39,718 bases of DNA from an uncultured Clostridia bacterium (GTDB lineage: Bacteria > Bacillota > Clostridia > Oscillospirales > Acutalibacteraceae). Below are positions 1 through 39,718 of the stretch, piece after piece. The notes beneath the pieces were generated by a model, which was given only the letters and a program-made list of their open reading frames with translations, ran no database searches and was not told the DNA's origin. The translations under genes were made by a program, and so were the position numbers. The stretch is from the NCBI GenBank assembly GCA_944384995.1, contig CALWVN010000017.1:1-39718 (forward strand), given 5' to 3'. The first letter of the stretch is position 1, and each line of letters begins with the position of its first letter.

Positions 1-80
1 GAGGAAAACAAGAAAAAGGGGAGGAAAACAAGAAAAAGGGGAGGAAAACAAGAAAAAGGGGAGGAAAACAAGAAAAAAAT
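1..80. repeat. 20-bp tandem repeat, four copies, cut by window edge
   Basis: The unit GAGGAAAACAAGAAAAAGGG occurs three times exactly (1-20, 21-40, 41-60) and a fourth time with the last three bases changed (61-80). The plus strand is almost pure purine. The array runs off the left edge, so the copy number is unknown. One plus frame stays open from base 1 to a TGA at 85-87, so it could encode the lysine-rich tail of a gene entering from the left, but this cannot be supported. Confidence 0.9.
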
Positions 81-83
81 GAG

Positions 84-112
84 TTGACTTTCCCGTATCT
101 CCACAATATAAT
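84..112 (+). promoter_or_regulatory. Promoter of the type I antitoxin RNA
   Basis: TTGACT at 84-89 and TATAAT at 107-112 are separated by 17 bp, a near-consensus sigma-A promoter. The predicted start is about 119, seven bases past the -10. No good ORF follows, but a strong hairpin terminator does, which fits a small non-coding RNA. Confidence 0.8.
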
Positions 113-118
113 ATAAGT

Positions 119-205
119 ACAGGGTGATACCAGTAGACGGTTAGCCCCACTTATAGGCAAAAGATTAGCCGCTAAGTTTGGACGCTTGGGCGGCTAATCT
201 TTTTT
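119..205 (+). ncRNA. Candidate antisense antitoxin RNA, about 87 nt
   Basis: The RNA would start at about 119 and end in the T-run after the hairpin at 159-203. It runs convergent to the toxin gene at 194-295 and overlaps its 3' end and stop codon, the layout of TxpA/RatA and BsrG/SR4 type I systems. Its 5' end (CAGGGTGATACC, 120-131) is identical to the 5' end predicted for the toxin mRNA. Because it is antisense to the toxin mRNA 3' region, it could compete with a 5'-3' pairing inside that mRNA. The RNA is inferred from promoter and terminator only. Confidence 0.65.
159..203. terminator. Shared bidirectional terminator of toxin and antitoxin
   Basis: A perfect 14-bp stem pairs 159-172 with 190-203 around a 17-nt loop. 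On the plus strand it is followed by a T-run to 205; on the minus strand the run is only four T, so toxin mRNA may read through. The toxin stop codon (194-196) lies in the stem. Confidence 0.85.
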
Positions 206-295
206 ATTCTGCGTATGAACCGTAATGAACAGTCCGATAATGCCGATAATTACAAGGGAAAATTCCAATAGATTTTCGTATGTAACATACTGCAT
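194..295 (-). CDS. Type I toxin, small holin-like membrane peptide (33 aa)
   Basis: This 33-residue peptide begins MQYVTYENLLEF, continues with one hydrophobic helix of about 14 residues (LVIIGIIGLFITV) and ends in NKKD. The Tyr-Glu near the N-terminus, single membrane span and lysine tail match the holin-like type I toxins of Firmicutes (BsrG/TxpA style). The start follows AAAGGGGG with 8-nt spacing. That ribosome binding site can pair with CCCC just upstream in the mRNA (304-308 with 314-317), so translation is probably occluded by a local hairpin. The gene has its own promoter (361-389) and converges on the antisense RNA. Membrane insertion and growth arrest are inferred from the family. 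Confidence 0.75.
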   Translation of the reverse strand: MQYVTYENLLEFSLVIIGIIGLFITVHTQNKKD

Positions 296-360
296 ACGCA
301 ACACCCCCTTTTAGGGGCAAGACTTAACCGCCTACCGTTCAGGTATCACCCTGCGTAACT

Positions 361-389
361 ATCATACTAAAATCGATAGGAAATGTCAA
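361..389 (-). promoter_or_regulatory. Promoter of the type I toxin mRNA
   Basis: On the minus strand TTGACA (384-389) and TATGAT (361-366) are spaced by 17 bp. Transcription would begin near 353-354, almost exactly at the CAGGGTGATACC arm, leaving a structured leader of about 58 nt before the toxin start. Confidence 0.8.
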
Positions 390-412
390 TTCTTTCTGCA
401 ACGGAGATTCTG

Positions 413-841
413 TTATAGCGTGGTGCTTTCGTCAAAACTGCCATTTTGATACTTCGCCGCGGTTTCAAAATCGTATTGCCCTTTCATGGCGTTGACGTCT
501 TTGATAACCTTTCCGCGCAGCGCGCGAATATCGGCGGGGGAGTAGTTGCCCAAATTGACCAAGATGTTTTCCACCATGGCGAGCTCCACGGCTTGCTTGT
601 ACAGGACGCGGCGCAGGCGGGTTTCCGACATACTTTGTATGCTCTCCATAACCGACGAAACGGTCTGCGTGACATAATCCATGTTTTCGGTGGCGGACAG
701 CTGCCCGAGATAGTTTAGTGCAGCGGCTTCGATGAATTCGCTGCGGCTTTTGTAGCCGTAGCGTTCCACCGCCTGTTTGACCCGCAGATCGGTAGAGGGC
801 GTTATCCAAAGCGGGATGCGGATCTTCTTTTCCTTTTCCAT
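413..841 (-). CDS. Ribbon-helix-helix-like DNA-binding protein (142 aa)
   Basis: The N-terminus, with IRIPLWITPSTDLRVKQAVE followed by GYKSRSEFIEAAALNYL, has the strand-helix-helix pattern of ribbon-helix-helix proteins. The rest is helical and charged. The chosen ATG gives MEKEKK and sits 9 nt after AAAGG; an upstream reading adds a hydrophobic leader without a ribosome binding site and was rejected. The gene runs divergently from the higBA-like pair. In conjugative elements such proteins act as relaxosome accessories or repressors; which applies here cannot be told. A relaxosome role would fit the hairpin-rich region at 1.6-1.98 kb. Confidence 0.6.
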   Translation of the reverse strand: MEKEKKIRIPLWITPSTDLRVKQAVERYGYKSRSEFIEAAALNYLGQLSATENMDYVTQTVSSVMESIQSMSETRLRRVLYKQAVELAMVENILVNLGNYSPADIRALRGKVIKDVNAMKGQYDFETAAKYQNGSFDESTTL

Positions 842-865
842 TTTGAGCATCCTTTCAAAAAAATA

Positions 866-894
866 TTGACGCACCCTATTAAATAGGGTATAAT
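866..894 (+). promoter_or_regulatory. higBA promoter with embedded palindromic operator
   Basis: TTGACG (866-871) and TATAAT (889-894) have a 17-bp spacer. The spacer is filled by the perfect inverted repeat ACCCTATT-A-AATAGGGT (873-889), so a bound regulator would block polymerase. Autoregulation by the HigA-like antitoxin is the simple expectation. Confidence 0.8.
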
Positions 895-930
895 ATAGAA
901 GCAGAGAAACAAAGGAGATGAGGGGAAGGC

Positions 931-1287
931 GTGACAAGGGAGTTCGTTATGCTGCCGGAATTCGACCGGCAGTGGAAAAGCATGGGTTTCACCGAGGAAA
1001 ACTTGAGGACACTGCAAGAAGAGCTGACACTTGGCCCTACCAAGGGCGCGATCATGCAGGGAACAGGCGGACTGCGAAAAATCCGTGTGGCTTTTGACGG
1101 ACGCGGGAAAAGCGGAAGTGCAAGAGTTTGCTATGTGGATTTTGCAGTGTACGAGAAAATTTATTTGATTACAGCATATCCTAAGAATGTGAAAGACAAT
1201 CTGAGCAGCGCGGAACAAAATGCGATCAAGAAGCTGATTAAGAAATTGGAGAGTACGATTGCAGCAAAGAAGGAGGACACAAAATGA
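931..1287 (+). CDS. higB: HigB/RelE-type toxin (118 aa)
   Basis: Belongs to the RelE/HigB (phage Gp49-like) toxin family, ribosome-dependent mRNA interferases that act in the cytoplasm. Diagnostic stretches are LPEFDRQWKSMG, GGLRKIRVAFDGRGKSGSAR and VCYVDFAVYEKIYLITAYPK, i.e. the beta-sheet core with basic residues. The GTG start keeps the first beta strand (REFVMLPEF) and follows AAAGGAG at 911-917; an ATG at 949 with AAGGGAG upstream is the alternative. Toxin precedes antitoxin, the usual higBA order, and the two genes overlap by ATGA. Confidence 0.85.
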   Translation: MTREFVMLPEFDRQWKSMGFTEENLRTLQEELTLGPTKGAIMQGTGGLRKIRVAFDGRGKSGSARVCYVDFAVYEKIYLITAYPKNVKDNLSSAEQNAIKKLIKKLESTIAAKKEDTK

Positions 1288-1595
1288 ACGTTTATGAGAG
1301 CATCACCAAAGGCTTGAATGAAGCCGTTGCGTATGAGGAAGGAAAGCTGAAAGCACGCAAGGCGAAGTGCACGGTAAACCCGATCCCGGAATTTACTGCG
1401 CAGGAAATCAAAGCCGTGCGCACGGAGCTTGCGATGACACAGGTCACTTTTGCTGCGGTTTTGGGCGTCTCTCGAAAAACGGTGGAAGCTTGGGAAGCGG
1501 GGACAAACACCCCGAGCGGTACTGCGCGCCGTATGCTGAGCCTGCTGCGCACAGAGCCGTCCATTCCGACCAAGTACAATATCATCTCTCGATGA
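1284..1595 (+). CDS. higA: HigA-type antitoxin, XRE-family helix-turn-helix (103 aa)
   Basis: Helix-turn-helix protein with the recognisable segment MTQVTFAAVLGVSRKTVEAW followed by EAGTNTPSGTARRMLSLL, typical of HigA antitoxins. It starts inside the toxin stop codon (ATGA) behind AAGGAGG, so the two are translationally coupled. It would neutralise HigB and repress the promoter at 866-894 through the embedded palindrome. A perfect hairpin terminator follows at 1619-1645. Confidence 0.85.
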   Translation: MNVYESITKGLNEAVAYEEGKLKARKAKCTVNPIPEFTAQEIKAVRTELAMTQVTFAAVLGVSRKTVEAWEAGTNTPSGTARRMLSLLRTEPSIPTKYNIISR

Positions 1596-1618
1596 AAGCA
1601 TTTTATTTTGACAAATGC

Positions 1619-1645
1619 AGCCCGATTCTTTCCTTGAATCGGGCT
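1619..1645 (+). terminator. Hairpin terminator after higBA
   Basis: Perfect 10-bp stem (AGCCCGATTC with GAATCGGGCT) and a 7-nt loop, followed by a modest T-rich tract. Confidence 0.65.
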
Positions 1646-1657
1646 ATACTTTTGCAC

Positions 1658-1748
1658 TTTTTGTGTCGGCAACGGGCTTCCGCCAGCTGCGTAAAAAGTT
1701 TTAACAAGTTTTGTACATTTTGACGAAAACCCATTGCCGACACAAAAA
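1658..1748. repeat. Long inverted repeat, 19-bp arms
   Basis: Arms 1658-1676 and 1730-1748 (core TTGTGTCGGCAA / TTGCCGACACAA) match with one mismatch around a 53-nt AT-rich centre. No gene overlaps it. Such arms next to further hairpins resemble an origin of transfer or replication, but no nick-site motif was recognised. Confidence 0.7.
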
Positions 1749-1778
1749 ATTTGCCCGTACTCAAATGTGCAGGATAAA

Positions 1779-1970
1779 GGCAGGTGCACCTTGCGGTGCG
1801 CCTGCCGTCTGACAACAGCGAGCAAAGCTCGCTGTATCAAGCTTTTAATGAAGCTTTTGTGCAAAATGCCAAGGTGCACCTAAAACAAGCCAAGGTGCAC
1901 CTTGTGGATGCACCTAAGTGCTGATTTGTGTTGAAAATACGCACTTTTTAAGGTACACCTTAAAGGTGTC
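1779..1970. repeat. Hairpin cluster and AGGTGCACCT palindrome array
   Basis: Three close hairpins: 1779-1806 (12 bp, one wobble, loop TTGC), 1815-1835 (ACAGCGAGC/GCTCGCTGT, loop AAA) and 1839-1856 (AAGCTT twice). The self-complementary decamer AGGTGCACCT occurs at 1782, 1872 and 1893 (the last two 21 bp apart, both preceded by CCA), with variants at 1906-1915 and 1951-1960. Together with the adjoining inverted repeat this fills the gene-free stretch 1596-1980. Candidate functions are oriT, a protein-binding array or a terminator cluster. Confidence 0.7.
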
Positions 1971-1980
1971 TTTTTGAATT

Positions 1981-2646
1981 TTAGAGCATCATCGACATTT
2001 CAGCAGCCGCTTCTGTCAGTGCCTCTCCGGATACTTCGGGTGTAATCATATATTCTTTGGGGATATCTTCAAAAGAGTGATATTCCTCGGTGAAATTGCC
2101 GTCTTGAACAATATATCCGTCTTTGGTAAACGTACCGCTTTCATTGATAGTTGTATCGCGACCAAAGGCTTCATAGTCAAAGTATGGTTCAATTTCCGGA
2201 TGCTCTAAAAGGACAGGTATAGCCTCGCACGCATCCACAAGGTATTGACCGTAGCTATTCTCTGTGGTAATACCTGGAAGCCAAGTGTATGCGTCCATGT
2301 TATCTGTAAGGTTGATAAGGTCTTTTAATCTGCCCGTATTATCTCCAAGCTCCAGAGCTGCCGAAAATTTCTCTAAATTGCCATCAGCGGCGACTGATTG
2401 CAGGTTGTGAGCAAAGTAGTTTAATTCGTTGAGGTTTTCATATTCCCCAAGCATCTCAGACAAAGGCAAAGACGAGTCGTAATCTGTGATGAAATACTCT
2501 CCGCCGTGCTCCAATCCAATTCGCTGGAACACGCCCTGTATGGTTTCGCGATCCGTCGGAAAAGATACCCATTCGCCGACCAAATCACCTTCTGTATATT
2601 TGGTGAGATTGGTAATAAATGCTTGAAATAAAGGCTTCTGTGACAT
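1981..2646 (-). CDS. ardA: ArdA-like antirestriction protein (221 aa)
   Basis: Family match rests on FQAFITNLTKYTEGDLVGEW near the N-terminus and the later acidic run (EYFITDYDSSL, NELNYFAHNLQ). ArdA proteins are acidic DNA mimics that block type I restriction enzymes when a conjugative element enters a new host. The start MSQKPLF follows AGGA by 9 nt; upstream in-frame Met codons lack a suitable site. It is the last gene of the leftward transfer operon, right after the NlpC/P60 gene, a common place in Gram-positive ICEs. Confidence 0.85.
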   Translation of the reverse strand: MSQKPLFQAFITNLTKYTEGDLVGEWVSFPTDRETIQGVFQRIGLEHGGEYFITDYDSSLPLSEMLGEYENLNELNYFAHNLQSVAADGNLEKFSAALELGDNTGRLKDLINLTDNMDAYTWLPGITTENSYGQYLVDACEAIPVLLEHPEIEPYFDYEAFGRDTTINESGTFTKDGYIVQDGNFTEEYHSFEDIPKEYMITPEVSGEALTEAAAEMSMML

Positions 2647-2660
2647 TGTCATCTTTCCTT

Positions 2661-3662
2661 TCATGTCATATATTGAATACCTGGAAGATAGCACCATCCC
2701 TGCCAACTGCCCTGCGACAATTCCGACGTCACAACGCCGTACATTGTTCCTTTTGCTTCGACGACTTTGCCGTCACCGATGTATACACCGATATGCCCGC
2801 TTTGCCACACGGCGATCCCGGGAACATCGGGCATAGTGTCCATGGTTCCTTTCGTTGCTGCCGCCGTATACATACCGTCTGCACTTACATCCGGCATCCC
2901 ATTTGTCCCAATGGTGAATGAGGAGGTCGCCGGATCATACCAAGCATATCCCTTGATCAGCCCGACACAATCTGCGGTGCGCCGTCCCATCCAATTCTCT
3001 TCGATGAACGCTTTGTAGGGCAGGATGTTGTCAGGAAACTGTTGTTCCTTTTGCGCTAAAAGCGAATCGGTCAAGACTGTGCCGTAAGTGCCGTATACAT
3101 AGCCCCAGCCTTTTTCTGCCGCTTGTTTTACATAAGCAACTAGATCCACGTTGTTTTTGACTTGAGGATATGAGAATACGCTTGTATCGATGGATGTGCT
3201 GCGAATACGAGCGGCAAACTCTGCATATTCTTCTGCCGGCACAGAAACTTGAAACGTAGATTGCAGCGACGCGGCGATCTCAACGTCTGTTCCACCGCCG
3301 ACATAGCAAGTGACTAATTTCTGGATAAAATCGGGATCGGATTTCTGCACGTCGAACAGATACATACAATATGCAGCCTGTGCGATCTCACTGTTGGAAA
3401 GCCCGTTGTCGTAGAAAGCTTGGGAGATCTCGGCCGCTATTTGTTCCATATGCTCAAAATCCGCAATGACAGCCGCGCTGACATGATTTTGAATATCCTC
3501 TGAAGAAACTTGTCCCATACCGGAAAAGACGCTTGCAATCGCCATAATCGGAACTAAAAAGGCGGTTACGACTGTCAGAACGATCGTAACCGCCTTTTTA
3601 CGGAGATTTTCGTCGGATAAAACGGCTGTTCCGAGTTTAGCCAAAACAGCAGAAGCGCTCAT
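2661..3662 (-). CDS. Conjugation-associated NlpC/P60 peptidoglycan hydrolase (333 aa)
   Basis: One membrane helix (about 25-45) anchors an extracellular part with an alpha-helical middle and a C-terminal NlpC/P60 domain. The catalytic Cys is C232 (RTADCVGLI) and the His is H290 (SGHIGVYIGDG). It would open peptidoglycan for the mating channel, the VirB1-like job. The start MSASAVLAKLG has AAGGAGG 7 nt upstream. It follows the VirB4 gene by 11 bp. The membrane-helix codons 22-36 contain a perfect 16-bp inverted repeat that looks like an intrinsic terminator. Confidence 0.85.
   Translation of the reverse strand: MSASAVLAKLGTAVLSDENLRKKAVTIVLTVVTAFLVPIMAIASVFSGMGQVSSEDIQNHVSAAVIADFEHMEQIAAEISQAFYDNGLSNSEIAQAAYCMYLFDVQKSDPDFIQKLVTCYVGGGTDVEIAASLQSTFQVSVPAEEYAEFAARIRSTSIDTSVFSYPQVKNNVDLVAYVKQAAEKGWGYVYGTYGTVLTDSLLAQKEQQFPDNILPYKAFIEENWMGRRTADCVGLIKGYAWYDPATSSFTIGTNGMPDVSADGMYTAAATKGTMDTMPDVPGIAVWQSGHIGVYIGDGKVVEAKGTMYGVVTSELSQGSWQGWCYLPGIQYMT
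3556..3599. repeat. Perfect 16-bp inverted repeat inside the NlpC/P60 gene
   Basis: Arms 3556-3571 and 3584-3599 (AAAAAGGCGGTTACGA and its reverse complement) with a 12-nt loop. In both directions the stem ends in five T, so as RNA it has the form of an intrinsic terminator although it lies in coding sequence. Confidence 0.8.
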
Positions 3663-3673
3663 GGCGAACCTCC

Positions 3674-6133
3674 TTATCTGCCACCGGCGCTGCCGAACAG
3701 GCTTGACTTGTATTCCGGCGTCTGCACCTGAAGCAAATAGCGCTCGTTGCCGCATTTATACAGACAGCTGCCGCGCTGCGGATAGCGAATCAGCTCGAAC
3801 TCATTTTCTTCAAGCTGCAGCATATCCATATAGTCCTTCGGCTTGACTGTTCCGGCATTAAAAATAAACTGATGCGTCGGGATCGCGAACAGGGGCTTGG
3901 TATATTCCTTGATCCCTGGCAGGTTGGCATCTTCGATATTTTGCGTTGCCAAGATGAAATCACTGTCGCGTTTGCGAACGCGCTTAATGCCGTTGCGGAT
4001 GTACAGGACAGCGACCTTGAATTCCAGGAACAGATACAGCTCGTCGACCACAGCGGTGCAATCTCCTTCGACCAGCAGGCGATTTTGCATATAGGATAGC
4101 AGGTTGAACAGCATCGCGTTCTTCAGTTCCGTGTTTGCATCCATCAAGCCCTTGACGCCGAAACAAATCACCTTGTCGTCCGTGATATTGGTATGTCCGT
4201 TGAAGTAGCAGCTGTCGCTGCCGCGGCACATACTGTGCAGTCCGAGCAGCAGTTCACGCAGCATATCCTTGGTATAGATCTGTCCGCTGCGGTCATCGTA
4301 GTGCTCAAATTCAGTTTCAATCAGCCTATACAGATCCTCGGCAGTCGGGAAATCCGTCGCGCGCATGCTGCTGACATCCGTGTCACTGCGGATGTCAAAA
4401 CGCTCATAAAGCTTCAGCAACATGATTTCCAGCGCATCCAGTTTGGCCCCGGAAAAAGACTTGTAGGCGGCGAAAAAGTCTTTGAGCCATGCGATATGCT
4501 GGCTGAGGCGGTTCTTTAACTTGAACGCGTTAGGCGTATCTACTTCGTCCGACTCGTCGCTTTCGTCCAAAGACCAAAGGCGAGGCTCAAAGGGATTGAT
4601 TAGATACTCACCACTCAAAAAGTCCAGATAACAGCCGCCCAGTGCCTCCGTCTCTTCGCGGTATTCTTCCTCCGGATCCAAAATCAAAACTGTTTTACCG
4701 CCCTCACGGCGGACGATACTCAAAATTTTGAGAAGATAGGATTTGCCCTGACCGGAGTTGCCGATTACCAACACGCTGCTGTTGGTTTTATCCGCTGCGC
4801 GTCGATCGAGATCTACAATGATATTTGTACCGTACTTATCCCGACCGAGATAAAAGCCCTTCGGATCGGTCTTGCCGGAGTATGAAAACGGATAAAGGTT
4901 TGCAACTGAGCTTGCAGGCAAAGCAATTTCATATTGTAGGCCGCACAGATTGTGCCCGAACGGCAGGACAGACAGCATACCTTCCCGCTGCCGAAGCATG
5001 AGGCGTTCTGTCGTGATCTTGGAACGCAGCAATTCAAGTTGAATATCGCGCTGCAGGGCTTTCAGTCCGTCCAGCGTATCGCTGCGCAGTTCGATAAAGA
5101 CCGCACAGTGCAATAGGGGCTGCCGTTCTTTTTGCAGAAGCGTAATCAGTTCCACAACGTCATTGAATTCGTTGACTGCCTGAACGGATTTTTCCACCTT
5201 GTTGTCAGATTGCTGTGACTTAGTGCGCCGCGTCGCATTGGTGATGATCTTAGACTGTTCTGCACTGTCCACCAAGCGGGTATAGATCTTAAGCGTAACA
5301 TTTTGCTTATCAGCAAGCTGTGCAAGCAAAGCCTGCTGCTGTGTAGAGGGCGCATATTCCGTGATCGCCCACACGCAGCGATAGCTGTCACCGAGAATGT
5401 AATAGTCTGCGAAAAACTTTACAGCTCCCGGCAGCACACGGTCAAAGAACGACTTGACCCGAATAGCATCGATTTCCTCTTGCGTATATTGCTTTCCGCG
5501 CTTACGGGGTTCCGGTATAGGAGGATCCTCCGACAAAACGTCTGTAAGATACTCCATGCCGTCAAAGTTGGCGATCTGCTCCGCCTGCCGCAATGTACCG
5601 AAGTATACAGCAAGCATGCGCTTGATCTCATCTTTGGGCATACGCTGTACTTCAAACCCTTGATCGCGGATAGTCTTGTCAATGCGGTTTACTTCCTGCA
5701 GCATTTGCGCATCGTTCAAATTGCGAAAATGCGCGGCGAACAGGAATTGCCGCGCGTTGCTGATTTCGATCTGTGCCTGATCGAGCCAGGCGAGATCTTT
5801 CATCAAAATCGATTTGATTTTGGGATTTCGTTCCTCAACGATGCGCTGCTGCAGAAAATGCTTGTTATTGTCAAAGCATTCTGCAACGTCCAAACAGCAG
5901 ATCTCTAAGTTCGGCAGCTGCATGAGTACGAGCATCAAGCTGTTGATTTTCGCTTCCGTATTTGCCTGCGACAATACGGTGATATTTACAGGTTCTACCC
6001 GAAAAAATACGACCTCATCGCGTGCCGTTTGCAGACCGTATTGACCAAAGCTGCTAAGTCCAAACAGTTCCTGCAGGGATCGGCGCTTGCGCTCGGCTTT
6101 TTTAGCGCTGCGTTTGCGTTTCTTTTGCTGCAT
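3674..6133 (-). CDS. virB4: VirB4/TraE-family conjugation ATPase (819 aa)
   Basis: Walker A is VIGNSGQGKSYLL near residue 460 and Walker B is TAVVDELYLFLE near 695; the sensor-like ATQNIED follows. Length and N-terminal half fit VirB4 ATPases of Gram-positive type IV secretion systems, which power channel assembly at the membrane. A basic N-terminus (KKRKRSAKKAERKRR) precedes the core. GGAGG lies 10 nt before the start. The gene is packed between the VirB3-like gene (3-bp gap) and the hydrolase. Confidence 0.92.
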   Translation of the reverse strand: MQQKKRKRSAKKAERKRRSLQELFGLSSFGQYGLQTARDEVVFFRVEPVNITVLSQANTEAKINSLMLVLMQLPNLEICCLDVAECFDNNKHFLQQRIVEERNPKIKSILMKDLAWLDQAQIEISNARQFLFAAHFRNLNDAQMLQEVNRIDKTIRDQGFEVQRMPKDEIKRMLAVYFGTLRQAEQIANFDGMEYLTDVLSEDPPIPEPRKRGKQYTQEEIDAIRVKSFFDRVLPGAVKFFADYYILGDSYRCVWAITEYAPSTQQQALLAQLADKQNVTLKIYTRLVDSAEQSKIITNATRRTKSQQSDNKVEKSVQAVNEFNDVVELITLLQKERQPLLHCAVFIELRSDTLDGLKALQRDIQLELLRSKITTERLMLRQREGMLSVLPFGHNLCGLQYEIALPASSVANLYPFSYSGKTDPKGFYLGRDKYGTNIIVDLDRRAADKTNSSVLVIGNSGQGKSYLLKILSIVRREGGKTVLILDPEEEYREETEALGGCYLDFLSGEYLINPFEPRLWSLDESDESDEVDTPNAFKLKNRLSQHIAWLKDFFAAYKSFSGAKLDALEIMLLKLYERFDIRSDTDVSSMRATDFPTAEDLYRLIETEFEHYDDRSGQIYTKDMLRELLLGLHSMCRGSDSCYFNGHTNITDDKVICFGVKGLMDANTELKNAMLFNLLSYMQNRLLVEGDCTAVVDELYLFLEFKVAVLYIRNGIKRVRKRDSDFILATQNIEDANLPGIKEYTKPLFAIPTHQFIFNAGTVKPKDYMDMLQLEENEFELIRYPQRGSCLYKCGNERYLLQVQTPEYKSSLFGSAGGR

Positions 6134-6136
6134 AGC

Positions 6137-6397
6137 TTAAATCCTCCAAAAATACACCCTCTGTCCGGCAAAAAAGCGGACAGAGGATTTGATGTAGTCA
6201 TAAATGCGAATGTTGCCGAGATCAATGGTCAGCACCCCGTATACCACTGCCAAAACCAGCGGGAATACGATGTGTGCGACGCCGAACAAAATGATGCCCG
6301 CAAGCACCAAAATCAGCGAAACGGCACCGTCGCGCAGTCTCCACAAGAGCAGAGTTGCCGACATTTTCAAGTCCTTGGGATAGATATATTGCTTCAT
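6137..6397 (-). CDS. Small VirB3/PrgI-like membrane protein (86 aa)
   Basis: Two hydrophobic helices (around AVSLILVLAGIILFGVAHIV and PLVLAVVYGVLTI) and position directly before virB4 identify it as the VirB3/PrgI-type channel subunit. AAGGAG stands 7 nt upstream. Sequence similarity is too weak to name it more exactly; identification leans on size, topology and synteny. Confidence 0.7.
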   Translation of the reverse strand: MKQYIYPKDLKMSATLLLWRLRDGAVSLILVLAGIILFGVAHIVFPLVLAVVYGVLTIDLGNIRIYDYIKSSVRFFAGQRVYFWRI

Positions 6398-6408
6398 ATA
6401 ACGTCTCC

Positions 6409-7326
6409 TTATTTTGCGAATCGTATCATGGTCATGAACATACTCGTGCCGTAGACAGCCTGCATGGCGTTCCCGCGTGTCGAGGTATCCAAGCCGAACT
6501 TTTCCAAAATGCGCGGCACTTCTGCGGCAGACAGCATAACGCCTGTACCGAGCAGAGGATGTTCAACAAAGGTGAGCAGCCCCGCAAACAGGAATGTAGT
6601 CTGTAAAAAAGCCGTTACGCAAAGGCCGATGACCTGTTTGCACCAGGATGTAAAACCATCGGAGTAGCCGCGCGGGACGGAAAACATATGCACAGAGCCG
6701 ATTGCAATCAGGGCAAGCAGGATCCCGCCGCGCTTGAGATTGCCGAAAAAGACTTTTATGATGCAATACGCAAAAGCAATCAAGAGAAGTAAGGGTAAAA
6801 TTGAAACTACGCTGACACTTCCTATCCATCGTTCCAATGTCTGTTGCGCATACTCACCAATCTGCATGGCGGCATCTTGCCCGGCGAGCGCCAAAATTCC
6901 GCGTGAAACGCTGTTTTGCAGCGAAACGCAAAACCGATACAGCTCAACCGGTATATTGACGAATAAAAAGGCGGCAACAAATCCTTTTACGCAGTTCAGA
7001 AACGTACTCATTGGATCGCCGCCGCCCTGCTGGGATTGATAAGAAATACCAAGGTCAAAAAACGAGACGAACATGCCGACCACAAAAAAAGCACCGCCGA
7101 GGACGGCAAAGAGCCGCATCAGCAGCTGGCACCAATCCAAATCAAAGATCTCTGCGCCCATTTCATTGATGTTTGTCAGCAGTGCGATGAGACCTTCATA
7201 GATCTTATTGAACGCCCAAAGAATAAATCGGTCGAAAATGGAATCCACGACGGAGTCAGAAAGACCGCCGAGGGCATCGGAAACGGCGGTTGAAAAGCTG
7301 TCAAACAAACCGTCTGTCCAGGACAA
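6409..7326 (-). CDS. VirB6/TrbL-like polytopic channel protein (305 aa)
   Basis: Several long hydrophobic segments (for example LLMRLFAVLGGAFFVVGMFV, FVAAFLFVNIPVEL, ILPLLLLIAFAYCIIKVFF, VTAFLQTTFLFAGLL) mark the polytopic inner-membrane subunit of the mating channel. The start is probably the TTG giving MSWTDGLF, 8 nt after AAAGGAG; a GTG three codons earlier overlaps that site and is unlikely. It precedes the VirB3-like and VirB4 genes in the usual order. Confidence 0.8.
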   Translation of the reverse strand: MSWTDGLFDSFSTAVSDALGGLSDSVVDSIFDRFILWAFNKIYEGLIALLTNINEMGAEIFDLDWCQLLMRLFAVLGGAFFVVGMFVSFFDLGISYQSQQGGGDPMSTFLNCVKGFVAAFLFVNIPVELYRFCVSLQNSVSRGILALAGQDAAMQIGEYAQQTLERWIGSVSVVSILPLLLLIAFAYCIIKVFFGNLKRGGILLALIAIGSVHMFSVPRGYSDGFTSWCKQVIGLCVTAFLQTTFLFAGLLTFVEHPLLGTGVMLSAAEVPRILEKFGLDTSTRGNAMQAVYGTSMFMTMIRFAK

Positions 7327-7343
7327 AGCTGTCACTCCTTTCC

Positions 7344-7368
7344 GCTTTGTGACACGATGTCATAAAGT
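7344..7368. promoter_or_regulatory. 25-bp palindrome, copy 1 (candidate parS or operator)
   Basis: Half sites GCTTTGTGACA and TGTCATAAAGT around a 3-bp centre. It lies between the pilin-like and VirB6-like genes and touches the stop codon of the former. Same motif and orientation as at 13261, 22996, 24982 and 27862. Confidence 0.75.
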
Positions 7369-7637
7369 TACCAGCCGATGATTGCCCACATGTAGACATT
7401 TGCGCCGATGCAAAGTGCAAGGCACACGCCGACGATTAGCGGCTTTACATAATCTATTTCGCCGTGATCCCTGTAATCTCGCCAACATCTAATGATTTGG
7501 ACAATCAGAACGACCAGAAGCACGGCCGAAGCAATGGGCAATACGAAATCGTTGACGACACCCATAAACTCGGATTTGATACTGTTGTCAAGAATTTGCT
7601 TCAAAGCATCGGCTATGCCGAGAGGAATATATCGCAT
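7368..7637 (-). CDS. Small two-helix membrane protein, VirB2/pilin-like (89 aa)
   Basis: Two hydrophobic helices (FVLPIASAVLLVVLIVQII and PLIVGVCLALCIGANVYMWA) joined by a polar loop, directly upstream of the VirB6-like gene. Size, topology and place match the VirB2-like/DUF3852 subunits of Gram-positive elements. The start MRYIPLG is 8 nt after AAAGGAG; an earlier GTG overlaps the ribosome binding site and was rejected. Confidence 0.65.
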   Translation of the reverse strand: MRYIPLGIADALKQILDNSIKSEFMGVVNDFVLPIASAVLLVVLIVQIIRCWRDYRDHGEIDYVKPLIVGVCLALCIGANVYMWAIIGW

Positions 7638-7650
7638 AATTAGCACTCCT

Positions 7651-8712
7651 TTACATGGTGGGGAGCATTTGGACTTCCGGCGCCTGTGCCGCAGCCATTT
7701 GCTCCCCTTGGTTGAAATTTATTAAATCGTTGATTTGTTCCGTGTATGCGGCATCGTATGCCAAGGACACGGTTTGTCCTTTTGCAAAAGCGGCGTATGA
7801 CGTGATCTCCGGCAACTGTTCCGTAAGTGCATCAAATTGTGCCTTCGGCAAATTTGTATAACCCATCGGGCGGTTTTCTGCGCGCAAAAGGGATTTCAAT
7901 TCCCTGTAACCGATGCTTTCGTCGTTGATCAGCTCCACGCTCATGTTACCGTTGGAAATCGCTGTATAATCTTTGACAAGATCATAATGGTTTTCGCGAA
8001 ACGGCACTTTTTTGAAATCACGGATCGCGCTGTGCAGAATGTGCTCGCTCGTCTGCGCATCGTGCATCAGCTCTCTTGCGGCATCAAACATTTTGGAGTC
8101 CGTTTGAAAATCCGTATTGAGCATAACAGACCAATCATATAGATTCCGAAGCTCAGCAAAATACAGCTGCCGAAGATCCCGTACATATGGGACGGCACGT
8201 GCGCGAAGCATTTGGTGATACACATCCGGGTACCTCTGCGAAAGCTCTTCTACGGTCATGGCGTATTTGTCCGAAAGCTGCTTCGCCGCTTCTAAGCTGT
8301 ACCGTTCGATATGGAAATCGAAGTTTTTGGTTGCCCGATCGCCTTGTATGCCGATTTTAGCCAGCTGCCGATTGGACGGAAAGCGGTCGAGCATATAACC
8401 CTGCTGATTTTCGGGGGCGATGCCGAACGTGTTGGCCAGAATTTGCATAGCGTCATATCGCGACGAACACGAGTGCAGAAAACGCGTCAGCTCGATCGTA
8501 TCACCGCCGTAATTTGCGTTTCCAAAATCACAAAAAGAATTGGTTTTGGTATACAGCTTGCAGGATGCCGTTTTTTCATCGCGAAGTTTGCACCAATAAT
8601 CCGATCCGACCTGTTTGAGCTCCACGCCATAGGCCTGTGCGACTTCGGCAATAGGAATGCTTTGCAGTTTTTCCGGATCATAGAAGGGTTTGGATTCAGG
8701 CGTTATCTTCAT
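7651..8712 (-). CDS. Primase-like protein with degenerate CHC2 zinc finger (353 aa)
   Basis: Residues 37-80 follow the DnaG CHC2 zinc-finger pattern: DYWCKLRDEKTASC, then NSFCDFGNANYGGDTIELTR, where C41 and C61 remain but the usual His is R44 and the last Cys is lost. The fold may persist without zinc binding. The remaining 270 residues are unrecognised and mostly helical; no TOPRIM acidic motif was seen. A role in single-strand handling after transfer is possible. Its start overlaps the end of the upstream gene by 4 bp, indicating one operon. Confidence 0.6.
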   Translation of the reverse strand: MKITPESKPFYDPEKLQSIPIAEVAQAYGVELKQVGSDYWCKLRDEKTASCKLYTKTNSFCDFGNANYGGDTIELTRFLHSCSSRYDAMQILANTFGIAPENQQGYMLDRFPSNRQLAKIGIQGDRATKNFDFHIERYSLEAAKQLSDKYAMTVEELSQRYPDVYHQMLRARAVPYVRDLRQLYFAELRNLYDWSVMLNTDFQTDSKMFDAARELMHDAQTSEHILHSAIRDFKKVPFRENHYDLVKDYTAISNGNMSVELINDESIGYRELKSLLRAENRPMGYTNLPKAQFDALTEQLPEITSYAAFAKGQTVSLAYDAAYTEQINDLINFNQGEQMAAAQAPEVQMLPTM

Positions 8713-9653
8713 CCCATAAGCACCTCCGGCGGCTGCAAAGCTGCTTCCTGTATGGCGGCATCCTGCGCCATTTCTTGCGAGAGTGCATGTTCGGAAATTT
8801 CGGCGGCGAGCAATTCAGGCGCATCGGTATGGTACACCCGCGCGCCCTGCCAGGTACCGTTATTCCCGTTGATACCGTTCATGAGCTTGATTGCCTGTCC
8901 GGGCGGACACCATGCGTGCAGATTCAGGGAATAATCATCCAGCAATGTGTCGGTAGGCTGCAGTCCGTTCGGGATTACCGTCTGCTTGGTTTCCCCATAA
9001 GCAGGAAAGAGCCTGTGTGCTGCATCAATTTGCGGAAGATGGGCATCCAGCCACTGATTCTTTTCCTGCAGCGCATACTTACTGTCCAAAACAGAGGATA
9101 AAATGTAGATCTCAAAGCGGGGATCCTGATTGAGCAGATTTACAGCATCGACCACATTTTGCTGCGGTTCAAGGGATGCAAAATAGCCCTGCTCGTATAG
9201 GTCTTCAATTTCAGCAATCGGGTTGAATTTCGCAAGCGTGCCGTCCATATCCACGAAAATACGGCGCGGCTCAATCGGCTGTGGTTCTTCAACAGGCATC
9301 TTAAGAGCGACAATTTTCCCGTCAAGGTTGATAAATTTTTCCGGCTGCCGGAACTGCTCCATATATTTCTGCATGAGGTGTTCGGGCAGGTCGGTGAAGT
9401 CTTCATCTTCGAGTCCAACGATAAAAAAGTTGCCGGAGATAATATCGACCAACTGCCCGTTGTCGTTGAAAACAGCCCGGTTCAGCGGCAAGCCGAGGAG
9501 CTTCCCTTCGTCATTGCAGACAAGCCCTACGGGTTCGGTATACGGATACACGCACTCGATCGTGCCGCCGACAGCTTTCTGCATGGGCTTCAGGTCGTTT
9601 GCAAGGTCTGTTTCATAAGGAACTTTCCCAGGTTCGACCATCAGGACTTTCAA
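8709..9653 (-). CDS. DUF3846 domain fused to HAD 5'-nucleotidase-like domain (314 aa)
   Basis: The N-terminal 100 residues (KVLMVEPGKVPYET, then GLVCNDEGKLLGLPLNRA) match the DUF3846 style of protein common in ICEs and phages. A linker leads to RRIFVDMDGTLAKFN (nucleophile D135, acid D137), the motif I of HAD phosphatases related to 5'(3')-deoxyribonucleotidases; ILSSVL may be motif II. The predicted start is TTG, 9 nt after AAAGGAGG, giving MKVLMVEPG; ATG at codon 5 is the alternative. A nucleotide-hydrolysing activity is inferred from the motif only. Confidence 0.65.
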   Translation of the reverse strand: MKVLMVEPGKVPYETDLANDLKPMQKAVGGTIECVYPYTEPVGLVCNDEGKLLGLPLNRAVFNDNGQLVDIISGNFFIVGLEDEDFTDLPEHLMQKYMEQFRQPEKFINLDGKIVALKMPVEEPQPIEPRRIFVDMDGTLAKFNPIAEIEDLYEQGYFASLEPQQNVVDAVNLLNQDPRFEIYILSSVLDSKYALQEKNQWLDAHLPQIDAAHRLFPAYGETKQTVIPNGLQPTDTLLDDYSLNLHAWCPPGQAIKLMNGINGNNGTWQGARVYHTDAPELLAAEISEHALSQEMAQDAAIQEAALQPPEVLMG

Positions 9654-9691
9654 TGCGCAATACCTCCTTTGTTTGAAAAATGGCAGAAAAA

Positions 9692-9718
9692 AGCGGCGCT
9701 GGAAAACCAAGCGCCGCC
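9692..9718 (-). terminator. Terminator after the BspA-like gene
   Basis: GC-rich stem (GCGGCGCT with AGCGCCGC) followed on the minus strand by TTTTTT. Confidence 0.8.
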
Positions 9719-9739
9719 TATATTGGGTGAGAGCGAGAG

Positions 9740-11233
9740 TCAGAGAATGACAATTCTGAACATGCTGTCAATAGTTTCATCCGGAGTGCCGTATTTGTCA
9801 ATCCATGCTTGTGCATTGTTCTCATTTACATAGAATATAACTTGGTGGTCGTGAACGCCGCCGTAAAGGGTTATGCCCAGTGATTTAGGGAAGATAGTCG
9901 AATTTGGCGTACCTAACCACGTAACACTTTCCAGATTACTGTCAAAAACTTGATCATGTGATTCCGCCGCAAACTTTTCAAAGCTTGCCGGAATGGTTAC
10001 GTTTTTTAAGGATGTACACCCCACGAACGCGCCTGTACCGATTCTCTCAATCTTTTCGCCGAGTTCAACGTTGCTTAACGAGGTGCATCCTTTGAAGCAG
10101 TTTAACGGGACAAGCGTAACTTCGCCTATTAAGGCTGCAGACTCTAACGTTTCACAATTTTCAAAAATCCCGCCAGTATCGGTGCCTCCTCTTAAATTTT
10201 CGCTTCGGACAACTACAGTTTTTAGGTTACTACAGCTCCGGAAAGCCCCCGAGTTTACAAACTGTATTGTTTCCGGGATAATAAGTGTTTCGAATCCACA
10301 GCCCTGGAAAGAGCGCATCCCAATACTATTTAATTTTTGCGGAAAGTTGATGCTTTTAAGATTGGTACACCCGGAAAACATATATTGCGGTGTTGCAGTT
10401 AAATTTTCCGGGAGGTTTACAATTTCCAAGGATGCGCAGCCAGCAAAACACATGATCTCAGCTTGAGAGATGTCATCCGTCAAATATGCACTTTCCAATG
10501 CACTACAGTTATAAAAAGCATATGCGCCGATTGATTTTACCCCGTCTTGAATTGTTGCGGATATTAAAGAGCTTTTATAGGTTTGCATTGGAGAGATTGT
10601 AGATGTTATACTCGAAGAAAAATCTGCCATCAACCCATCACTATCTTCACCATTAGCAAAGATAGTGACTTCCGTGAAGTCGTCGTTAAATTCCGCCACA
10701 ACATACTCGGGGACGGTTTTGCCGATCGCAAACAGGTGCTCGTCTGCCTCGATCTCTTCGGCGGTGTAGACCTTTTCATTGACTGAGAACGTAAAGGTCG
10801 CAGTGTCGGTATAGGCGCCTGCATACCGAGCCTTTTCATCGATTGCGGCTCCAAACGAAACCTCCACGGTATCGGACGGCTCGCCGGCTTCCTTTTGCAG
10901 AATCGTGTCGCCGGATGTGACCGCCCCATCAGCTGTGTAAAGGGTGTACGGAATCTCCACACCGTTTTTTTCTCGAAGAACGCCCGAATACTCTACTGTT
11001 GCCGAGAGTGTCGAATTGTCGGGGATTACGACATCCGTTGCAGTGATCGTATATGCGGTCACGTCCTGTTGCCCGGGCTCTGCGGCTCTGACAAAGGCAG
11101 GGATTGACGCTGTAAAGGACGCTTCCTGCGTATAGCTGATTTCAGTTTTGTCCGCTGCCAACACGGGAATAGCAGCTGTACACATCAGTATAGCTGCAAG
11201 CAGAACAGACAGGATCTTTTTTATTTTTTTCAT
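9740..11233 (-). CDS. Secreted BspA-type leucine-rich-repeat protein (497 aa)
   Basis: Signal peptide 1-26 ends in VLAADK. Residues 30-150 form a beta domain (TASIPAF, DVTAYTITATDVVIPDN, YAGAYTDTATFTFSV) also seen in the next protein upstream. From about 215 on there are BspA/TpLRR repeats of about 23 residues (VKSIGAYAFYNCSALESAYL, FAGCASLEIVNLP, FSGCTNLKSINFP, FKGCTSLSNVELG, FVGCTSLKNVTIP). Such proteins bind host or bacterial surface molecules. No LPXTG motif is present, so attachment is unknown. AGGAGG stands 12 nt before the start. Confidence 0.85.
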   Translation of the reverse strand: MKKIKKILSVLLAAILMCTAAIPVLAADKTEISYTQEASFTASIPAFVRAAEPGQQDVTAYTITATDVVIPDNSTLSATVEYSGVLREKNGVEIPYTLYTADGAVTSGDTILQKEAGEPSDTVEVSFGAAIDEKARYAGAYTDTATFTFSVNEKVYTAEEIEADEHLFAIGKTVPEYVVAEFNDDFTEVTIFANGEDSDGLMADFSSSITSTISPMQTYKSSLISATIQDGVKSIGAYAFYNCSALESAYLTDDISQAEIMCFAGCASLEIVNLPENLTATPQYMFSGCTNLKSINFPQKLNSIGMRSFQGCGFETLIIPETIQFVNSGAFRSCSNLKTVVVRSENLRGGTDTGGIFENCETLESAALIGEVTLVPLNCFKGCTSLSNVELGEKIERIGTGAFVGCTSLKNVTIPASFEKFAAESHDQVFDSNLESVTWLGTPNSTIFPKSLGITLYGGVHDHQVIFYVNENNAQAWIDKYGTPDETIDSMFRIVIL

Positions 11234-11255
11234 GGGATGATTTTACCTCCTAAGG

Positions 11256-11278
11256 CCCCGGTCGGCAGGAGACCGGGG
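11256..11278 (-). other. Hairpin between two surface-protein genes
   Basis: Perfect 8-bp stem CCCCGGTC/GACCGGGG with a 7-nt loop lies just before the ribosome binding site of the BspA-like gene and lacks a T-run on the minus strand. It may stabilise the upstream mRNA end or tune translation; it is not a clear terminator. Confidence 0.5.
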
Positions 11279-11292
11279 AAAGAATCTTGCAG

Positions 11293-11850
11293 TTAGGCTA
11301 CGGATACGTCAAATTCGACGAGATTTGTGTATGCGCCTGCATAGTCTGCCGCCTGCGTTACGCGGGCTGCGACCTTGCTGGTCGTGACAGCATCGGGATT
11401 CCCCGCAACAGCTGTCAGGATCGTGCTGCCGCTGGTAACCGCCGCCATGCTGCCGGCAGACTGCGGATTTGCTCGCAGCTCATAGGGAAGCTCGGTTGCG
11501 GTGTTGTCCGTCAGCAGAAGAACACTGTCATAGGTTGCCGAGACCGTCAGGCTGGTGCCATAGGGGATCAGCACGTCCGATGCAGTTACGTCGTACTCGG
11601 CGGGTGTGCTGTCCGGTTCGCCGGCAAGGATGTATTCGGGGATGCTTACCGTATAGGTACCCGCGATGGTGTCATCGGTGATGTCGTCGGGCGTCCCGTT
11701 GTCGGACAGTGTCGTGCCGGCCTTATAGCCAACCTGTGTGTTGCCGGTGGGATTGTCCAAGTCCAGAGCAAATGCAGGGACAGCCAGGCTGCACAGCAGC
11801 GCTGCAGCGAGCAACATAGATACGATTTTGGATGTGTTTTTCGATTTCAT
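11293..11850 (-). CDS. Small secreted surface protein (185 aa)
   Basis: Signal peptide 1-32 (IVSMLLAAALLCSLAVPAFA). The mature part is one beta domain (GTYTVSIPEYILAGEPD, YDVTASDVLIPYGTSL, ADYAGAYTNLVEFDVSV) clearly related to the N-terminal domain of the BspA-like protein downstream. The two probably arose by duplication and may interact. The start MKSKNTS follows GAAAGGA; an upstream ATG lacks a site. Function unknown. Confidence 0.75.
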   Translation of the reverse strand: MKSKNTSKIVSMLLAAALLCSLAVPAFALDLDNPTGNTQVGYKAGTTLSDNGTPDDITDDTIAGTYTVSIPEYILAGEPDSTPAEYDVTASDVLIPYGTSLTVSATYDSVLLLTDNTATELPYELRANPQSAGSMAAVTSGSTILTAVAGNPDAVTTSKVAARVTQAADYAGAYTNLVEFDVSVA

Positions 11851-11917
11851 GGGATTCAATCCTTTCAAGTAATTCATTTGAGGGTATTTATTTCCAAACC
11901 GCTTTCCTGCCAGGCGG

Positions 11918-12700
11918 TCAAGAAACCGTAAGTGCTACGTTGAGCTTGGCGGAGTTCATGGCAGCTCCGTCATCCAGCGCGTTCGTGGTAATGTAGATCA
12001 CGACATCATATGTGCCTGCATTAAAGCTATGGGTGAGATCAACTTGCCGAATCGTCTCACCCGGCGGCACCATGTCGGACTGATACAGCGTTTCATCTGT
12101 ATCCTCCAGAGCAATACGAAATGAGAAATAGCAGGAATTCCCGTCCGGGTTATGCAGATAGATCGGCAGATTCTCTGCCTGCCCGGCGGGAATGTGCCAG
12201 GACGAAAACCCGGCGATTTGGATCTGCGCACCGCTTTGCGTGGAGGCAGCAGTCGTATCCTCGCCGAGATCATCCTCGATCACCGGAGACCAGCTGCTGG
12301 TTTCCTCAACGGGCGTCTGCTCCGGCGTCCGCCCACAGAAAGAGAACACCATAAGCAGGATCAGTGCAAGCAAAATCGGCAGCAGCCAAAGCAAAAAGCG
12401 ATGGCTTTCGATGGCGATAAAATCATCGCCGCCGACGGACAAATAGCCGCGGATCGCGCTCAGCTTGTGTTTCTTTTCACGCACAAACGAAATCGGTACC
12501 CCGTTATACAGCAGGGTACCGATTTCGTCTTTTTTCTCTTTATCGTTGCGTTTGCGCCGCAGATCGGTGTAGCCACAGACAACGGGCTGTGGGTAGTCGT
12601 CGTATTCCTCTGCACTGCAATACGGGAGCTTGAGCTTTTGGCGCTCCCGGCGCAGGGTCAACGTCTTGTCGCCGGCAGGGTTAATGGTAAAAGATTTCAT
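11918..12700 (-). CDS. Single-pass membrane protein with external beta domain (260 aa)
   Basis: A cytoplasmic N-terminal part of about 100 charged residues precedes one helix (FLLWLLPILLALILLMVFSF), then an acidic Thr/Ser linker and a C-terminal beta domain (YFSFRIALEDTDETLY, MVPPGETIRQVDL, AGTYDVVIYITT). Being next to the two secreted proteins sharing a beta domain, it may anchor them. GGAGGAG stands 5 nt before the start. Codons in the cytoplasmic part contain a perfect 15-bp inverted repeat. Function unknown. Confidence 0.65.
   Translation of the reverse strand: MKSFTINPAGDKTLTLRRERQKLKLPYCSAEEYDDYPQPVVCGYTDLRRKRNDKEKKDEIGTLLYNGVPISFVREKKHKLSAIRGYLSVGGDDFIAIESHRFLLWLLPILLALILLMVFSFCGRTPEQTPVEETSSWSPVIEDDLGEDTTAASTQSGAQIQIAGFSSWHIPAGQAENLPIYLHNPDGNSCYFSFRIALEDTDETLYQSDMVPPGETIRQVDLTHSFNAGTYDVVIYITTNALDDGAAMNSAKLNVALTVS
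12487..12528. repeat. Perfect 15-bp inverted repeat inside the membrane-protein gene
   Basis: Arms 12487-12501 (ACGAAATCGGTACCC) and 12514-12528 with a 12-nt loop. On the plus strand, opposite to the gene, it is followed by CTTTTTT and would act as a terminator of antisense transcription. Confidence 0.75.
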
Positions 12701-12763
12701 GCGGTCTCCTCCAAATCTCCCTACCACGTAAAGCATGCGTTGTTGGTCTGGCAGGGGAGATTA

Positions 12764-12792
12764 AATAAAAAAAGAGCGCCGTGTGGCGCTCT
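12764..12792 (-). terminator. Terminator downstream of the spoVG-like gene
   Basis: Stem AGAGCGCC/GGCGCTCT with loop of four bases, followed on the minus strand by a run of seven T. It separates the spoVG-like gene from the surface-protein genes. Confidence 0.85.
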
Positions 12793-12831
12793 GGGTATAT
12801 TGCTGTGCACGACATGCAAAACACCTGTTTA

Positions 12832-13245
12832 TCAGTCCGGCATAGCATCATCGGGCAATGCATCAAACAGGGTCGTGACAGGCTCGTCGGAGGCACGATA
12901 AAGCACATTGTTTTCCGGGATCTCTAATTGCTCCGGCAACGGCTCGCTGTCCGCCTCCGCTTTTTGTGCATACTTTTTAAGGACGGATTTGTATTCTTGC
13001 ATGATCGCTTCGTTAAGCTCACGCCGGAACTCCGATGTAATCGGATGCACAATGTCATAATACTGCCCGCCGGCACCCTTTTTGCTTTTGGCAGAAGGCA
13101 TTGCAACGAACTTACCGCCGTATACGTTCTCCATGATTTTGATACCGTGTATAGCCAGCGAATCGTCCAAAATCACACTTGCGATACCGAGCAGGTTACT
13201 GCTCTCGTCGTTGAATAACCGGTGAAATTTAATTTGGATTTTCAT
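12832..13245 (-). CDS. spoVG: SpoVG-family regulator (137 aa)
   Basis: Core segments ASVILDDSLAIHGIKIMENV, GKFVAMPSAK, YYDIVHPITSEFRRELNEAI and MQEYKSVL align with SpoVG, a small nucleic-acid-binding regulator. It is longer than chromosomal SpoVG (about 90 aa) by an acidic C-terminal tail. ICE-borne SpoVG homologues are frequent in Clostridia and probably adjust element genes. AAAGGAGG precedes the start closely, and the 25-bp palindrome copy 2 lies just upstream, so it is a likely member of that regulon. Confidence 0.85.
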   Translation of the reverse strand: MKIQIKFHRLFNDESSNLLGIASVILDDSLAIHGIKIMENVYGGKFVAMPSAKSKKGAGGQYYDIVHPITSEFRRELNEAIMQEYKSVLKKYAQKAEADSEPLPEQLEIPENNVLYRASDEPVTTLFDALPDDAMPD

Positions 13246-13260
13246 ATGGCCTCCTTTCCC

Positions 13261-13285
13261 ACTTTATGCCGTCATGTCACAAAGT
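13261..13285. promoter_or_regulatory. 25-bp palindrome, copy 2
   Basis: Half sites ACTTTATGCC and TGTCACAAAGT around the centre; the left half is the most diverged of the five copies. It is 16 bp upstream of the spoVG-like start codon, over its probable promoter or leader. Confidence 0.75.
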
Positions 13286-13289
13286 GATA

Positions 13290-13336
13290 AAATCGGGCAG
13301 CTGCGCAAGTGCATTGACTACGCAACCGCCCGATTT
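13290..13336 (-). terminator. Terminator after the repeat-protein gene
   Basis: 9-bp outer stem (AAATCGGGC with GCCCGATTT) enclosing a large loop, followed on the minus strand by TTTTATC. Confidence 0.6.
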
Positions 13337-13362
13337 GGCTTTAATAGGAAGATTACGAAGCA

Positions 13363-14040
13363 CTAAATGAGCATGGCTTGCAGTTCGATTTCTTCTTGTG
13401 CGAACCCTGCGGCACTTTCCAAAGACTCCCGCATTTCCTGCATTTGATCAACATCGAGATCTGGATCGGCAAATGTCTTGACTTGCTCATCTGGTAGCTC
13501 TGCCTCATATCCCCGAAGGATTTCCGTCATCTGTTCTGCCGAGAATCTTGGATCGGCATACACGGCTACTTGTTGTTCGGACAAATCAAAGCGTGCAAAC
13601 CCGTCCCAAACTTTATACATTTGCTGAGCACTGAATTTCGGATCAGCGTACATTGCGATTTGAGAATCCGAAAGTCCATTGAAATACCCACAACCGATTG
13701 CGCCCATTTGTGCAGTATCAAACCGAGGGTCGGCAAGCCTTGATGCCTCATCAACGGATAACCCAGGAGTTCCGTTAAGCCAATGGAATAAAGTGTTCAT
13801 CTGATCGGCGCTGAATTTTGGATCTGCAAAGATGCCAATCTGCTCTTGCGATAAGCCAGCCTGCAGGCCTTCTCGAATAGCTGCCATTTGTTCGGCATTG
13901 AATCTCGCATCCGCATACATTGAAATTTGGCCTTTGGAAAGCCCGCTCGAACAGCCCCAATGGATTTGAAACTGCTGTTGTTCGTTAAGCTGTATGCTTT
14001 TACGCTCCAAGTGTCGAATAAACCTATGGGAGTTCACCAT
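13363..14040 (-). CDS. Repeat protein with six ADPxFxxxQM motifs (225 aa)
   Basis: After about 30 residues come six tandem units of roughly 30 aa, each with GLSxxQIxxYADPxFxxxQM then a short helix (for example GLSQEQIGIFADPKFSADQM and DLSEQQVAVYADPRFSAEQM). The hydrophobic spacing predicts an alpha-helical solenoid. There is no signal peptide or membrane helix, so it is cytoplasmic. The start MVNSHRF follows AAGGAGAG. It lies 2 bp downstream of the adhesin gene. I do not recognise a function; repeat proteins of this type occur in ICEs and would suit protein binding. Confidence 0.65.
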   Translation of the reverse strand: MVNSHRFIRHLERKSIQLNEQQQFQIHWGCSSGLSKGQISMYADARFNAEQMAAIREGLQAGLSQEQIGIFADPKFSADQMNTLFHWLNGTPGLSVDEASRLADPRFDTAQMGAIGCGYFNGLSDSQIAMYADPKFSAQQMYKVWDGFARFDLSEQQVAVYADPRFSAEQMTEILRGYEAELPDEQVKTFADPDLDVDQMQEMRESLESAAGFAQEEIELQAMLI

Positions 14041-14042
14041 GC

Positions 14043-17000
14043 TTATCGCGCTCTCCTTTTCCGCTTTTGAGCAGCAATCGTGATCCACGCCGCAGAAATC
14101 AATGCCGTGGTTGCCGCAGCGGTTGCCCAGACAGCGGTATTGCCGCCGGTCTGCGGGATCTCCACGGGGATCTGCTCGTTGGTCATGGATACGCGGATCT
14201 CCGTCAGGTCGTCTGTGATCTCAAATGGATATTCTGTCTCGTCGAGTTTGTAGCCGTCCAGGGTGGAAAACTCCTGATATGTGTATTTGCCTTTCGGAAG
14301 ATTATCGAACTCGACTACGCCGTTTTTATCGGTATAGCCCTCGCGGATGATCTCGCCTTGTTCATTGCGGATGCGGAAGCCGACGCCCGGCAGGAGCTGT
14401 CCGGTGGACACGTCAGACTTTGTGATGATGAGCTTGCCTTTTGCCCAGGTGTTGACGGCTTCGATCTCAATGATCTGTTCATCCTCGGTAATGCTCACGG
14501 GGATCGGCGTATTGTCAAACAAATAGCCGGCTACTCCAGACAATTCCACGATTACAAAGTCACCGAGCGGCACGTTCAGGAAGGAGAACAGCCCATTTTC
14601 ATCGCTGGTAGAGAGCATCAGTGCCGTTTCTTCGGTGAATTCCGTGGCGTCCGCCCGGAACAAGCCAAAAACTGCGCCGGGAAGTGCATTGCCCTGTTCA
14701 TCCACCTTTTTGCCGTAGATGTCGCCGCGTTTGAGCGTGTTTTCAATCGCTTCCCCGTCATTGACGGAAATATGGACTTCCGCGATGTCCTGGCCCGCAT
14801 ACTCGAATGTTACGGGATATTGCTTGTCAGAAAGGATATAGTGGTCATCGGTGTTGTACTCTTGGATATACACTTTTGCGTCCACGGGCAGATCGGTGGC
14901 GAACGTCGCTGTCCCGTCTGCGTTCGGGGTGAGGATCTCCAGCAGCCCGTCTTTTGGGATCACGCTCCCGTCTGCTGCGATGAGATCTTCGGCAGCATAC
15001 AGCGCAAACTGAACATTGCCAATCTCACCGTTCGTGCCGATGCCGAACAATTCATCCTGCTCCAGCGCTTTCAGAAGGTCAATGACAACCTTTTGCCGCT
15101 GGTTGGTGATGGTGATCGCCGTAGATGTCACGGACACGTTCTGCCCGGCGTAGGTCAGGGTAACTTCGTAGACTTTAGGATCTAACACTTGCCCATAACC
15201 GGCTTGGATCTCCTGTACATAATATTTGCCAAGATACTGCGGTTTGGAAGAAGTCGTACCGTTGCCCATAGTAACGGTATCTACGACCGTACCCGCAGCC
15301 GCTCGCAGCGTACCGTCAGGTGTGATGATGTCCTCGGCAGCGGTGATCTCAAAGACCGCACCGACGCTGTTTGCCATCGCATAGACGGGCTGATAGAACG
15401 TCCCGTCATAGGAGACGGAAGAGAACTGCTCGCCGAGCTTGGTAATGTCGATCATGCCTTTCTGCGGCATATTAGCTTTCGTTACCAGGACAACGGTGAT
15501 TCCACCGTCGTCCTGCATGGTTTCGGGTGTGATGTCGAAGTAGACAGGCGTACTATCCAGCACAGAACCATAGGGAGCAATAACTTCTACCGCCGAATAA
15601 CCCTTGCCATAGGGCAGCGTTTGCGGTGTAATCAGCATACCGTTTGCATCCGTATAGAACGTGTCAATGGTTGTTGGCGTCGGATAGGTGAATGTCATGG
15701 TAATCAGGTTGCCCTGCGGATCATAGAGCTGTACTCCTGTTCCTGCAAGCGGAATTGTCTTGCCCGTCTCTGCGTCCTCTTTCACAAATTTGACGTAGCT
15801 CTCAAATGTCGCATTGTTGATGAGGTAGCGATATACTTCACCATGCTGGTTGATAACAACATCGAAGTCGGGGACAAACTCCGCCCCCTCATTGCCTGCG
15901 ATTTGGTGCGCTGTGTATACGCCCCAGGGCATCTGTTTTGATTGTACAAACCCATTTTCGTCGGTTACGAGCAAATCGCGTTCGCGCTCATTCGCTGCGT
16001 CGTAAGAACCGGCGGACTTCAAATAGACCTCAAATTCCGCGCCAACCTCGGGCGTCTCGATCTGCGTGCTGCCATCGTCGTTGTGCTTAATCAGGGCAAT
16101 AGAGCCAAGGATCACGTCCTCGGTTACAGACATCGAGATCGTATTATGTTCAATGGTAAAGTTGCCGGGTTCCGCGCCGACATGATGCGTAGTCTTGTCG
16201 CGCAGATAGCCTTGGGAGGGCGTGATTTCTTTCAGCGTCCAGTCGTCGCCGCAGATATATTCTTTCGTCGTGAAAGACCCGTTTTCGTCGGTCACATAGG
16301 TATCTACGAGCGTCCCGCCCTTAAACATCCCGTAAACTGCGCCGGCAAGCGTGGCGTCGCCCTGCGCAGTGCCGGTCACGCTGTCTGATTTCTTGACAGT
16401 GACGGTGAACTTCTTGAGAATGTTCTCAAACGATGCGTTGGTTACGGTGTTCCACGCAATGCTGGTGGTTTGAGCATCGGGGATCACATACTGAATACCC
16501 GTATCGACTTCCTCAAGTGTGTACCCGGAGCCGATCAGGACGTTTTCAAACGTGGCTTTGCCGGTGCTGTCCGTCACCGCATAGGCGTTGACCTCCAGCC
16601 CGCTGTCGGAAATGCCATACAAATGGAAGCGGTGACCCTCTAAAATCCCGTCCTCGGCGTCTTTGGTAACAACGACCGATCCGCGTTTGAGTGTGTTATT
16701 GAACGTGACGGTTGCGGTTTGCCCGGGCAGGACGGTCACAGTCTGTGCGGTCTGCGGGACATAATACCCGTCCACTTGTTCCGTGACTGTATATGTGCCT
16801 GCAATCAGGTTTTCCACGGTAATCGTACCGTCCGAGCCTGTGCGGACGTCTTTGTCCACCCCGTTGCCGCTGATGTGCAGCGGGACGTTCGCAATCTTCC
16901 CGTCCTCTGAGGTCTTGACGATCTTGACGTTGCCGACCGCCTCGGTTTCCAAACTGAAATATGCGTTTACGGGGTCTTTGAGATCGAGCGCGACCGCAGT

Positions 17001-17846
17001 GGTCTGATCAGAACCGACTGCATAACCGGCGGTGATGGCGGGCAGGGAGCTGACATAGGTGTTGCTTGTGCGCTCGCCGGTGACAGTAACGTTATCCAAA
17101 ATGCGGGTCGTGCTGATATTCAGCGTGTTGCCCGACCGGCTGAAGGTTACGCCGGAGCAGTTAAAGGTATACCCGGAAAGTACACTGTTGGAATCCGTCA
17201 CGCTGCCCTCATATCGCCCCGTGGAGGTGTTGTATTTCAGGGTGAGCTTTTTGTCCCCTGCGGAACTTTGAAGCCGCGTAGTAAAACTGGGAACCGTGTA
17301 ATGCGTAAGAATTTGCTCTTTGATTCGTGCATAAACCGCTTTAGCATTTGCCTTGTTCGTAGATGAAGTGCTGCCGCCAAATGCACAGTCTTGCAGCAGG
17401 CTTTCTTGTGATGTGTTGAATGCGCCGGTAACGATTGCCCAAACAATACCCTGTGTGGCAACGTATTCCGTCTGCCAGGAGTACCCGTATTTGGTAGTGC
17501 CGGCATAACCATACAGAAAAGCGGCTGTAATATATTGCTGTTCTTGGCGAGACAGCGCGTCAAAAGTCTCCCGGATAGATTTATCCCCATCTGTAAAGTG
17601 TTCATCCGGTTCAACACAGTATGCCGGGCGACCGTCCTCCGTGTGTAGCCGCTGGTGCTGCCCATGATGACCGCCCATGCCGAAATTCCCGTTCCAGTCG
17701 AAATAGAAACCGGAAATCCATTCGCTGGAGCCGCTGAGCCGAACGGTCTGTCCGACGCTCAGTGCGGAAGCCATGACCGACATGCTGGACAGCAGCGTAA
17801 GCAGTGCAAGCAATACAGCGAGGCTTCGTTTTGCTACATGTTTCAT
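14043..17846 (-). CDS. Sortase-anchored thioester/CnaB-repeat adhesin (1267 aa)
   Basis: Signal peptide 1-28. An N-terminal thioester domain is indicated by AYCVEPDEHF (C77) and YVATQGIVWAI (Q132), the Cys-Gln pair that forms an internal thioester for covalent host binding. About nine SpaA/CnaB domains follow, each ending in an E-box-like motif (YTVTEQ, YTLEEV, WTLKEI, YSAVEV, YYVQEI, VYIQEY, FVIVEL, YTYQEF; one has YTAHQI with Gln for Glu). Residues 1230-1234 are IPQTG, then a helix and KRKRRAR: a sortase signal. No sortase is in the window. It could promote adhesion to hosts or to mating partners. Confidence 0.9.
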   Translation of the reverse strand: MKHVAKRSLAVLLALLTLLSSMSVMASALSVGQTVRLSGSSEWISGFYFDWNGNFGMGGHHGQHQRLHTEDGRPAYCVEPDEHFTDGDKSIRETFDALSRQEQQYITAAFLYGYAGTTKYGYSWQTEYVATQGIVWAIVTGAFNTSQESLLQDCAFGGSTSSTNKANAKAVYARIKEQILTHYTVPSFTTRLQSSAGDKKLTLKYNTSTGRYEGSVTDSNSVLSGYTFNCSGVTFSRSGNTLNISTTRILDNVTVTGERTSNTYVSSLPAITAGYAVGSDQTTAVALDLKDPVNAYFSLETEAVGNVKIVKTSEDGKIANVPLHISGNGVDKDVRTGSDGTITVENLIAGTYTVTEQVDGYYVPQTAQTVTVLPGQTATVTFNNTLKRGSVVVTKDAEDGILEGHRFHLYGISDSGLEVNAYAVTDSTGKATFENVLIGSGYTLEEVDTGIQYVIPDAQTTSIAWNTVTNASFENILKKFTVTVKKSDSVTGTAQGDATLAGAVYGMFKGGTLVDTYVTDENGSFTTKEYICGDDWTLKEITPSQGYLRDKTTHHVGAEPGNFTIEHNTISMSVTEDVILGSIALIKHNDDGSTQIETPEVGAEFEVYLKSAGSYDAANERERDLLVTDENGFVQSKQMPWGVYTAHQIAGNEGAEFVPDFDVVINQHGEVYRYLINNATFESYVKFVKEDAETGKTIPLAGTGVQLYDPQGNLITMTFTYPTPTTIDTFYTDANGMLITPQTLPYGKGYSAVEVIAPYGSVLDSTPVYFDITPETMQDDGGITVVLVTKANMPQKGMIDITKLGEQFSSVSYDGTFYQPVYAMANSVGAVFEITAAEDIITPDGTLRAAAGTVVDTVTMGNGTTSSKPQYLGKYYVQEIQAGYGQVLDPKVYEVTLTYAGQNVSVTSTAITITNQRQKVVIDLLKALEQDELFGIGTNGEIGNVQFALYAAEDLIAADGSVIPKDGLLEILTPNADGTATFATDLPVDAKVYIQEYNTDDHYILSDKQYPVTFEYAGQDIAEVHISVNDGEAIENTLKRGDIYGKKVDEQGNALPGAVFGLFRADATEFTEETALMLSTSDENGLFSFLNVPLGDFVIVELSGVAGYLFDNTPIPVSITEDEQIIEIEAVNTWAKGKLIITKSDVSTGQLLPGVGFRIRNEQGEIIREGYTDKNGVVEFDNLPKGKYTYQEFSTLDGYKLDETEYPFEITDDLTEIRVSMTNEQIPVEIPQTGGNTAVWATAAATTALISAAWITIAAQKRKRRAR

Positions 17847-17915
17847 GTTTCATTTCCTTTCGTAAGAGATTTCTCTATATATGAACGCCCTTGCGGGCGA
17901 AAAAGCACAACAAAA

Positions 17916-17939
17916 AAAGACCTGTGAAAACAGGTCTTT
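17916..17939 (-). terminator. Terminator after the HNH gene
   Basis: 10-bp stem AAAGACCTGT/ACAGGTCTTT with a 4-nt loop, followed on the minus strand by seven T; it insulates the adhesin operon. Confidence 0.85.
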
Positions 17940-17946
17940 AGAAAAT

Positions 17947-18600
17947 TTAAGGAAAACCCGCTGCCAGGCTCTCCCATGGGATGATCCGTATAGCAAAGTA
18001 GGCACACAAAATAACGATCACGATGCGCGCGATCCAGCGCACGAGCCAAAAGGCGAAGCTTTTCCCGATTAGCCCCCGCAGGATCCAAATGCCGCCTTTG
18101 CTGCCTTTTTGGCTGTTGCAGTGCTGACAGGCCGGTACAAGGTTTTTTGGATCATTGATGTCTGTAATTTTAAGCCTATGCAACATTCCTTTTATGATTG
18201 TGCTTCTCTGTACCCCTTTAACTGCCACCAGGTGATCTACTGTGATTCGATTCTTCGAGAAAATTTTGCCGCAATAGGCACATTGGTAAAACTTTCCCGT
18301 GTGACATAGGCCTGTATTTGTGCGGAAAAACTGCTGCCTGTAATCGGAGCTGCGGCGTTCCTGCGGATATTCGATCAGGCAGTGCAGCTTCCTTGATTCC
18401 GCAAAATCCTTGCAATTTTCTGCATCGAATGGGTCTTCCGTTTTTTTCTGCCAGACGCCGGTGTGTTTCCCGGTGCGGTGAAAAGCGAAGCCCATCTGCC
18501 GCAGCTGCGTGCGGTACGGATAAGTGCTGTTTCGGCCTTTGTTTTTAATTGTGATGAAAATCTGTGGTTTCGTAGTTGCGGTCCACCTCCCGTCAGACAA
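17947..18600 (-). CDS. HNH endonuclease-like protein with C-terminal membrane helix (about 217 aa)
   Basis: CAYCGKIF, ITVDHLVAV and NLVPACQHCNSQKG give the two CxxC zinc pairs and the DH of an HNH nuclease at roughly residues 108-165. The C-terminal 45 residues contain a hydrophobic helix (LVRWIARIVIVILCAYFAI), unusual for a nuclease. The start is unsure: the only conventional in-frame codon near the GGGAGG is a TTG just upstream of it at 18600, so the true start may be a rarer codon further in. Flanked by terminators on both sides, it is its own unit. Confidence 0.7.
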   Translation of the reverse strand: MSDGRWTATTKPQIFITIKNKGRNSTYPYRTQLRQMGFAFHRTGKHTGVWQKKTEDPFDAENCKDFAESRKLHCLIEYPQERRSSDYRQQFFRTNTGLCHTGKFYQCAYCGKIFSKNRITVDHLVAVKGVQRSTIIKGMLHRLKITDINDPKNLVPACQHCNSQKGSKGGIWILRGLIGKSFAFWLVRWIARIVIVILCAYFAIRIIPWESLAAGFP

Positions 18601-18605
18601 ACAAA

Positions 18606-18634
18606 AAAAGAGACCCGCTCAACGGATCTCTTTT
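18606..18634 (-). terminator. Terminator after the Ser/Gly-rich protein gene
   Basis: Stem AAAAGAGA/TCTCTTTT extended by CCG/CGG with one mismatch; the minus strand continues in T. Confidence 0.75.
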
Positions 18635-18657
18635 AGCAAAATTTTTGCAGTTGTGAA

Positions 18658-19410
18658 TTAGTACACAACGTAGATTTCCCACTCGTTTGTAGCATATGGC
18701 TTTGCGAAAACATTTAACGCGGCGCTTTCTGGAATATAACCAAAATCTTGAAGCACTCCCTCATAAGTGAAATCGATCTCATATTTTAGGTCGGCCTTCG
18801 TCTTTGCTTTATCTTTGCCTGTGTGTACGGGATTTGACCAGCTCGTGCCCTCTGTGGTTAAGCTGGAATTGATAGTGAACCCCTTGCTTTGCGCATAGGA
18901 TTTAATCTCGGCAACAAGCGCATCGACTTCCGCCTGTGTCCATTGACTCTCGTTCGATTGAGCAGGACTGCCTCCGCCACCGGAATTATTGGAGGCGGGC
19001 TTTTGTGAGGATGAGCCGGAGCTGCCCGACCCACTGCCGGATGAGGACGAGCTGCTGCCTGATCCGGTGCTCTTGGAGCTGCCGGAGGATTTGGAGCTAT
19101 TTGAACCTGATCCACCAGAGCTGCCTGAATTGCTGTTTGCTGCCGAAGTGGTCGGCGCAGTCGTTGTCGCTTCAACGCTTTGCGTCGTTTCGGGTTCCGT
19201 TACCGACTGCGCTGCAGTGGTGATTTCTGCCGTTACAGACTCCGTGGACACAGCAGCCTGCGCGGCTTGTTTTTCCACAGAAATACGGTTGTGCAGTGTT
19301 ACGGGAATTGCAATCGCTGCCGCAAGGACGATCACAGCACCCACGCTCCCGCAAATCACGGCAGCCTGCATTTTCTTATCCGATTTCAGCTTTTCTATAA
19401 ACTTTTTCAT
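18658..19410 (-). CDS. Membrane-anchored protein with Ser/Gly-rich linker (250 aa)
   Basis: A short basic cytoplasmic tail is followed by a membrane helix (about 15-38, AAVICGSVGAVIVLAAAIAI), a Thr/Ala stretch, a linker of about 65 residues almost entirely Ser and Gly, and an 85-residue C-terminal domain (WTQAEVDALVAEIKSYAQSK onward). The linker presumably spans the cell wall. GGAGGG lies 6 nt before the start. Not recognised; likely displayed at the cell surface with the other ICE surface proteins. Confidence 0.65.
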   Translation of the reverse strand: MKKFIEKLKSDKKMQAAVICGSVGAVIVLAAAIAIPVTLHNRISVEKQAAQAAVSTESVTAEITTAAQSVTEPETTQSVEATTTAPTTSAANSNSGSSGGSGSNSSKSSGSSKSTGSGSSSSSSGSGSGSSGSSSQKPASNNSGGGGSPAQSNESQWTQAEVDALVAEIKSYAQSKGFTINSSLTTEGTSWSNPVHTGKDKAKTKADLKYEIDFTYEGVLQDFGYIPESAALNVFAKPYATNEWEIYVVY

Positions 19411-19473
19411 CTTGTGCCCTCCACTTTCGCTGATTATATTGTAAAACAGGTGATTTACAAAATCAATATGAAA

Positions 19474-19523
19474 TTTACTGCGATTTTGTGCGGTTTACTG
19501 CGGTTTTATGCGATTTACTGCGG
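19474..19523. repeat. Five tandem 10-bp iterons (TTTnnTGCGR)
   Basis: TTTACTGCGA, TTTTGTGCGG, TTTACTGCGG, TTTTATGCGA and TTTACTGCGG follow each other with no gap. The 10-bp step places every copy on one DNA face. The array overlaps the stop of the DUF1492-like gene and sits next to an AT-rich stretch with TGATTT-ACA-AAATCA. It lies near the replication gene, so it may belong to the origin or a promoter of the Ser/Gly-rich protein gene. Confidence 0.8.
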
Positions 19524-19949
19524 AAAAGACATATGCGTTAAGTAGTTTTTTACCTTTAATAAGCCGGAATTATGTATCTCCCATATTCTTCTTTCGGATA
19601 GCCCCATACGTTGACTTATTACCGCCCACTTTTGATTTTCAAGATAGCGCCCCTTTAAAACGCGAATTTCATTCTGATTTTTACAAGAAGCGATCGCCTC
19701 TTTGATCTGTTCCAAAACCACTTCATATTTAGCAAGCTCGCGGTCGATCTCCGATTCCAAATCGGCGATCTGATCCACGATCTTTGTGGCGGGGGAGTTA
19801 GGCAGCTCGCCGCCCTGTACATACTCGCGCTGCAGACCGCTGCCGCCGAGCCGTTCGAGCATCTGCCGCAGTTTTTGTAGATGCAGGAAGTCCATATTGA
19901 TCTTCTCGTTCAACACAGTTGCTTGATTCAGAAATTCTTTCGCGTCCAC
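19515..19949 (-). CDS. DUF1492-like protein with sigma-like C-terminal HTH (144 aa)
   Basis: An N-terminal coiled region (FLHLQKLRQMLERLGG, ADLESEIDRELAKYEVV) is followed by RVLKGRYLENQKWAVISQRM and GLSERRIWEIHNSGLLKVK, the helix-turn-helix style of sigma-70 region 4 found in DUF1492/ArpU-like phage and ICE proteins. It may activate element transcription. GAGGAGG and a 6-nt gap point to the GTG start giving VDAKEF. It is located just after the replication gene on the same strand. Confidence 0.65.
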   Translation of the reverse strand: MDAKEFLNQATVLNEKINMDFLHLQKLRQMLERLGGSGLQREYVQGGELPNSPATKIVDQIADLESEIDRELAKYEVVLEQIKEAIASCKNQNEIRVLKGRYLENQKWAVISQRMGLSERRIWEIHNSGLLKVKNYLTHMSFPQ

Positions 19950-19995
19950 GCTGTTCCTCCTCGACTTTACGGCTGTTCTACTGTGGAGATGCTTT

Positions 19996-21126
19996 TCAAC
20001 TGCTGTCCTGTATTGCCATGCGACATTCGGCGGCGGCACGGATCGCGGCGTTGTCGTTATGCAAATAGTGCAGCGGATCCAAAATACCGCGCTCAATGAG
20101 CCGGATCGTTACCGCATCACCTTCCTGCGCAATCGCTTCCTGTTCCGCAAGTTCAATGATCACGTTGTTGTACAGCATGGATATGAGATAGCCCATACGG
20201 TTCTTGATGGGCTTGTCCGCTTTGTCGGCGGACAGATAGGCGGCATAAATGCTTTGCAGAATATCACCGTTAAGCAGATTTAGCCGTTCGCGAATCTGTG
20301 CTTGCGACACGGTGGCATCGCCAATTTTCAGCGATGGTGCGCGATACATTTTTTCCAAAGCAGCGCGCAGCAGTGGTTGCGCGGCTTCAGGCAGGCAGTC
20401 TATATCACAGTCGGCAAGCAGCTGCGCTAAACCTGCGTCCGTAGTCTCTACAATGGCAAGCGTTTGCGTAAAATCCATCTGTCCTTCAAACTGCTCTTGC
20501 GCCGTTATAGTTTTTTCAGCTGTTTCTTTATCTTCTTGATGGATAGATGGATTATTTAATATATTTATATATTTAATATCTTTCGTATTTAATTGTTCCG
20601 AGATTGGATTTCCCGATGTCGGATTATCCGATGTCGGAAAATCCAACCACGGTGAAATGTTCGGTTGCGATTTTGCCTGATTTTTCACCGATGTTGGATT
20701 TTCCAACCACGGTGAAATTCCTTGTATATCAACGTTTTTCGAGCTTTCCGCAACAGAAGCAGGCTTTTCATCTGTGGCTTCACTCGGAGTTTGTGCCGGC
20801 GCATCAGCGTCGGCTTTTTCTGTGCCAAGCTGCGGTGTTTCGTAGATTATGTACTCGATTCCGGAAAACTTTCCGCGCTCGCCGTGCCCCTGGCTGCGCA
20901 CGATATAGCCCGCCTTTTCCAGTTCCCACACGGCGGTGCGGATCGCATCGATGCTTTCCTTGTTGATCTTCGCAAGACCCTTTAGGGAGTAATCCCAATC
21001 ATCCGGCAACGACAGCATCTGTGACAACAGCCCTTTCGCTTTCAGCGACAAGGCTGCGTTTTTCAGATGATGGTTCGACATCACCGTGTAATTCTTTTGT
21101 TTCTCGATTCGAAATACGGTTGCCAT
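19996..21126 (-). CDS. DUF6017-like replication initiator with N-terminal winged helix (376 aa)
   Basis: Residues 1-100 (MATVFRIEKQKNYTVMSNHH, KAKGLLSQMLSLPDDWDYSL, AVWELEKAGYIVRSQ) form the winged-helix start of RepA_N-style/DUF6017 initiators. A low-complexity centre with NISPWLDFPTSDNPTSGNPI-type repeats separates it from a helical C-terminal part (YAAYLSADKADKPIKNRMGY). It likely starts plasmid-like replication of the excised element. Start ATG follows AAAGGATG. The repeated DNA in its middle (20613-20718) could be the origin, as in other RepA_N genes. Placed upstream of the DUF1492-like gene. Confidence 0.7.
   Translation of the reverse strand: MATVFRIEKQKNYTVMSNHHLKNAALSLKAKGLLSQMLSLPDDWDYSLKGLAKINKESIDAIRTAVWELEKAGYIVRSQGHGERGKFSGIEYIIYETPQLGTEKADADAPAQTPSEATDEKPASVAESSKNVDIQGISPWLENPTSVKNQAKSQPNISPWLDFPTSDNPTSGNPISEQLNTKDIKYINILNNPSIHQEDKETAEKTITAQEQFEGQMDFTQTLAIVETTDAGLAQLLADCDIDCLPEAAQPLLRAALEKMYRAPSLKIGDATVSQAQIRERLNLLNGDILQSIYAAYLSADKADKPIKNRMGYLISMLYNNVIIELAEQEAIAQEGDAVTIRLIERGILDPLHYLHNDNAAIRAAAECRMAIQDSS
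20613..20718. repeat. Direct repeats inside the replication gene
   Basis: CCGATGTCGGA occurs at 20613 and 20628 and as CCGATGTTGGA at 20688; TCCAACCACGGTGAAAT occurs at 20642 and 20702, 60 bp apart. CCGATGTCGG also has dyad symmetry. They encode the FPTSDNPTSGNP-like centre of the protein and may double as initiator binding sites. Confidence 0.75.
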
Positions 21127-21189
21127 TTCAACATCCTTTCCCGTAGCCGGAATAGAGCTTTTGATAGAAAAAAGGATAATAATTTTGTA

Positions 21190-21230
21190 GAAATGTGACG
21201 ATTGAACACATTTCATAAGCGTGATAGAAT
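21190..21230 (+). promoter_or_regulatory. Promoter and inverted repeat of the SLATT-like gene
   Basis: TTGAAC (21202-21207) and TAGAAT (21225-21230), 17-bp spacer. An inverted repeat GAAATGTG (21190-21197)/CACATTTC (21207-21214) overlaps the -35, suggesting a repressor site. Confidence 0.65.
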
Positions 21231-21251
21231 AATTATGGAGGAGATGATATT

Positions 21252-21902
21252 ATGAAACACAACAAGATATCTCAAAAAAATAAAATTAAAAAACGAAGGA
21301 AAAAAAGGAAATCCATAAAAACTGAATATGTTAGCATTAAAAAAATAATTGCTATAGTAGTGGTTCTTATTATTTTAACAATCGGCTTATATTTTATTTC
21401 CACACAAGCTCCGTTACAGAATTATGACTATGTATCTATTGGAGCATTAGTCGTTTTTGCGCTAGCTCTTATTCTTATTATTTCTTTTATGCCGGATAAG
21501 ATATTCTTCAATAAACAAAAAAACATGGAAACGTATATGATTGATCCGGTTGAAGAAGCATTTGTAAAGCGTAATATTTGGCAAAAGTCAGCCATGATGT
21601 GGCAGGCAGTAAATTATCTTCTGCAAAGTTTATCTGCCATTTTTTTAGCAGTTATTATTTATATTAGCGTCTCTGATGGTGAGGGGATAACACAATCCAT
21701 TACGCTTTATTCTATTCTTTCGTTTACTGTATTGTTTGTTAATTTTGTTCTCAATCCCAATAAAGTTTCAATGGCTTTTAGCCAAAGCTATGTAGATGTT
21801 TATGAAATAATTTTGAAATATAACGTAGAGGAAGCCACAAAAAGTGATATAGCGCAAGTTTTGAAAGCTTGCGAACAGCGTATCAGCAATGCAACACATT
21901 AA
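21252..21902 (+). CDS. Four-helix membrane protein with SLATT-like C-terminal half (216 aa)
   Basis: A very basic N-terminus is followed by helices at about 31-50, 61-80, 121-140 and 149-168. The second half (WQKSAMMWQAVNYLLQSLSA, then FVNFVLNPNKVSMAFSQSY and a long helix) resembles SLATT domains, two-helix modules proposed as pore-forming effectors in nucleotide-signalling defence systems. No nucleotide cyclase or sensor partner is next to it. Codon use is markedly AT-rich and the gene runs against its neighbours with its own promoter and terminator, signs of a recent insertion. The family call is tentative; a plain membrane protein is possible. Confidence 0.45.
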   Translation: MKHNKISQKNKIKKRRKKRKSIKTEYVSIKKIIAIVVVLIILTIGLYFISTQAPLQNYDYVSIGALVVFALALILIISFMPDKIFFNKQKNMETYMIDPVEEAFVKRNIWQKSAMMWQAVNYLLQSLSAIFLAVIIYISVSDGEGITQSITLYSILSFTVLFVNFVLNPNKVSMAFSQSYVDVYEIILKYNVEEATKSDIAQVLKACEQRISNATH

Positions 21903-21927
21903 AGTCTATAACAATCAATCATTTTTC

Positions 21928-21956
21928 ATCCTCACCTTTATTAGGTGAGGATTTTT
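21928..21956 (+). terminator. Terminator after the SLATT-like gene
   Basis: Perfect 10-bp stem ATCCTCACCT/AGGTGAGGAT, loop TTATT, then TTTTT. Confidence 0.9.
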
Positions 21957-22045
21957 AATTCAAGTGTTCTTTCTTTAATAATCCGTAGAATAGAACATTA
22001 TAGATTTTTATTTTCGTCTTCCTTTTGCTTCCCAAACAGGGTGCC

Positions 22046-22276
22046 TCAGGACTCTTTCCCTATCCCGATTTCTTCTGCCGTACCACGCAGCAAGGTATCC
22101 ACCGAAACGCTGAGGGCGTTTGAAATTCTGACGAGTGTCCGTAGGCTCGGCTCATGCTTTCCGGTTTCGTAGACGCCATAATTGTTGTGTTCCATGCCGA
22201 GTTGCTTTGCAATTTGACGTTGACTTAATCTACGCACACCGCGCCAATACTTCAAATTTTCAGAAAATGCAGACAT
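22046..22276 (-). CDS. XRE-family transcriptional regulator (76 aa)
   Basis: Single helix-turn-helix domain (LSQRQIAKQLGMEHNNYGVY, then ETGKHEPSLRTLVRISNALS) filling nearly the whole protein, as in Cro-like regulators. AGGAGG precedes the ATG by 7 nt. It overlaps the end of the small upstream gene by 17 bp, so both are one transcript. Confidence 0.85.
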   Translation of the reverse strand: MSAFSENLKYWRGVRRLSQRQIAKQLGMEHNNYGVYETGKHEPSLRTLVRISNALSVSVDTLLRGTAEEIGIGKES

Positions 22277-22436
22277 CCGGATGCCTCCTGTCCTGTGGCA
22301 GAATTGTTCCTACCATCACGGTCTCGTCAAGCTCAAAATCATAAAGATCCTGTATGTTTGTCAGTTGCCCAAGCGACAATAGCCGATAAAACTCCCTGCA
22401 AAAGCTTCCATCTTTATTAACCGAATAAACCTTCAT
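22260..22436 (-). CDS. Hypothetical protein (58 aa)
   Basis: Begins MKVYSVNKDGSFCREFY; acidic in the middle (DLYDFELDETVMVGTIL). AGGAGGG stands 7 nt before the ATG, and the reading frame overlaps the XRE gene, which argues that it is real. The upstream region can form a structured leader. I do not recognise the family. Confidence 0.6.
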   Translation of the reverse strand: MKVYSVNKDGSFCREFYRLLSLGQLTNIQDLYDFELDETVMVGTILPQDRRHPDVCIF

Positions 22437-22462
22437 AAGCAAACCCTCCTAAACCATTCTAT

Positions 22463-22530
22463 TCTCGTAAAGGTTCCCGGCGCTAACCCATACTTGCCGG
22501 GCTGTGCAGCTGGTCAGAGACTGCACGAGT
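22463..22530 (-). other. Candidate structured leader upstream of the 58-aa gene
   Basis: Two adjacent hairpins: CCCGGC/GCCGGG (22476-22481 with 22496-22501, 14-nt loop) and GTGCAG/CTGCAC (22504-22509 with 22521-22526, 11-nt loop), flanked by CTCG at 22464 and CGAG at 22526 that could close both. It ends about 30 nt before the ribosome binding site on the minus strand. It could be a regulatory leader or a protein-binding site. Most of 22437-22623 is otherwise gene-free. Confidence 0.5.
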
Positions 22531-22623
22531 TTTCGAGTCCTGATCGGGAATCTTCAGAAAGGAGAGTATGATGCAATCAGTCAAAAGACTGCTGTTGGTA
22601 GATATAATGAGAAAAAAGTGCGT

Positions 22624-24165
22624 TTAATCAAAGCCTGCAACCCACGGCTTTTTCTCGGTCAAATACGCGATAAGCGTGCTTTTTGACGCGCCGTTTGGAC
22701 GGTAGAACGAGTGTTCATGCCCGTACTCGTACTGTCCCCGAAAGTCATCGCCTTCCGGCAGCAACAGGGCATACTCGGCGACCGTGTATTCTTGATTTCT
22801 GTCGGGTATATTGGAAATGGGCGGGTGCACATAGGTTTGCGCGACGATCCGCGCACCATTTGGCAGATCGTACTTGTAAAACCGCACCCGCAGCTCGGGG
22901 ATCTCTTTCCAAATGCCCCAGCACGCATAATTCTCTAAAAATGCTTCACGCTCCTGCTTGTTACGCAGCTGCCGGAGGTTCGTGACCGGCTGCGCACTTT
23001 GTGCCACCGTGTCACAAAGTGTGGCTTCCGCGGGTGGGGCAGGTTGTTCTTTGGGCTTTTGGAAAGGATCTTGATACCGCCCGAGCTCGATCAGCTCCCC
23101 GATACGGGCGGCAACTTTTGTCCACGTTAAGCGATAGCTTTTATGCTGTGCGTAGATATATAGGCCGTCAGACTTGCCGTCGATATGTGTTTGTACTTCG
23201 GCAATCGGTCCTGTGTAGCCTTGATGCCGATAAGTGCGTAAGACGCGCTTCGTGAATTTCTGCGTAGTGTCTGTTCGGTAGTGGGCGGCAAGCGAGTCTT
23301 CATACCACGACAATAAAACCACATCTATGAAATCCGAACTGAACGGGCAGGCAGCCGCTTTCTTTTTCTCCACCTCGTTGAGAACGGCAGAAATCGTTTC
23401 GACGGTCATCCCGTTCTGTTCATTCATCTTGTAAAGCTCTGCAGCTTGCGAGAGGGTGGGAGCCTTGCCGGTTTGGCAAATGCAGTCATATAACAGTTGT
23501 TGCTGTTTTTGTGGAAGATCCGCCAGCGTCAAAGCAACTGTCATCGGCATAACGAAAATCTGTTTAGACGGATCTGCTTTAACTTTTTCGGCACTGTTGT
23601 CCACCATGGCAAGCAGCGGATCAATGAGCTTGGCTAACCGTATGTAGCGATACACTTGACGGCTGCTGACGCCCGAATCTTTTGCGATTTGGTTCGCACT
23701 CCAAGATTCGGCGGCAGCGTCGTCTGCTTTTTTGCCCTGATGTCGTAGCGCGTCCATTTCCATGGCATACGCTTTTGCCAATTCAGAAGGCGCAATATGC
23801 GAGCGGCGGCGGTTGGCTTGTACCATCCATACCGTTGCCGTATAGTCGTCCATGTCATGCTTTATGATCGCCGGGACTTCCGTTAGGCCTGCAAGTTCAG
23901 CAGCTTTACACCGGCGATGGCCCGATAAAAGCTGATAATACCCGCCCATGGCGCGCAGCGTGACCGGTTCCTGTATGCCGTGATCCTGCACACTCTCCAC
24001 AAGCTCCTGCATATCTTCGTTCATTTGGACACGGAACGGGTGATTCGGAAAGGTTTGGATCTGCGCTAACGGTACGGACACAACTAAGCCTTCGCCGACG
24101 TTCGCGCCGATCGGCGGCGTAGGAGAGGGGGCATCGGGCATTTTGAAAGTGAGCTTGTCAGCCAT
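22624..24165 (-). CDS. parB: ParB/Spo0J-family partition protein, long form (513 aa)
   Basis: N-terminal ParB core: VPLAQIQTFPNHPFRVQMNE, GIQEPVTLRAMGG, then box II LLSGHRRCKAAELAGL, a helix-turn-helix (SANQIAKDSGVSSRQVYRYI) and further helices. Typical ParB is about 280-300 aa; here some 280 extra residues (for example YTGPIAEVQTHIDGKSDGLY) form an additional C-terminal part of unknown role. It overlaps parA by 8 bp. It should bind centromere-like sites and load as a sliding clamp; one of the 25-bp palindromes lies inside this gene. Confidence 0.88.
   Translation of the reverse strand: MADKLTFKMPDAPSPTPPIGANVGEGLVVSVPLAQIQTFPNHPFRVQMNEDMQELVESVQDHGIQEPVTLRAMGGYYQLLSGHRRCKAAELAGLTEVPAIIKHDMDDYTATVWMVQANRRRSHIAPSELAKAYAMEMDALRHQGKKADDAAAESWSANQIAKDSGVSSRQVYRYIRLAKLIDPLLAMVDNSAEKVKADPSKQIFVMPMTVALTLADLPQKQQQLLYDCICQTGKAPTLSQAAELYKMNEQNGMTVETISAVLNEVEKKKAAACPFSSDFIDVVLLSWYEDSLAAHYRTDTTQKFTKRVLRTYRHQGYTGPIAEVQTHIDGKSDGLYIYAQHKSYRLTWTKVAARIGELIELGRYQDPFQKPKEQPAPPAEATLCDTVAQSAQPVTNLRQLRNKQEREAFLENYACWGIWKEIPELRVRFYKYDLPNGARIVAQTYVHPPISNIPDRNQEYTVAEYALLLPEGDDFRGQYEYGHEHSFYRPNGASKSTLIAYLTEKKPWVAGFD
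22996..23020. promoter_or_regulatory. 25-bp palindrome, copy 3, inside parB
   Basis: Half sites ACTTTGTGCCA and TGTCACAAAGT around CCG. It lies within the parB coding sequence, which argues for a parS-like rather than purely promoter function. Confidence 0.75.
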
Positions 24166-24943
24166 TACGCAAGACCTCCTCGGTTAAGCGACGGTAGGCA
24201 TCTGCGACTTTGCCCTTAGGATTAAAGGCAAATATGCTGACGCCCTTTGACGCCATTTCTTGCGCACGCACGGAATACGGGATGTATGTGTCAAACACCC
24301 GAATTTGCAGCTCGTCGCCGCACTCGTGCAGATCCTGTAAGCCGGAACGACCGAGAACCGTGCGCAGATCAAGCATCGTGATCAAGATGCCCTCAATGGT
24401 AAGGCGGGGGTTGTAGTACGCCCGAATGCTTTGGATATACTCTAAAATGCTGGTGATGCCCTCAACGGACATGGCATCCACTTTTACGGGGATCAGCACG
24501 CTGTCGGATGCCGTCAGCGCGTTGACCGGCAGCAAGTCGAGCGATGGGGAACAGTCGATCAGGATGTAATCATAGCTGTCGCGTAGCGGTTCGAGAATGG
24601 TTTTCAGCACGCATTCGCGCCCTGTCGGGACGCTGACCAAAGACAACGCCGTGTTGCGCAGCTCTTTGTTCGCGGGGATATAATCGATGCCGTCGGTATA
24701 CTTTTGCACCGTGACGCATGGGTTTCGGTCACCCAGCATGACAGCATGCATATAGTCGGACAGATAGATCTTTTCCTGCTGCTCCTCGTGGGCGAGCGCA
24801 ACGGCGGTCAAGCTGCGCTGCGGATCTGCATCCACAAGCAGCACGCGCTTCCCGGCCTTGGCAAGCCCTGCGCCGAGATTCAGCGCGGTGGTCGTTTTGC
24901 CGACACCGCCTTTTTCGTTTGCTATTGCGATGATCTTTGCCAT
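24158..24943 (-). CDS. parA: ParA/Soj partition ATPase (261 aa)
   Basis: Deviant Walker A KGGVGKTTTALNL at residue 11 onward, Walker B YDYILIDCSPSLDLLP, and the length of Soj-type ParA without an N-terminal DNA-binding domain. It uses ATP binding on the nucleoid to move or hold the replicated element together with ParB. AAAGGA precedes the start. The 25-bp palindrome copy 4 lies 39 bp upstream, over the probable promoter. Confidence 0.92.
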   Translation of the reverse strand: MAKIIAIANEKGGVGKTTTALNLGAGLAKAGKRVLLVDADPQRSLTAVALAHEEQQEKIYLSDYMHAVMLGDRNPCVTVQKYTDGIDYIPANKELRNTALSLVSVPTGRECVLKTILEPLRDSYDYILIDCSPSLDLLPVNALTASDSVLIPVKVDAMSVEGITSILEYIQSIRAYYNPRLTIEGILITMLDLRTVLGRSGLQDLHECGDELQIRVFDTYIPYSVRAQEMASKGVSIFAFNPKGKVADAYRRLTEEVLRNG

Positions 24944-24981
24944 ACTTATACGTCCTTTCTGCTCGGGAGACCCGGTATAGC

Positions 24982-25006
24982 ACTTTGTGACATGATGTCA
25001 TAAAGT
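24982..25006. promoter_or_regulatory. 25-bp palindrome, copy 4, upstream of parA
   Basis: Half sites ACTTTGTGACA and TGTCATAAAGT around TGA; it touches the stop codon of the preceding gene. Confidence 0.8.
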
Positions 25007-25275
25007 TAATTACAATCAGCATTATGGCTCTGAGGGGTGGCTTTAGATGTTTCCCACCCATGCATAGCGCCGGCAAGCATCTCTACTTCTTGCTCTTTCG
25101 TGATACCGAATTGCTGATTCAGCTTGTCGGCAAGGCTGCGGATGTCCGGGCTGCCTGCTAAGCTGACATCAATCGGACAGTATCCGCGTTCCCCTCGGCG
25201 CAGCAGTGCGAATTCGCCGGTGGTAGGGAAAACGGTGTAGCAATATTCGGGTAATTCTTGATGAACTTTATTCAT
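25006..25275 (-). CDS. Hypothetical protein (89 aa)
   Basis: Starts MNKVHQELPEYCYTVFPTTG; contains LRRGERGYCPIDVSL and ends in a polar tail. GGAG is 9 nt before the ATG. Widely placed next to ICE regulators by context, but I do not recognise a domain. It may share a transcript with the XRE gene 14 bp upstream. Confidence 0.6.
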   Translation of the reverse strand: MNKVHQELPEYCYTVFPTTGEFALLRRGERGYCPIDVSLAGSPDIRSLADKLNQQFGITKEQEVEMLAGAMHGWETSKATPQSHNADCN

Positions 25276-25289
25276 GGCTGCTGCTCCTT

Positions 25290-25526
25290 TCAAACGACAC
25301 GCATCAAATCTTCCACCGTAGTGTGCAGTGACTGCGCAATGCGGCGCAGCTCCGAGAGGTGAAAATCAGAAGGGTTATTCAGCCGATTGTACAGCGTCGC
25401 AAGGGATATGTTTGTGCGCTTGGCAAGCTGCTCTTTGGATACCGACCAAACTTCCATTTCGCGCTTGATGTTGGCAACCAAATATTTGTCCTGCTTTTGT
25501 TCTTCAGTTTGTTTTAATCTCGGCAT
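25290..25526 (-). CDS. XRE-family regulator (78 aa)
   Basis: Helix-turn-helix VSKEQLAKRTNISLATLYNR followed by LNNPSDFHLSELRRIAQSLH, a small Cro-like protein. Start ATG is preceded by GGTGA. It follows the 60-aa XRE gene on the same strand. Confidence 0.8.
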   Translation of the reverse strand: MPRLKQTEEQKQDKYLVANIKREMEVWSVSKEQLAKRTNISLATLYNRLNNPSDFHLSELRRIAQSLHTTVEDLMRVV

Positions 25527-25550
25527 AGAACATCACCCATTTAGTGTAGG

Positions 25551-25733
25551 CTAAGATAACAATTCATCAATTGTGCATTGTAAAACGCGTGAGAGTTCAA
25601 TCAAATTTTCGGTATTAGGTCTGCTTTCACCGCGCTCCCATTGTGAGATAGCCCCTTGCGTAACCCCTAATTCATTTGCAAGAGAAATTTGCGAATAATT
25701 CTTTGCTTTTCGAAGCTCTTTCAGTTTATTCAT
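25551..25733 (-). CDS. Cro-like XRE regulator (60 aa)
   Basis: Nearly pure helix-turn-helix domain (MNKLKELRKAKNYSQISLAN, then ELGVTQGAISQWERGESRPN). GAGGA lies before the ATG. It is divergent from the ImmR-like gene and reads from a promoter whose core is made of two TGCTATTATAATA repeats, so it probably forms a bistable pair with it, like Cro and CI. Confidence 0.85.
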   Translation of the reverse strand: MNKLKELRKAKNYSQISLANELGVTQGAISQWERGESRPNTENLIELSRVLQCTIDELLS

Positions 25734-25760
25734 ACGAATTCCTCATCCGTTTAATAGATT

Positions 25761-25796
25761 TGCTATTATAATAGCACTGCTATTATAATATGTCAA
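25761..25796 (-). promoter_or_regulatory. Promoter and palindromic operators of the Cro-like gene
   Basis: On the minus strand TTGACA (25791-25796) and TATTAT (25768-25773), 17-bp spacer. The 16-bp perfect palindrome TGCTATTATAATAGCA (25761-25776) covers the -10 and its partial copy TGCTATTATAATA (25778-25790) fills the spacer. Confidence 0.8.
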
Positions 25797-25825
25797 TAGT
25801 TTTTCTAATATTTCTTTACTTTTTG

Positions 25826-25855
25826 TTGAATTATATTAGTACAGCTAATATAATT
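25826..25855 (+). promoter_or_regulatory. Promoter and operator of the ImmR-like gene
   Basis: TTGAAT (25826-25831) and TATAAT (25849-25854), 17-bp spacer. The inverted repeat AATTATATTAG/CTAATATAATT (25829-25839, 25845-25855) spans the whole promoter. Confidence 0.8.
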
Positions 25856-25873
25856 GAATCGGGTGATATTATC

Positions 25874-26320
25874 ATGCGTGAAAGATTAAAAAAGCTACGC
25901 AAAGAAAACCATTTATCACAGGCTGAATTTGCAAAGCAGTTGAATGTGCATCAAACAGCTGTTAGCCAATGGGAACAGGGCAGAACGATGCCAGACATGC
26001 AAACGCTAGTTAAAATATCGCAACTGTTTTCAGTTAGCACAGATTATCTCTTGGGTAAGACTGACGAAAAAGAAATAGAAGCGCGCAATAGCGAATTGTT
26101 TTTTCTAAATGATCATGAAAAGGAATTAGTTATAGCATATAGAAACAAGAAGCCTATGCAACCAGCAGTAGACCGCTTGCTTGATCTCCCGCCTGATGAT
26201 GCGGAAACGGCTGCATACATTGCAGCAAGAGGACAGAACGCCGGGGGAGCCACCGTTCGGTTAAACAAAGAAGAAATCGAAAAATTACGTTCTGTGAAAG
26301 AGTCGGACGAGGACTTCTAA
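25874..26320 (+). CDS. ImmR-like XRE repressor (148 aa)
   Basis: N-terminal helix-turn-helix (LSQAEFAKQLNVHQTAVSQW, EQGRTMPDMQTLVKISQLFS) followed by a helical tail of about 75 residues with an acidic end. Size and the ImmA-type protease gene just downstream match ICEBs1 ImmR, which keeps the element integrated and is destroyed by ImmA after DNA damage or quorum cues. The start MRERLKK was taken over an upstream hydrophobic extension that runs through the promoter. Confidence 0.85.
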   Translation: MRERLKKLRKENHLSQAEFAKQLNVHQTAVSQWEQGRTMPDMQTLVKISQLFSVSTDYLLGKTDEKEIEARNSELFFLNDHEKELVIAYRNKKPMQPAVDRLLDLPPDDAETAAYIAARGQNAGGATVRLNKEEIEKLRSVKESDEDF

Positions 26321-26336
26321 CAAGGGATAAAAAAAT

Positions 26337-26363
26337 CCTCAAAGGACAGGCTATCCTTTGAGG
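26337..26363 (+). promoter_or_regulatory. Hairpin covering the immA ribosome binding site
   Basis: Perfect 10-bp stem CCTCAAAGGA/TCCTTTGAGG with a 7-nt loop; the 3' arm contains GAGG of the GAGGTGA ribosome binding site. There is no T-run, so translational control is likelier than termination. Confidence 0.65.
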
Positions 26364-26372
26364 TGATCCAGT

Positions 26373-26957
26373 GTGGTATATGGCAGATATAAGGGGATCA
26401 GAAATGCGGCTTGGCAAACACTGATAGACTTTCATGTCACGCAGCTGCCCGTCCATGTGATGCGCATTGCGAAGACGGCGGGAATCCGCGTTCTTAAAAA
26501 TGAACAGGCGCAGATGCTTTCCGATAACCAGTGCGGGCTTAGCATCCTCACAGATGTGCAGTGGTTTGTGATTTACGATGAAACCATGTCGGTAACGCGC
26601 AAGAGGTTTACGATCGCACATGAACTTGGCCATATTTTCCTCGGACACGCTTTGAAAGAGGGCTTTCATGCGCGACAGTTTGAAGGCGCGCACCCGGAGG
26701 ATGAGCAGGAAGCCAATATGTATGCAATTCGGCTGCTGGCGCCTGCGTGTGTATTATGGGGGTTGAATCTGCATACGCCCGAAGAAATTGCGAATGCTTG
26801 CGCGATTTCACTATCCTCCGCCCAATGGAGAGCGAAACGTATGGAAGAACTGTACCGTCGCAATAGGTTTTTGACGGCACCGTTAGAAAGAAAAGTATAC
26901 CAGCAATTTGAAAGCTTCATAACTGAGCATAAGCGGGAAGGGGATAGTGGAAAATAA
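26373..26957 (+). CDS. immA: ImmA/IrrE-family zinc metallopeptidase (194 aa)
   Basis: HELGH at residues 83-87 (FTIAHELGHIFLGH) and E113 in EDEQEANMYA are the zinc ligands and catalytic Glu of the ImmA family. In ICEBs1 and phages such proteases cleave the ImmR-type repressor to trigger excision. The GTG start follows GAGGTGA, which is held in a hairpin (26337-26363). A GTG two bases earlier is in another frame. The gene is downstream of the XRE repressor in one operon. Confidence 0.88.
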   Translation: MVYGRYKGIRNAAWQTLIDFHVTQLPVHVMRIAKTAGIRVLKNEQAQMLSDNQCGLSILTDVQWFVIYDETMSVTRKRFTIAHELGHIFLGHALKEGFHARQFEGAHPEDEQEANMYAIRLLAPACVLWGLNLHTPEEIANACAISLSSAQWRAKRMEELYRRNRFLTAPLERKVYQQFESFITEHKREGDSGK

Positions 26958-26958
26958 A

Positions 26959-26985
26959 AAAGAGCAGACCTTTCGGCTGCTCTTT
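26959..26985. terminator. Bidirectional terminator between immA and fic
   Basis: 9-bp stem AAAGAGCAG/CTGCTCTTT with a 9-nt loop and A/T runs on both sides, placed between convergent genes. Confidence 0.8.
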
Positions 26986-26996
26986 CCTATCAAAGC

Positions 26997-27800
26997 TTAC
27001 TGCATTTCCGGCAAAAAGTCGGTTAAGGGCTTGTGTTGCGGTGCTTCGCCTGACTGCGCGAGCGTCAGCGTTTTATCCCATGTCTTTTCTACTTCATATT
27101 TCAAAAACTCTTCCAGGGAATCCAACGCTTCCTGTTCGTCATATTTGTTCAGACACGCATAATACAAGCCTTTATCTTCGTCATACACAACCAGCGGCGG
27201 CTGATCGTGGATCATGAAGTAATAATTCAAAAGTGTTCTGCCTACGCGCCCATTCCCGTCGGCAAACGGGTGGATGCTTTCAAACCGCGCGTGCAGATAT
27301 GCGCCGACTCGTAAATACTGTGTGCCCTCGTATTCGTTGATCTCGTCTACAAGCTCCTGCAGATCCTCGGCGACCGTTTCTACGGGAGAGCCGACCTCGT
27401 GGATGCCGGTTACATAATCATGCTTCTTAAATTCACCGGGACGCTCACCGTTTTCCACATAGCGTCGCTCGTCATACGTCCCGCTTGTCAGGATTCTGTG
27501 GATCTCCCGAATCAGCTCCACAGAGATCGGTTCTTTGGCGATGATCTTTCCGCGCAGATAGTCATAGCAGAGCTTTTGGTTCTGTTGCTCGAACAGCGCG
27601 CGCGTCTCGCCGGTGTAACCGGTGACGCTGCCGTTCTCGAAGATCTCACGCGTGTCATGGAAGCTGACGTCTGCGTTTTCAATCTTCCCGGAGTTGTATG
27701 CGAAAATGATGCGGAAGTTACTCAAATATTTATCCAGATCGCTTTCCGTGGTAATCGAGTAAGACTGCCAAAGCGAAACGGTATCTTCATATTTACCCAT
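26997..27800 (-). CDS. Fic-family AMP transferase with N-terminal inhibitory motif (267 aa)
   Basis: The Fic motif HPFADGNGRVGR starts at H177. An inhibitory helix with S37-G-K-I-E41-N42 fits the (S/T)xxxE(G/N) motif, so this is a class II, self-inhibited Fic protein that can transfer AMP from ATP to a target protein when relieved. GGAGG precedes the MGKYED start; an upstream extension across the palindrome was rejected. No separate antitoxin gene is seen, consistent with self-inhibition. It is divergent from int. Confidence 0.88.
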   Translation of the reverse strand: MGKYEDTVSLWQSYSITTESDLDKYLSNFRIIFAYNSGKIENADVSFHDTREIFENGSVTGYTGETRALFEQQNQKLCYDYLRGKIIAKEPISVELIREIHRILTSGTYDERRYVENGERPGEFKKHDYVTGIHEVGSPVETVAEDLQELVDEINEYEGTQYLRVGAYLHARFESIHPFADGNGRVGRTLLNYYFMIHDQPPLVVYDEDKGLYYACLNKYDEQEALDSLEEFLKYEVEKTWDKTLTLAQSGEAPQHKPLTDFLPEMQ

Positions 27801-27859
27801 TGTGAGGCCTCCAATCTGAACTATAGTATACCATACTTTTTGCGATTTGCGGAAAAAAT

Positions 27860-27888
27860 TCACTTTGTGACACCGTGTCACAAAGTGA
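27860..27888. promoter_or_regulatory. Palindrome copy 5 upstream of int, extended to 29 bp
   Basis: The best copy: TCACTTTGTGACA and its exact complement around CCG. It ends directly before the int ribosome binding site (GAGGGG) and lies between the divergent fic and int genes. Confidence 0.85.
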
Positions 27889-27904
27889 GAGAGGGGATAG
27901 CCAT

Positions 27905-28927
27905 ATGGCAACAGCGAAAAAACTTCCGAGCGGGAACTACCGCGTCCGTGTGCATATCGGCAACGGAAAGTATAAATCGTTTACGGCAGAACGTAAAGCG
28001 GACGCCGAATATGCGGCGAATCTGTATCTGCAAACCTATAAAGACAAAAGATCGCCGACGAAGATCACCGTCGGCGAAGCCATAGATCAGTATATCGACA
28101 GCAAAAGTAATATTCTTTCACCGTCCACGATTCGCGAGTATCGGCGCATGCGCAATCACTATTTGAAAGACATTATAGATAAGCCTGTCTTTCGGCTCAG
28201 TAATCAGGATGTGCAGTCTGCGATCAATACAGAAGCACAGACGCATGCTTATAAAACCGTGCGCAATATTTATGGGCTTCTTTCAGCGGCGCTGAAAGGG
28301 AAAGTCGATCTAACCGTTGCGCTTCCGCAAAAGGAAAAGCCCAAAATCACGATCCCGACAGAGCAGGAGATCCGTCAGCTGCTGCAATATGCTGCGGGCA
28401 AGGAGATCGAGCTGCCGATCATGCTTTCGGCGTGCTTGGGACTTCGCCGCGGCGAGATCTCTCCGCTGGATTACACCGACATTGATTTCCGTAGAAAAAC
28501 GGTGACCGTATCAAAATCGATGGTGCTGAACAGTGAAGGGGAGTGGGTGGTGAAAACACCGAAATCATACTCCGGCAACCGTACGCTCAAGATTTATGAT
28601 TTTATAATGGAAAAGATCCAAAGCCGAAAAGATGCAGGATTGCCGCTCGTTACACTGACGCCGAATCAGATCAGCGATGAGTTTACATATGCGCTGGAAC
28701 GGCTCGGATTGCCGCACTTTCGTTTTCACGATCTTCGGCATTACAACGCTTCGGTCATGCTGTCGCTGAACATCCCGGACAAGTACGCCATGGAGCGCAT
28801 GGGACATGCCACGAACAATATGCTGAAGACGGTATACCAGCACACCATGCAGGAAAAAGAGGACAGCGTGGATGCTTCCTTGAATCAATATTTCAGCACC
28901 ATGTACCCACCGAAAACAGAAGAATAA
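27905..28927 (+). CDS. int: Tyrosine recombinase/ICE integrase (340 aa)
   Basis: Arm-type DNA-binding N-terminus (LPSGNYRVRVHIGNGKYKSF), SAM-like core-binding domain, then a catalytic domain with R181 (CLGLRRGEI), H275 and R278 (FHDLRHYNAS), H301 (MGHATNN) and nucleophile Y311 (TVYQHTM). It performs integration and, with an unseen excisionase, excision at the neighbouring tRNA-Leu site. ATG follows GAGGGG by 8 nt; a palindrome of the ICE-wide set sits immediately upstream. Confidence 0.95.
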   Translation: MATAKKLPSGNYRVRVHIGNGKYKSFTAERKADAEYAANLYLQTYKDKRSPTKITVGEAIDQYIDSKSNILSPSTIREYRRMRNHYLKDIIDKPVFRLSNQDVQSAINTEAQTHAYKTVRNIYGLLSAALKGKVDLTVALPQKEKPKITIPTEQEIRQLLQYAAGKEIELPIMLSACLGLRRGEISPLDYTDIDFRRKTVTVSKSMVLNSEGEWVVKTPKSYSGNRTLKIYDFIMEKIQSRKDAGLPLVTLTPNQISDEFTYALERLGLPHFRFHDLRHYNASVMLSLNIPDKYAMERMGHATNNMLKTVYQHTMQEKEDSVDASLNQYFSTMYPPKTEE

Positions 28928-29055
28928 CCGCTGCTTTTGTGTCATATTTTCGTGGCATAAATGTTTCAAAACGGCTGGAATTCACTCTAAAAAATACGAT
29001 AAATTTCTAAGAATTTAGAAAAGCATAGAACCGCCGAACCCTTGATACAAAAGGA
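28928..29055. other. Gene-free junction between integrase and tRNA, probable att region
   Basis: AT-rich stretch without ORFs, containing a short inverted repeat TTTCTAA/TTAGAAA near 29006-29021. Its place between int and the tRNA 3' end fits the right attachment region, but no core repeat can be proved without the left end. Confidence 0.4.
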
Positions 29056-29088
29056 AAAGCCTTGCATCCGTTGAAAATGCAAGGCTTT
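29056..29088 (-). terminator. Terminator of tRNA-Leu
   Basis: Perfect 12-bp stem AAAGCCTTGCAT/ATGCAAGGCTTT, followed on the minus strand by TTCCTTTTG. It starts 7 bp past the tRNA 3' end. Confidence 0.8.
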
Positions 29089-29094
29089 CTTCTT

Positions 29095-29178
29095 TGGTGC
29101 GAGAGACGGGACTTGAACCCGTACGGGATTACCACACGCCCCTCAAACGTGCGCGTCTGCCGATTCCGCCACTCTCGC
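29095..29178 (-). tRNA. tRNA-Leu (anticodon GAG)
   Basis: 84-nt cloverleaf with acceptor GCGAGAG/CTCTCGC, encoded CCA end, anticodon stem CACGT/GCGTG around loop TTGAGGG, a long variable arm as expected for leucine, and GGTTCAAGTCC in the T arm. It has its own promoter and terminator. Its 3' end faces the integrase, the usual arrangement for a tRNA attachment site. Confidence 0.95.
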
Positions 29179-29211
29179 ATATTCTGTTTTGCTGCTTTCG
29201 CAACGGTGATA

Positions 29212-29240
29212 ATTATAACAAAGGTTCGGCTTTCTGTCAA
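29212..29240 (-). promoter_or_regulatory. tRNA-Leu promoter
   Basis: On the minus strand TTGACA (29235-29240) and TATAAT (29212-29217) with 17 bp between: full consensus, 33 bp upstream of the tRNA. Confidence 0.9.
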
Positions 29241-29319
29241 GCGGTTTTTGCAAAATATGGCGCAGGCTTTTTATGCCGGACACTTGTGAACGGTTTTGCA
29301 AAAGCAGACGGAAGCGCCA

Positions 29320-29589
29320 TTATTCGGCGTCCGTCGTGTCACCAAAGCCCAAAAGCGCATTCGGCGTGACGCCGAATGTGCGGCACAGCGCCGCAAGCTC
29401 AATATCCGTGATGAACCGCTTGCCGCACTCCATGCGCTGTACGGCGTTTTTATCCACATCCAGCCCCATGAGCTGCAAACGGTCGGCGAGCATTCTTTGG
29501 CTCATATAGGGGGACTGCGCACGGCGCAATTCTGCGATTTTTTTGCCGCAAAGGTTGTTGCGCCCGTCCGCGCTCTTGTTTTTTAACAT
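29320..29589 (-). CDS. XRE-family regulator (89 aa)
   Basis: Helix-turn-helix protein (YMSQRMLADRLQLMGLDVDK, NAVQRMECGKRFITDIELAA). AAGGAGG precedes the ATG. Lies outside the ICE. A 13-bp inverted repeat just upstream (29603-29676) is a likely autoregulatory operator. No partner gene follows it. Confidence 0.8.
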   Translation of the reverse strand: MLKNKSADGRNNLCGKKIAELRRAQSPYMSQRMLADRLQLMGLDVDKNAVQRMECGKRFITDIELAALCRTFGVTPNALLGFGDTTDAE

Positions 29590-29602
29590 AAAATCCTCCT
29601 TA

Positions 29603-29676
29603 TTGACATTTAGTACTTGTCAACAGAAGTATTTTATGTTAGAATACGGCAAGAAATGACATCTACTAAATGTCAA
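29603..29676. repeat. 13-bp inverted-repeat operator pair upstream of the XRE gene
   Basis: TTGACATTTAGTA (29603-29615) and its perfect complement TACTAAATGTCAA (29664-29676), 48 bp apart; a further TGTCAA lies beside the first arm. Probably two repressor sites flanking the promoter. Confidence 0.75.
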
Positions 29677-29753
29677 ACAAGGCGCAGTGTATCTGACTCA
29701 AGCTCTCCGAAAATTCAGGGTTGCCAATCGGGCTGCAATATGATAAAAATAAG

Positions 29754-29776
29754 GGGAGGCACAGCCTGTGCCTCCC
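29754..29776 (-). terminator. birA terminator
   Basis: 10-bp stem GGGAGGCACA/TGTGCCTCCC, 3-nt loop, followed on the minus strand by CTTATTTTT. Confidence 0.85.
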
Positions 29777-29800
29777 ACGAAAATGCAAATGCAATTTAAC

Positions 29801-30592
29801 TTACCGTATGTGCATGACCTCGCCCGCCGTGATGATCTTTTCGCCCTCTGCGGTGCTGATTACCAGCCCGCCGTTCGGTGCGATGTCCACAGCGCGCGCG
29901 TCAAAATCGCCGTCCGGCGTCTGCACGCGCACGGTCTGCCCGATGGTTGCCGAGCACGTCTTCAGGCGGTCTGTGATCTCTTTTTTATCCTCGAGGAGCG
30001 CGCCGCTTCTTTGGATATAACGATCCATGTTGTGCACAAGCTCAATGCAAAGCTCGTTGCGGTCGATCTCCTCTTGATAGTATTCGCCGATCGCGCCCGC
30101 GATGCAGTCCACATCGTCGGGAAACGCGCCGCGCTGCACATTGAGCCCCACGCCGACGATCACATATTTCGGGCGGCCTTGTTCGTTGACGACCTCGCAC
30201 AAAATGCCGCAGAGCTTGCGCCCCTCATATAGGATGTCGTTGGGCCATTTGACTTCCGTTTGCAGATCGAACATATTGTAAAGTGTGTCACGCACGGCAA
30301 GGCCTGCGAGCGACGAAAGGATGTCCAAATTCTTTTCTGCGCCGGAAAGCGTATACACGGCGCTCAAATAGACACCTGTATCGGGCGGCGAAGCAAAATC
30401 ACGGCCGAGTCTGCCGCGCCCGGCGGTTTGGCAGTTCGCGACCACAAGCGCGCCCGCGCCTTTGCCTTTTTCACAAAGTTCCTTTGCGGCGGTGTTGGTA
30501 GAGCCTACCTCCGGGAAATAATGCACGCGCCGCTTCATGCGGTACTGGCGGATTTGATAGATCAGGTTTTTTTCACCGAGTTCTCGAACCAT
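29801..30592 (-). CDS. birA: Biotin-[acetyl-CoA-carboxylase] ligase, class I (263 aa)
   Basis: Catalytic signature ANCQTAGRGRLGRDFASPPD, substrate region VKWPNDILYEGRKLCGILCE and VIVGVGLNVQ. It makes biotinyl-AMP and attaches biotin to the BCCP lysine of carboxylases. The N-terminal HTH of bifunctional BirA is missing, so it should not be a repressor. GAGG precedes the ATG; promoter at 30666-30694. Confidence 0.93.
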   Translation of the reverse strand: MVRELGEKNLIYQIRQYRMKRRVHYFPEVGSTNTAAKELCEKGKGAGALVVANCQTAGRGRLGRDFASPPDTGVYLSAVYTLSGAEKNLDILSSLAGLAVRDTLYNMFDLQTEVKWPNDILYEGRKLCGILCEVVNEQGRPKYVIVGVGLNVQRGAFPDDVDCIAGAIGEYYQEEIDRNELCIELVHNMDRYIQRSGALLEDKKEITDRLKTCSATIGQTVRVQTPDGDFDARAVDIAPNGGLVISTAEGEKIITAGEVMHIR

Positions 30593-30665
30593 GTTGACCT
30601 CGCAGTTCTGTATTTCGTCCGGGGCAGATACCCCGAAAAATGTGGTATACTTTTGCTGTATCCTA

Positions 30666-30694
30666 ATTATATATCATTTGGCACTGTCAATCAA
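30666..30694 (-). promoter_or_regulatory. birA promoter
   Basis: Minus-strand TTGATT (30689-30694) and TATAAT (30666-30671), 17-bp spacer; divergent from the ABC transporter genes. Confidence 0.75.
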
Positions 30695-30714
30695 GTGCGG
30701 AGGTGCAAACTTTT

Positions 30715-31629
30715 ATGCGGCTGGAAGCCAAAAATTTAGAAAAAAGCTTCGGCGAAAAGCGTGTGCTGCGCGGCGTTTCGTTTGCAGCGGAAAGCGGGCG
30801 CGCGCTCGGGCTGCTTGGGCGCAACGGCGCGGGCAAGACCACAAGCATTCGGATCGTGATGCAGGTTTTTCCGCCTGACGGCGGTGAGGTGCTGCTTGAC
30901 GGCGAGCGTCTGCATACGGACCGTGTGCGCATCGGCTATCTGCCGGAGGAGCGCGGCCTGTACCCCAAAAAACCGATTTTTGAACAGCTGGTGTACTTCG
31001 GACGGCTTGCGGGGCTTTCTAAAAAGCAAACGGTGCAGAACGCCGAACGGCTGCTGAAACGCTTGGAGGTCACGCAGTATCGCGACAAACGGCTCGAAAC
31101 GCTTTCCAAGGGCAATCAGCAGAAGATCCAGCTGGTCGCAACCCTGATCGCCGATCCCCAGATCGTGATCTTGGACGAGCCTTTTTCGGGGCTTGACCCC
31201 GTCAATGCGCAGCTGCTCAAAGATGTGGTGCGCGAGCTGATCGCGGGCGGGAAGATCGTGCTGTTTTCCAGCCACCAGATGAACTACATTGAGGAATTCT
31301 GCGACGATATTGCCATTCTCCACGAAGGGGAGATCGCCCTTTCCGGCGCATTGCGCGACATCAAGCGCAGTTTCCCGCGCAACGTAGTGGACATCTGCGG
31401 CACAGATCTTTTGCGCGTGCAGACCGCCTTGCGCGAAAGCGCACCGCCGTGGCTCGTAAATATGGATCTACAGGACGATACGCTTGCGGTCACGCTTCGA
31501 GACCCTGCCGACAAGGCGGCGCTTTACCGTGCGCTGGAGCCTTGCGCCGATGTGCTGGACGCCGTTTCAGTGCGCGAACCGTCCTTGAACGAGATTTTTG
31601 TGCATTACACGAAGGGGGCGTCGGTATGA
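30715..31629 (+). CDS. natA: ABC transporter ATP-binding protein, NatA-like (304 aa)
   Basis: Walker A LLGRNGAGKTTSIR, signature LSKGNQQKIQ, Walker B IVILDEPFSGLDP, switch His in LFSSHQMNY, plus a C-terminal DUF4162-like extension of about 80 residues. It energises the permease encoded next, with which it overlaps by ATGA. The ATG giving MRLEAKN has GGAGGTG 9 nt upstream; a GTG four codons earlier overlaps that site. The substrate (sodium, drug or peptide) cannot be told. Confidence 0.88.
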   Translation: MRLEAKNLEKSFGEKRVLRGVSFAAESGRALGLLGRNGAGKTTSIRIVMQVFPPDGGEVLLDGERLHTDRVRIGYLPEERGLYPKKPIFEQLVYFGRLAGLSKKQTVQNAERLLKRLEVTQYRDKRLETLSKGNQQKIQLVATLIADPQIVILDEPFSGLDPVNAQLLKDVVRELIAGGKIVLFSSHQMNYIEEFCDDIAILHEGEIALSGALRDIKRSFPRNVVDICGTDLLRVQTALRESAPPWLVNMDLQDDTLAVTLRDPADKAALYRALEPCADVLDAVSVREPSLNEIFVHYTKGASV

Positions 31630-32876
31630 AACAGTTCCGGCATATTTTTGCATTTGAATACTTGAGTTATGCCAAGAACAAGGCGTTTGTAGCGACAACG
31701 GTGATTTTGATCCTGGTTATGGCGGTCGTGCTGTGCTTCCCGCGCTTTTCAAACGGGGACTTTCTTTCGGGACTTGTTGGGGGCGAGGGACGCACCGTGG
31801 CGGTGGCGGGCGCTTCCGAAGCGGAGTCGCAGGAGGTCGCGGCGTATTTGCAGACCGTTTTGCCCGATGACCGCGTCGTCGTCGACACAGCGGACGAAGC
31901 GGCATTGCACGAGCGCGTGCTTTCCGGGGAATACGATGCGGTGATCCGGCTTATAAGCCCGACGCAGTATCAGTATATCACCGAGACTGCCGCCATGACG
32001 GATATGACCTCCATGACGGTCAGCGAGGCGCTTTCCGCACGGCTTCGCAGTATGCAGCTGCGCGCTTACGGGCTTTCCGAAACGCAGGTGACGAACGCCT
32101 TGAACGCTGCTGTTACCGCCGTGCCCGTCACTTTAGGCAACGACCAGTCGCAAACCTTCTTTTACACCTATATCCTGATGTTCCTTTTGTATATGGCGGT
32201 GATGATGTACGGGCAGCTCGTCGCGCAGAGCGTCGCCGTGGAGAAAAGCTCGCGCGCTATGGAACTGCTGATCACCAGCGCCAAGCCGACGAGCCTGATG
32301 TTCGGCAAGGTGCTCGGCGCAGGGGCTGCGGGTTTTACACAGCTTATACTCCTTTTGGGCAGCGCATTTCTGCTGTATCGTGTCAATGCGGACTTTTGGA
32401 CAGATAATGCCACGATGGCATCTATTTTCGACATGCCGCTGTCGATTCTGTTGTATACGATCCTGTTTTTTGTGCTGGGCTTTTTGCTGTATGCGTTTTT
32501 GTACGGGGCGCTCGCCTCGCTTGCAAGCCGCTTGGAGGACATCAACACTTTGGTCATGCCCGTGACGTTCCTGATGCTGATTGCGTTTCTCGTCTCCATC
32601 TTCTCGATGCTCGGCGATGTGGACAGTGTCCTGATGCGCGTTGCCTCCTTCGTTCCGTTCACCTCGCCCATGGCGATGTTTACGCGCATCTGCATGGGCA
32701 GCGTCGCCCCGTGGGAGGTCGTGCTTTCGGTCGCGCTGCTTGTGGGCAGCACCATAGGAATAGGCTATCTTGCCGCCGCGATCTATCGCGTGGGCGTCCT
32801 GATGTACGGTAAGCCCCCGAAGCTTATGGCGCTGGTGCGCGCCGTGCAAAGCGACCGCGCCGCCCGCCGCCGCTGA
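31626..32876 (+). CDS. natB: ABC-2 type permease, NatB-like (416 aa)
   Basis: One N-terminal helix (FVATTVILILVMAVVLCF), a large extracytoplasmic domain of about 130 residues, then five or more helices (FYTYILMFLLYMAVMMY, LYTILFFVLGFLLYAFLYGA, LVMPVTFLMLIAFLVSIFS, VVLSVALLVGSTIGIGYLAA). This is the architecture of ABC-2/NatB exporters. Translationally coupled to the ATPase. Ends in a basic tail; the aro promoter begins 24 bp after its stop. Confidence 0.88.
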   Translation: MKQFRHIFAFEYLSYAKNKAFVATTVILILVMAVVLCFPRFSNGDFLSGLVGGEGRTVAVAGASEAESQEVAAYLQTVLPDDRVVVDTADEAALHERVLSGEYDAVIRLISPTQYQYITETAAMTDMTSMTVSEALSARLRSMQLRAYGLSETQVTNALNAAVTAVPVTLGNDQSQTFFYTYILMFLLYMAVMMYGQLVAQSVAVEKSSRAMELLITSAKPTSLMFGKVLGAGAAGFTQLILLLGSAFLLYRVNADFWTDNATMASIFDMPLSILLYTILFFVLGFLLYAFLYGALASLASRLEDINTLVMPVTFLMLIAFLVSIFSMLGDVDSVLMRVASFVPFTSPMAMFTRICMGSVAPWEVVLSVALLVGSTIGIGYLAAAIYRVGVLMYGKPPKLMALVRAVQSDRAARRR

Positions 32877-32899
32877 ATCGGGGAACGGTAAAAAAAGGG

Positions 32900-32928
32900 T
32901 TGACAAACCGCGCATGCGGTGCTAATAT
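32900..32928 (+). promoter_or_regulatory. Promoter of the aro operon
   Basis: TTGACA (32900-32905) and TAATAT (32923-32928) with a 17-bp spacer that contains ACCGC/GCGGT dyad symmetry around GCAT. Transcription starts near 32935, giving about 230 nt of leader before aroF. Confidence 0.85.
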
Positions 32929-32977
32929 ACTTCCGGCAGCCAAAGTTGCCGCAGAGAAAAACGAAAGGAAAAGCGAA

Positions 32978-33076
32978 ATGTCGAAACTTGCGTTGACAAA
33001 AGCGTACGCATATTTTTACTTTTACTTTACCGGCTTTTACGGTAGGGTTTTTTCGGCGTTCGCTTGCAATGTGTAG
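32978..33076 (+). CDS. Tyr/Phe-rich leader peptide of the aro operon (32 aa)
   Basis: Begins MSKLALTK, then AYAYFYFYFTGFYGRVFSAF, ending ACNV. Eleven of 32 residues are aromatic (five Tyr, six Phe), with seven in the run YAYFYFYF. AAAGGA stands 8 nt before the ATG. Such a peptide measures charged tRNA-Tyr and tRNA-Phe: stalling would favour readthrough of the terminator at 33107-33139. A 6-bp hairpin (33027-33032 with 33040-33045) overlaps the control codons, and its 3' arm CGGTAG could instead pair with CTACtcCG (33105-33112) as an antiterminator. Confidence 0.88.
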   Translation: MSKLALTKAYAYFYFYFTGFYGRVFSAFACNV

Positions 33077-33106
33077 TTTTCGTTTTCCCGTGTGTTCTGT
33101 AAAGCT

Positions 33107-33139
33107 ACTCCGCAGTGAACGGCACTGCGGAGTTTTTTT
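33107..33139 (+). terminator. Attenuator terminator before aroF
   Basis: Perfect 11-bp stem ACTCCGCAGTG/CACTGCGGAGT, loop AACGG, then seven T, 30 nt past the leader stop codon and 26 bp before aroF. An 8-bp stem GTAGTTTT/AAAGCTAC (33073-33080 with 33101-33108) lies next to it. Confidence 0.92.
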
Positions 33140-33165
33140 ATGAAAATTTTTAGGAGCGATGTAAA

Positions 33166-34173
33166 ATGGTTGTTATCTTAAAGGACAACGCAGACAAAAA
33201 GAAAGTCAAAAACCTAACGGATTGGCTCGAGAACCAGGGTCTTGCCGTCCACTCGGTCGTCGGACAATATCAGACCATCTTAGGCCTAATCGGCGACACG
33301 AGCAAGGTCGATATCGACCTCATTCAAGGGCTTGACATCGTCGAAAATGTGAAGCGCATTTCCGAGCCTTACAAAAACGCCAACCGCAAATTTCACCCGG
33401 ACGACACCGTTATCGATGTAAACGGCGTGAAGATCGGCGGCGGGAACTTCCAGTTTTTCGCGGGTCCCTGCTCGATCGAGGGCCGCGAGCAGATCGTTTC
33501 GATCGCCAAGGACGTGCAGAAAGCCGGCGCGAAAATTTTGCGCGGCGGCGCGTTCAAGCCGCGCACCTCGCCTTACGCATTCCAGGGCATGCGCGAGGAC
33601 GGCTTAAAGCTGATGCTCGAAGCGAAAAAGGAAACAGGCATGCCCATCGTGACCGAGATCATGGACGCCTCGCACCTGCCGCTGTTCGAGGATGTGGACA
33701 TCATCCAGGTCGGCGCGCGCAATATGCAGAATTTCGAGCTTTTAAAAGAGCTTGGCAAAACGGATAAGCCGATCTTCTTAAAGCGCGGGCTTGCCGCTAC
33801 CTTGCAGGAGCTTTTGATGAGCGCCGAATACATCATGGCGGAGGGCAACGAAAACGTCATTCTGTGCGAGCGCGGCATCCGTACCTTTGAAACGGCAACA
33901 CGCAACACGCTGGATCTGTCCGCCGTGCCCATGCTCAAGGAAATGTCGCACCTGCCTGTGGTCGTGGACCCGAGCCATGCGTCGGGCATTGCAAGGCTTG
34001 TCAAGCCCATGGCGTTTGCGGCGGCTGCCTGCGGCGCGGACGGCTTGATGATCGAAGTCCACAACGACCCCGCGCACGCGCTGTGCGACGGTCCGCAGGC
34101 GCTTCGTCCCGAGGAATTCGCCGAAGTGACGAAAGGCGTAGGCAAAATTCTGCAAGCGGTAAAGGAACTGTAA
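33166..34173 (+). CDS. aroF: 3-deoxy-7-phosphoheptulonate synthase, AroF/AroG-I-beta type (335 aa)
   Basis: First shikimate-pathway step: phosphoenolpyruvate plus erythrose 4-phosphate to DAHP. The N-terminal 70 residues form the ferredoxin-like regulatory domain (VVILKDNADKKKVKNLTDWL) known from the Tyr/Phe-inhibited Thermotoga enzyme; the barrel follows with FFAGPCSIEGREQ, GAKILRGGAFKPRTSPYAFQ, MPIVTEIMD and PVVVDPSHASG. AGGAG precedes the ATG. First gene of the operon, so it is controlled both by attenuation and probably by feedback. Confidence 0.95.
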   Translation: MVVILKDNADKKKVKNLTDWLENQGLAVHSVVGQYQTILGLIGDTSKVDIDLIQGLDIVENVKRISEPYKNANRKFHPDDTVIDVNGVKIGGGNFQFFAGPCSIEGREQIVSIAKDVQKAGAKILRGGAFKPRTSPYAFQGMREDGLKLMLEAKKETGMPIVTEIMDASHLPLFEDVDIIQVGARNMQNFELLKELGKTDKPIFLKRGLAATLQELLMSAEYIMAEGNENVILCERGIRTFETATRNTLDLSAVPMLKEMSHLPVVVDPSHASGIARLVKPMAFAAAACGADGLMIEVHNDPAHALCDGPQALRPEEFAEVTKGVGKILQAVKEL

Positions 34174-34176
34174 ATT

Positions 34177-35022
34177 ATGAAGATCGGAATCATCGGCTTG
34201 GGGCTCATCGGCGGCTCGATCGCCAAGGCGCTCCAATACAATACGGAACACACCGTGCTCGGCACGGACATCGACCGCGATGTGCTTTTGAAAGCCAAGC
34301 TGTTGGGCGCGGTGGATGAAGAACTGCACGAGCAGGACTTAGCGCAGTGTGATCTGCTGATCGTCGCGCTCTATCCGCAGGATACGCTCGATTTTGTACA
34401 GCAAAATGCGGCGAAGTTTAAAAAAGGCGCGATTGTTATGGACTGCTGTGGTGTCAAGCGCGCGATCTGTGCGCCGCTGATGGCATGCGCAAAAGAAAAC
34501 GGCTTCCGTTTTTACGGCGCGCACCCCATGGCGGGGCTGCATTTCTCGGGCTTTCAGTATTCCGAGGTCACGATGTTTGAAAATGCATCCATGATCCTCA
34601 TTCCGCCCGACGATGCGGACATCGAAACGCTCGCCGCTTTAAAAGCGCTGTTTAAGTCCATCGGCTTTACGAACATCCAGATCTCGAATCCCGACGAGCA
34701 CGACCGTATCATTGCCTATACCTCGCAGCTTGCGCATGTCGTCTCGAACGCCTATGTCAAAAGCCCGGAGGCGCAGGTGCACAAGGGCTTTTCGGCGGGC
34801 AGCTATAAGGATCTTACGCGTGTGGCGAAGCTCAACGCCGACATGTGGACGGAGCTCTTTTTGGATAACGAAGATAACCTCACAGCGGAATTGGACGCGC
34901 TCATTGCGAATTTGCAGCAGTACGCCGCCGCGCTCAAAGCCAAGGATGCGCAGACGCTCCATGCGCTCTTGCAGGCGGGCAGTGACCGCAAAGAACAGAT
35001 CGACGGCGTATACCGCAATTAA
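34177..35022 (+). CDS. tyrA: Prephenate dehydrogenase (281 aa)
   Basis: Rossmann NAD(P) motif IGIIGLGLIGGSIAKAL at the N-terminus, then CDLLIVALYPQDTL, MDCCGVKR and GAHPMAGLHFSGF typical of TyrA. It oxidises prephenate to 4-hydroxyphenylpyruvate for tyrosine. No C-terminal ACT domain is present, so feedback by tyrosine would rely on other sites. It begins 3 bp after the aroF stop. Confidence 0.93.
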   Translation: MKIGIIGLGLIGGSIAKALQYNTEHTVLGTDIDRDVLLKAKLLGAVDEELHEQDLAQCDLLIVALYPQDTLDFVQQNAAKFKKGAIVMDCCGVKRAICAPLMACAKENGFRFYGAHPMAGLHFSGFQYSEVTMFENASMILIPPDDADIETLAALKALFKSIGFTNIQISNPDEHDRIIAYTSQLAHVVSNAYVKSPEAQVHKGFSAGSYKDLTRVAKLNADMWTELFLDNEDNLTAELDALIANLQQYAAALKAKDAQTLHALLQAGSDRKEQIDGVYRN

Positions 35023-35036
35023 AGGAGGCGAAGACC

Positions 35037-36095
35037 GTGCAGAATATCGAAGTGCAGGCAAGCCGGTGCTACACCGTTCACATCGCCGCGGGGGCGCTCA
35101 GCCGTGCGGGGGAATGCGTGCGTGAGGTTACGAAAGCCGAAACGGCAGTGGTCGTGACCGACGACATCGTAAATGCGCTTTACGGCGATCGGGTGATGGG
35201 AAGCCTGCAAGCGGAGGGACTTCGCACGCTTCGATTCGTGTTCCCGAACGGGGAAGCGTCCAAAAATCTCACTGTGCTCGGGGAATTGCTGGAGTATTTG
35301 GCAGAAAATCATGTGACGCGCTCGGACTGCATCGTCGCACTCGGCGGCGGCGTGGTCGGGGATTTGGCGGGCTTTGCCGCCGCCGTGTACCAGCGCGGTA
35401 TAGACTTTGTGCAGATGCCGACGACGCTGCTTGCATGCGTGGATTCCTCCGTCGGCGGCAAAACGGCGGTGGACCTCACTGCGGGCAAAAACCTCGCGGG
35501 CGCATTTTACCAGCCAAAGGCGGTGCTTTGTGATTATGAAACGCTGTCCACACTGCCCGACGCAGTCTTTGCGGACGGTATGGCGGAGGTCATTAAATAC
35601 GGCGCAGCGTTTGATCGGGCTTTCTTTGATTTTCTGAAGTTGCATAACGCACGTGAAAATCTGGAAACGGTCATTGCGCGGTGCATAGAGCTCAAGCGCG
35701 ACATCGTAGCAGAAGACGAGACAGATCGAGGCAGACGCGGGCTTCTCAATTTCGGGCACACCTTAGGCCACGCTATTGAAGGGTGCAGCCGGTTTGCCGT
35801 CTCGCATGGCAGCGCGGTCGGCATCGGTATGGTGATGATGTCCCGTGCGGCATACAAAAGCGGGCTGACAAAGGCGGATTGCTCGGACGAGATCGCCGCA
35901 CTTTTGCGCCAATACGGCTTGCCGACAAAAACGGCATATGCCGCAGAAGCCCTTTGCGAAAAGGCGCTTTCCGATAAAAAACGAAGCGGCAGCCATATTA
36001 CGCTGGTCATCCCCGAAACGCTGGGGCACTGCGTCCTGCACACGGTGGAGACTGCATCGCTTTTGCCGATCATCCAAAAGGGGCTGGAAGCATGA
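35037..36095 (+). CDS. aroB: 3-dehydroquinate synthase (352 aa)
   Basis: NAD-dependent conversion of DAHP to 3-dehydroquinate. Motifs: FPNGEASKNL, VALGGGVVGDLAGFAAAVYQ, PTTLLACVDSSVGGKTAVDL, MAEVIKYGAAFD, and the zinc-binding region LLNFGHTLGHAIEG. GTG start with AAAGGAGG 8 nt upstream. The last codon overlaps the aroA start (ATGA). Confidence 0.95.
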   Translation: MQNIEVQASRCYTVHIAAGALSRAGECVREVTKAETAVVVTDDIVNALYGDRVMGSLQAEGLRTLRFVFPNGEASKNLTVLGELLEYLAENHVTRSDCIVALGGGVVGDLAGFAAAVYQRGIDFVQMPTTLLACVDSSVGGKTAVDLTAGKNLAGAFYQPKAVLCDYETLSTLPDAVFADGMAEVIKYGAAFDRAFFDFLKLHNARENLETVIARCIELKRDIVAEDETDRGRRGLLNFGHTLGHAIEGCSRFAVSHGSAVGIGMVMMSRAAYKSGLTKADCSDEIAALLRQYGLPTKTAYAAEALCEKALSDKKRSGSHITLVIPETLGHCVLHTVETASLLPIIQKGLEA

Positions 36096-37378
36096 AAGTC
36101 CGACTGACACCCGCGAAGCTTTGCGGCAGTATTCCTGCCATCTCCTCGAAATCCGACGCGCACCGGCTGCTGATCGCCGCCGCGCTCAGCGATCGGGAGA
36201 CCGAGATCATCTGCAATGTCCTGTCTGAGGACATCCGTGCCACGGCGCGCTGTCTGTGTGCGCTTGGCGCACGGGTGGATTTTTTGGCGGATCGGATGCT
36301 CGTTCACCCAATCCCGCGCGAAAATACCGCTAAAGAAGTTTCTGTGACATTGGACTGCGGTGAAAGCGGCTCGACCTTGCGCTTTTTGCTGCCTGTTGTT
36401 TCCGCTTTAGGGAAAAACGGCGTATTCACGGGCGGCGGGCGGCTTCCCGAACGCCCCGTAACGGAGTTGCGGGAAGCCATGGAAGCCCACGGTGTCCGCT
36501 TTTCCGAGCAGGGGGTATTCCCCATAAGCACGATCGGAAAGCTGGGTATAGGCACCTACACGCTGCGCGGCGACGTAAGCTCTCAGTATGTCACCGGGCT
36601 TTTATTTGCACTGCCGCTGCTGCCTGAAAACAGTGTGCTGCGGCTTTTGCCGCCTGTGGAATCCAAACCGTATATCGAAATGACCCTCTCTACGCTTGCG
36701 CACTTCGGCATCGCGGTGCGCCGCGAGGGCTACACGTATTTTATAAAAGGAAATCAAGCTTACCGCTCGCCCGGTTCGGTTTCGGTAGAGGGCGACTGGT
36801 CCAACGCGGCGTTTTTCCTGACGGCAGGGGCGCTTGGCGCGCCGGTCACGGTCACGGGCTTACGCACGGACTCCCCGCAGGGCGACAAGGCGATTTTAAG
36901 CCTTCTGCAGCGCATGGGCGCTAAGGTCGAAACAGCAGGGGAGGCGGTGACGGTCTCGCCCGGTACGCTTCATGGGATCGCACAGGATATGGCGGATATT
37001 CCCGACCTCGCGCCGATTTTTTCCGTCGCAGCGGCAGCGGCACGAACGGGGGAGACCGCCATCCAAAACGCGGCGCGCCTACGTCTAAAAGAAAGCGACC
37101 GCCTTGCGGCGATCCACAGGATGCTCGGCAGTCTCGGCGTTTCCTGCACGGAAACAGCGGACGGGCTTCTGATCCCCGGCGGGCAGACGATTTCCGGCGG
37201 CGAAACGTCGGGCTTCGGCGATCACCGTATGGTGATGGCGGCGGCGATCGCTTCCGTCCTTGCCAAAACCCCTGTCACGATCGACGGCGCCGAGGCGGTC
37301 GAAAAATCCTATCCGCATTTCTTTGAAGATTTTAAACGTTTGGGAGGTATGGTCGATGTCCTCGATCCTGCAAGGTGA
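36092..37378 (+). CDS. aroA: 3-phosphoshikimate 1-carboxyvinyltransferase, EPSP synthase (428 aa)
   Basis: ISSKSDAHRLLIAAALSD, LDCGESGSTLRFLLPV, GRLPERPVTELREAM, VSSQYVTGLLFALPL, and RLKESDRLAAI with FGDHRMVMAAAIAS define EPSP synthase. It joins phosphoenolpyruvate to shikimate 3-phosphate. The two-domain inside-out barrel length is normal. Overlaps aroB by 4 bp and aroC by 23 bp. Confidence 0.95.
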   Translation: MKVRLTPAKLCGSIPAISSKSDAHRLLIAAALSDRETEIICNVLSEDIRATARCLCALGARVDFLADRMLVHPIPRENTAKEVSVTLDCGESGSTLRFLLPVVSALGKNGVFTGGGRLPERPVTELREAMEAHGVRFSEQGVFPISTIGKLGIGTYTLRGDVSSQYVTGLLFALPLLPENSVLRLLPPVESKPYIEMTLSTLAHFGIAVRREGYTYFIKGNQAYRSPGSVSVEGDWSNAAFFLTAGALGAPVTVTGLRTDSPQGDKAILSLLQRMGAKVETAGEAVTVSPGTLHGIAQDMADIPDLAPIFSVAAAAARTGETAIQNAARLRLKESDRLAAIHRMLGSLGVSCTETADGLLIPGGQTISGGETSGFGDHRMVMAAAIASVLAKTPVTIDGAEAVEKSYPHFFEDFKRLGGMVDVLDPAR

Positions 37379-38429
37379 TCACATCCGTGTTTCGGTGTTT
37401 GGGCAGTCCCATTCCAAAGCCATAGGCGCGGTGATCGACGGTCTGCCCGCCGGTTTTAAGATCGACTTTGACAAGCTAAAAACCTTTACACAAAGGCGCG
37501 CGCCCGGCAATGCAAGTTTTTCCACCGCCCGCAAGGAGGCGGACGAACCCGTGATTTTATCGGGACTTTGCGACGGTGTGACCTGTGGAGCGCCGCTTGG
37601 CATGCTGATTGAAAACACGAATACCCGTTCGGGCGACTATGACGATCTGCGCGAGACGCCGCGCCCCTCGCACGCGGATTTTGCAGCGAATGTAAAGTTC
37701 CACGGCTTTCAGGACGTCGCGGGCGGCGGGCACTTTTCCGGCCGCCTGACCGCACCGCTTTGCTTTGCGGGCGGCATCTGCCTGCAAATGCTGGAAGCGC
37801 GCAGCGTCCGGGTGCGCGCGCATATCTATTCCATCGCGGATGTTTTGGATACACCGTATGACCCCGTGCACGTGCAGACCGACGACGTGGCGGCAAAGCC
37901 TTTCCCCGTGCTTTCGGATAAGCAGGGCGAAAAAATGCGCGGCGCCATTGAAAAAGCACGCATGGACTGCGACTCCGTCGGCGGTGTGGTGGAATGCGCC
38001 GTTACAGGTGTCCCCGCAGGATTTGGCGAGCCGATGTTCGACGGCATCGAAAACCGTTTGGCAAAGGCGCTGTTCGGCATACCCGCCGTCAAGGGGCTGG
38101 AGTTCGGCAGCGGCTTTGCGGGAAGCCGCTTGCACGGCAGTGAAAATAACGATGCGTTTTTGACCGACGGCGCGGGGCATATAACCACGGCGACGAACAA
38201 CCACGGCGGGATCTTGGGCGGGATCACCTCGGGTATGCCCATCGTGTTCCGCGTCGCAATCAAGCCCACCGCATCTATCGCAAAGCCGCAGCAAAGCGTG
38301 CATCTGCCGACCGACACACAGACCACGCTTGTGATCAAAGGACGGCATGACCCGTGCATCGTCCCGCGCGCCGTCCCCGTTGTGGAGGCGGTCACGGCGA
38401 TCACGATGCTCGACATTCTCGGAGGTTGA
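37356..38429 (+). CDS. aroC: Chorismate synthase (357 aa)
   Basis: FMN-dependent last step to chorismate. Motifs: GDHIRVSVFGQSHSKAIGAV, RPSHADFAANVKFHGF, VAGGGHFSGRLTAPLCFAGG and TNNHGGILGGITSGMPIVFR. The start MSSILQGD lies inside the aroA end with GGGAGG 8 nt upstream; the longer frame has no site. Confidence 0.95.
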   Translation: MSSILQGDHIRVSVFGQSHSKAIGAVIDGLPAGFKIDFDKLKTFTQRRAPGNASFSTARKEADEPVILSGLCDGVTCGAPLGMLIENTNTRSGDYDDLRETPRPSHADFAANVKFHGFQDVAGGGHFSGRLTAPLCFAGGICLQMLEARSVRVRAHIYSIADVLDTPYDPVHVQTDDVAAKPFPVLSDKQGEKMRGAIEKARMDCDSVGGVVECAVTGVPAGFGEPMFDGIENRLAKALFGIPAVKGLEFGSGFAGSRLHGSENNDAFLTDGAGHITTATNNHGGILGGITSGMPIVFRVAIKPTASIAKPQQSVHLPTDTQTTLVIKGRHDPCIVPRAVPVVEAVTAITMLDILGG

Positions 38430-38433
38430 CAAT

Positions 38434-39585
38434 ATGGAGATTCAGGAACTGCGCCGCGAGATCAACGAGATCGACGACAGGCTTGTAGAACTGTTCTTAA
38501 AGCGCATGGGTGTATCTTTAGAGGTCGCAAAATACAAGCAGGAAAACCATATGCCCGTCCTTGACCGCACACGGGAACGCGAGCTGCTCGCCCGTGTCGC
38601 GGCAAAATCCGATGACAAGGATTTACAGCTTTATACACGGCTTTTGTATTCCTCCATTATGGGGCTTTCGCGCTCATACCAGCATAAGTATCTCGACCAA
38701 GGCAGCTCGGCGCTTACGGAGCGCATCCGCCAAAGCGCCCAACGTTTTGCCATGCAGGATCTCCCCGAAAGCGCCGTGGTCGCGTGCCAGGGCGTGGAGG
38801 GCGCCTATTCGTCGCTTGCGTGTGAAAGGCTGTTCAAAAATCCCGATATTATGTTTTTTGCCTCCTGGGAGGATGTGTTTTCTGCTGTGCAGCAGGGGCT
38901 TTGCCGCTATGGCATCCTGCCGATCGAAAACAGCACGGCGGGTTCGGTGAACCATGTGTATGACCTGATGAACCGCCACAACTTTTATATCGTCAAAAGC
39001 GTGCGCTTAAAGGTCAGCCACGCGCTGCTTGCAAAGCCCGGTACGGCGCTTTCCGAGGTGCGTGAGATCTTTTCACACGAGCAGGCGATCCAGCAGTGCA
39101 GTGACTTTCTGTCAAAGCTGCAGAACGTAAAAGTCACGGTTTGTGAAAATACTGCCGCCGCCGCAAAGCGCGTGTCCGAAAGCGTGCGCACGGATGTTGC
39201 TGCGATCTCGTCGAAGGACTGCATGGCGCTTTACGGGCTGTCGATGCTCGCCGAAGGCGTGCAGAACAACGCGAACAATTACACGCGCTTTATCTGCATC
39301 GGCAAAGAGCCGGAGATTTTCGCCGGTGCGAATAAAACGAGCCTGATGCTCACCCTGCCGCACCGCCCCGGTTCGCTTTACGATGTGCTGTCGAGGTTCT
39401 ATGCACTGGATATCAATCTGTTAAAGCTCGAAAGCCGTCCGAAGCCCAACAGTGACTTTGAATTCCTGTTCTATTTTGATATTGAAGCGTCGGTCTATTC
39501 CGAAAACTTCCTGCGCATGATCGCCGAGCTGGAAGCTTCTGCGGAACAGTTTTCCTACTTAGGAAGCTACAGTGAGATTTTGTGA
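38434..39585 (+). CDS. pheA: Bifunctional chorismate mutase/prephenate dehydratase (383 aa)
   Basis: N-terminal AroQ-type chorismate mutase (LRREINEIDDRLVELFLKRM), a prephenate dehydratase domain (VACQGVEGAYSSLACERLF, ILPIENSTAGSVNHVYDLM, and TRFICIG) and a C-terminal ACT domain (LTLPHRPGSLYDVLSRFYAL, then LESRP) for phenylalanine feedback. It commits chorismate to phenylalanine and also supplies prephenate to TyrA. GGAGG precedes the ATG. Last gene of the operon. Confidence 0.95.
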   Translation: MEIQELRREINEIDDRLVELFLKRMGVSLEVAKYKQENHMPVLDRTRERELLARVAAKSDDKDLQLYTRLLYSSIMGLSRSYQHKYLDQGSSALTERIRQSAQRFAMQDLPESAVVACQGVEGAYSSLACERLFKNPDIMFFASWEDVFSAVQQGLCRYGILPIENSTAGSVNHVYDLMNRHNFYIVKSVRLKVSHALLAKPGTALSEVREIFSHEQAIQQCSDFLSKLQNVKVTVCENTAAAAKRVSESVRTDVAAISSKDCMALYGLSMLAEGVQNNANNYTRFICIGKEPEIFAGANKTSLMLTLPHRPGSLYDVLSRFYALDINLLKLESRPKPNSDFEFLFYFDIEASVYSENFLRMIAELEASAEQFSYLGSYSEIL

Positions 39586-39641
39586 ACGAAAAATTAAAAA
39601 CACCTTTGGTTTGTGTTTACAAAACGTTCAACAAATCTCTA

Positions 39642-39703
39642 TTGTATCGCCATATTTTGTCTGTATACTGAGACCATCGAATCAAGAGAGACCCCACTCT
39701 TGA
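39642..39703 (+). promoter_or_regulatory. Probable promoter and leader hairpin of the next gene
   Basis: TTGTAT (39642-39647) and TATACT (39664-39669) with a 16-bp spacer, then a hairpin TCAAGAG/CTCTTGA (39682-39688, 39697-39703) that partly covers the ribosome-binding GAGGAG at 39702-39707. The gene itself is outside the window. Confidence 0.5.
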
Positions 39704-39718
39704 GGAGACGCAAACAGA

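Follow-up and report, generated by a model that had tools for sequence, protein, structure and literature searches.

The window, i.e. the whole 39,718-nt stretch of DNA analysed (contig CALWVN010000017.1), was found to share with a neighbouring contig, here C2, a mobile ICE of approximately 39 kb. A 20-bp tandem repeat at the start of the window (1–77) also forms the end of C2, and in relatives the genes of C2 and those of the window are carried together. An att-like repeat, made up of the 3'-end of tRNA-Leu(GAG) and a terminator, is located at 29055–29122 and recurs at C2:184689–184770 (88%) and C2:175779–175846 (97%). The ICE carries a 25-bp palindrome in seven copies, five of them in the window and two on C2; given the common tandem repeat and the joint carriage of both gene sets, the C2 copies are very probably part of that ICE. 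The outermost of the seven sites lie at 7% and 97% of the element. Six are situated 8–38 nt 5' of the start codons of the MobP3 relaxase, VirD4, TrbL, SpoVG, ParA and integrase genes, five of these six leader sites ending 8–18 nt from the start codon, and the seventh lies within parB itself.

In the order of the ICE, the first site (C2:187470/187471), which precedes virD4, is an exact copy of the core and the second (C2:194423/194424), before the MobP3 relaxase gene, has one core mismatch; both were detected in a genome scan with the shorter core. The third (7344–7368) fills the gap between a DUF3852 gene and trbL (6409–7335, minus strand), the first gene past the site, which encodes a VirB6-like channel protein and is followed by virB4 (3674–6133); this site ends 8 nt before the GTG codon of trbL. 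The fourth (13261–13285) is 15 nt before the ATG codon of a spoVG-like gene (12832–13245, minus strand) and adjoins its Shine-Dalgarno sequence. The fifth (22996–23020) is in the 3' part of parB, at about codons 382–390, and the sixth (24982–25006) is 38 nt before the ATG codon of parA. The seventh (27862–27886) is a perfect palindrome (12/12 pairs) 18 nt before the ATG codon of a tyrosine integrase gene (27905–28927, plus strand). The five window copies, and the gene contexts given for them in an earlier note, were confirmed at the same positions, though that set lacked the two copies on C2. No strand is assigned to the sites or repeats, and the shared orientation of the copies is of little information since the motif is palindromic. 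A mobile repeat (REP/MITE) as the source of the copies was rejected because their similarity stops at about 27 bp. Promoter scans of the leaders gave few or no consensus promoters, with none clear at most leaders scanned.

A pattern scan of the window with up to 3 mismatches returned 7 places, namely the five sites and two strays with 3 mismatches, where 0.37 were expected, and none of 100 shuffled windows reached 7. In the whole genome, the tighter 25-mer (up to 1 mismatch) gave exactly 7 matches and its control none. The earlier remark that no copy was noticed outside the ICE is right for exact matches to the own-type core, but allowing 1 mismatch adds a host match at C13:38304; at 2 mismatches there are 41 matches, near the number for the reversed control (33). 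The many copies in the host chromosome that had been named as the case against the earlier reading were seen in none of the genome-wide scans (core, 25-mer and the family shape described below). Among 394 genomes of the order, the own-type motif with 1 mismatch matched in 41, with 7 matches in the own genome (control 1) and at most 2 in each of the others, where all those listed carry one mismatch and the reversed control was at least as common. In the family (398 genomes), two other genomes had a match to the tighter 25-mer, at one place each, and a handful matched its control.

The parB gene (22624–24165, minus strand) encodes a 513 aa protein with a ParB_N domain (PF02195, E 6.2e-16; TIGR00180 above cut-off) followed by an HTH. 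Alignments showed that it retains the G-x-RR motif and an Asn aligning with the ENLQR of Spo0J, which places it in the ParB/Spo0J family, the Pfam match of the HTH being below its cut-off. The adjoining parA gene (24158–24943, minus strand) encodes a 261 aa Walker-type ATPase, and the two frames overlap at 24158–24165, an arrangement typical of ParABS systems; the palindromes at 22996 and 24982 are the candidate cognate sites near parAB, to which ParB is predicted to bind. Spo0J and Noc are the closest solved structures to the ParB N domain (1vz0, E 8.9e-17; Noc 7ng0, E 1.3e-12). Their own sites, parS for Spo0J and NBS for Noc, are 16 bp long and differ in sequence from the ICE palindrome. For the C-terminal 233 residues, comparison with nine longer ParBs gave nothing significant (best E 0.7), and an AlphaFold2 model built from the single sequence without alignment had a pLDDT of 34.5, too low to be of use. 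A search with this ParB revealed no close relative among genome contigs or viral contigs, and none of the 570 plasmid records returned covered 80% of the query.

The 40 best-scoring ParB relatives are the top non-self places of a search with matches in 363 of 394 genomes, and the own genome's second parB is one of them. In every one of the 40, a palindrome of the same 25-bp size lies inside parB. It occupies one aligned place, the linker before the HTH, where the own ParB, unlike these 40, has no site. All 12 pairs are matched in 18 relatives, 11 in 12 and 10 in 10; the mean of 11.2 of 12 compares with 5.56 under synonymous-codon shuffling, a null that keeps the position fixed whereas the observed window is the best in-frame one within about codons 111–217. 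The family shape, ACTT-N5-CA-N3-TG-N5-AAGT, is complete in 21 of the 40, with exact ACTT...AAGT ends in 34, C10-G16 in 37 and A11-T15 in 27. Composed after the relatives and own sites had been viewed, this shape occurs at 6 places in the own genome, five ICE sites and the second parB, itself one of the 40 (control 0). The own sites differ from the family by a mean of 10.8 of 25 positions, and family members differ among themselves by 8.6.

Divergence of the site follows that of the HTH: with N-domain distance controlled for, site distance correlated with HTH distance (partial r 0.48, p 0.0005), and with HTH distance controlled for, the value for N-domain distance was 0.07 (p 0.19). Physical linkage of the site and the HTH codons may account for part of this correlation. 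Nine further, longer ParBs were inspected, and an in-frame linker site was present in 6 and absent in 3. Since the parB site is the sole one within 10 kb in 39 of the 40 relatives, and five relatives extended to 60–100 kb (X270, X329, X082, X227 and X209) have one site each, dispersal is not the rule among them.

Within the own ICE backbone, sites occur in both elements with ParB, the present one and X280, and in none of 14 without it (Fisher p 0.008, X280 having been located via its ParB). The site-free set comprises 14 of the 20 non-own TrbL places, six being omitted as short or weak (G592, G476, G340 twice, G414 and G227). Its stretches are 20–60 kb long, some incomplete, and absence of ParB refers to a ParB_N domain in the stretch; G092 and G537 have a ParB_N gene farther away on the same contig. 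A palindrome scan of these stretches gave AT-rich families only in E145 and one weak match each in E595b and E593. Of 29 ICE proteins compared, parB alone is present in X280 and in 0/14 site-free relatives. These comparisons point to the ICE-encoded ParB as the leading candidate for reading the palindromes. No site was found before the transfer genes of X280.

Eight further elements had been picked for their longer ParBs, Y387 and Y008 also for their many sites, and Y227 for its sites only. Y387 (15 sites) and Y008 (12 sites) are ICEs of a different backbone; the layout recurs there before spoVG and VirD4-unit genes, with sites ahead of DUF3801 genes in both and ahead of the gene for Maff2 in Y387 and for a near-identical protein in Y008. 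Multiple sites heading transfer and maintenance genes, the layout known from KorB, are thus found at six own leaders and at the leaders of Y387 and Y008. Part of Y387 matches CD1110/CD1115-type ICEs, which we take to be of the Tn1549 type, at about 65% DNA identity, and the own VirD4 passes the CD1115 model. Y227 has 10 sites and no ParB_N gene in 40 kb of sequence, in the 24 kb of Y310 a ParB is present and a site is lacking, and Y301 has one weak site. As to the CD1110/CD1115-type elements, the 20 kb of pMG2200 covered lacked the palindrome, and its gene table, itself incomplete, annotates no ParB.

The palindromes are best read as a set of parS-like operator/centromere sites for the ParB that the ICE encodes; this protein would control the transfer, integration and parAB units, probably by repression, and we put the probability of this reading at about 0.72. 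The earlier interpretation is borne out in part, as binding by the ICE ParB is strongly favoured by the comparative evidence, and the site positions agree with the suggested link between partition and the control of integration and transfer. ParB dimers would read the 25-bp site via the HTH, and ParB would probably load there as a CTP-driven clamp, acting at the heads of the relaxase, VirD4, TrbL-VirB4, SpoVG, parAB and integrase units. ParB would most likely repress these units, either by obstructing transcription or by extending to the start regions, and would release them jointly. The sites may also act with ParA in partitioning the excised form, and a single protein may control both upkeep and spread of the element.

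Alternatively, ParB might bind the sites and activate the transfer genes. In the parts of the sources consulted, NAH7 ParB increases transcription downstream of its parS copies (PMC12421886) and BisDC, with its ParB-domain subunit, activates ICEclc promoters (PMC7423338); one X280 site, read by eye, lies directly upstream of a TTGACA/TATAAT-like promoter. Activation is unlikely here, as the 8–18 nt spacing at five of six leaders probably places these sites past the transcription start, a position better suited to a block. It is less likely still that ParB uses the seven copies solely for covering and partitioning the ICE, without gene control. The spread of sites over nearly the whole element, the adjacency of parA and the lone parB site of 39/40 relatives would agree with such a role, but six of seven own sites lie directly 5' of start codons, and spoVG and VirD4-unit genes bear sites in another backbone too.

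Another reader of the palindromes, an XRE protein, SpoVG or a 95-aa protein, is very improbable. All these candidates are ICE-encoded (of four XRE-type genes, three lie between parA and int, the other at 22046–22276), and the 78-aa HTH protein (25290–25526) is missing from all 14 site-free relatives and so stays a candidate in that comparison. Homologues of the others do occur there, namely of the XRE-type genes at 25790–26320 (4/14), 25551–25733 (2) and 22046–22276 (2), of spoVG (11) and of the 95-aa protein (2). The XRE proteins, which the earlier note had raised as alternative binders, fare worse than ParB: none of the four genes, that of the 78-aa protein included, was detected in X280, nor were SpoVG or the 95-aa protein, and for three of the four XRE-type genes homologues occur in relatives that lack sites. 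None of the candidates accounts for palindromes in 40/40 parB genes. Equally improbable are RNA hairpins controlling translation just before the Shine-Dalgarno sequence; the leader spacing would suit them, but the innermost pair (12/14), impossible across a one-base RNA loop, is complementary in 6/7 own sites, as T-A and C-G, and is A-T in 37/40 relatives, though it hardly varies there, and sites also occur inside parB and other genes. On the minus strand the int palindrome itself resembles a terminator stem by score, which was taken as coincidence.

KorB of the IncP plasmid RK2 is a ParB-fold CTP clamp that silences replication and transfer genes through scattered operators, according to the part of PMC11790492 consulted. 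The analogy drawn earlier with KorB, likewise a ParB-fold protein with scattered operators, concerns function and is weak in sequence, the match of the own ParB to KorB (8qa8, E 2.7e-4) being well below that to Spo0J. RK2 is a Gram-negative plasmid with a 16-bp OB site and the co-repressor KorA, whereas here 25-bp sites are carried by an ICE, and no KorA-like family was found among the 20 window proteins scanned with Pfam, small ORFs being left out. In the sections of PMC12421886 consulted, the IncP-9 Pseudomonas plasmid NAH7 has six inverted repeats over its backbone, one of them before a mating-pair gene, and its ParB binds one parS-NAH repeat and controls transfer genes. The dispersed repeats, and the control of transfer genes by ParB proposed here, resemble that system, which differs in its 18-bp TTTCTCGCATGCGAGAAA, its activation and its plasmid host replicon; integrase control, proposed for the present ICE, is not described for NAH7 in those sections. 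According to the part of PMC7423338 searched, BisDC of ICEclc is a ParB-domain protein controlling the int promoter and others, and thus likewise an ICE-encoded regulator with int among its targets (proposed ones here), but it requires BisC, and the words 'palindrom' and 'binding site' are absent from that text.

More broadly, there is an even chance that a clade of ICE ParBs, undescribed in the literature searched, owns a 25-bp operator/centromere family that is mostly carried in the parB linker before the HTH, site and protein thereby changing together. The sites would have spread to transfer-unit leaders in some elements, including this one, with ParB as master switch of at least two ICE backbones. 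The literature searched, which most subscription papers lie outside, held no recognised description of the operator family or of the parB linker site, and its silence is weak evidence of absence. If this is true, the regulon of such ICEs could be listed from sequence alone via one operator family, cross-talk between elements would be predictable and the balance of partition and horizontal transfer directly testable. A site inside the gene of its reader, with both arms co-changing and the peptide following, would mean that a DNA site shapes protein sequence, which is unusual, and would offer a direct route to the evolution of ParB specificity. Among viral contigs, four stretches carry one palindrome each of the Y387/Y008 type, and two of these four have a ParB match.

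The earlier note had described five copies of a 25-bp palindrome, and all were confirmed in the window (contig C17; 7344, 13261, 22996, 24982 and 27862), where 0.37 matches were expected at up to three mismatches and seven were found, a number attained in none of 100 shuffles. The genome scanned for further copies comprises 1.89 Mb in 22 contigs and is 86% complete. A 23-base core occurs six times exactly, five times in the window and once on contig C2 (C2:187471); one mismatch adds C2:194424, in the ICE, and C13:38304, the sole place in the host, and at two mismatches the count was close to that of the reversed control (41 vs 33). A tighter 25-mer gave exactly seven matches at up to one mismatch (control 0). 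The confinement of the copies to the ICE proposed earlier therefore holds for the tighter 25-mer and the exact core, but not for the core with one mismatch, given the match at C13:38304.

A 20-bp tandem repeat at the end of C2 also begins the window, and the C2 end encodes a MobP3-family relaxase and a CD1115-family VirD4. Such genes lie beside window-type genes in 14 same-backbone relatives located through TrbL (virD4 in 12/14; relaxase, virB4 and trbL in 14/14 stretches). Because of this shared repeat and gene association, C2 and C17 very probably hold a single split ICE. The 3' end of a tRNA-Leu(GAG) gene (29055-29122) recurs with 88% identity at C2:184689-184770 and with 97% at C2:175779-175846, giving a length of about 38.9 kb up to the nearer repeat, any unassembled gap left uncounted, or about 48 kb if the farther, more similar repeat is the boundary; the seven palindromes fall within the ICE under either. 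The three successive repeats delimit a further segment (about 9 kb) that either adjoins the ICE or is part of it; it encodes an RHS-repeat protein and had no match when compared with the window's ICE proteins.

Palindromes precede the start codons of relaxase (by 16 nt), virD4 (13 nt), trbL (8 nt), spoVG (15 nt), parA (38 nt) and int (18 nt), and the seventh lies within parB (22624-24165, minus strand), at about codons 382-390. Hairpin-like stretches were seen by eye ahead of the relaxase, virD4 and spoVG sites; in a computational scan that of relaxase alone scored, on the other strand. The ICE also encodes a 1267-aa SpaA-repeat/thioester-domain protein (14043-17846; homologues in 8/14 backbone relatives), and an HTH_36 gene (19996-21216) contains short imperfect repeats, CCGATGTCGGA... 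(20613-20718), possibly iteron-like. The region between parA and int (25290-26320) holds three genes of XRE/HTH type and divergent promoter-like sites, perhaps a separate switch.

Relatives also carry a palindrome within parB, at another place. The 40 ParB relatives with the best scores (one encoded in the same genome, 39 in others) were examined with up to 10 kb on each side, and every parB carries an in-frame 25-bp palindrome at one aligned place, with 12 (n = 18), 11 (n = 12) or 10 (n = 10) of 12 pairs complementary, a mean of 11.2 compared with 5.56 when synonymous codons were shuffled. The arms covary and the encoded peptide changes accordingly (TSRQVGEKL, TSAQVGPKL, TSVQVEQKL). This place is the linker between the CTPase domain and the HTH; the window ParB is gapped there in the alignment. 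Conserved bases are the ACTT...AAGT ends (34/40), C10-G16 (37/40) and A11-T15 (27/40). The shape ACTT-N5-CA-N3-TG-N5-AAGT is fitted at up to one mismatch by 7/7 ICE sites, and its six matches in the genome are five ICE sites and a second, distinct parB on contig C6 (reversed control 0). The linker palindrome of the latter gene (C6:92971; L125:8971-8995), ACTTCTCGCCAAGTTGGCGAGAAGT, is unlike the ICE set, and this genome may hence harbour ParBs of two specificities.

Across 41 ParBs, site distance followed HTH distance with N-domain distance allowed for (partial r 0.48, p 0.0005), and N-domain distance added little beyond the HTH (partial r 0.07, p 0.19). For the ICE sites, the mean distance to the family is 10.8 mismatches, greater than the 8.6 between family members. 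In X280, a ParB-bearing relative of the same backbone, one palindrome occurs in three identical copies: two stand ahead of parA and the third lies within parB, with none ahead of any transfer gene. The family was not found in the 14 backbone relatives without ParB in their stretch. Since X280 was located through its ParB, this association of sites with ParB (2/2 vs 0/14) is not from a random sample. When 29 ICE proteins were tested, parB alone was present in X280 and in 0/14 site-free relatives; parA was found in X280 and 1/14. Other candidate readers, such as the XRE proteins raised in the earlier note, fared worse: the spoVG, larger XRE and 95-aa proteins show the reverse of the parB pattern, and three small HTH proteins were likewise not found in X280.

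The ICE ParB has a ParB_N domain, a G-x-RR motif and an Asn aligned with that of Spo0J ENLQR, which we take to be equivalent to the CTP-hydrolysis Asn of KorB. The KorB Asn is required for CTP hydrolysis (PMC11790492). Given these features and this role, loading of a ParB CTP clamp at the palindromes appears likely from sequence. The position of the sites beside Shine-Dalgarno sequences suggests a transcription block or occlusion by sliding clamps; activation by ParB, by analogy with NAH7 and ICEclc, is possible. With ParB as reader, the site before parA would provide autoregulation, and that before int would make integration and excision depend on the ParB level. Scattered operators controlling transfer are already known for RK2 KorB (PMC11790492) and NAH7 ParB (PMC12421886), and a ParB-domain activator for ICEclc (PMC7423338). 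No report of the 25-bp operator family or of a parB-linker site was recognised in the open-access literature searched.

Matches to the shape occur in 116/394 genomes of the order, at up to 16 places (G387), with 0 to 2 per genome in the control. Within 10 kb, 39/40 relatives have the parB site alone, and five extended to 60-100 kb still have one each. Two elements of another ICE backbone, Y387 and Y008, have 15 and 12 copies, respectively, dispersed over 40 kb around a ParB gene. In both, sites stand ahead of a SpoVG gene and of a DUF3801 gene preceding virD4, and therefore both spoVG and the coupling-protein unit are common with the window's ICE. A site also precedes Maff2 in Y387, and a near-identical protein in Y008 is similarly preceded (by eye). 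Further sites in Y387 lie before CD1107-like and DUF7007 genes; those in Y008 lie before PrgI, DUF6674 and kdpA-like genes. Other elements have fewer (Y293 five, one stray-looking; Y173 four; Y184 three; Y330 and Y352 two each; Y301 one; Y310 none). At a looser threshold, 6/9 ParB-bearing Y elements have an in-frame linker site and 7/9 a site whose first nucleotide is 2-9 nt away from that of the parB stop codon. A palindrome in Y387 (L186:12592-12616) lies in the coding frame of an ICE protein of about 657 aa and yields the peptide TSGQVGPKS outside ParB.

One exception is Y227, in which no ParB_N gene was found within the 40 kb fetched. Of its 10 sites, two lie on either side of a relaxase gene and another stands ahead of a CD1107-like gene (L203 13608-18740). 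Outside this stretch, 12 ParB_N matches occur in the Y227 genome; of these, one shares the contig but has a different site, and one, located on another contig, has a site that matches in part. The reader of the Y227 sites may act in trans or may be some other protein.
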